30,033 bases of DNA from a virus: positions 1 to 30,033 of IMG/VR virus record IMGVR_UViG_3300047491_001578; one strand, 5' to 3'. A program made the translations under genes and the position numbers. Shown here in pieces: positions 1 through 30,033 of the stretch. Below the pieces are notes generated by a model. The model was given only the letters and a program-made list of their open reading frames with translations. It had not been told where the DNA came from and did not search any database. Position 1 is the stretch's first letter, and each line of letters begins with the position of its first letter.

Positions 1-765
1 TCAGAAGTTCTGAATGATGACTTCCGAGCGCTCTTTCGCCTTCGACGCCGTCGACCGTCCGATCGAGTATTTAAGCGATGCGGTTTTGAAATTCCACCCG
101 GAGAATATCTCCCGGACGCGGGGATGTTCATTAAGCGAAACGACCACCTTCCCTCGAACCGCAAACAGGCAATCGCGCAACCGGATCAGATCCGCCTCGC
201 CGAATTCTACGGCATAGCCAGCCGTTTCGAAGTACGGAGGATCGCAGTAAAACAAGGTTTCAGGACGGTCATATTTAGTGATGCACTCTACCGCGTCCAG
301 ATGCTCAATGGTGACCTTTGACATGCGCCAATGGATAGCGAGCAGCAAGTCGTCGATATCCATTAGATTAAGACGTGCAGGCTGCACAGCACTGGTTCCG
401 AAGGTGCGCCCCTGAACCCTGCCGCCGAAGCAGAGCTTCTGAAGGTAGAAGTACCGGCAGGCGCGCTGCACGTCGGTCAGCGTTCCGGGGTCTTTACGCT
501 TCTCAAGGTTGAATATCTCCCGGCTGGTCACGGCGAACTCATAGTAGCGCCGGAACTCCGGCAAGTGGTTTTGCACAACACGCCAAAAGGTGACCAGATC
601 GGAGTCCAGATCATTGATGATCTCGACCTTGGATGGTGCCTTTTCGAACAGAACCCAGCACGCGCCGCAGAACGGCTCAACGTAGCAGGTGTGTTCAGGG
701 AATCTTTTGACGATTTCGGAGGCCAGACGGCTTTTCCCGCCCTGATATGACAATGCACTTCTCAC
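1..765 (-). CDS. D12-class DNA adenine N6-methyltransferase
   Basis: Transfers a methyl group from S-adenosylmethionine to the N6 of adenine in DNA. The 254-residue length is near the Dam/D12 family norm. Visible motifs are YQGGKSRL at residues 7-14, the SAM-binding YVEPFCGAC at 28-36, the catalytic CDPPYFE at 174-180, and the late VVSLNEHPRVREIF segment at 208-221, all in the usual order. The start is GTG at 763-765 with an AGGA-type ribosome site just upstream. The gene is cut off from the early operon by a strong terminator, so it probably has its own promoter; a copy of the repeated box lies 178 bp upstream. Its place outside the early genes recalls mom, the DNA-modification gene of Mu, though the chemistry differs. 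It could protect phage DNA from restriction or alter gene expression; the target site is unknown. Confidence 0.93.
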   Translation of the reverse strand: MRSALSYQGGKSRLASEIVKRFPEHTCYVEPFCGACWVLFEKAPSKVEIINDLDSDLVTFWRVVQNHLPEFRRYYEFAVTSREIFNLEKRKDPGTLTDVQRACRYFYLQKLCFGGRVQGRTFGTSAVQPARLNLMDIDDLLLAIHWRMSKVTIEHLDAVECITKYDRPETLFYCDPPYFETAGYAVEFGEADLIRLRDCLFAVRGKVVVSLNEHPRVREIFSGWNFKTASLKYSIGRSTASKAKERSEVIIQNF

Positions 766-916
766 GACACTTTCCTTTCTGCTACCTTGCGCTGGTATCT
801 CACATCCGGCTGGGGCAGCGATTTATTTCGTGACGTTGTTGACGCATCGTCGGTTCGGGCGGTTAGCGCCGCCTGACCTGTCCCGGTCGCCTTCGCAACC
901 GTTGCGCATATCAAAG

Positions 917-948
917 CAAAAAACCGCCACGCAGTGCGCGTGGCGGTT
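917..948 (-). terminator. Rho-independent terminator closing the early operon
   Basis: A perfect 11-bp stem (922-932 with 938-948) and a 5-nt loop are followed on the minus strand by six T (918-923 as A on the plus strand, partly within the stem). It begins a few bases after the stop codon at 952. It should end early transcription before the methyltransferase gene. Confidence 0.85.
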
Positions 949-961
949 CGCTCAGTTCGAT
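943..961 (-). promoter_or_regulatory. Repeated box, copy 1 (toward methyltransferase)
   Basis: Reads ATCGAACTGAGCGAACCGC on the minus strand, identical over 19 nt to copies at 10191 and 15139, and over 23 nt (with the preceding TTTC) to the 15139 copy. It overlaps the last codons of the 952-1323 gene and one arm of the terminator. It points toward the methyltransferase gene. Its role as an activator or promoter element is inference from its repetition and orientation. Confidence 0.45.
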
Positions 962-1323
962 GAAAGTAAAACCCCTTGCCCGGTATCGCGCTCGAATGTG
1001 AAAGCCGGGCATTTGACGGTCTTCAAAATGGTCTGACGGCGAGTGCGCTTTTGCCGAAGCGTAACGAGGCCGTTGATATTATGCTGGCGCTCGCGGGAAT
1101 AGTATTCGTCGAACTCGCCGGTCGTCGCTCGTGCGATGTGCTTGAAACCTTTATTACCGCTGATTGCAAACTCGGTGCAGAGGCCCGGCGAATCTCCGAC
1201 TTTGCGCAGTATGCGGTCGCTGCGCAGATCGAAGCGTGTAGCGATCTCAGAGCCCTTCACCCAGCCTTCGCTCGGTGCGCTTAACAGGTACTGCTCGATG
1301 GCCTCTTTGAGTTTTTCGCACAT
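952..1323 (-). CDS. Small basic protein, possible winged-helix late regulator
   Basis: A 123-residue basic protein that I do not recognise as a named family. Residues 1-45 look helical and resemble a short winged-helix layout (helices 2-15, 24-31 and 33-41, then a WVKGSEIATRF-type segment and a beta-like stretch). The C-terminal third is rich in Arg and Lys (RQKRTRRQ). It is the last gene of the early operon, directly before the terminator, which is where Mu carries mor, the middle/late transcription activator. A role in switching on late genes is therefore attractive but rests on position only. The ribosome site before the ATG is weak, so its expression may depend on the upstream zinc-ribbon gene. 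The last codons are formed by the repeated box. Confidence 0.6.
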   Translation of the reverse strand: MCEKLKEAIEQYLLSAPSEGWVKGSEIATRFDLRSDRILRKVGDSPGLCTEFAISGNKGFKHIARATTGEFDEYYSRERQHNINGLVTLRQKRTRRQTILKTVKCPAFTFERDTGQGVLLSSN

Positions 1324-1344
1324 GCTCTATATACGCATCAGCGT

Positions 1345-1488
1345 TTATGAATTTTCACATTCACTGCAAAGTGTTCCTGCCCCCATGTCACAAAGAACAC
1401 ACCGCATTCTTTCACAGATCGGGCACGGCTCCGTTTCCATATTGGTCTGATCATCTATAACAGCTCCGCAACATTCACAGGTTTTCAT
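1345..1488 (-). CDS. 47-residue zinc-ribbon protein
   Basis: A tiny ORF whose ATG overlaps the TGA of the preceding gene (ATGA), with a good AGAGGTGA ribosome site four bases upstream, so translational coupling is likely. The product has four CxxC pairs, at residues 4-7, 22-25, 30-33 and 41-44, enough for two zinc sites, with short acidic linkers and no obvious membrane segment. The pattern fits a double zinc ribbon that could bind nucleic acid or a protein partner. No family name can be given. It sits between a GemA-position gene and a winged-helix-like gene in the early operon, a region where Mu carries host-modulating and regulatory functions. The regular cysteine spacing makes a chance ORF unlikely. 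Confidence 0.75.
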   Translation of the reverse strand: MKTCECCGAVIDDQTNMETEPCPICERMRCVLCDMGAGTLCSECENS

Positions 1489-2075
1489 GCCGTCACCTCT
1501 TCTTTGTTATCATGCTTAACGTGGTGGTGGTGATCGTGCCGGTATTTGGCCTTGGCGGCGGCGGGCTTCCATCCACGGCGGAAGTATCCGCTCGGCAGGT
1601 CGATCAGCTCGATGCCTTCATTTTTCGCCAGACGGCGGATGTGGGTATCCACCATCTGCAAAATCTTCTGTAGTAGATCCGCCGGGCAGTCATTCATGTC
1701 AGAAGGAATACCGGCCTGTATGCAGATGCCTTTGATGTAGTCCCAGCTGATCGTCTGTTTGGTGAGATATTCCAGATCCGGGATGAACTGGTTCTTCAGT
1801 ATCCAGCGGATGCGCCGCTCGGCGGCGGATGACAAGCGGTTGATCCAGTACTCATCGAATGCGATGATCGCCAGCTCAAGCATCACCGCATCGAAGTCCG
1901 TTGTCTGGTTCATTTCCTTAATGGAATAGCACCGGGTGGTTTCCAGATTGATGTGGCGGCGGAAATCGGTTTCTTCCGCTCTGCTGTTCGGGCTCTTGCC
2001 ATCCTGCTCGCAGTGCGCAATCCACGCCCTGTTGAACAGCTCGAAATATTTATAACGCTGGGCTTCGCTTAGCAT
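1485..2075 (-). CDS. Early phage protein in GemA (DUF1018) position
   Basis: A 196-residue, mostly helical soluble protein with an AAAGGATG ribosome site. Its N-terminal half (LSEAQRYKYFELFNRAW, then an Arg/His helix and a SIKEMNQTTDFDAVM segment) has the order of helices seen in GemA/DUF1018 proteins, which end the early operon of Mu-like phages just before mor. The similarity I can see is topological, not a clear sequence match. The C-terminus is basic with a His cluster (RHDHHHHVKH), perhaps a metal or nucleic-acid contact. It is followed by the zinc-ribbon gene with a 4-nt overlap. If it is GemA-like it would modulate host gene expression; otherwise its function is unknown. Confidence 0.65.
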   Translation of the reverse strand: MLSEAQRYKYFELFNRAWIAHCEQDGKSPNSRAEETDFRRHINLETTRCYSIKEMNQTTDFDAVMLELAIIAFDEYWINRLSSAAERRIRWILKNQFIPDLEYLTKQTISWDYIKGICIQAGIPSDMNDCPADLLQKILQMVDTHIRRLAKNEGIELIDLPSGYFRRGWKPAAAKAKYRHDHHHHVKHDNKEEVTA

Positions 2076-2243
2076 AATTCATCCTTTCAAAAAGCGCCCT
2101 GCGGGCTCGGGCGGTTATTTTCCCGCAGGGCAAGGATTCCCGGAGCATGGGTGGGTTTCAAAAGCACACAGACACCATGCTCCAGTCGACACCGCCCGAT
2201 GGCCGTGGTATGCCGTTTGTCTGTGTGGTGGTAGATCATGATT
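2076..2243 (-). other. Structured spacer before the GemA-position gene
   Basis: A 168-bp gap holding three inverted repeats: 10 bp (2096-2105 with 2122-2131), 9 bp (2142-2150 with 2175-2183) and 9 bp (2165-2173 with 2219-2227). On the minus strand the first hairpin is followed by GCTTTTTG, so it could be a weak terminator or attenuator inside the early operon. A 50-codon ORF (2239 to 2089, minus) spans the gap but has no ribosome site and overlaps the hairpins, so I do not call it a gene. Confidence 0.5.
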
Positions 2244-2855
2244 TCAACTCAGTGCAAGCTGCTGATATTCGTCTGAATCGCCGACGCGCTCATAAAGGCG
2301 CAGATAGGTTTTCGATCCGACAACGGTCAAACTGTTCGCGATGGCGTCCATCGCGCGCAGCCAGCGGTCATCTTCAATCTTGATCGTTCGCAGCCCCAGC
2401 ACGCGGGCCGTGCTGATCTCTCCGGCCTTGTTCATCTGGAAGGCCTGATTGACGATCGCTTTAATGTTGTCGTTGCTGTCTTTCGTCCAGTCGGTCAGGC
2501 ATTCATCGATCAGCGCCTTGGCAGCTTCGAGCTGTTCGTTAAACGCGATGTTCTCGTCGACGGCCCGGATGATTTTATAACGGCCATCGAAAGAGAAGAG
2601 CGTCACGTTGCCTTTCTTCCCGCCCATCGGCGCGTCATATTCCATTTTCGCCAGATCGCAGAATGCGGCGATATCGCGCAGCGCATTGTTTTTGAAATGC
2701 TCCACGCAGCGAGCAATCTCTTTACCGCCATGCACGAGTCCCAGTACGAGCGAGTCGCGCAACTTATCCAGCTCTTTGATATTAGCCTCCGGAATCAGAT
2801 TTCCTTTGGCATCCTGCCGGTATCCGGCAGGCACGGTTTTTTCAGTTGTGCTCAT
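2244..2855 (-). CDS. DUF3164 family Mu-like phage protein
   Basis: A 203-residue protein beginning MSTTEKTVPAGYRQDAKGNL, which matches the usual DUF3164 opening (a GYR-D-G-L segment, then a PEANIKELDKLRDSLV helix). A longer reading frame extends upstream to 2933, but this start is chosen for the family-like N-terminus and the GAAAGG ribosome site. Members occur in the early region of Mu-like phages and are sometimes mislabelled sulfate transporters; there is no membrane segment here. The middle contains a conserved-looking MGGKKGNVTLFSFDGRYKI stretch and the C-terminus is helical. The start codon shares one base with the stop of the upstream tiny membrane gene. The function is unknown; early co-expression with the transposition genes is the main clue. 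Confidence 0.85.
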   Translation of the reverse strand: MSTTEKTVPAGYRQDAKGNLIPEANIKELDKLRDSLVLGLVHGGKEIARCVEHFKNNALRDIAAFCDLAKMEYDAPMGGKKGNVTLFSFDGRYKIIRAVDENIAFNEQLEAAKALIDECLTDWTKDSNDNIKAIVNQAFQMNKAGEISTARVLGLRTIKIEDDRWLRAMDAIANSLTVVGSKTYLRLYERVGDSDEYQQLALS

Positions 2856-2995
2856 CAGTTGCCTTTCGCTGAATAATGGATGCGCGGAATAACGAACACG
2901 GCTGCGGCCAGCGCCAGCAGGCCGACCCACCACGCGACGAAGATGGCCGCCGCGAGGCAGGCGATGAATACGATGGCTCTTGATAGATGAAACAT
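2855..2995 (-). CDS. 46-residue membrane protein
   Basis: A tiny ORF with a good ribosome site (AAAGGGAG about five bases before the ATG) and a stop that overlaps the start of the DUF3164 gene by one base. Residues 6-37 are almost entirely hydrophobic (AIVFIACLAAAIFVAWW followed by GLLALAAAVFVI), giving one long or two short membrane helices, with a basic C-terminus. Position and coupling support a real gene. Phages of this type carry small early membrane proteins that alter the host envelope or exclude other phages, but the sequence does not show which. Confidence 0.7.
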   Translation of the reverse strand: MFHLSRAIVFIACLAAAIFVAWWVGLLALAAAVFVIPRIHYSAKGN

Positions 2996-3010
2996 GAGAC
3001 TCCCTTTCTT

Positions 3011-3184
3011 TTAATGGTTAAACAAACAGTGGTACAAATGGCGCGACCAGCAGATCGCCGCGATCAGGATTCCGGATCCGACAAGGCTCCCGATCACCAT
3101 CATGGCCGACACAACCAGCGACGCCGGGCAGCATTCCTCGCCGTTTTCATGGCGGAAGGTCTTCGGCTTTTTATCTTTTCGCAT
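3011..3184 (-). CDS. 57-residue one-helix membrane protein
   Basis: Starts inside the last codons of the MuB gene (14-nt overlap), with a GGGGGAGAAGG ribosome site within MuB. The product opens with a strongly basic MRKDKKPKTFRHENGEE segment, then a hydrophobic stretch at about residues 21-46 (SLVVSAMMVIGSLVGSGILI...), and a short His-rich tail. The positive-inside rule puts the N-terminus in the cytoplasm. It forms a pair with the next membrane protein between MuB and DUF3164. Its function is unknown. Confidence 0.7.
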   Translation of the reverse strand: MRKDKKPKTFRHENGEECCPASLVVSAMMVIGSLVGSGILIAAICWSRHLYHCLFNH

Positions 3185-4220
3185 AAGCCTTCTCCCCCAT
3201 CATCTGCGTGCGAACCGCCACGGCCTTGAAAAAGTGCTCTTCGGTCAGCTTCTGTTTCGACTTGGATGCGATGCGGCTGGACACCTTGAGCGTCTCAACC
3301 AGAATGCCGAGACGGCCCTGCTCATTGGCAATGGCGCCGCACTGATCCATCAGCTCTTTTGAGGCATTCGGCAGGTACTGCTCAACAATCGGCTTGATGT
3401 CCTTCGTGGCAATCATGCGCTTCAACCGGATCGGCATACCGATGCGCCCGAGGATCTGCTCGAACTGATAGCTGCTCTTGTGCATCGCATCGCTGAACCG
3501 CTGGGTTGCAATGAATGCCAGAGCGCAGCCGGTCTGGTCATGCAAGTCGCGCAGGATTTCAATGGCCACCGGCGTACTGCGACCGTCAGCAGGCATCAGC
3601 CGGTGCGCTTCGTCGATAATCAGGATGCGGTTTTTATTAAACGACCGGGTGATCCCGTCGAACATCTGCATCGCGTTCAGGTTTTTATTCACGCCAACAG
3701 ACTCGGCAATGCGGCGCAACATCATCTTAACGCCACCAATCGGCGGAGCGGCCACCAGCACACTGGTGCCGTGATTATTGGCATCGCGCCACAGCTTCGC
3801 GCTCTCCGTCTTGCCCATGCGGCTCTCGCCGATAATCAGCGTGATCGAATTGTTCGAAAGAGCGTAGTCCAGACCGGCACCGATCATCCGCGTGATCGAG
3901 TTCTCGACGATCAAATTATCCTGAATCGTTGAGCGCTCTTCGGCGATACGCTTATAGCTTTCGATGGCCGCCGTGACCTTTTCCACGCTCCCTTCGTAGG
4001 TGCCTTTCAGAACACGGTAAACGGTGCTCTTGTCATACTGAATCGCCTCACCGGCCTGCTCCAGCGTCATCCCGGCATCCAGCACATGCTGATGAAACCA
4101 CATCAGCAGGCCGCGAGCCTCTTCCGGATATCCGTTCCAGTTATGCAGATTCAGCGGAATATTGATCCGCGCCCCGTTACTGCTCGCCTTCGCCTCATCG
4201 CTCTTGGTTACATCGCTCAT
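3171..4220 (-). CDS. B: MuB-type AAA+ ATPase, transposition target selector
   Basis: MuB binds ATP and target DNA, activates the MuA transpososome and directs insertion away from the phage's own DNA. This 349-residue protein has an N-terminal helix-turn-helix (about residues 52-73, TLEQAGEAIQYDKSTVYRV), as in MuB, followed by a compact AAA domain. Walker A is GESRMGKT at 131-138, Walker B is ILIIDEAH at 199-206, and a sensor-I-like FIATQR lies at 236-241. The C-terminal helical part is also typical. It lies downstream of the transposase in the same operon; its ATG overlaps the stop of the 94-residue gene before it by 4 nt, with a GGAGG ribosome site. It is slightly longer than Mu B (312 residues). 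Confidence 0.93.
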   Translation of the reverse strand: MSDVTKSDEAKASSNGARINIPLNLHNWNGYPEEARGLLMWFHQHVLDAGMTLEQAGEAIQYDKSTVYRVLKGTYEGSVEKVTAAIESYKRIAEERSTIQDNLIVENSITRMIGAGLDYALSNNSITLIIGESRMGKTESAKLWRDANNHGTSVLVAAPPIGGVKMMLRRIAESVGVNKNLNAMQMFDGITRSFNKNRILIIDEAHRLMPADGRSTPVAIEILRDLHDQTGCALAFIATQRFSDAMHKSSYQFEQILGRIGMPIRLKRMIATKDIKPIVEQYLPNASKELMDQCGAIANEQGRLGILVETLKVSSRIASKSKQKLTEEHFFKAVAVRTQMMGEKAYAKR

Positions 4221-4501
4221 GAGCGACCTCCGTTTTCAGTGGCGGGTGGCAAGTGGCGAGTGGCGGTGTATACCTTGCTGATAACCTCTGCATTTTGCAG
4301 AAGAAAAACACGCTCGCCGATGGTTATGATCTGATGGCCGGAAGGCAGCACTGTATCCAGCGAAAAACGTAAGCCTTCAATTTCCCCGCTCGCCTTCGTT
4401 TCACGGAGAAACATTTTCCCGGTTACTTCCGTTAAATTAAATGTGACATCAATCGTGCACACTGTTGGCTGTTTTTTGACCTCTGAACTCTTCTTACTCA
4501 T
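4217..4501 (-). CDS. Small hypothetical protein between transposase and MuB
   Basis: A 94-residue protein with an AAGGAG ribosome site and a 4-nt ATGA overlap with MuB. The predicted content is mostly beta strands (TIDVTFNLTEVTGKMFL, then GLRFSLDTVL and ITIGERVFLL), suggesting a small barrel; it is soluble with no signal peptide. I do not recognise the family. The last 17 or so residues are encoded by a run of 7-bp repeats (GTGGCGG-like, 4239-4268), so the native C-terminus may originally have been shorter. Its position suggests an accessory to transposition. Confidence 0.6.
   Translation of the reverse strand: MSKKSSEVKKQPTVCTIDVTFNLTEVTGKMFLRETKASGEIEGLRFSLDTVLPSGHQIITIGERVFLLQNAEVISKVYTATRHLPPATENGGRS
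4239..4268 (+). repeat. Heptad repeat run (GTGGCNN)
   Basis: Four consecutive 7-mers: GTGGCGG, GTGGCAA, GTGGCGA, GTGGCGG. They lie in the 3' end of the 94-residue gene, on the opposite strand. Confidence 0.8.
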
Positions 4502-4528
4502 CCATTCTCCTTTTTGTGTTTTTTGCGG

Positions 4529-6580
4529 CTAATTCCTGATCATCTCGCTGATTTCATCGCTCGAAAATTCGTCAGACGCTTCATGCTGGCGCGAAGTCGC
4601 GGCTTCAAAATCTCCGCGATCCGGATCGGCCTCTTCGATCTGTCTGGCGCGGAATAACTCTTCCGGCGTGATCGGATCGCCGCGCATCACCGCCGAGTTA
4701 TGCTGGTGCATTTCCAGCTTATCCTTAATCAGTTGCTGGCCGCGCCGCGCCAGCGGTGTACGCAGTTCAGCTTCGATATGCGCCTGCCTGCCGACCTGCC
4801 GGTTGAGCGCTTCGGTATCGTTCTTGCCGACCGTCTGCCAGCGCCTTGCAAGGCCGATGAACGCCTCGCTGTCTTTGTCAGAAACAAAGCATTCGTCAAC
4901 GCAGAACGGATTAATGTGCAGCAGATAGTCGCGGCCCGCTTGCAGGTGCGTTATAAAGCCGTCGGGCGTCTGAACATCGCGGGCAAGATAACGGAACTCG
5001 CCGGGGCCGTACTCCGCATTCTGGAACGTAATCAGCCCGTCGGACTGCACCGGTCGGACAATGCCGAGACGAGCCCCGAGAATCATCGGCATGCAGCTCT
5101 TCGGCAGGCGAACCAGCAAGCCCTTTCCGGCGTTCCACACTTCGCGGGGAGACATCAGGCGGCAGCGGGCATAAAGTTCCGGCTGGCTGTGGATCAGCGC
5201 GTTAAGCGCCTGCTGCTCAGGAGGCGGCAGCGCGAACATCCGATCCATCGGAAGCCATTCGTCGAACTGCGACGAAACGCGGAACTCGGTCGCCACATAA
5301 CCGCATTCCTGCCAGCCTTCCAAATTATGTTCCGTGCGCCAGTCCAGCCGTTCATACAGTTCGGCAATCGCCGAGCAGTACTGATGGAAATCTAGGAACG
5401 GATAGCGCAGTAGCTTGGCGCGTTCCGGACTCATTGCGGCGGCGGCCTTAATCAGCTGATTGTTGTACTGCTGCATCCCGTAGATCTGCTCCGGCGAGTG
5501 GTCGCGGTTCATGCCGATCTGACCGGGGAGAGATGCCGCCGCTGTGTGCATCAGCGCGTGCTGAGATTCGAGCGCCGCTTTCAATTTAAAATTACCGCGC
5601 GGCTGGCCGATGAATAGACCCTTGTGGATCTGGTCGCTTATGATCCCGGAACGCTGCAACTTGATCGCTCCGCCGGACAGGCGCGTCAGCTGCTCTTCGA
5701 ACTCTGACCCGACCGCCGCCGTACCGTGTTCAACAACCAGCGTGCAACCGTCCGGGTGATAGCCGATATTCACCAGCACATGCGCCAGCAGCATTCGCAT
5801 ATCCACTTCCGTCAGATTGCGCAGCTTGCCGGTGTCGAGGTCTTCGCGGCGCGGCTTGATGCCGTAGGCAATCCGGCTCGCGCTCGCCACGTCCAGACAC
5901 GCCAGCTCAATCGCTCGCTGCGCGGCGCGGTTCGCACCAAAATTCAGGCGCACGTCATGCCACATATCGTCAAACTGATACATCGAACCGACCGGCGAAC
6001 CTTGGCGCGTAGAAAACACACTCGGAACAAAATCGCGGGCCGCGCCGCGCCCAATCCGGCTCGCTGTCACTTCATATTCAGTCAAGCCGCAGGTACGCAT
6101 CAGGTTCTCATACGTCCAACCACGCGGAGTCCAGTTGAACGGACAAACCACCGGCGGCATCTTGTTCGGGTGCGATTCTTTCCAGCAATCGACCCACGTC
6201 CCGACATCCTCGAAATATTTACCGCCACGGAAATCATGCAGCATCTGGCGGTAGGCTTCCTTGCTGCTCCGCTGATTCTCTTGGCAGTACGTCTTGAAAT
6301 GCTCGCCGATCGCGAGCGCGGCATTCTTGCGGCCAACCTTCGCTTTATTGATCAGAGCCTGCCAGCCGCGCCGTTTAACAGCGTAATATTTGCGCCGCAG
6401 GCTGGCGGCGGTCAGACCCTTGATGTGGCTGCACCGCGCCGCCTCTTCCACGATACCGATCGACACATTGCGGGCCGCGTCGATCCGGCGGATCACCTCC
6501 ATCGTCAGCTCAATTTCCTGACGCACCGAACCCGGCAGCATCGAGAACTGATCCACACAGACTGTTGATAAGGCGTTCAT
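4529..6580 (-). CDS. A: MuA-type DDE transposase
   Basis: Catalyses cutting and strand transfer of the phage ends for integration and replicative transposition. The 683-residue length is close to MuA (663). The N-terminal 80 residues are helical and basic, fitting the DNA-binding subdomains. The RNase-H-like core runs from about 198 to 350: first acid in MYQFDDMWHDV (D204), second at LVVEHGTAAV (E284), third in KAALESQHALMH (E338); the spacings of 80 and 54 resemble MuA (67 and 56). The second position is Glu instead of the usual Asp. A beta-barrel segment (about 495-575) follows, then a charged helical tail, which in MuA contacts MuB. The ATG has GGAG eight bases upstream. It is one of the first large genes of the early operon. 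Confidence 0.93.
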   Translation of the reverse strand: MNALSTVCVDQFSMLPGSVRQEIELTMEVIRRIDAARNVSIGIVEEAARCSHIKGLTAASLRRKYYAVKRRGWQALINKAKVGRKNAALAIGEHFKTYCQENQRSSKEAYRQMLHDFRGGKYFEDVGTWVDCWKESHPNKMPPVVCPFNWTPRGWTYENLMRTCGLTEYEVTASRIGRGAARDFVPSVFSTRQGSPVGSMYQFDDMWHDVRLNFGANRAAQRAIELACLDVASASRIAYGIKPRREDLDTGKLRNLTEVDMRMLLAHVLVNIGYHPDGCTLVVEHGTAAVGSEFEEQLTRLSGGAIKLQRSGIISDQIHKGLFIGQPRGNFKLKAALESQHALMHTAAASLPGQIGMNRDHSPEQIYGMQQYNNQLIKAAAAMSPERAKLLRYPFLDFHQYCSAIAELYERLDWRTEHNLEGWQECGYVATEFRVSSQFDEWLPMDRMFALPPPEQQALNALIHSQPELYARCRLMSPREVWNAGKGLLVRLPKSCMPMILGARLGIVRPVQSDGLITFQNAEYGPGEFRYLARDVQTPDGFITHLQAGRDYLLHINPFCVDECFVSDKDSEAFIGLARRWQTVGKNDTEALNRQVGRQAHIEAELRTPLARRGQQLIKDKLEMHQHNSAVMRGDPITPEELFRARQIEEADPDRGDFEAATSRQHEASDEFSSDEISEMIRN

Positions 6581-6592
6581 GGCGTTGCTCCG

Positions 6593-7000
6593 TTATCCGT
6601 TATCAGTTGATGGTTGTTTGGAAGTGGCGGGTGTCGCGCGGCGAGCAAAACGAGGCAAGAAGCAATCGGTCAGAAGATGCGCCAAATCATCTTTGCCGGT
6701 GAATGCCTTGCTGCGATCAATGTGTCGCTTGATACCGCAGAGATCATGAGAAAAATTTCCGTCATCTGCAGCAAGTAGCCCTTTCCAATCGAAGCTCGGA
6801 TAAGCCTTAGATACCGCATACAGATCCATCATTGTTGTCTGGCGATCATCTGGTTTTATGCAGTGCTTTTTACAAAGCACCTCATATCGTTTAGCGATCA
6901 GGCTGTGTATATCGGTAAGTGGTATCGTATTCTGATCTCTGCCCTTTGATTTCGTTTTGCCCATCTCCGTGCCTCCGTGTTCTCTGTGGTTGAAATTCAT
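6593..7000 (-). CDS. Hypothetical early phage protein
   Basis: A 135-residue soluble protein of unknown family. The ATG at 7000 overlaps the stop of the upstream gene (ATGA). However, residues 4-11 (NHREHGGTE-like) come from a dispersed 9-bp repeat, and the internal Met13 (MGKTKSKG, at 6964) has a better ribosome site (GGAGG, seven bases upstream), so the true product may start there. The body contains HSLIAKRYEVLCKKH and YPSFDWKGLLAADD segments and looks helical. The C-terminus (ARRATPATSKQP) is again built from degenerate heptad repeats. It lies directly upstream of the transposase. Confidence 0.6.
   Translation of the reverse strand: MNFNHREHGGTEMGKTKSKGRDQNTIPLTDIHSLIAKRYEVLCKKHCIKPDDRQTTMMDLYAVSKAYPSFDWKGLLAADDGNFSHDLCGIKRHIDRSKAFTGKDDLAHLLTDCFLPRFARRATPATSKQPSTDNG
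6964..6992 (-). repeat. 9-bp-type dispersed repeat (CTCCGTG-like)
   Basis: On the plus strand this reads CTCCGTGCCTCCGTG then TTCTCTGTGGTTG, a degenerate 8-9-bp direct repeat ending in GTGG. It supplies the first codons of the 135-residue gene on the minus strand. Similar runs occur at 7850 and 10138. Confidence 0.65.
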
Positions 7001-7833
7001 CCCGCCTTAATCAGCCCATCCACGATCCGCTTCGCGTCGATCAGGTCGCCGCGCAAAACTTCCAGCTCTTTAAGGTTCAGGTGTTGAACGACGCGCTCGT
7101 CGCTCACGACCCAGCGGTTGAGCCGGGCGATCAGCGGATAGATCAGCTCGGTGGCATCGCGGTGCGCCTGCGTCTCGCCATTGGCCAGTGGCTTTGGTTT
7201 TGGAAGGTGCAGCTGCTTTGGTTCGGACTTCTCCTGGTATTTGATCTTGTACTGCTCGAAGAGTTCCGCCTGCGTTTTGTCGCCGAGGAAGTCGAACGCC
7301 ATCTGGCGCAGCTTATCGCCCAGCGCTTCTTTCGAGTTCGCTGGGTCGCATAAAAGAAAAGCCTCGTCCGGTTTTAGTGAATTCGCCCGGATAAACACCT
7401 GCGCAAGTTCACTGAATCGGCGGGCGTGCCGATGAGAGATCGTTAGATTTGCAGTCATCCATTTTTGAAGCTGACCATGCGGTAGATTTTCTTTCACATA
7501 AGCCAGCGCCAGACCGACTTCGAGCATAATCATCGTGGCTTCTTTTTCGACCACCTGAAACCGCTCAACTTTTTCATTTATCTGCGTTGCAACAGTTAAT
7601 AAAACGGACATCGTGTCCGTTTTGCCTTTTTCCACCACCGCCACGGAGGTTATTCCAATGGGTGGTTTCCCAAGTTTTTTACGAATCTCATCCACAACGG
7701 ACAGATCATCGGTGTACTTCAACAGCGTTTCCAGATGGCCTTTTTCCCCGGAGTACGTTCCGGCGCGGATATTGGAAATCTGCTCCGAACGGCTCATCGA
7801 CTGGAAGTGCTCAATATATTTTGCAAGCGGCAT
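6997..7833 (-). CDS. DUF3102-like phage protein
   Basis: A 278-residue protein with an AAGGAAAAAGAC ribosome site. The middle (about residues 100-150, EVGLALAYVKENLPHGQLQKWM... then a SHRHARRFSELAQVF helix) matches the look of DUF3102 proteins, which are encoded in plasmids and phages and carry an HG-x-W-helix-turn-helix-like core. The N-terminus contains MSRSEQISNIRAG and a further small helical domain. The C-terminus (ERVVQHLNLKELEVLRGDLIDAKRIVDGLI) looks like coiled coil. Known DUF3102 members are thought to bind DNA or take part in replication, but their role is not settled. It ends in a 4-nt overlap with the next early gene. Confidence 0.65.
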   Translation of the reverse strand: MPLAKYIEHFQSMSRSEQISNIRAGTYSGEKGHLETLLKYTDDLSVVDEIRKKLGKPPIGITSVAVVEKGKTDTMSVLLTVATQINEKVERFQVVEKEATMIMLEVGLALAYVKENLPHGQLQKWMTANLTISHRHARRFSELAQVFIRANSLKPDEAFLLCDPANSKEALGDKLRQMAFDFLGDKTQAELFEQYKIKYQEKSEPKQLHLPKPKPLANGETQAHRDATELIYPLIARLNRWVVSDERVVQHLNLKELEVLRGDLIDAKRIVDGLIKAG

Positions 7834-7849
7834 GTCTTTTTCCTTTTTT

Positions 7850-7878
7850 ATTCGTGTTAATTCGTGAAATTCGTGGGC
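7850..7878 (+). repeat. Dispersed ATTCGTG repeat
   Basis: Three copies of ATTCGTG spaced 10 and 9 bp apart (at 7850, 7860 and 7869), ending in GTGG, in the short gap between two early genes. The same 9-10-bp style occurs at 6964 and 10138. Confidence 0.75.
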
Positions 7879-7881
7879 GGT

Positions 7882-8283
7882 TTAATGAATCCCTGCGCAG
7901 ATCGGCCTGCCATACCGGGCAGAAGTGGCGACCAGCCCGCGATTATCGCGGCGCTTATTCAGCATCCACGCGGCAGTCTTAACGCAGGGCAATCCAGAGG
8001 TCAGAGGACAGAGGTCGGAGGTCGGCTGACTTCTGACTTCTGATGTCTGACTTCTGGTTCCGGCGATAGCCGGAACAGCCTGCATCGCGCAGAGGATTGC
8101 CTTACACGTCAGCGCCGTCTGGTCGAGCAGCGACCGCGCCGCGACCCGCTCGTCGGCGGTCATAATGTCTGCATCCTTAACGGTCTGGAACCGCGCCATC
8201 GCCGCGCAGGCGGCCTTGTGGGCCTTATCCAGCTCCCGCCGCGCCTTCATCAACTCCAATACTCCATCATCCATCATGCTCAT
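7882..8283 (-). CDS. Hypothetical early protein with in-frame heptad-repeat insert
   Basis: A 133-residue protein with a strong GGAGG ribosome site. Residues 1-72 form long charged helices (LMKARRELDKAHKAACAAMARF, then DERVAARSLLDQTALTCKAILCAM). Residues about 76-97 are encoded entirely by two runs of 7-bp repeats (7995-8058) and read as a low-complexity Ser/Thr/Gln stretch. The native-looking sequence resumes with CVKTAAWMLNKRRDNRG. The repeat therefore seems to have entered or expanded inside a gene without breaking the frame. No family is recognised. It is an early gene, just after two small DNA-binding proteins. Confidence 0.6.
   Translation of the reverse strand: MSMMDDGVLELMKARRELDKAHKAACAAMARFQTVKDADIMTADERVAARSLLDQTALTCKAILCAMQAVPAIAGTRSQTSEVRSQPTSDLCPLTSGLPCVKTAAWMLNKRRDNRGLVATSARYGRPICAGIH
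7995..8058 (+). repeat. Two heptad-repeat runs inside a gene
   Basis: The first run contains GTCAGAG, GACAGAG, GTCGGAG, GTCGGCT; the second contains GACTTCT, GACTTCT, GATGTCT, GACTTCT. The two are partly complementary (CAGAGG/AGAAGTCAG-like), so the RNA could fold back. Confidence 0.8.
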
Positions 8284-8297
8284 TCCATTCCTCCTGA

Positions 8298-8585
8298 TTA
8301 CCCATTTTTCCGTTGCTTAATAAAATCGATCACGTCTTGCCGTGGTATCCGCCAGCAGGGCCGCGACGCGCCGTCCGTTGAGATATCCGCTGCGTTCGGG
8401 AAAGCTCCCTCGTCGAGGTGGTGATAGACATGCTCGACCGTGCTGTTGATCGTGTAGGCGACCTGATCGGCTCGCTGGGCCAGCGAGTTATAGACAAAGA
8501 ATCCGTCCACCACCTGCCCGCCGCCCGGAGGGCGCACGCGGTCGCGGGAGAAGTCGATAAATTCGAGTTGGGCATCGGATTGCAT
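8298..8585 (-). CDS. AlpA/excisionase-like winged-helix DNA-binding protein
   Basis: A 95-residue protein. Residues about 40-90 have the layout of the small MerR/excisionase (HTH_17) fold: a turn-helix with TINSTVEHVYHHLDEGAFPNA, a wing, then WRIPRQDVIDFIK, close to the usual 'vyrli-eG-lpa ... wrIpr-dl-efl' pattern. The first 35 residues are an extra segment. Such proteins bind operator or attachment DNA. Here it is the second early gene and overlaps the preceding stop by one base (TAATG), so it may regulate early transcription as Ner does in Mu. The ribosome site is weak, suggesting coupling to the upstream gene. Confidence 0.75.
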   Translation of the reverse strand: MQSDAQLEFIDFSRDRVRPPGGGQVVDGFFVYNSLAQRADQVAYTINSTVEHVYHHLDEGAFPNAADISTDGASRPCWRIPRQDVIDFIKQRKNG

Positions 8586-8746
8586 TATTTCGCTTCTTTA
8601 ATTCGAACTCGTTTCATCAGCCGAGCTGACTGACGCTTTCCTGAAAGAACCTGCCAAAGATGGATGCGGTTAACGCCGAGGCGCTCGGCTTCTTCCTTGA
8701 TTCCGACGTATCTGAATCCGCTGGCTGTCTGTACTTTTGTGATCAT
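8585..8746 (-). CDS. 53-residue Cro/Ner-like helix-turn-helix protein
   Basis: The first early gene. The reading frame is open to 8842, but the start at 8746 is preferred: it has AAGGAA six bases upstream and removes a hydrophobic leader that would run through the control region. The product contains a helix-turn-helix (GIKEEAERLGVNRIHLWQVLSGKRQS, about residues 13-38), with the basic tail RLMKRVRIKEAK. It faces the XRE repressor across a 79-bp divergent region, the classic place for a Cro- or Ner-type early repressor. This function is inference from size, fold and position. Confidence 0.75.
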   Translation of the reverse strand: MITKVQTASGFRYVGIKEEAERLGVNRIHLWQVLSGKRQSARLMKRVRIKEAK

Positions 8747-8825
8747 TAAATTTCCTTGTGCGTAACTGTTGTTGCGAGTAACATGACAACGTTTTACCAC
8801 AAACAAACATGCGCGCAACAACAAA
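8747..8825. promoter_or_regulatory. Divergent immunity control region
   Basis: The 79-bp gap between the early operon and the repressor gene. It holds a 9-bp inverted repeat, GTTGTTGCG (8768-8776) and CGCAACAAC (8814-8822), each arm flanked inward by ACATG or CATG, plus a direct GTAAC repeat (8762 and 8778). These are candidate operators for the two DNA-binding proteins. No clear -35/-10 pair could be assigned on either strand. Confidence 0.6.
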
Positions 8826-9251
8826 ATGACCACGATTAACAAAAATCTTTCACGGGTGCTTTCCGAGGCCCGCGCCCGAACAGGACTTGGTCAGGCTGAG
8901 TTCGCAGCACGCTTCGGATTAAAGCAGCAGACCTACAATAATTACGAAAAAGGCCGCGTTCCTAAAAAACGGATGGCGCTGACTGCTCTAGCCGACGGTC
9001 TTAAGATGAGCGTGGATGATCTCCTTGGATTAAACGCTCCTTACAACAATAACAACGATGGCCGTGGTGACATTGTTGTTAATGAGCAGTCAGACATCCG
9101 CTTTGCTCTTGCGGATAGAAACTGGAAGCTCGCTTCAACCGAAAAGCTGGAAGCCATACTGGAAGCGTGTATTGAAGATCGTGATTACGGAGCCGTCGCC
9201 AAGGTCGCTGATGAACTGCTCAACCGAAAAATACAGGAGAGAATGAAATGA
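8826..9251 (+). CDS. XRE-family phage repressor
   Basis: A 141-residue protein with an N-terminal XRE/Cro-cI helix-turn-helix (about residues 8-68: RVLSEARARTGLGQAEFAARFG, then QQTYNNYEKGRVPKK and LADGLKMSVDDLLG). The C-terminal 60 residues are helical and lack the S24 peptidase Ser/Lys motifs, so RecA-driven self-cleavage is not expected; induction must work another way. It is transcribed away from the early operon, as expected of the lysogeny repressor. No ribosome site is visible before the ATG, only CAACAACAAA, so translation may be leaderless or weak. The next gene overlaps its stop by 4 nt. Confidence 0.85.
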   Translation: MTTINKNLSRVLSEARARTGLGQAEFAARFGLKQQTYNNYEKGRVPKKRMALTALADGLKMSVDDLLGLNAPYNNNNDGRGDIVVNEQSDIRFALADRNWKLASTEKLEAILEACIEDRDYGAVAKVADELLNRKIQERMK

Positions 9252-9625
9252 AAAAGCTGATCATTCTGATGGCCTGCGCGGTAGTTGCTGTTGTTTTTCT
9301 TTTTCCGATGGCATTCCTGTCTGGAAGCTGGCGTTCATGCGGATTTGTTTCCGAACCGCAACCGAAAGAGGGCGATGGCATTCTGCAGGATATTGGCCGT
9401 GGACTTGCATGGCAGATGTTTTCAGCAGGAATGATTCAGTATGACATCACACCAGTTACCATTTCTCTCGCCGGAAAAAACCGTATGCAATACTTTAGCC
9501 TTTATCTGGGCGACCGATTTTTAATGCGCTGTGAAGGAGAATGGCGATCTGTCCAAATTTTAAGCCTGCGCAAGATCGCTTTCGACAATGGGATTTTTGA
9601 GCGCGGTAAAACTCAGCTGGAATAA
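9248..9625 (+). CDS. Membrane-anchored protein of the immunity operon
   Basis: A 125-residue protein with an AGGAGAG ribosome site and 4-nt overlap with the repressor. Residues 4-26 form a hydrophobic signal anchor (LIILMACAVVAVVFLFPMAFL), with a short basic start. The rest is a small, probably extracytoplasmic domain with beta segments (MQYFSLYLGDRFLMRCEGEW). No family is recognised. Because it shares the lysogenic operon with the repressor, a role in superinfection exclusion or lysogenic conversion is plausible, but this is inference. Confidence 0.7.
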   Translation: MKKLIILMACAVVAVVFLFPMAFLSGSWRSCGFVSEPQPKEGDGILQDIGRGLAWQMFSAGMIQYDITPVTISLAGKNRMQYFSLYLGDRFLMRCEGEWRSVQILSLRKIAFDNGIFERGKTQLE

Positions 9626-9649
9626 TTAGTAGAAACGAAAGGACTCCCC

Positions 9650-10039
9650 ATGAGAATCATCAATCGGAAATCATCCATTCTCCTACTCTGTATCGCCGTT
9701 GCAGGGCTTGTTCAGGCAATTGAATTCAAAGAGATCGATGCCAATATAAAAGCTATGACCTCCGCGCAGTTCGATGCGTTTATGAATCCACTACTCGGCT
9801 CCCGCGTGTACTGGAAGGGCTGGGTAAACGATGTAGAGGCCGCTGTTGCAGGCCAGTGTAAGGTATTAATCAATATGGATAATCCGGCGAATGGGTATAG
9901 TTGCTACGATGTGGTGATTTACCTGCCTGATTACAAAGCCATGAAGCTGAAACTGAAAGAGCCGATCACGTTCAACGGCAAGATCGAAAAGGTCAGCAAA
10001 TTCATCGGAGCAACCGTCACTCTCTCTGACGTTCAGTAG
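9650..10039 (+). CDS. Secreted OB-fold-like protein of the immunity operon
   Basis: A 129-residue protein with an AAAGGA ribosome site and a Sec signal peptide (about residues 1-23, cut after VQA). The mature part resembles the tRNA_anti-like OB fold seen in secreted bacterial proteins: a strand with VYWKGWVNDVEA, then CKVLINMD, a DVVIYLP segment, and a late KEPITFNGKIEKV turn. OB folds of this kind bind oligomers, but no ligand can be named. It is the last gene before a terminator, so the repressor and two envelope proteins form one lysogenic transcription unit. A surface role in the lysogen is likely. Confidence 0.7.
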   Translation: MRIINRKSSILLLCIAVAGLVQAIEFKEIDANIKAMTSAQFDAFMNPLLGSRVYWKGWVNDVEAAVAGQCKVLINMDNPANGYSCYDVVIYLPDYKAMKLKLKEPITFNGKIEKVSKFIGATVTLSDVQ

Positions 10040-10064
10040 ATTTTCCCATTTCACAAACCCCATC

Positions 10065-10089
10065 AGCCCGCCATCGTGCGGGCTTTTTT
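10065..10089 (+). terminator. Terminator of the immunity operon
   Basis: AGCCCGC (10065-10071) pairs with GCGGGCT (10078-10084) across a 6-nt loop and is followed by TTTTTT. It lies 26 bp after the stop of the OB-fold gene. Confidence 0.9.
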
Positions 10090-10137
10090 ATTATCACGCC
10101 GTAGTCTCTGCGAAGGCGGACGTGTTTTTTGTGGCCA

Positions 10138-10168
10138 ACTTCTTTGCGCTCTCTGCGCTCTTTCGCGG
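10138..10168 (+). repeat. 9-bp direct repeat (TTTGCGCTC-like)
   Basis: TTTGCGCTC, TCTGCGCTC, TTTCGCGGA follow one another in the noncoding stretch 10090-10248, between the immunity terminator and the late block. The rest of the stretch holds the repeated box and a 6-bp hairpin (10231-10248), but no gene longer than the 26-codon ORF at 10249. Confidence 0.7.
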
Positions 10169-10190
10169 AAAAAATTCCCCTGCATTTTCT

Positions 10191-10213
10191 ATCGAACTGA
10201 GCGAACCGCACCC
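10191..10213 (+). promoter_or_regulatory. Repeated box, copy 2 (ahead of the late block)
   Basis: Starts ATCGAACTGAGCGAACCGC and continues ACCC; all 23 nt are identical to copy 3 at 15139-15161. A T-rich stretch (TTATTTTTT) follows. It precedes the first late genes, which sit where Mu has its lys promoter. The regulatory role is inference. Confidence 0.5.
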
Positions 10214-10248
10214 AGATTATTTTTTCGTAAGCGGCTTTAATTAGCCGC

Positions 10249-10329
10249 ATGAAAACGAATTTATTTGAATGGCCGTTGCCGATCTCTGACCGCTGTCCTC
10301 TGACCGCTGGCTCCCGGAGGGCGGCATGA
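10249..10329 (+). CDS. Possible 26-residue leader peptide
   Basis: ATG at 10249 lies 35 nt after the repeated box, the same spacing as between copy 3 and the protease start, and begins with the same ATGAAAAC. The reading frame is 26 codons and stops in a 4-nt ATGA overlap with the 10326 gene. The peptide begins MKTNLFEWPLPISDRC; its second half is encoded by heptad repeats. No ribosome site is visible and a hairpin abuts the ATG, so translation is doubtful. Confidence 0.25.
   Translation: MKTNLFEWPLPISDRCPLTAGSRRAA
10284..10311 (+). repeat. Heptad repeat run (TCTGACC-like)
   Basis: TCTGACC, GCTGTCC, TCTGACC, GCTGGCT, immediately ahead of the GGAGGG ribosome site of the 10326 gene. Confidence 0.75.
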
Positions 10330-10781
10330 ACAGCGTGAACCCATCCACGTTGCGCGATGTCTGCATCATCCTGCTTTCGCTCGTCGGCGTCGTCTGCCTG
10401 ATCATCAACACCATCAATAGCAACCGGCGCAAGCCGTCTGCTGATGTGGATCTGGCCAGAATCGAAATGTCCATCAACACCGTTCTGAGTAATCAGTCCG
10501 ATTTTAAAGAATCGCTGAAAACAAAGCAGGAAACCAAGGTCTGCGCCGTGCTCGTCGACCGTATCGATGGGGCGATGAATAGCCTGCGCGAAACGCTCAA
10601 TGGCAGCAAAAACCGGCACGCGGAGCATGAGAGCAAAATCAGCCGTCAGATTGGGGATGTCCACGCCCGCATGGACACGCAATCAATGAGCTTGGCCTCT
10701 ATGAGGGGCGCTCTCGAAACCTTTATGGACGAAATCAGAAACAGGAGGTCAACCCACGATGCTCAAAACAATCATTCTTAA
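10326..10781 (+). CDS. Membrane-anchored coiled-coil protein, first late gene
   Basis: A 151-residue protein with a GGAGGG ribosome site. One membrane helix at about residues 10-28 (VCIILLSLVGVVCLIINTI) is followed by a long charged helical region with heptad character (residues 40-140). This layout matches the small N-anchored coiled-coil proteins (DUF2730-like) that Mu-like phages carry between the lysis gene and gp27. A spanin or holin-accessory role is possible but unproven. The product ends in a basic tail that overlaps the next gene by 23 nt. It is the first substantial gene after the repeated box. Confidence 0.7.
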   Translation: MNSVNPSTLRDVCIILLSLVGVVCLIINTINSNRRKPSADVDLARIEMSINTVLSNQSDFKESLKTKQETKVCAVLVDRIDGAMNSLRETLNGSKNRHAEHESKISRQIGDVHARMDTQSMSLASMRGALETFMDEIRNRRSTHDAQNNHS

Positions 10782-10995
10782 CGTACTGCTGGTCTGCTAT
10801 CGCGTTGACCGCATGCTTCCCCGCGAACTGCTTAAAAGCGAATGCGAGATGCAGCTGCGCTCGCGCATTGGCGACAGCGAATTTGATACCTCCCTCGGCG
10901 AACTGACCGACGGACACTTTGTCAGCTTCGTCGAAACCAAACTCAGCGGCGACCGCAAGTATTTCATCACCGATCTGGGCCGCGCACAGCTGTAA
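10759..10995 (+). CDS. Small winged-helix-like late protein
   Basis: A 78-residue protein with a strong AGGAGGT ribosome site nine bases upstream. After a helical start (KTIILNVLLVCYRVDRMLP), the pattern LLKSECEMQLR ... FDTSLGELTDGHFVSFVETKLSGDRKYFITDLGRAQL fits a winged helix ending in a beta wing and an 'xxLTxxG' motif. Mu-like phages commonly have such a winged-helix protein just before gp27, of unknown function. Assignment to that group is by fold and position. Confidence 0.65.
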   Translation: MLKTIILNVLLVCYRVDRMLPRELLKSECEMQLRSRIGDSEFDTSLGELTDGHFVSFVETKLSGDRKYFITDLGRAQL

Positions 10996-11010
10996 CGAAA
11001 GGGAAAAGCC

Positions 11011-11244
11011 ATGAACCGACTGAGCATAGGAAGTGTGATCGCCGCCATCTGTTCGATGGGAAGAACCGATCGTTATACGGTTCCGCTTGATCTTGGAAGA
11101 TCACCGATCCGATCCAGCCATAAGCACGGCGGCGGTCGCGGTGGAAGACCCCATATTTCCCGGAATGCCATGCCCGGCAACCTGCGCATCGCAGGCGACT
11201 ATTTCCGAGCACACCACGAACTCTGCCGAAAGGGTGCAGCGTAA
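11011..11244 (+). CDS. Small basic hypothetical protein
   Basis: A 77-residue, Arg/Gly/His-rich protein with a GAAAGGGAAAA ribosome site, whose stop overlaps the next start (TAATG). The centre, SSHKHGGGRGGRPHIS, is flexible and positively charged, which suggests nucleic-acid contact. No family is recognised. Its position directly before the small terminase and its tight packing support expression. Confidence 0.55.
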   Translation: MNRLSIGSVIAAICSMGRTDRYTVPLDLGRSPIRSSHKHGGGRGGRPHISRNAMPGNLRIAGDYFRAHHELCRKGAA

Positions 11245-11765
11245 TGGCCAAACCAAGATCAGACTCCAAACTCTTCACCCTGCCGATAGAAGACCAGCTC
11301 TGGGCCTTCGAGCTGCTCAAACGCGCCAGCTACAAACAGGCGCAGGCAGCCATCAGTAAAAAGCTCAATATCGAAATCTCTATCGCCGCTCTTTCCAATG
11401 CTTGGAATGAATGGAGCCGCAAGGAACTCGAAGAGCGCGTGCTGAAAAGCAAAGGCGCGGCAGACGATGTTCTGCAACTGATCGACAATCCTGATCAACT
11501 CGACGCGGCCCTCGCGCTGGCACTCAAGCAGAGCGCCTTTGAAATGGTCATGCAGGGAGGCGACCCGAAGACCATCAAAAACTTCTGCACCATCCTGCTC
11601 AACGATCAGAAGCTGAAACACGATCAGGCCGCGCTCGACCTGAAACTTCGCCAGTACGAAGACCAGATCGCCGTCATGAAGAACGATCTCGCCAAAGGCA
11701 AAGCCAGCGGCGGCATGACCGTCGAGGCCATTGAACAGATGGAAGCCAACCTGAAACTGCTCTGA
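11244..11765 (+). CDS. DUF3486 family protein (Mu gp27-like), small terminase
   Basis: A 173-residue protein of the DUF3486 type, considered the small terminase or DNA-recognition partner in Mu-like phages. The N-terminus has a helix-turn-helix-like region (residues 13-50: LPIEDQLWAFELLKRASYKQA, then a SKKLNIEISIAALSNAW segment). A long helical stretch follows (DQAALDLKLRQYEDQIAVMKNDLAK) that should form an oligomerising coiled coil. It lies immediately before the large terminase, with a one-base stop/start overlap. In Mu this protein starts headful packaging from the phage end. Confidence 0.85.
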   Translation: MAKPRSDSKLFTLPIEDQLWAFELLKRASYKQAQAAISKKLNIEISIAALSNAWNEWSRKELEERVLKSKGAADDVLQLIDNPDQLDAALALALKQSAFEMVMQGGDPKTIKNFCTILLNDQKLKHDQAALDLKLRQYEDQIAVMKNDLAKGKASGGMTVEAIEQMEANLKLL

Positions 11766-13204
11766 TGAGTGAAAAAACATCCAGCCCTAAACCGACCGCC
11801 TTCTTCCTGCCGTATCAGGCGAAATGGATTCGCGACAACTCCAAGCTCAAGCTGATGGAGAAAAGCCGCCAGATCGGATTGAGCTGGTCGACGGCCTATC
11901 GGCTGGTGCGCGAAAAGTCGAAGGTCGGCGTTAAGTTCGACGCGTGGGTTTCCAGCCGCGATGACATTCAGGCACGGCTGTTTCTTGAGGACTGCAAGGC
12001 CTTTGCAAACATTTTTAAAATCGCGGGGGAGGATCTCGGTCTGCAGGTGATCGATCCGGAACGGAAAATCAGCGCGTATGTGCTGCAATTTGCCAATGGG
12101 GTGAGGATTAACTCCATGAGTTCTAACCCGGACGCACAGGCAGGCAAGCGGGGCGATCGCGTCTTAGACGAGTTCGCCCTGCATCCCGACCCGCGAAAAC
12201 TCTACGCCATCGCTTATCCCGGCATCACCTGGGGCGGAAGCATGGAAATCATCAGCACGCATCGCGGCAGCAACAACCTGTTTAATGAGCTGGTGCAGGA
12301 AATCAAATTCAAGGACAACCCGAAGAAAATCAGCCTGCACACCGTCACGCTGCAGGATGCGCTCAACCAGGGCTTTCTCGAAAAACTAAAAGCCAAGTTG
12401 CGCGAGGCTGGCGGCGACGATGAGCGACTCGGCATGGATGAAGCGCAGTATTTCGAGATGGTGCGTTCCGGCTGTCCGGACGAAGAGACCTTTCAGCAGG
12501 AATACATGTGCAACCCGCAGGATGACAACTCGGCCTTTCTGTCTTACGACCTGATCCGTGGCTGTGAATATAAAGCCACCGAGACATGGGAATACACACT
12601 CGCCCAGCTCGCCGCCTGTGGAAACCCGCTCTATCTCGGCGTGGACGTGGGCCGCAAGCACGACCTCACCGTCATGTGGCTTGACGAAAAGGTCGGCGAC
12701 ACATCCTTCACGCGGCGGTTGATCGAATTGAAAAACAAAACCTTCGATGCGCAGGAAGCCGAACTCTATCAGCTGCTCTCCCTGCCGAACCTGCGCCGCG
12801 CCTGCATCGATAGCTCCGGAATTGGCCGACAGTTTGCCGAGCGCGCCCAGCAGCGCTTTGGAACCTACAAGGTTGAAGCCGTCACCTTTACCGGCCCGGT
12901 TAAAGAAGAGCTGGCCTATCCGCTGCGGGCTTCGTTCGAAGACCGCACCAACCGGATACCGAGCAGCGAGTTCATCCGCGCGGATCTGCGCGCCGTCAAA
13001 AAAGAGACTACATCCTCGGGAAACATCCGCTTTACCGCCGATCGCGGCAAGAACGGCCACTCCGACCGCTTCTGGGCACGCGCTCTCGCGCTACATGCCG
13101 GGAAGATGCCCGAGTCAAATACCATGCCCCAGCGCTTTACCACCGGCAACGCCGCCAAACGCAACGCCCGGCGCGACCGCCGCAACAGGAGAATGATCGG
13201 ATGA
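11765..13204 (+). CDS. Large terminase (Mu gp28-like)
   Basis: The packaging motor: an ATPase that pumps DNA into the prohead and a nuclease that cuts it. In this 479-residue protein the ATPase has a SRQIGLSW Walker A variant at 34-41, typical of this family, and Walker B VLDEFA at 133-138. The RNase-H-like nuclease has acids at D294 (LGVDVGRKHD), D349 (ACIDSSGIG) and D434 (HSDRFWA). Mu packages by headful cutting and includes flanking host DNA. The tail is very basic (NAAKRNARRDRRNRRMIG). The next gene overlaps its stop by 4 nt. Confidence 0.93.
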   Translation: MSEKTSSPKPTAFFLPYQAKWIRDNSKLKLMEKSRQIGLSWSTAYRLVREKSKVGVKFDAWVSSRDDIQARLFLEDCKAFANIFKIAGEDLGLQVIDPERKISAYVLQFANGVRINSMSSNPDAQAGKRGDRVLDEFALHPDPRKLYAIAYPGITWGGSMEIISTHRGSNNLFNELVQEIKFKDNPKKISLHTVTLQDALNQGFLEKLKAKLREAGGDDERLGMDEAQYFEMVRSGCPDEETFQQEYMCNPQDDNSAFLSYDLIRGCEYKATETWEYTLAQLAACGNPLYLGVDVGRKHDLTVMWLDEKVGDTSFTRRLIELKNKTFDAQEAELYQLLSLPNLRRACIDSSGIGRQFAERAQQRFGTYKVEAVTFTGPVKEELAYPLRASFEDRTNRIPSSEFIRADLRAVKKETTSSGNIRFTADRGKNGHSDRFWARALALHAGKMPESNTMPQRFTTGNAAKRNARRDRRNRRMIG

Positions 13205-14775
13205 AAAATCTAAAGAAACAGATCAAGAGCATTAACGCCGCGCGGTCGCAGTACAATCCGCTGCGCGGCATCACGCTGCAGCGAGCCGTCTCGCTACTTG
13301 AAGAGGGCGAGCGCGGCATCTACGCCGATCTGCAATGGCTCTACCGCACCATCGAGAAACGGGATGCTGTTCTGCGCGCCCTCAAGCGCCGCCGATCCGC
13401 CGCCCTGATGAAGCTTGAATGGAATATCAAGACTGTCCCGGCGGATCAGATGCCCGACGGTGTGACCGAAGAGCAGGCCGAATCCCAGGCCGAGGCGCTG
13501 CGCAAACTCTATGAGCAGATCGAAAACCTCTACGCCGCCATCAAGGCACTCGCCTTGGCTGAGTTCAGGGGCTTTGCCCATCTCGAAAAAATCTATATCA
13601 ACGATTCACCGGCTCCGGACGCCGTCCGCCGTCTCGAACCGCTGGCGCAGTGGCACTGGTGCCGCGACGGCTATGACGGCCCGTGGCTGTTTAACCCCGA
13701 GCTGCATGCTTCCATCCACTCTGCCGACGAGGTGGACACCGCGCATCTTGTCATCCGCGAGATCGACGACCCGATCGATGAAATCGCTCTGATTGCTTTC
13801 CTGCGGAAAAACATGAGCCAGAAAGACTGGGATGGTTTCGTCGAGGTCTTTGGCATCCCGGATATCTTTTTTGAAATGCCGCAGGGCATGACCACTGAGC
13901 AGACCAAGGAATGGATGGCCACTGCCGAGCAGCTTGCCGGGGATGGACAGGGCGCAATTCCCAACGGCGGCAAGGTGCAGGCCGTCGGCGGCGACGTGCG
14001 CGGCACCAATCCGTTTGAAAGTCACATCAGCTATCAGGATACCTGCGTCGTGCTGGCCGGAACCGGCGGTAAGCTCACCATGCTGTCTGAGCCGACCGGC
14101 CTCGGCGAAGGCGCAACCGGTGCGCACGATGATGCTTTTGATGATCTGGCCGCCGAAGAGGCCCGCGAGATTTCCGAGCTGCTTCAAAACTCGCTGGATA
14201 AGCCGCTGCTGTCCGCGCAATTCCCCGGTCAGCCCGTTCTGGCTTACTTCGACTTGTCCGCCCGGACTGAGGAAGATGTCACGGAAATCATCGGACAGAT
14301 CAAGAGTCTGTCCGAAGCGGGATATGAGGTAAATCCGGAGAAAGTCACCGAACGCACCGGTTACCATGTGGAACTGAAGTCGCAGACGGTGGCCGCACCG
14401 TTCGACATCCGGCAATCGGAAATGAGCAACCGGAAATCTCTGCCCTGGTACCGGAGACTGTTCAATCGTCAGGTTCAACCGAATACTGACCTGCAGGAAC
14501 AGCTTCTGAAAAACGCCCGCACAGCCATTGCAACAGCGGTAAAAAATGACATGGAGCCGGTCGCCGCCCGCCTCGCCGAGATTCTCAACGCGGATCTGTC
14601 CGATGATGAACTGCTGCAGGCCTTGGAAAAGTTTCAGGTTGAAGAGCTGCCGAAGTTTGCAAAGGACATCCTTGCCGCTCCGTCGGCGGTGGACGCCATA
14701 GCCGACACCCTCAGTGCCGGGCTTTTTAACGGGATGGATGACGTGGCGAGTGGCAGGGGGCAGGTGGCAAAATGA
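13201..14775 (+). CDS. DUF935 portal protein (Mu gp29-like)
   Basis: Forms the portal ring at the head vertex through which DNA enters. The 524-residue length fits DUF935. Visible family features are an N-terminal ARSQYNPLRGITLQRAV segment, a RDAVLRALKRRRSAALMKLEW strand-helix, AEFRGFAHLEKIY, LAQWHWCRDGYDGPWLFNPE, and a central NMSQKDWDGFVEVFGIPDIF with the following helix. Overlaps the terminase gene by 4 nt (ATGA). The last codons (VASGRGQVAK) are encoded by four heptad repeats (14743-14770), so the native C-terminus was probably altered. No F-type gene follows directly, unlike in Mu. Confidence 0.92.
   Translation: MKNLKKQIKSINAARSQYNPLRGITLQRAVSLLEEGERGIYADLQWLYRTIEKRDAVLRALKRRRSAALMKLEWNIKTVPADQMPDGVTEEQAESQAEALRKLYEQIENLYAAIKALALAEFRGFAHLEKIYINDSPAPDAVRRLEPLAQWHWCRDGYDGPWLFNPELHASIHSADEVDTAHLVIREIDDPIDEIALIAFLRKNMSQKDWDGFVEVFGIPDIFFEMPQGMTTEQTKEWMATAEQLAGDGQGAIPNGGKVQAVGGDVRGTNPFESHISYQDTCVVLAGTGGKLTMLSEPTGLGEGATGAHDDAFDDLAAEEAREISELLQNSLDKPLLSAQFPGQPVLAYFDLSARTEEDVTEIIGQIKSLSEAGYEVNPEKVTERTGYHVELKSQTVAAPFDIRQSEMSNRKSLPWYRRLFNRQVQPNTDLQEQLLKNARTAIATAVKNDMEPVAARLAEILNADLSDDELLQALEKFQVEELPKFAKDILAAPSAVDAIADTLSAGLFNGMDDVASGRGQVAK
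14743..14770 (+). repeat. Heptad repeat run at the portal 3' end
   Basis: GTGGCGA, GTGGCAG, GGGGCAG, GTGGCAA in tandem; they encode the last residues of the portal and contain an AGGTGG that could serve as a ribosome site for the ORF starting at 14772. Confidence 0.8.
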
Positions 14776-15196
14776 AGTCAAAAACAGCCATGCCTCAAAA
14801 ACCGCCAGAAACGGCCCTGTGGGCTCGACGGATTTTTTCCGCCCGTATGTCCACGAAAACGGCAGGTCGTAAAAATGCAATGGCTTTCCGGCGTTTTGCA
14901 AAACAAGTCCGCCGTGCGGATGGGTGTCGGGTGTCAAGTGGCGAGTGGCCAGATGAAAAACAGCCGTATTCGGTCATCAGTCGTCCCGTGGCGCGGCGAA
15001 GCCTTTGGCGTAGACGGCTGTCATCCGTCCTCCGTCTTCGCTGGTACAGCCTCGCCCTCCATTTCAAACGCTGCCAGATGCCATCTGCACGCCACTCGAC
15101 ACCCGCCACTCGACACTTGAAATCGCTCTGCGATTTTCATCGAACTGAGCGAACCGCACCCGGAAATGTTTTTTGAAAAGGAGTTGAATCATCACC
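14776..15196 (+). other. Repeat-rich spacer before protease I
   Basis: A 421-bp stretch with no convincing gene. An open frame (14772-15176, 134 codons) starts in a 4-nt overlap with the portal stop, but its product is extremely Arg-rich, resembles no known protein, and passes through three heptad runs; I consider it doubtful. The stretch contains heptads at 14924-14951 (GTGTCGG GTGTCAA GTGGCGA GTGGCCA), 15020-15040 (GTCATCC GTCCTCC GTCTTCG) and 15091-15118 (GCCACTC GACACCC GCCACTC GACACTT), a short hairpin at about 15119-15135 (AAATCGC/GCGATTT), and the repeated box at 15139. In Mu this interval holds genes F and G; here both are displaced or missing. Confidence 0.7.
15139..15161 (+). promoter_or_regulatory. 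Repeated box, copy 3 (ahead of protease I)
   Basis: Starts ATCGAACTGAGCGAACCGC, followed by ACCC; 23 nt identical to copy 2. A T-run (GTTTTTTG) and AAAAGGAG follow, then the protease start 35 nt downstream. It corresponds in position to the Mu PI late promoter. Confidence 0.5.
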
Positions 15197-16210
15197 ATGA
15201 AAACAGACAAGCAGTCATCCAGCAGCTGGCCCTTCGCTCTTCCGGTCGACGGCTGGTATCACCTTGCGCCGCGCGGTCGCTTCGCCGGAACCGATGATCT
15301 GACCGGCGCTCCGATCTTTCAGCAGATGGATGATGAGTGCTTTGCCGCCGTGCTGGCTGATTTCAAAGTGCAGGCTTCCGCAGAAAACTTCGGCGGCATC
15401 CTGATCGACTACGATCACTTCAGCGCAGATCCGGAGAAGACCAGCGTCGCCGCCGGGTGGATCACCGCCCTTGATCTTCGCCCGGACGGCCTATGGTTCC
15501 AGGCGCGTTGGAGTCAGGTCGGCGAAAGCAATCTGAAGGCTGGCTGTTACCGCTTCATTTCGCCGGTCTTCGACGGCATCTACCTAGACAAAGAAACCGT
15601 GCGCCCGATGCGTCTGGTACGCGCCGGACTCACCAACGATCCGAATTTTAAAACCCTGCGACCGCTCAGCAACCGGGCGCGGGATAACCGGGAACCCGAA
15701 CAAAAGGAACAGACCATGAAGGAACTGCTGAAATTGCTGGGGCTGCCTGATACAGCCTCAGAACAGGAAGCCATCGCGAAAGTGACGGCCCTGCAGGAGG
15801 CGGCCAAACAGGTTGCCACTCTCGAAAACCGCGCGACCACGGCGGAAACAAAACTCAAGACGCTGCAAGATGCCGCGATTGAGACGGAAGCCGATGGCTT
15901 CTGCACGACCCATGCGGCGCGCATCGAAAACCGCGCAGCCGTCCGCGCCCAGTACATCAAAGACCCGGCGGGCACTAAAGCCCTGTTCGACGGCCTGAAA
16001 ACCAAGCCGGATCATGTTGTGCTGAGCAACCGCACCAAAAAGCAGCCCGGTCAGGAACCCGGCGGCGAAACCAGAACCAACGCCGACCTGCTCGAAGCCA
16101 AAGTACAGGAATTCCGCGCATCCAACCGCTGCTCTTATGCGGTCGCTCACGATGCAATCAGCCGGGCTCATCCCGAACTGCTCAAGGAAGAAACCACAAC
16201 CGACCAGTAA
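15197..16210 (+). CDS. I: Mu I-like prohead protease with scaffold region
   Basis: Processes the scaffold during head assembly. Residues 13-160 match Mu I protein: LPVDGWYHLAPRGRF, ILIDYDHFSADPEKTSVAAGWI at about 70-91, LWFQARW, and AGCYRFISPVF ... LVRAGLTNDPNF. The HF/S pattern near DYDHFS is where the active site of this family lies. From about residue 174 to the end it is a scaffold-like segment of charged coiled coil (EAAKQVATLENRATTAETKLKTL). The ribosome site AAGGAG is 13 bases from the ATG, which is long. An in-frame internal start encodes the scaffold alone. Confidence 0.9.
   Translation: MKTDKQSSSSWPFALPVDGWYHLAPRGRFAGTDDLTGAPIFQQMDDECFAAVLADFKVQASAENFGGILIDYDHFSADPEKTSVAAGWITALDLRPDGLWFQARWSQVGESNLKAGCYRFISPVFDGIYLDKETVRPMRLVRAGLTNDPNFKTLRPLSNRARDNREPEQKEQTMKELLKLLGLPDTASEQEAIAKVTALQEAAKQVATLENRATTAETKLKTLQDAAIETEADGFCTTHAARIENRAAVRAQYIKDPAGTKALFDGLKTKPDHVVLSNRTKKQPGQEPGGETRTNADLLEAKVQEFRASNRCSYAVAHDAISRAHPELLKEETTTDQ
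15716..16210 (+). CDS. Z: Nested scaffold protein (Mu Z-like), internal start in I
   Basis: In Mu, scaffold Z is made from an in-frame internal start in gene I. Here Met174 (MKELLKLLGLPDTASEQEAI) has AAAAGGA six bases upstream, spaced well, and begins exactly at the protease/scaffold boundary, right after the basic linker. The 164-residue product would be almost wholly helical, with a coiled coil in the middle. The start and ribosome site are seen; production as a separate protein is inferred from Mu. Confidence 0.6.
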   Translation: MKELLKLLGLPDTASEQEAIAKVTALQEAAKQVATLENRATTAETKLKTLQDAAIETEADGFCTTHAARIENRAAVRAQYIKDPAGTKALFDGLKTKPDHVVLSNRTKKQPGQEPGGETRTNADLLEAKVQEFRASNRCSYAVAHDAISRAHPELLKEETTTDQ

Positions 16211-16264
16211 GGCGCGGGCCTTGTGTCCGCCCGATCAACAAAAAACTCAACAGAAAGAAAAACC

Positions 16265-16771
16265 ATGAAAACAAGTTACTACGCAATCCTGAGCTTCCCG
16301 AGTGTGGAAGACCTCTCCGAGAAAGACGGCTTTGTCGTCATTCCGGATACCGCCAACCCCGGCAAAGTCAAACTGGCCAACGCCGCCGATGCCGCCGTCG
16401 TAGGTGTCATCACCACGCCTGCTGACGGGGCTGTGGACAATGTCAGCGTCGCCGTGACCGGTTTTGCCGGAACCGTCCGCATCAAGCTTGGCGGAACCGT
16501 CGCCGCCTTTGACATCCTGACGCTCAAGGCCGATGGAACAGTCGAGGCCAACGGCGCAGGCACCATCGTCGGAAAAGCGATGGAAGCCGGTACTGCCACG
16601 GAAAAAATCAACGCGGTGCTCGTTGCCGCCGTTTCCAGTGATGCCGCTGCTGTTGCCGCCCTCGGCGCTACAGTCGCCGGTCACGAAACCCGTCTTGACG
16701 CGGTCGATACGGCAGAAACCGGAGCACTTGCTCTGCTCGATGGACGTGTCACCGCCCTCGAAGGCGCATAA
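16265..16771 (+). CDS. Capsid decoration protein, DUF2190-like
   Basis: A 168-residue protein. The start at 16265 (MKTSYYAIL) is chosen over an upstream in-frame ATG at 16223 because it lies after GAAAGAAA and gives a family-like N-terminus. Beta-rich residues 20-115 (GFVVIPDT, VVGVITTPADGAV, GTVRIKLGG, AAFDILTLKADG) have the look of DUF2190/gp-D-like decoration proteins, which trim the surface of HK97-type capsids. A C-terminal helix-forming tail (VAALGATVAGHETRLDAVDTAE...GALALLDGRV) has 7-residue character and may trimerise the protein. It lies between scaffold and capsid genes, the usual place. Confidence 0.75.
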   Translation: MKTSYYAILSFPSVEDLSEKDGFVVIPDTANPGKVKLANAADAAVVGVITTPADGAVDNVSVAVTGFAGTVRIKLGGTVAAFDILTLKADGTVEANGAGTIVGKAMEAGTATEKINAVLVAAVSSDAAAVAALGATVAGHETRLDAVDTAETGALALLDGRVTALEGA

Positions 16772-16782
16772 CCCGTAAGGGC

Positions 16783-16794
16783 GACATGCATGTC
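16783..16794. repeat. 12-bp perfect palindrome ahead of the capsid gene
   Basis: GACATGCATGTC is fully self-complementary and lies 30 bp before the capsid start. It may be a protein-binding site or chance. Confidence 0.4.
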
Positions 16795-16824
16795 TCCAGA
16801 ATAGACCAGAATAGAAAGGAACCT

Positions 16825-17781
16825 ATGAAAAAACTGAAAAAAGCACGAATCAGCAACGCCGGCCGCGAGGCAGGCACGGTCAACCAGACCCTCACCAACT
16901 ACGCCGTCGGCATTGCCGGTGACAGCGCCAGCGAACTGGCCAACTTCATCGCGCCGATCGTGGCGACCGGCGCACAGCACGGGCAGTTCAAGGTCTTCGA
17001 AAGCGACGATGCTTTCCAGATCTACAATACCGCCCGCGCAGTCGGCGGCCCCAACACCCGCATCGAGTTCGGCGTAAACGATGCATTCTTCAACTGCAAA
17101 CCGCAGGGTTTGGAGATTGCTATTGACGATTCCGAACGCGATCCGGGTGCAAAACCGCTGGCGATCGAGAAGGCGAAAATCCGCACGCTGGTCATCAACA
17201 CCAACACCGGCCACGAAGCCAAGGTCTTTGATCTGGTTAAAGCGGCCAAAGCGGCATCCGCTGATGTCGGCGCATGGATTGGCGCGGCCAACAAGGATAA
17301 AGACATCGTTGAAGAGATCGACGGCCAAATCCAGGCGATCATTGATGCGACCGGCATGATGCCTAACCGCATGGTGCTTGGCGTCGGCGCGTGGAAGGTC
17401 GTTAAAAACCACGCCTCGGTTAAAAACCGGATGAGCGACAACCAGAAAGAAGGTGCAACGCTCACGCAGTTCGCCTCCATGCTGCTCAACCCGAAGATCG
17501 AGATCAAAGTCGGCATCCTTGGCCGTAACGCCAACAAGCCGGGCAAAACCGCGAGCAACAGCAACATCGTTGGTCTGGAAGTGTTCATCTTCATCGCCAG
17601 CGACAATCCGACACAGTACGACCCGTCATTCGCCAAAACCTTCATGCCGGATTCGACTCCGATCGACAGCGTGACGGAATACCGCGATGACAAGTGCAAC
17701 TCGGATGTCTACAAGACCAACTGGGGCGAAGATATCAAGGTTGTATCCACCAAGTGTGGTCGCCGCATCACCGTCAGCTAA
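16825..17781 (+). CDS. Major capsid protein (Mu T-like position)
   Basis: A 318-residue protein. The start at 16825 (MKKLKKARI) has AAAGGAACCT upstream; an in-frame ATG at 16786 lacks one. Its length is close to Mu T (296). Features fitting an HK97-fold capsid: ANFIAPIVATGAQHGQFKVF near the N-terminus, TRIEFGVNDAFFNCKPQGLEIAIDDSERDPG (long strand or E-loop region), a spine-type helix (EEIDGQIQAIIDATGMMPNRMVLG), and a beta-rich C-terminus. It lies directly after scaffold and decoration genes and before a terminator. The identification rests mainly on position, size and layout. Confidence 0.85.
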   Translation: MKKLKKARISNAGREAGTVNQTLTNYAVGIAGDSASELANFIAPIVATGAQHGQFKVFESDDAFQIYNTARAVGGPNTRIEFGVNDAFFNCKPQGLEIAIDDSERDPGAKPLAIEKAKIRTLVINTNTGHEAKVFDLVKAAKAASADVGAWIGAANKDKDIVEEIDGQIQAIIDATGMMPNRMVLGVGAWKVVKNHASVKNRMSDNQKEGATLTQFASMLLNPKIEIKVGILGRNANKPGKTASNSNIVGLEVFIFIASDNPTQYDPSFAKTFMPDSTPIDSVTEYRDDKCNSDVYKTNWGEDIKVVSTKCGRRITVS

Positions 17782-17799
17782 CCGAAAGGTGAAGCACTC

Positions 17800-17833
17800 A
17801 AAGCCCCGGTCGCATACCGGGCCGGGGCTTTTT
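17800..17833 (+). terminator. Terminator after the capsid gene
   Basis: AAAGCCCCGG (17800-17809) pairs with CCGGGGCTTT (17822-17831), a 10-bp stem with a 12-nt loop, followed by TT. It lies 18 bp after the capsid stop. The tail genes must use read-through or a promoter just after it. Confidence 0.88.
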
Positions 17834-17837
17834 AACT

Positions 17838-17865
17838 CGAAACTCTGAACTGAGAACCGAACCCC
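17838..17865 (+). repeat. Heptad repeat run ahead of the DUF1320 gene
   Basis: CGAAACT, CTGAACT, GAGAACC, GAACCCC directly before the ATG. The middle (GAACTGAG then AACCG) resembles the repeated box with two bases missing. No ribosome site is visible. Confidence 0.7.
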
Positions 17866-18315
17866 ATGTGGCGACAAATAACAGAAGCTGACCTCCTGAA
17901 GCAGATCTCCGGCGCTGAGCTGGATTCTCTGCGCGGCGTCGTGCTCGGCAATCAAGACGATCCGGTACAGCCATCAATCGACGACGTGACTGCCGAAGTA
18001 CGCGGTTACATCGCCGCCAACTCAAAAAATGATCTCGACGCAGATGCCTCTAAAATTCCTGACCGTCTGATCGCCGCTTCGGTCAGCCTCATCATTATCC
18101 AGATCATGACTCGCGCGGGCGGTACCGTGATCGACCCGGAAGGCGCACGCCAGAAACGCGCCGATGAAGCCCGCCGCCTGCTGCGCGATGTCGCCAGCGG
18201 AAGTTTTTCCATCACCGACCCGGTTACCGGCGTTGAAAGCAACGAGATGCCCGTGCCGGTCTATACGCCGCGCCGCCAGCGCACCACAACCAGAGCCCAA
18301 CAGGACGGAATATGA
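17866..18315 (+). CDS. DUF1320 family head-tail connector (Mu gp36-like)
   Basis: A 149-residue protein beginning MWRQITEADLLKQISGAEL, the usual DUF1320 opening (a 'it-eDL...' helix). Helices at residues 40-90 (DDVTAEVRGYIAANS, then RLIAASVSLIIIQIMTRAGG) and KRADEARRLLRDVASGSF near the C-terminus complete the pattern. It is the adaptor between head and tail in Mu-like phages (gp36). It follows the terminator closely and has no ribosome site, so its expression may depend on something in the 17838-17865 repeat. Ends in a 4-nt overlap with the next gene. Confidence 0.8.
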   Translation: MWRQITEADLLKQISGAELDSLRGVVLGNQDDPVQPSIDDVTAEVRGYIAANSKNDLDADASKIPDRLIAASVSLIIIQIMTRAGGTVIDPEGARQKRADEARRLLRDVASGSFSITDPVTGVESNEMPVPVYTPRRQRTTTRAQQDGI

Positions 18316-18608
18316 AAAAATCAAATACAAGAACGGTCGTTTCAATCGAAGAGCATCTGAAAGTAGCAGGCTTCCAGACCATCAAGGCCGTTGGCGAAAA
18401 ACACATCCATGCCTCCGGAGCGGATGACTTCGATAAAAGCCATGCAGCCTTCCTGCAGGGCGCTGGCAAGGTCTCTGCATTCCGCATGGAAGCCTGCCCG
18501 GAGCCGATCCTCATCGTGTTCCGCCCGGCGGTTGAAGAACCTGCCGCTGCGCCCGCCGAAGTGAATGAACCCGAAACTCTGAACCCCGAACCCTCAACCG
18601 ATAACTGA
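18312..18608 (+). CDS. Small hypothetical late protein with repeat-derived tail
   Basis: A 98-residue protein, start overlapping the DUF1320 stop (ATGA). Residues 6-70 form a small mixed fold (VVSIEEHLKVAGFQTIKAV, SAFRMEACPEPILIVFRP). The C-terminus from about residue 72 is Pro/Glu-rich, and residues 85-97 are encoded by five heptad repeats (18565-18599), so the tail appears repeat-derived. No family is recognised. Position between connector and tail genes suggests a tail-completion or adaptor role. Confidence 0.55.
   Translation: MKKSNTRTVVSIEEHLKVAGFQTIKAVGEKHIHASGADDFDKSHAAFLQGAGKVSAFRMEACPEPILIVFRPAVEEPAAAPAEVNEPETLNPEPSTDN
18565..18599 (+). repeat. Heptad repeat run in a gene 3' end
   Basis: ATGAACC, CGAAACT, CTGAACC, CCGAACC, CTCAACC, inside the end of the 98-residue gene. 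Same family as 17838-17865. Confidence 0.75.
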
Positions 18609-18610
18609 TC

Positions 18611-19024
18611 ATGGAAATACAGGAACAGATCGTTAAACGTCTTGAAGACCGCCTTGCCGCACTGAAGGTCAGCGGTCTGGAGATCATTCCGGAAGACCGC
18701 AAGGATCTGGAGAGCTCCATCCGCACGGCGGTGGAAAAAATCAAAGGGCTGTGTGTCGTCGTTCAGGAGATCGACGGACGAGTGACCAAGCCGAATCTGC
18801 CGGGGCCGGTGTTTGACGACATGACGCTCTCGATCCTCGTCCATGAATATCCGCTCATCAACCGAACAAAAAGCGATCTGACCGCAAAGAAACTGGCAAA
18901 GGTGATCTGTTCGGCTCTGCACCATGAGCAGATCGAAGCAGGCATTCTTTTATCCAAGGGATATTTCTACCAGCAGGACAGCGTTTACCTGACCTATTCA
19001 GCAGATTTCAGCATCAGTAAGTAA
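18611..19024 (+). CDS. Tail-terminator/minor tail protein candidate
   Basis: A 137-residue protein with a helical N-terminus (EIQEQIVKRLEDRLAALKV) followed by a mixed alpha/beta body (GLCVVVQEIDGRV, FDDMTLSILVHEYPLINR, then a KLAKVICSALHHEQ helix and strands SVYLTYSADFSI). This size and order, directly before the tube gene, match the gp37/tail-terminator group that cap siphovirus tails. I cannot confirm the family from sequence alone. No ribosome site is evident; it starts two bases after the previous stop. Confidence 0.55.
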   Translation: MEIQEQIVKRLEDRLAALKVSGLEIIPEDRKDLESSIRTAVEKIKGLCVVVQEIDGRVTKPNLPGPVFDDMTLSILVHEYPLINRTKSDLTAKKLAKVICSALHHEQIEAGILLSKGYFYQQDSVYLTYSADFSISK

Positions 19025-19037
19025 CAAGGAGACCATC

Positions 19038-19976
19038 ATGATTATCAGAGCACCCGCAGTACTGAAAAAAGGCAACACGGTGATTTACACCGAAGAAAAC
19101 ATCGTCGTCAAAACCGAGATCTCTACGGTGGAAGGCAAAAACTCCATCCACGGGAAGTACGGTGAGTTCGACGACAACGTCATTCACACCATCACATTCA
19201 AACCGGCAGCACAGGCCACGGCGGCCTACTTCGATCTGCTGTACCCGGCGGCCTACCGCAATCCGGTTCAAGGCGCATCGATCTACGGAACGACTCCGGA
19301 CGATATCGTCATCTGGACAAAATCTGGTGAGCAGCACACCTACAAGGCCGGAGCCCTGACCGGAATGCCCGATGCGGCCTTTGGCGCGATTATGTCGATC
19401 TTTGATGGTGAAGCCACTTTCATCGCGCTCGGATCAGCAACGGAAAATCGGGATACAGAAGGACACTTTGCGACGTTTGCCGCCGTGGCCTTTAATGACG
19501 TCTCGTTTGATCAGACAAAGGATATCCGCGCTCCATACACGGTGTCCTGGGGCGCCGCTCCGTTTGACAGCATCGTTACCGAAGGCGGCGTCAAGGTGAA
19601 GCACGACCTGCAGCTGGGCGATGACGTCACAGATGCACGCGGTCTGATCGGGAAGTACATTACCGGTCTGATCGTCACGGCCAGCTTCACACCGCAGGGC
19701 ATCACCGCCGAGCAGATTCTTACCGCGATGGGTGTCCAGGGCGAAGGGGCGCGGCGCGGTCGCAGCCGGGGTTCACTGGGCCGCGACCTGATCATCACGA
19801 CAGGCATCGAAGGCGAGCCTTACTACAAGTTGTTCAACTGCGTGCTGAAAGGCTCCACATCGCAGTTCGGTGTGACCGCGAATAATCTCGGTGAAATCTC
19901 GCTGCAGTCCGTTCTCAAAATAACCAACGGTGCATCCACTCCGATCTTTGAAATCGGCCTGACACCGGCGGCATAA
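19038..19976 (+). CDS. Major tail tube protein candidate
   Basis: A 312-residue, largely beta protein with an AAGGAG ribosome site. The alternating strands (NTVIYTEENIVVKTEIS, FDDNVIHTITFKPA, DDIVIWTKSG, LLIVTASFTPQG-like) and the Gly/Thr-rich C-terminus suit a tube-forming fold. It lies between the terminator-like gene and smaller tail genes, the standard place. A segment ENRDTEGHFATFAAVAFNDVSFD reads like a tube-protein recurring motif. The length is near the upper end for tube proteins. The assignment is by position and composition. Confidence 0.6.
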   Translation: MIIRAPAVLKKGNTVIYTEENIVVKTEISTVEGKNSIHGKYGEFDDNVIHTITFKPAAQATAAYFDLLYPAAYRNPVQGASIYGTTPDDIVIWTKSGEQHTYKAGALTGMPDAAFGAIMSIFDGEATFIALGSATENRDTEGHFATFAAVAFNDVSFDQTKDIRAPYTVSWGAAPFDSIVTEGGVKVKHDLQLGDDVTDARGLIGKYITGLIVTASFTPQGITAEQILTAMGVQGEGARRGRSRGSLGRDLIITTGIEGEPYYKLFNCVLKGSTSQFGVTANNLGEISLQSVLKITNGASTPIFEIGLTPAA

Positions 19977-20023
19977 CAACGCGGCGAGCTTCGGCCCGCC
20001 TCATCGTAAATCGGAAAGCGACC

Positions 20024-20509
20024 ATGCGTATAACGATCACAGCGCCCGGCGGAAGTCCGGAGGCTCTTTGCGACCACGGTCGCGAGTCGCCGTCCGGTCT
20101 CACGCCGCAGGCGCTGAGAAGCGTGGAAGTGCTTTCATTCGTTCAGGCACTTTTTGCGAAACCGAAAAACCGTGGCAATATGCTCAACCAGCTGACATTC
20201 AGCGTCAGCAAAGAACACACCAGTCACACCGCCGCGCAGATCTATCTGTTCAGGCTGAATGAAACCGTACCGACCGTCGGCACACTCGATATTGAGCTGG
20301 AAGATCAGCGCACGCACATCGAGGCGTTCAACGCCACGCTAGAGTTCGCTCCGATGCCGATAATCGGCGTGATGACCACCGTCACCTACACGATCAAATA
20401 CGGCGCGATCAACGCGATATTCGAGGCGGTTCCTTCGCTGACATCGGACGGCAAGCAGCGCATCGATGCGAATGGAAAGAAAATATTTGTACGAAAGGAA
20501 ATACTATGA
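20024..20509 (+). CDS. Hypothetical tail-region protein
   Basis: A 161-residue protein after the presumed tube gene. The first 35 residues (GGSPEALCDHGRESPSGLTPQALRSV) are loop-like; the rest is beta-rich (LTFSVSKEHTSHTAAQIYLFRL, GTLDIELEDQRTHIEAFNATLEFAPM). This resembles small beta-sandwich tail proteins. The frame could also start later, but no better ribosome site is visible. The stop overlaps the next ATG by 4 nt, so it is coupled to the exported protein gene. Its function is unknown. Confidence 0.55.
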   Translation: MRITITAPGGSPEALCDHGRESPSGLTPQALRSVEVLSFVQALFAKPKNRGNMLNQLTFSVSKEHTSHTAAQIYLFRLNETVPTVGTLDIELEDQRTHIEAFNATLEFAPMPIIGVMTTVTYTIKYGAINAIFEAVPSLTSDGKQRIDANGKKIFVRKEIL

Positions 20510-21042
20510 AAAAGGCATGTTTAATAATCAGTCTCTGCGCACTCTGTTGCGCTGGCCGCGCCGGAACCAATGACTACATCTCAACGTTTACCGGCGAAGA
20601 AACGGATCGCCGCCTTGAAGTCGTCACCGATACGGAATTAATCGTCAGCAACCTGAATTCCGCCGTCACCGGTTTCACAAACAATATGAAAACCGCCGTC
20701 TATTCCGGCAGGCTGGCAGACGTTGGATTTATCAACGCGGTCATCAGTGCCGGTTTTACCAACGCCAACTTCGCTACCAACGATCTGTCGGCCTATGTCG
20801 GAACCAACGTTGCAATGGTCACGCTGCAGTTTAAGGGAATCGCTGCCTCAACGGTCTCGCTGCGCACGGCGGGAGACACGAATACGGTCGATGACACCTC
20901 CATCAACAGCGTGGCCATCGCCGCCGGATCAACTGCCAACATGACCTGCCTGACAGATTCCAGCGGGTGCGTAGAAGTGAAAGCTACCGGCAACACGTCA
21001 ATGACCCTCATCGCATTTATTCGCCGCCATGTATTCGAATGA
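20506..21042 (+). CDS. Exported hypothetical protein, tail-fibre module
   Basis: A 178-residue protein with a Sec signal peptide (residues 1-20, MKKACLIISLCALCCAGRAG; cut near AG-T). The mature part is Ser/Thr/Asn-rich with beta repeats and appears surface-like (GFTNANFATNDLSAYVGTNVAMVTLQFKGI, then a GSTANMTC segment). There is no membrane anchor. It overlaps the previous gene by 4 nt and is followed closely by the exported tail-fibre gene. An export signal on a gene in a tail module is unexpected; the family is not recognised. Confidence 0.65.
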   Translation: MKKACLIISLCALCCAGRAGTNDYISTFTGEETDRRLEVVTDTELIVSNLNSAVTGFTNNMKTAVYSGRLADVGFINAVISAGFTNANFATNDLSAYVGTNVAMVTLQFKGIAASTVSLRTAGDTNTVDDTSINSVAIAAGSTANMTCLTDSSGCVEVKATGNTSMTLIAFIRRHVFE

Positions 21043-21048
21043 GGTCTT

Positions 21049-22386
21049 ATGAAAAAAATTATTCTGTCCTTCATCATTCTGATCGCTCTCTCGAGCCCCG
21101 CCGCTGTCCGCGAGCTGAATGAGTCGTGGAAGGTCGAAGTCGGCCAGTCGAAAAAACAGGCGATCAAATTCTTTCAGGCTGAATCGGTAAAGCTTACCGA
21201 GACCTTCACACAGAATGGCCGTGCGGTGGATCTACGCGGAACCAACATCGTCGTCGTATGGGAAATCAACGGCTGGAGCGACTACACCAACACGTATGCG
21301 ATCGCAACCGGCACCGTCAGCAGCGCATCGAATGTTGTCACCTTTGCGCTGAGTCCCGAGCAGAGCAACCTTTCCGCCAGCAATTACCTTGGCTTTGTCC
21401 GGGCTTTGCAAAGCGACGGTACAAACCTTTCAGAGATCGCCGTTCTCGCGTACCAGACTATTGCTGTCGAGTGGTCGCCGGATTCGCGCCACTATGCAAC
21501 GCGCGGCCCGCTGACCTATAAAATAGAGTTTAGCGATGATGCTATTACAAATTATTTTTGGGAAGTGCTCAGCGCCAAACAGGATGCTTCAACCGCAGCG
21601 ACCGATGCGGATCTGGCCGCACATACCGGAAGCACCAACAATCCGCACGCTGTGACCAAAGCGCAGGTCGGGCTCGGCGGCGTGGACAATACCGCCGATC
21701 TGGACAAGCCTGTCAGTACCGCTCAGGCGCAGACCAACGCCGCTCTGCTGGCCGCGATCGGCACCAAGCAGGATGCTTCAACCGCAGCGACCGATGCGGA
21801 GCTGGCCGCGCACACCGGAAGCACTAACAATCCGCACGCCGTGACCAAGGCGCAGGTCGGGCTCGGTAGCGTGAATAATACCGCCGACGCCGACAAGCCG
21901 ATCAGTACCGCGCAGGCGCTTACCAACTCTGCTCTGCAGGAAGCAATCGGCACCAATGCTCAACAGATCAACACGGTTAGTGGAAGGGTGGATCAGGTTG
22001 AAAGCGATTTAGGCGGAGTGTCCAACGATTTGTCTGGGCACATGAATGACTATGAAAATCCGCATGGGGTTTATCCTGAGCAGATCGGTTTAGGAAACGT
22101 AGACAATACCAGTGATTACGATAAGCCGATCAGTGCCGCGCAAGCGCTAACTAACGCCGCCCTACAATCAGCGCTCTCTTCGGTGCAAAGCAATGTACTG
22201 ACCTCCGCAGCCGGGGTATGGCGAGCTTCTACCGACAGAGCATATTTAACGCTCGGAACAAACAGATGTTGGATTTTCTGCACAGCGTTACCAACCGGCA
22301 CTGTTTACAACGCAGTATCGTGGAGCGTTACGGATACCAATGCATGGTTTCTTATCGGAACGAACCGTGTGGAGGTTAGACCATGA
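21049..22386 (+). CDS. Tail-fibre-like protein with signal peptide
   Basis: A 445-residue protein. Residues 1-19 form a Sec signal peptide (MKKIILSFIILIALSSPAA). Residues 20-165 are a BppU-type immunoglobulin-like start (VEVGQSKKQAIKFFQ ... VSSASNVVTFALSPEQ). Residues 178-303 are two tandem 63-residue repeats containing the tail-fibre motif NNPHAVTKAQVGLGxVxNTADxDKPxS; a third degenerate copy occupies about 330-372. The C-terminus is beta and Trp-rich. These repeats are typical of phage tail fibres, which bind receptors. The signal peptide is unusual for a virion part. It ends in a 4-nt overlap with the LamG gene. Confidence 0.8.
   Translation: MKKIILSFIILIALSSPAAVRELNESWKVEVGQSKKQAIKFFQAESVKLTETFTQNGRAVDLRGTNIVVVWEINGWSDYTNTYAIATGTVSSASNVVTFALSPEQSNLSASNYLGFVRALQSDGTNLSEIAVLAYQTIAVEWSPDSRHYATRGPLTYKIEFSDDAITNYFWEVLSAKQDASTAATDADLAAHTGSTNNPHAVTKAQVGLGGVDNTADLDKPVSTAQAQTNAALLAAIGTKQDASTAATDAELAAHTGSTNNPHAVTKAQVGLGSVNNTADADKPISTAQALTNSALQEAIGTNAQQINTVSGRVDQVESDLGGVSNDLSGHMNDYENPHGVYPEQIGLGNVDNTSDYDKPISAAQALTNAALQSALSSVQSNVLTSAAGVWRASTDRAYLTLGTNRCWIFCTALPTGTVYNAVSWSVTDTNAWFLIGTNRVEVRP
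21580..21957 (+). repeat. Two 189-bp tandem repeats in the fibre gene
   Basis: Unit 1 is 21580-21768 and unit 2 is 21769-21957, each 63 codons and near-identical at the DNA level at their start (CAGGATGCTTCAACCGCAGC). A diverged third copy lies at about 22036-22165. Confidence 0.85.
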
Positions 22387-23138
22387 TGAAGTTAGTGGTT
22401 ATTAGTTGCTGGTTGATTGCCGGTCTTGCATCCGCTCAGTCTCCGCAGACAGGTGATACAGTCCTCGCGTGGCGTAATGAAGCGGGGTACATCAATCTTA
22501 GAACAAACAGATGGGCTGCATTGCCTTACAGCCTATGGACGAATTGTGTATTTGCGCTGGCAGCTGATATCCCGGCCATCAACGCCGGATCTACGAACGC
22601 AGTTTGGCTCGACTGGTCGCCAGTGCGCGCCACGGCGACTCAGACGACATTGGATTCACAGCCTGTAAGAAACAGCACCGCCGGAGCGTGGGCTTTTAAT
22701 TTCGACGGGATCGATGACCGTATCCAGCTTGGGACTAAATCTACCGGAACTAATGTCACTTTTTTTATAAGAGCAAAATTAAACACTATCGGGAAAGATG
22801 TTTTTAGATACGGACTTCTCTTATTACGAAGCAACGGCCCAACTTCCGTGAGAGTCTATCCCCAGTCAAATGCCGGGACAACGTTCGAACTCGGGGTGAA
22901 TATCACAAACTCAATTATTGATTTTGTGTGGACGCAGTCCGGGACGAACGCCCAATTCTACGTCAACGGTAGTTTAGTGGCCTTTGGAGGGACTTCACAG
23001 GCCTTAGTGGCGTCAGGAGCACCATCGCAGTTGGGCGGCGCTGATCAATTCAGTACTTATACAAGCGGAAGCATTTATTCCTTCAAAGTATTCTCGCGGA
23101 TTCTATCGAGCAACGAAGTGTGGAGGTTGTCGCAATGA
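22383..23138 (+). CDS. Exported LamG-like protein
   Basis: A 251-residue protein with a signal peptide (residues 1-18, cut ASA-Q). A central concanavalin/LamG-type domain is suggested by FNFDGIDDRIQLG at 105-117, a common LamG feature, and by strands FFIRAKLN, GVNITNSIIDFVW and AQFYVNGSLVAFGG. Such domains bind sugars or proteins. Codon use is more A/T-rich than the neighbours (for example 22740-22830), hinting at a separate origin. The ATG overlaps the fibre gene's stop by 4 nt. It may add a receptor-binding part to the fibre or coat the lysogen's surface. Confidence 0.75.
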   Translation: MMKLVVISCWLIAGLASAQSPQTGDTVLAWRNEAGYINLRTNRWAALPYSLWTNCVFALAADIPAINAGSTNAVWLDWSPVRATATQTTLDSQPVRNSTAGAWAFNFDGIDDRIQLGTKSTGTNVTFFIRAKLNTIGKDVFRYGLLLLRSNGPTSVRVYPQSNAGTTFELGVNITNSIIDFVWTQSGTNAQFYVNGSLVAFGGTSQALVASGAPSQLGGADQFSTYTSGSIYSFKVFSRILSSNEVWRLSQ

Positions 23139-23497
23139 AGCGTCTGATTTTAATTATTTTTCCGCTGGCCTGCGCCGCACAGGAATATACCGCCAAGATC
23201 TGCCGCGTCGGTCTGGATGCGGAAATCATGCATCTATCGGTGATAGGCGATAATTTTGTTAAGGGGCCAAGCGGAGTCATTTATCGCGCTTCGTGGGGGC
23301 CTACGCAGGTTCCAAACTCTGCAACGCACACCAATATCACGGTTGTGCAACTGCCTGATCTGGCCGCGCAACTGCCAACCATCGGAAAATCAGTTGCGAT
23401 CTCGGGCATTACCGATCCGCAGGCTTTTATGACAGCATTCGGTCTCGTTCGCTGTGCCGAAAATGGCAACCCGATACCTCAGGAGGAAACACCATGA
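23135..23497 (+). CDS. Small secreted protein
   Basis: The ATG at 23135 overlaps the LamG stop by 4 nt with GGAGG upstream; the upstream in-frame start at 23120 is rejected. The 120-residue product has a signal peptide (MKRLILIIFPLACAA) and a mixed beta domain (EYTAKICRVGLDAEIMHLSVIGDNFVK, ITVVQLPDLAAQL, SVAISGI). It ends in a short polar tail. The family is unknown. Its tight packing with the fibre and LamG genes suggests joint action. Confidence 0.6.
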   Translation: MKRLILIIFPLACAAQEYTAKICRVGLDAEIMHLSVIGDNFVKGPSGVIYRASWGPTQVPNSATHTNITVVQLPDLAAQLPTIGKSVAISGITDPQAFMTAFGLVRCAENGNPIPQEETP

Positions 23498-23733
23498 ATT
23501 GGATTCGTTGCGAATTTCTCCGCACCGTTGGCCTGCTGCTATGCGTTCTTTGCACCGGTTGCGCTTCCTCATGCGTTACGTTCAATCCGGCGGTGGTTGA
23601 GGGTTTTTCTTTTAAATGTTCCGCCGAGCGCTATGCGGAAAAGGCCAGAAGTGCCGGATACCGTGCTGTTGTTAGAAAAGAAACAAACCCTTATTTGGCC
23701 GGAGCAAATTATTGGGTTCGTTTGGAAAATTGA
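23494..23733 (+). CDS. Small lipoprotein
   Basis: A 79-residue protein whose ATG overlaps the previous stop by 4 nt, with AGGAGG upstream. An N-terminal hydrophobic helix ends in a lipobox-like CTGC at residues 20-23, suggesting outer-membrane anchoring. The mature part (SAERYAEKARSAGYRAVVRKE and YWVRLEN) has a SPOR-like alpha-beta look. Small lipoproteins of this size can be outer-membrane spanins, but a SPOR-like or unrelated role is equally possible. Confidence 0.6.
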   Translation: MNWIRCEFLRTVGLLLCVLCTGCASSCVTFNPAVVEGFSFKCSAERYAEKARSAGYRAVVRKETNPYLAGANYWVRLEN

Positions 23734-23755
23734 AATTAACCCAAGGAGAAACACC

Positions 23756-24184
23756 ATGAGAAAGATAATCGCACCCATCGCCATCATCGCCGCTGTCCTG
23801 CTAACCGGATGTGCGTTATTTTTGAGTCCGTCTCGCCCCGGCTATCAGGCCGGACGCACAACCGCCGTCGTGTGGATGGCAACAGAGAACGTTCAGCCCA
23901 AAGAGCTGCACTCCGCCTGCATCACCGGCTACCGCGTCTTGCAGGCCGTCTATGGCACATCTAACGACGTTTCGCTGATGGATCAGGCCGCAACCGCCGC
24001 CGTCAGTAAAATGCTGGGAGAGTCCGCCAACGCCGCGCAGAAGCAGCTTGTTCTTAACTTCTACACGATGGCCCGCAACCGGCTTGAAGGCGAAATCACG
24101 GACAAGGCAGCCCGCCTGACAGTACTCGCCAACTTCACCGCTGGCATCGAAGACGCACTCAAGGATTACGGATACGGAAAATGA
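23756..24184 (+). CDS. Lipoprotein, helical
   Basis: A 142-residue protein. The start at 23756 has AAGGAG eight bases upstream; the frame's open stretch upstream to 23528 overlaps another gene and is rejected. A clean lipobox LTGC at residues 16-19 marks a lipoprotein signal. The mature part is helical (DQAATAAVSKMLGESANAAQKQLVLNFY, RNRLEGEITDKAARLTVL). The helical content and neighbour (one-helix membrane protein) suit a spanin or lysis partner, though size and family are not diagnostic. It overlaps the next gene by 4 nt. Confidence 0.6.
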   Translation: MRKIIAPIAIIAAVLLTGCALFLSPSRPGYQAGRTTAVVWMATENVQPKELHSACITGYRVLQAVYGTSNDVSLMDQAATAAVSKMLGESANAAQKQLVLNFYTMARNRLEGEITDKAARLTVLANFTAGIEDALKDYGYGK

Positions 24185-24375
24185 AAATCGAAGTCGGCAA
24201 CTGGAAAATTGAAACACCGGCGAAGCTGCTGATCGTGGTTATCACGCTCGTCGTGATCGCCGCACTCTATTTCGCCACCGCCAACTTCCAATCATTGTCA
24301 TTTAATTTCGATTTCACCCTGACCGCCCGCGATGTTTCACCTAAAGCCCAAAGCCTAAAGCAGGTCTCCCCATGA
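24181..24375 (+). CDS. One-helix membrane protein, holin candidate
   Basis: A 64-residue protein with a membrane helix at residues 15-33 (KLLIVVITLVVIAALYF) after a short N-terminus. The tail, SPKAQSLKQVSP, is encoded by heptad repeats (24341-24364). Between two lipoproteins and an amidase-bearing block, a holin or pinholin role is plausible; no catalytic or other motif is visible. Both ends overlap neighbouring genes by 4 nt. Confidence 0.6.
   Translation: MKIEVGNWKIETPAKLLIVVITLVVIAALYFATANFQSLSFNFDFTLTARDVSPKAQSLKQVSP
24341..24364 (+). repeat. Heptad repeat run (CTAAAGC-like)
   Basis: CTAAAGC, CCAAAGC, CTAAAGC then AGG; encodes the C-terminal residues of the membrane protein. A similar CTAAAAC, CCAAAGC run lies at 25843, near the end of the amidase gene. 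Confidence 0.7.
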
Positions 24376-25196
24376 TTTTCGACAAGCCCATCCCGTTCAC
24401 CGAAGCCATCGCATCCCGCGCCGTCAAGCGCCTGCTGCCGACCGCTGCCGGATCTGCGGAGATCGCCAAACTCGAAACGCCGATCCGCGAGCGGTCTATG
24501 TTCAGCGCCAAGGTCGTCGACCTTCCGTTTCTCTCGCAGGCCGACAAGCTGATTGGGGGTATCGTCAGCCCGGCATCTGCTCAGGGCAGCGTTTCCGGAC
24601 GCCAGAGCCCGTTCAATGCGATCGAAGCCCGCGCCCAGCTGCAGGATTATCTCGACTCGATCGGCTATCAGCCCGAACCCGGCAAAGAAGGCGGACTGCA
24701 GGACTTGGGCAGTAACATGCGGCTCGATCTGATCATCAACATGAACGTCCGTGAGGCGCACGGATACGGCCAGTTCGAGATACAGAACAATCCCACGCTG
24801 ATCGATGATATTCCTTGTCTGGAGCTGGTGCGCAATCAGTCGCGCAAAGTTCCGCGCGAATGGGAAAGCCGATGGATTTCCAAGGGCGGAAAGCTCTACG
24901 CCGGGCGGATGATCGCCCGCAAGGATGATTCGATATGGACAGCCATCAGCCGGTTCGATCGTCCTTATCCGCCGTTTGATTACAACAGCGGAATGGGCAC
25001 ACGCGAAATCTTTCGCGATGAGGCCGAAGAACTGGGCGTCATTAAGCGCTCCACCGCCATCAAACCGCAGAGCCGGAAATTCAACGACAACGTCGAAGCC
25101 GCCTTCCCGCAAGGCATCAGCAGCGGCCTTGCAGACGTCCTGAAACAGGTTTTCAAAGTTGTCGGCGAGAAGATCCTCATGGAGGCCGCATTATGA
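24372..25196 (+). CDS. Candidate head-morphogenesis (Mu F-like) protein
   Basis: A 274-residue protein. Residues 60-175 look helical (DKLIGG..., RAQLQDYLDSIGYQPEP, NMRLDLIINMNVREAHGYGQFEIQN). Residues about 160-230 (DDIPCLELVRNQSRKVPREWESRW, GKLYAGRMIARKDDSIW, FDRPYPPFDYNSGM, EIFRDEAEELGV) resemble the 'YPPF...W/R...A..LG' end of minor-head proteins. A Mu F homologue is missing from its normal place after the portal gene, and this could be its displaced counterpart. It could equally be an unrelated tail protein. The match is by eye. Confidence 0.5.
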   Translation: MIFDKPIPFTEAIASRAVKRLLPTAAGSAEIAKLETPIRERSMFSAKVVDLPFLSQADKLIGGIVSPASAQGSVSGRQSPFNAIEARAQLQDYLDSIGYQPEPGKEGGLQDLGSNMRLDLIINMNVREAHGYGQFEIQNNPTLIDDIPCLELVRNQSRKVPREWESRWISKGGKLYAGRMIARKDDSIWTAISRFDRPYPPFDYNSGMGTREIFRDEAEELGVIKRSTAIKPQSRKFNDNVEAAFPQGISSGLADVLKQVFKVVGEKILMEAAL

Positions 25197-25224
25197 AATC
25201 CGTCCAATCAGTCAGAGGTGTCAG

Positions 25225-25920
25225 ATGATCACCGCAATCTATAGAGGGTTCTCTGGCGGACAGGGCCGCGTCGGCGCACTGATCCGCCGCCTTGATCGGG
25301 TAGAGTTCAAAGGCGAAAAACTCCCGCCGGTCATCAATCACATCTACCGCCGCTTTGAGTTTACCGACCGGCCTTCACTGATCACCGAAAGCCACTTTAA
25401 TGGCGGCGTTCGGATCACCCCGCACAACCATCTGCTGGAAGCCATCAAAACCGGCAAGGTCACTCACTGCTACGAACAGCGTATCGACGTCACTCCCGAT
25501 CAGGCCGCCTTGCTCTGGACGAACCATGAAAAGCTGCACGGCGATGAATACGATGTCGGCCTGATCCTTTCATACTGGACTTGGATGCGCTTTGGCGGAC
25601 GCAGCAGCGGCCGCAAATTCTACCGCAACCTGAAAAACCGGAAATGGACATGCAACGAATACTATGTGGCCACCGGCGCAGGTATTGAGCCGGATATGCC
25701 CGAGATCGATCTGCGCCTCACTCCGGAAGCCATGTTCATCAAAACCTTCGGTGCTCCATCCGCTGTACTTTTTGATCTGGTCGGCCCCGTCAGCTTCAAC
25801 TACAGCCTGCGCGTCCTTGATGATTCCAATCCGTCCGCTCTCCCTAAAACCCAAAGCCTTCCGCCTACGGCGGATCTGCCGAAGGAAGAAAAGCCCGAGG
25901 TCTTCCCATCATGTCTTTAA
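25225..25920 (+). CDS. NlpC/P60-like (YiiX-type permuted) peptidase
   Basis: A 231-residue protein starting at 25225 (MITAIYRGF), where GTCAGAGGTGTCAG provides a GAGGTG ribosome site; the frame's upstream extension overlaps the previous gene. The pattern fits permuted papain-like amidases: an early His strand (NHIYRRFEF, H39), a TESHFNGGV segment (E55, H57), and a late Cys (WTCNEYYVAT, C143) within a Cys-x-Glu-like motif. Such enzymes cleave peptidoglycan peptides or related amide bonds. It may open the cell wall during infection as a tail part, or lyse the host. The C-terminal 25 residues are repeat-derived (PKTQSLPPTADLPKEEKP). It overlaps the next gene by 10 nt. Confidence 0.7.
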   Translation: MITAIYRGFSGGQGRVGALIRRLDRVEFKGEKLPPVINHIYRRFEFTDRPSLITESHFNGGVRITPHNHLLEAIKTGKVTHCYEQRIDVTPDQAALLWTNHEKLHGDEYDVGLILSYWTWMRFGGRSSGRKFYRNLKNRKWTCNEYYVATGAGIEPDMPEIDLRLTPEAMFIKTFGAPSAVLFDLVGPVSFNYSLRVLDDSNPSALPKTQSLPPTADLPKEEKPEVFPSCL

Positions 25921-26456
25921 CGGTTGAAATCAACGACAGCGAAGTCACCTCGATGCTCCGGCGCATCGGAAAAGCCGGTGTCGATGCCCGACCGCTTGCC
26001 GCACAGGCTGCCGCCCGCTGTGCTCAGGATCATTTCCGGACACTCGATAAGTCCAGACACCGTGCGGGTTCTGGAACACGGAGCTTTTACGGTACTGCCG
26101 CCGAAGCAACCACCGGTCGTGTCCAGGGCGACAACATCATCGTCTCTATCGATGCGCTCGGCCTCGCACTGCGGCGCTACGGCGGAACCGTCACACCGAA
26201 GCGCAGTAAATATCTCGCCATCCCGGACGAAGACAACGCCACGGCCATTCAGAACAGCCCGCGCCGTGTTCCGGGTCTGCACTTCCGCCGCAACGCATCC
26301 GGCAATGGTGGCCGCCTGACCGACAACACCGGGCGCGTCTTTTACTGGCTCGTTAAAAAATCAGTCCACCAGCCTGATCCGGACGTTCTTCCGACCGACG
26401 ATGCTTTTGAAAACGCGATCGTTCCGCGCCTGCAGGCCAAACTCGACAGGATGTAA
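25911..26456 (+). CDS. Mu G-like virion morphogenesis/tail-completion protein
   Basis: A 181-residue protein. Features of the G/HK97-gp10 group: an N-terminal strand-helix (LTVEINDSEVTSMLRRIGKAG), a helix with AQAAARCAQDHFRTLD, and the beta segment ALRRYGGTVTPKRSKYLAIP at about 82-101, close to the usual 'hq-Ggti-pk...laiP'. The C-terminal helix ends EDAFENAIVPRLQAKL-like. These proteins complete or join the tail to the head. In Mu, G lies after F near the head genes; here it is after the amidase gene and before the tape measure. Confidence 0.8.
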   Translation: MSLTVEINDSEVTSMLRRIGKAGVDARPLAAQAAARCAQDHFRTLDKSRHRAGSGTRSFYGTAAEATTGRVQGDNIIVSIDALGLALRRYGGTVTPKRSKYLAIPDEDNATAIQNSPRRVPGLHFRRNASGNGGRLTDNTGRVFYWLVKKSVHQPDPDVLPTDDAFENAIVPRLQAKLDRM

Positions 26457-26459
26457 ACA

Positions 26460-28271
26460 ATGGCAAACAGATCCATACTCGAAATTATCATCGGACTGAA
26501 AGATCGGACTGCCGGAGAGCTGGAAAAACTCGGCAAAGGCATCAAAGATATTCACTCGAAAATTGGTGCACTCAAAGCCGCTGCGGTAGAAACATGGGAG
26601 GTTTTTAAAGGAGCCGCGAACATATATTTTGCCCCGCTCAAAGCCGTCGCCGTTCCTGCACTCGCCGCTGTAACAACATCAATCGGTCTGATGATTAAGG
26701 CTGTCCGGGAGTGGGCGGGTCAAGAGCTTGGCGAGGCCGATGTAAAGTCGGCGCTCCTCGCAATGGGGCAATATACCGACCAGTACCGCGACCAGCTGAT
26801 CCAGCTCTCCGACACCTATCAGAAGACGACCGGCATCGCCGACGACATGTGGCTGAAATCACTTGGACAACTCACCCGCTTTGGCATGAACGCTTCAAAC
26901 GTCGACCGCGTGTCCACAGCTCTCAAAAACCTCACCGGCCTGATGGATGGAAACCTCGACGGTGCCACCGATATGCTCGCCAAAGCCATGCAGGGTGAGT
27001 TCGGCATGTTCAGCCGCTACGGAATCATCATCCAGCAGACCGGCGATCAGGTCAAAGACCTCGATGCCGCGATCACCGCGATCAATGCCAAGGGCGTCGG
27101 CCTGCTCGAAGCCCGCGCCAATACGCTCTCCGGAAAATGGACTGGCCTCAAAAATCAGGCCAACGAGGTCTTCGAAGCCATCGGTAAAAAACTAGCCGAC
27201 AGCCTCGAAATCGGCGGAGCAATCACCAAGGCAAAAGACTGGCTCGCCACGCTCACTTCTGCGGTGCAGTCCGGTGGACTTGGCGAACTGATTTCCAAGG
27301 GCGGACAGGAACTCCGCGAGCACATCGAAGCCGCCGTCAAATGGGCCGAACAAATCGCCAAGGCCATCAAAGATAGCGGCAAGCCGCTCGATGAGATATT
27401 TGCCACCGCCTTGAGAGCCGCCGCCGATGTTTTCATGAAGACGCTGACGGCTCTGCTAGTTGCATCTATGTCGATCTGGAAGGCCGTTGGCATTGCGATT
27501 TTTGAGGCATTTAAAGAACAGTTTCTACTTCTACCCGGTATGGGGCCGATCCGCGACATCGCGGCATCAAACGGTGCGAAAAGAATGACTCCGGGCGAGA
27601 AGGCAAATTTTGCTGCCGATAACGGACTCGTTCAGGAGTCAAAAAATGGGAGAGCGACCGGGAATCTTATTTCGATGGGGCCAGTCACGGATGAACGGAG
27701 AGCTGAGATATCTGCAAAGATGGCCACATACGATTCTGAATCAAAAATTAAAGCCGCTATCGACATAGGTGTGACAGAATTAAAGGCCGCCGGACAGCAA
27801 CTTAAAACCGATCTAACCGGCATCGTTGATAAGGCCGTTGGGATCTCGCCCGACGGAACAAAATCAGGCGGGAAATCAACCGTAACGACGACTGATGCGA
27901 ACGGCAATGAAGTCACTATGGCGCTGGAAGAATACATCGCCCAGCTAAAGGCTCAGAACGAAAAGGTAGCTGAGGCTGTTGATGCCGGAACCGAGCAAGC
28001 CACCACGACCACCGAAACCATCGAAGGTGCCACTAAGGCCGTTGAGGAGTCCACGAAGCAGATGGAGGCTGTAAAGACGTCTCATACGGCCATTGAGTCG
28101 GCGATGAAATCCTCAAGCGCCGCCGCCACAGCGACCTCGCAGGTTGCCACCCAGGCCGTCCAGGTCACCCAGCAGGTGGTCGCCGTTCAAGCGCAGCAAG
28201 CCGGGCAACTTTCCATCCTTTGGAATGAAATTAATCGTATCCAATCCCAACTCCGGAGCATGCGGGCATGA
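26460..28271 (+). CDS. Tail tape-measure protein
   Basis: Sets tail length and helps DNA pass into the cell. 603 residues, helical, with hydrophobic segments (about 56-82, APLKAVAVPALAAVTTSIGLM, and 325-345, KTLTALLVASMSIWKAVGIAIF) and a typical GITADDMWLKSLGQ-like and QGEFGMFSRYGI-like region (residues 105-215). C-terminal third is Thr/Ala/Glu-rich coiled coil (EEYIAQLKAQNEKVAEAVDAGTEQATTTTETIEG...). By the common rule of 0.15 nm per residue, the tail would be roughly 90 nm. It starts four bases after the G-like stop. Confidence 0.85.
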   Translation: MANRSILEIIIGLKDRTAGELEKLGKGIKDIHSKIGALKAAAVETWEVFKGAANIYFAPLKAVAVPALAAVTTSIGLMIKAVREWAGQELGEADVKSALLAMGQYTDQYRDQLIQLSDTYQKTTGIADDMWLKSLGQLTRFGMNASNVDRVSTALKNLTGLMDGNLDGATDMLAKAMQGEFGMFSRYGIIIQQTGDQVKDLDAAITAINAKGVGLLEARANTLSGKWTGLKNQANEVFEAIGKKLADSLEIGGAITKAKDWLATLTSAVQSGGLGELISKGGQELREHIEAAVKWAEQIAKAIKDSGKPLDEIFATALRAAADVFMKTLTALLVASMSIWKAVGIAIFEAFKEQFLLLPGMGPIRDIAASNGAKRMTPGEKANFAADNGLVQESKNGRATGNLISMGPVTDERRAEISAKMATYDSESKIKAAIDIGVTELKAAGQQLKTDLTGIVDKAVGISPDGTKSGGKSTVTTTDANGNEVTMALEEYIAQLKAQNEKVAEAVDAGTEQATTTTETIEGATKAVEESTKQMEAVKTSHTAIESAMKSSSAAATATSQVATQAVQVTQQVVAVQAQQAGQLSILWNEINRIQSQLRSMRA

Positions 28272-29824
28272 TCCTCGAAATGTTCCATAATGATGGCTGG
28301 CATCCGGTTTCAGAAATGGAACTCGGCAGCCTGAATCAGGTCGAAACAAGCCAGTCCGCCGGTTCGCTGGAATGGGATGTTGAATCACAGGCCGCCGACC
28401 CATTCGCCTTTAACGAATCCGACATCATTGGCCTGCGTGGCCGCGACTCAGATTCCGATGAGTGGCTGGTGCTTTTCTTTGGAAAAATGTTCGACGCTCC
28501 GGAGCGCAAACACGAAGCCAATTTCTGTACCGACACCTTTATCGCGCATGACGCATGGAACGATCTGGAGCGCACAGCCTACCAGCTCACCCAGTTCGTC
28601 GCCGAAGGCTATAACAAGTCCCACATCATCCTATTCCGAGACGCCACCGGCAACCGTATGACAACCGGCCAGCAGATCAAGGCAGTCCTCGACTATGCCA
28701 TTTCCAAGGGCGTTGCCGTGTCCTACGTTCAGGCCGATCTGGATGCCATGACCGTTCAGGCCCCGGCAGACGAGCAGACCGACCTTTCCTGCGCCGAAGC
28801 CATCCAGAAATGCCTCCGCTGGCAGGCCGACTTCTATACCAAATTCGACTATGCACAGACCGGATCAACACTTCGTTTTTATTCTGCCGAACAGGAAGAG
28901 CCTCTTCCGCTGGCCTTGACCGACGTGCTCAAGCAGGGCGGCTTCTCAATCAAGAAGAAATCCGACATGACCCTGCGCGGAGTCGTCATCAACTATGAGG
29001 TCGAAAATAAGATCATCGACGGCACTACGCAATCCGTACAGTCAGACTCAGATGGTGCAACAGAAGGCCCCAACGTCCTCGTTCATACCGTGCAGGTGGA
29101 CGGCTCCTATCAGATCGCCACGCAAGAGAATATAGTTATAACGTGTGAGGCATGGCCGTTGGACTGGAAAACTAACGTTGGATTTGTTGACCGCCTGTTT
29201 TGGCAGACATTCTGCTCAATTTACAGAGCGATTAATGCGACGATTAACTATCCTTATTACATAACCTCTGGATTTCAAGAAGGGTATGGTGTGACCGCGT
29301 ATCCGGTTACAGTTTGGTGGGAAGTCGAGCAGCGCTGGAAATATCAAGTTCCATTTAGTGATCCCGGATCGTGGCTGTGGCAAGTTGGATGCTCTGACTA
29401 TAGTCAAAATACAGGTTGGCGAACCGTTCAGCTTAGTACGTCGTTTCTATTCACATCGAACCCTCCTGGAACATACACACGCAGTGGGCCTCCAATCACT
29501 ATTCCGGGTGAGCTGTTGCCGACTGGCGTCGCTACAGCTGTATTTAATGCCAGAAAATGGCCTCTTTATGATGGTACTGTCACCAGAGAGATTCCAAGGC
29601 TCGGAGCACTCGCGGGCCCGCAGAACAACATCAACATTTCCGGCGGATTAGCTGAATATCTCGACATGCGCGCCCCGGTTCAGCGCGTCAGCCGAAACTA
29701 CTTTGACGAGCTGGAAACCATAAAATTCGGCCACCCTGAGCAGGCTGGAATCACCGACTATATTGACATGCTCCGCGCCAACCGATCTGTCAACCGACCG
29801 AGCCGCCGGACATGGAGAACCTGA
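28268..29824 (+). CDS. Baseplate hub/distal-tail-like protein
   Basis: A 518-residue protein overlapping the tape-measure stop by 4 nt, the usual place for distal-tail or hub proteins of siphoviruses. The N-terminus is beta (MILEMFHNDGWHPVSEMELGS, then IGLRGRDSDSDEWLVLFFGKM). Residues 90-160 contain the 'tWndLeRtayql...yvaeG' segment seen in hub proteins, and 195-250 a further mixed domain. Residues about 284-434 are Trp/Tyr-rich (WWEVEQRWKYQV, WLWQVGCS) and drawn from A/T-richer DNA, so this part may be a swapped insertion domain. The C-terminus continues the hub pattern (YFDELETIKFGHPEQAG). Confidence 0.65.
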   Translation: MILEMFHNDGWHPVSEMELGSLNQVETSQSAGSLEWDVESQAADPFAFNESDIIGLRGRDSDSDEWLVLFFGKMFDAPERKHEANFCTDTFIAHDAWNDLERTAYQLTQFVAEGYNKSHIILFRDATGNRMTTGQQIKAVLDYAISKGVAVSYVQADLDAMTVQAPADEQTDLSCAEAIQKCLRWQADFYTKFDYAQTGSTLRFYSAEQEEPLPLALTDVLKQGGFSIKKKSDMTLRGVVINYEVENKIIDGTTQSVQSDSDGATEGPNVLVHTVQVDGSYQIATQENIVITCEAWPLDWKTNVGFVDRLFWQTFCSIYRAINATINYPYYITSGFQEGYGVTAYPVTVWWEVEQRWKYQVPFSDPGSWLWQVGCSDYSQNTGWRTVQLSTSFLFTSNPPGTYTRSGPPITIPGELLPTGVATAVFNARKWPLYDGTVTREIPRLGALAGPQNNINISGGLAEYLDMRAPVQRVSRNYFDELETIKFGHPEQAGITDYIDMLRANRSVNRPSRRTWRT

Positions 29825-30033
29825 TCCAGTTCACCCCGTCCACCGGCCCCACCGCCAGCGACGATCTGGCCGCCTTGTTCGAACGTCACCGACTTATTTG
29901 CCAACCATGCCAGATGCTCAAGGAAGACACCTGCTCAATCTGTCGTTGCGTAGGGGTTCCGTGGAAACGTCCGCGTTGTCCGGCGGGAAGGTGGTGGGAT
30001 CAGGAATACAACGCCATTATTGCCCGCCTGTAA
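29812..30033 (+). CDS. Small Cys-rich late protein
   Basis: A 73-residue protein overlapping the hub gene by 13 nt. Cysteines at residues 30, 33, 41, 44, 46 and 56 (CQPC, CSICRC, RCPAGRWW) fit a zinc- or disulphide-stabilised small domain found in many siphovirus tail clusters, ending in a 'CPxGxW' motif. Its function there is unknown. The gene ends at the last base of the window, so the phage probably continues further. Confidence 0.7.
   Translation: MENLIQFTPSTGPTASDDLAALFERHRLICQPCQMLKEDTCSICRCVGVPWKRPRCPAGRWWDQEYNAIIARL

Follow-up and report, generated by a model that had tools for sequence, protein, structure and literature searches.

A direct-repeat box at the late-region start and ahead of the head-protease gene of three Mu-like phages, a probable switch for virion genes

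In phage Mu itself, late control is understood in detail, with C-dependent promoters at the lys, I, P and mom genes (PMC4461284). Late promoters of the Mu-like type normally remain off for want of an activator, as established for Mu (PMC4461284). The C site is located just upstream of the −35 position (PMC4461284, PMC4287176), and both Mor and C recognize dyads; that of Mor in Mu extends from −51 to −36 (PMC4287176). Our literature search found no report on late control in Mu-like phages of Verrucomicrobiota.

Here we analyze a stretch of 30,033 bases that constitutes a single virus record (IMG/VR IMGVR_UViG_3300047491_001578), hereafter the window. A short box stands about 54 bases before both the first late gene and the head-protease gene in the window phage and two related Mu-like phages, and we therefore consider it a probable switch for virion genes. 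The hosts of these three phages are Verrucomicrobiota-type bacteria.

Gene layout and copies of the box

Judged by its gene content and order, the window phage is Mu-like, with leftward early genes and rightward late genes, the latter including terminase, Mu portal and Mu protease I (Table 1). We note that the predicted tail-fibre gene (21049-22386) contains three in-frame repeats of ~189-228 nt each at 21569-22166.

Table 1. Features of the window and orthologous box sites in related phages
Feature	Position	Strand	Remarks
D12-class N6-adenine DNA methyltransferase (PF02086)	1..765	minus	Downstream of box copy 1
Intrinsic terminator after ORF 952-1323	921..949	minus	Shares AACCGC with box copy 1
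Box copy 1	943..961	minus	Overlaps end of ORF 952-1323 and terminator 5' arm; regulatory role uncertain
Candidate activator, small protein	952..1323	minus	Predicted winged-helix N-terminal domain
DUF3164 gene	2244-2933		Leftward early gene
MuB-like ATPase	3171-4220		Leftward early gene
683-codon ORF in transposase position	4529-6580		Leftward early; no Pfam match, homologues in all relatives
cro/C1-type HTH repressor gene	8826-9251		
Intrinsic terminator	10065..10084	plus	Upstream of box copy 2
Box copy 2	10191..10209	plus	Core AACTGAGCGAACCGC starts 10195; probable first late promoter element, Plys-like position
Leader ORF, 26 aa	10249..10329	plus	Starts 54 nt after copy 2 core start
First late gene proper	10326..10781	plus	Holin-like position; G009 homologue 31% identical
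Box copy 3	15139..15157	plus	Core starts 15143; probable protease I promoter element, PI-like position
Mu-like protease I (PF10123 Mu-like_Pro, phrog_328)	15197..16210	plus	
Orthologues of box copy 2	L015:6190; G009:C7:90555		Late start
Orthologues of box copy 3	L015:11579; G009:C7:95481		53 nt ahead of protease I ATG

A preliminary description of this DNA had listed three exact copies of the 19-mer ATCGAACTGAGCGAACCGC, and their coordinates and strands are all borne out. The window holds no further copies at up to three mismatches, and three matches occurred in none of 100 dinucleotide shuffles (mean 0.03). Repeat comparison confirms that the copies also share the extensions described earlier: 23 nt, TTTCATCGAACTGAGCGAACCGC, are common to copies 1 and 3 (943-965 and 15135-15157), while ATCGAACTGAGCGAACCGCACCC is common to copies 2 and 3, which are 73% alike over 85 nt (10172-10256 and 15120-15204). 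Copy 2 lies ~105 nt past the terminator at 10065-10084. A fourth site, corresponding to that at P in Mu, had previously gone unseen, and in the window we likewise find none that rises above the shuffle level; the box is also absent from the other late units of the 30 kb fragment.

Conservation of the box in related phages

A search via the terminase recovered two IMG/VR contigs, L015 (73% identical) and L016 (72%), and sampling the phylum to which locus L005, a Verrucomicrobiota genome, belongs yielded a prophage in genome G009. The terminase, MuB and methyltransferase of the G009 prophage are 74%, 88% and 82% identical to those of the window, respectively. A diverged form of the box, CSAACYSASCSAAMCGC, is present in both L015 and the G009 prophage, once where the late region begins and once immediately ahead of protease I. 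In L015, blind repeat finding, for which the window box was not used as a reference, returned a 28-nt sequence, CCCCCAACTCACCCAACCGCGTCCGGCC, repeated exactly at 6185 and 11574, corresponding to the late-region start and the gap before protease I; AACTSASCSAACCGCNNCC is common to this repeat and the window box. The late start of G009 carries AACTCAGCCAACCGC, and a copy with two mismatches, AACCCAGCCAAACGC, precedes its protease I. Among ten Verrucomicrobiota genomes (~38 Mb), the exact core AACTSASCSAACCGC has a single match, the G009 late start.

Since the degenerate pattern was derived from the comparison itself, the unmodified window 19-mer was tested too. Its best matches over the four orthologous gaps sum to 52 of 76 (shuffle mean 43, maximum 50), a score reached by none of 1000 dinucleotide shuffles and by none of 2000 sets of stretches drawn at random from these phages. 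On these sequence comparisons, the box is real and conserved, and at two places it is very probably regulatory. The window phage, L015 and G009 are the only box-bearing phages found, and no box is seen in the late gaps of the wider relatives L016, G148, G428 and the L168/L169 phage. A wider family of box-bearing phages was considered and rejected: the degenerate core matches 38 IMG/VR stretches, about the number estimated by chance, and the sole contig with two copies among them is that of L015.

The preliminary description had named a dispersed host repeat as the main alternative, and an intergenic repeat of this kind could have settled by chance in the largest gaps of the phage. In fact, short repeats of host type (GTGGCAAGTGGC, CTGACCTCTGACC and others) crowd the gaps in both the window and L015, and the box adjoins them. 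However, no IMG/VR contig besides the window contains the 19-mer, and 84,980 GTDB genomes yield three contigs from unrelated organisms with one copy each at unrelated loci, whose flanks show no resemblance and read as ordinary coding sequence. Because the window is one virus record, copies in a host genome could be counted in relatives only, and there the single exact core match in the 2.6 Mb of the G009 genome is the prophage site. Numerous host copies unrelated to phage genes were found neither in IMG/VR nor in GTDB nor in the ten Verrucomicrobiota genomes, and the positions and spacing of the box are orthologous across the three phages. A host repeat is therefore disfavored and, in our estimate, very improbable.

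We note separately that repeat families of host type (GTGGCAAGTGGC, CAGAGGTCAGAGG, AACTCGAAACTCTGAAC) occupy window gaps and some ORF ends. Host-type repeats are located in the window at 4239-4264, 6623-6647, 7994-8026, 14743-14949, 15086-15110, 17834-17858 and 18568-18592; L015 contains the same families and GTAAGGGCGAAAAATCTTTCGCCC at ten places.

Box anatomy, spacing and possible roles

The aligned sites read C-S-AAC-T-S-A-S-C-S-AACCGC, a direct repeat of the form CSAAC-N4-CSAAC(C)GC with a period of 9 bp. In the window, the base S ahead of AAC is G in either half, and in L015 and G009 it is C in either half, an agreement to be expected of two half-sites read by identical subunits. From the core start (first A) to the ATG, the distance in the window, L015 and G009 is 54, 54 and 55 nt at the late start, and 54, 53 and 53 nt at protease I. 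At the protease I sites this ATG is the start of protease I itself, while at the late start it belongs to a leader ORF of 26, 79 and 23 codons, respectively. The leader sequences are unrelated, and in all three phages the leader stop overlaps the start of the next gene (ORF 10326-10781 in the window) as ATGA.

Comparison with Mu (NC_000929) reveals parallels in placement: (I) the box occupies the places of Plys and PI, ahead of the first late genes and in the stretch from the portal/neck genes to protease I, (II) it is found at several late units of the same phage, like the C sites, and (III) if transcription starts near the ATG, the box would stand ~40-54 nt upstream of that start, in line with the position of the C site. 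In contrast, the sequence of the box is unrelated to the Mu C site, its 9-bp direct repeat has no dyad symmetry in the aligned sites, unlike the Mor and C dyads, and neither a Pmom-like nor a PP-like site is supported. At E ≤ 1, no Mor/C-family protein (PF08765) was detected in the window, L015 and L016, each of these three being a fragment, or in G009 or the record of L169. The C-type late regulon suggested in the preliminary description is thus retained as to its lys- and I-like positions but not in the strict sense; with neither a dyad nor a Mor/C-family protein found, we do not class the box system as a C regulon, and it works like one at most.

Taken at the sequence level, the box is probably a cis element of the phage late promoters, at two sites. 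A phage-made DNA-binding protein would bind the box and recruit or activate host RNA polymerase at the late start and at protease I. Transcription would start near the ATG, which would put the box between about −54 and −40, comparable to the Mor site in Mu. An intrinsic terminator is found between box and ATG at two copies, window copy 1 and L015 copy a (the late copy of L015 adjoins the terminator AACCGCGTCCGGCCCCCGGCGCGGTTTTTT, as read from the sequence). Such terminators, upstream of the start, would insulate it from read-through without blocking initiation. A clear common −10 hexamer cannot be defined across the sites; the candidates TTTAAT/TTGAAT/TTTGAT, 41-47 nt past the core start in the window copies, are absent from some sites and were rejected.

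The constant 53-55 nt to the start codon and the coupled leader ORF would also suit an element acting in the 5' untranslated part of the leader and protease mRNAs, for example the site of a translational or antitermination factor, with transcription beginning ahead of the box, and two copies adjoin intrinsic terminators with AACCGC as a stem arm. Against it, no hairpin is common to all copies, the AACCGC-GCGGTT stem occurs in just two of seven, and the box lies clear of any ribosome-binding site. We consider this explanation unlikely.

A conserved site near late promoters could equally act negatively, as an operator through which the phage repressor or another protein silences these promoters in the prophage, and a cro/C1-type HTH gene is indeed present (Table 1). 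Yet the early divergent control region (8585-8842), the expected target of a repressor, contains no box, and late promoters of the Mu type are normally off for lack of an activator, as in Mu (PMC4461284). Silencing through the box thus appears quite improbable. Returning to the late-promoter reading, the comparisons establish the box sequence, its conservation at the two orthologous places of three phages, its spacing, the coupled leader ORF and its absence from hosts; action in DNA as a promoter or activator site, late expression and the choice of a candidate binding protein are inferred.

Copy 1 is different. The stop codon of ORF 952-1323 falls inside it, and it supplies the 5' arm of the terminator, whose stem (949-921, 13 pairs) is followed by a T-run. 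The nearest ATG is 48 nt off and uncoupled to the methyltransferase, a spacing unlike that of the other sites, and in G009 neither box nor terminator lies between the 952-1323 homologue and the methyltransferase. Of the three late control points proposed earlier, those at the late start and protease I, kept in L015 and G009 with constant spacing, are supported, whereas the one at the methyltransferase is not. Copy 1 does precede the methyltransferase, but given its overlap with stop codon and terminator, its different spacing and its absence from G009, a mom-like role of this gene is not supported. Copy 1 may have lost its function, or it may serve the methyltransferase as an additional site confined to this lineage.

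A candidate activator and the portal-protease gap

The structural model of the 952-1323 protein comprises a winged helix (residues 1-66) and C-terminal helices, with a pLDDT of 75 from four sequences. Compared with NiaR-type domains, the model gives a Z of 6.1 and 1.7 Å over 56 residues; matches to solved winged-helix domains being moderate (best Z 6.6 and 6.1), we name no family. A viral fold search with the model returned nothing below E 0.01, and no relatives were found among the phages of the annotated collection. Unlike Mor and C, the protein is a predicted winged helix with C-terminal helices and has no sequence match to PF08765.

Its gene nevertheless follows a weakly GemA-like gene, as mor follows gemA in Mu, and homologues do so in several relatives. 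GemA identity of the window gene (1485-2075) was examined and rejected, being not significant for the window protein and weak in the L168 homologue (E 0.072). In G009, two 952-1323 paralogues stand side by side (C7:78794-79156 and 79427-79744, minus), an arrangement reminiscent of the Mor and C pair of Mu. Homologues are also present in G148 (51% identical), G428 and L016, yet no recognizable box is seen there; in these phages the box site may have diverged, or another protein may act.

On the basis of the model and gene position, the winged-helix protein is a first, tentative candidate for the box-binding protein, and the box thereby offers a specific, testable site with a candidate partner. 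A fuller picture, in which Mu-like Verrucomicrobiota phages possess a late regulon parallel to that of Mu, with a winged-helix activator in the mor position, a direct-repeat operator and near-leaderless late mRNAs with a short coupled leader ORF, is more doubtful. If true, the architecture of the Mu late regulon would have been kept while both activator and site were exchanged.

A further element was observed downstream of the portal gene, and upstream of protease I wherever protease I was located. It is a TGCAA-N16-TGCAA pair (21-bp period), mostly within GTTTTGCAA/AAAATGCAA, at 14876-14901 in the window, L015:11467, G009:C7 ~95237, L009:10854 and L254:5651, and also in G148, G428 and L253. 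Each of these eight phages has exactly one pair on the coding strand (chance ~0.01-0.09 per record). The pair is absent in Mu and L016; in Mu, the gap between portal and protease I holds the strong gyrase site. Two readings of the TGCAA pair are conceivable, a central element of the gyrase type or a brief stretch of conserved coding sequence.
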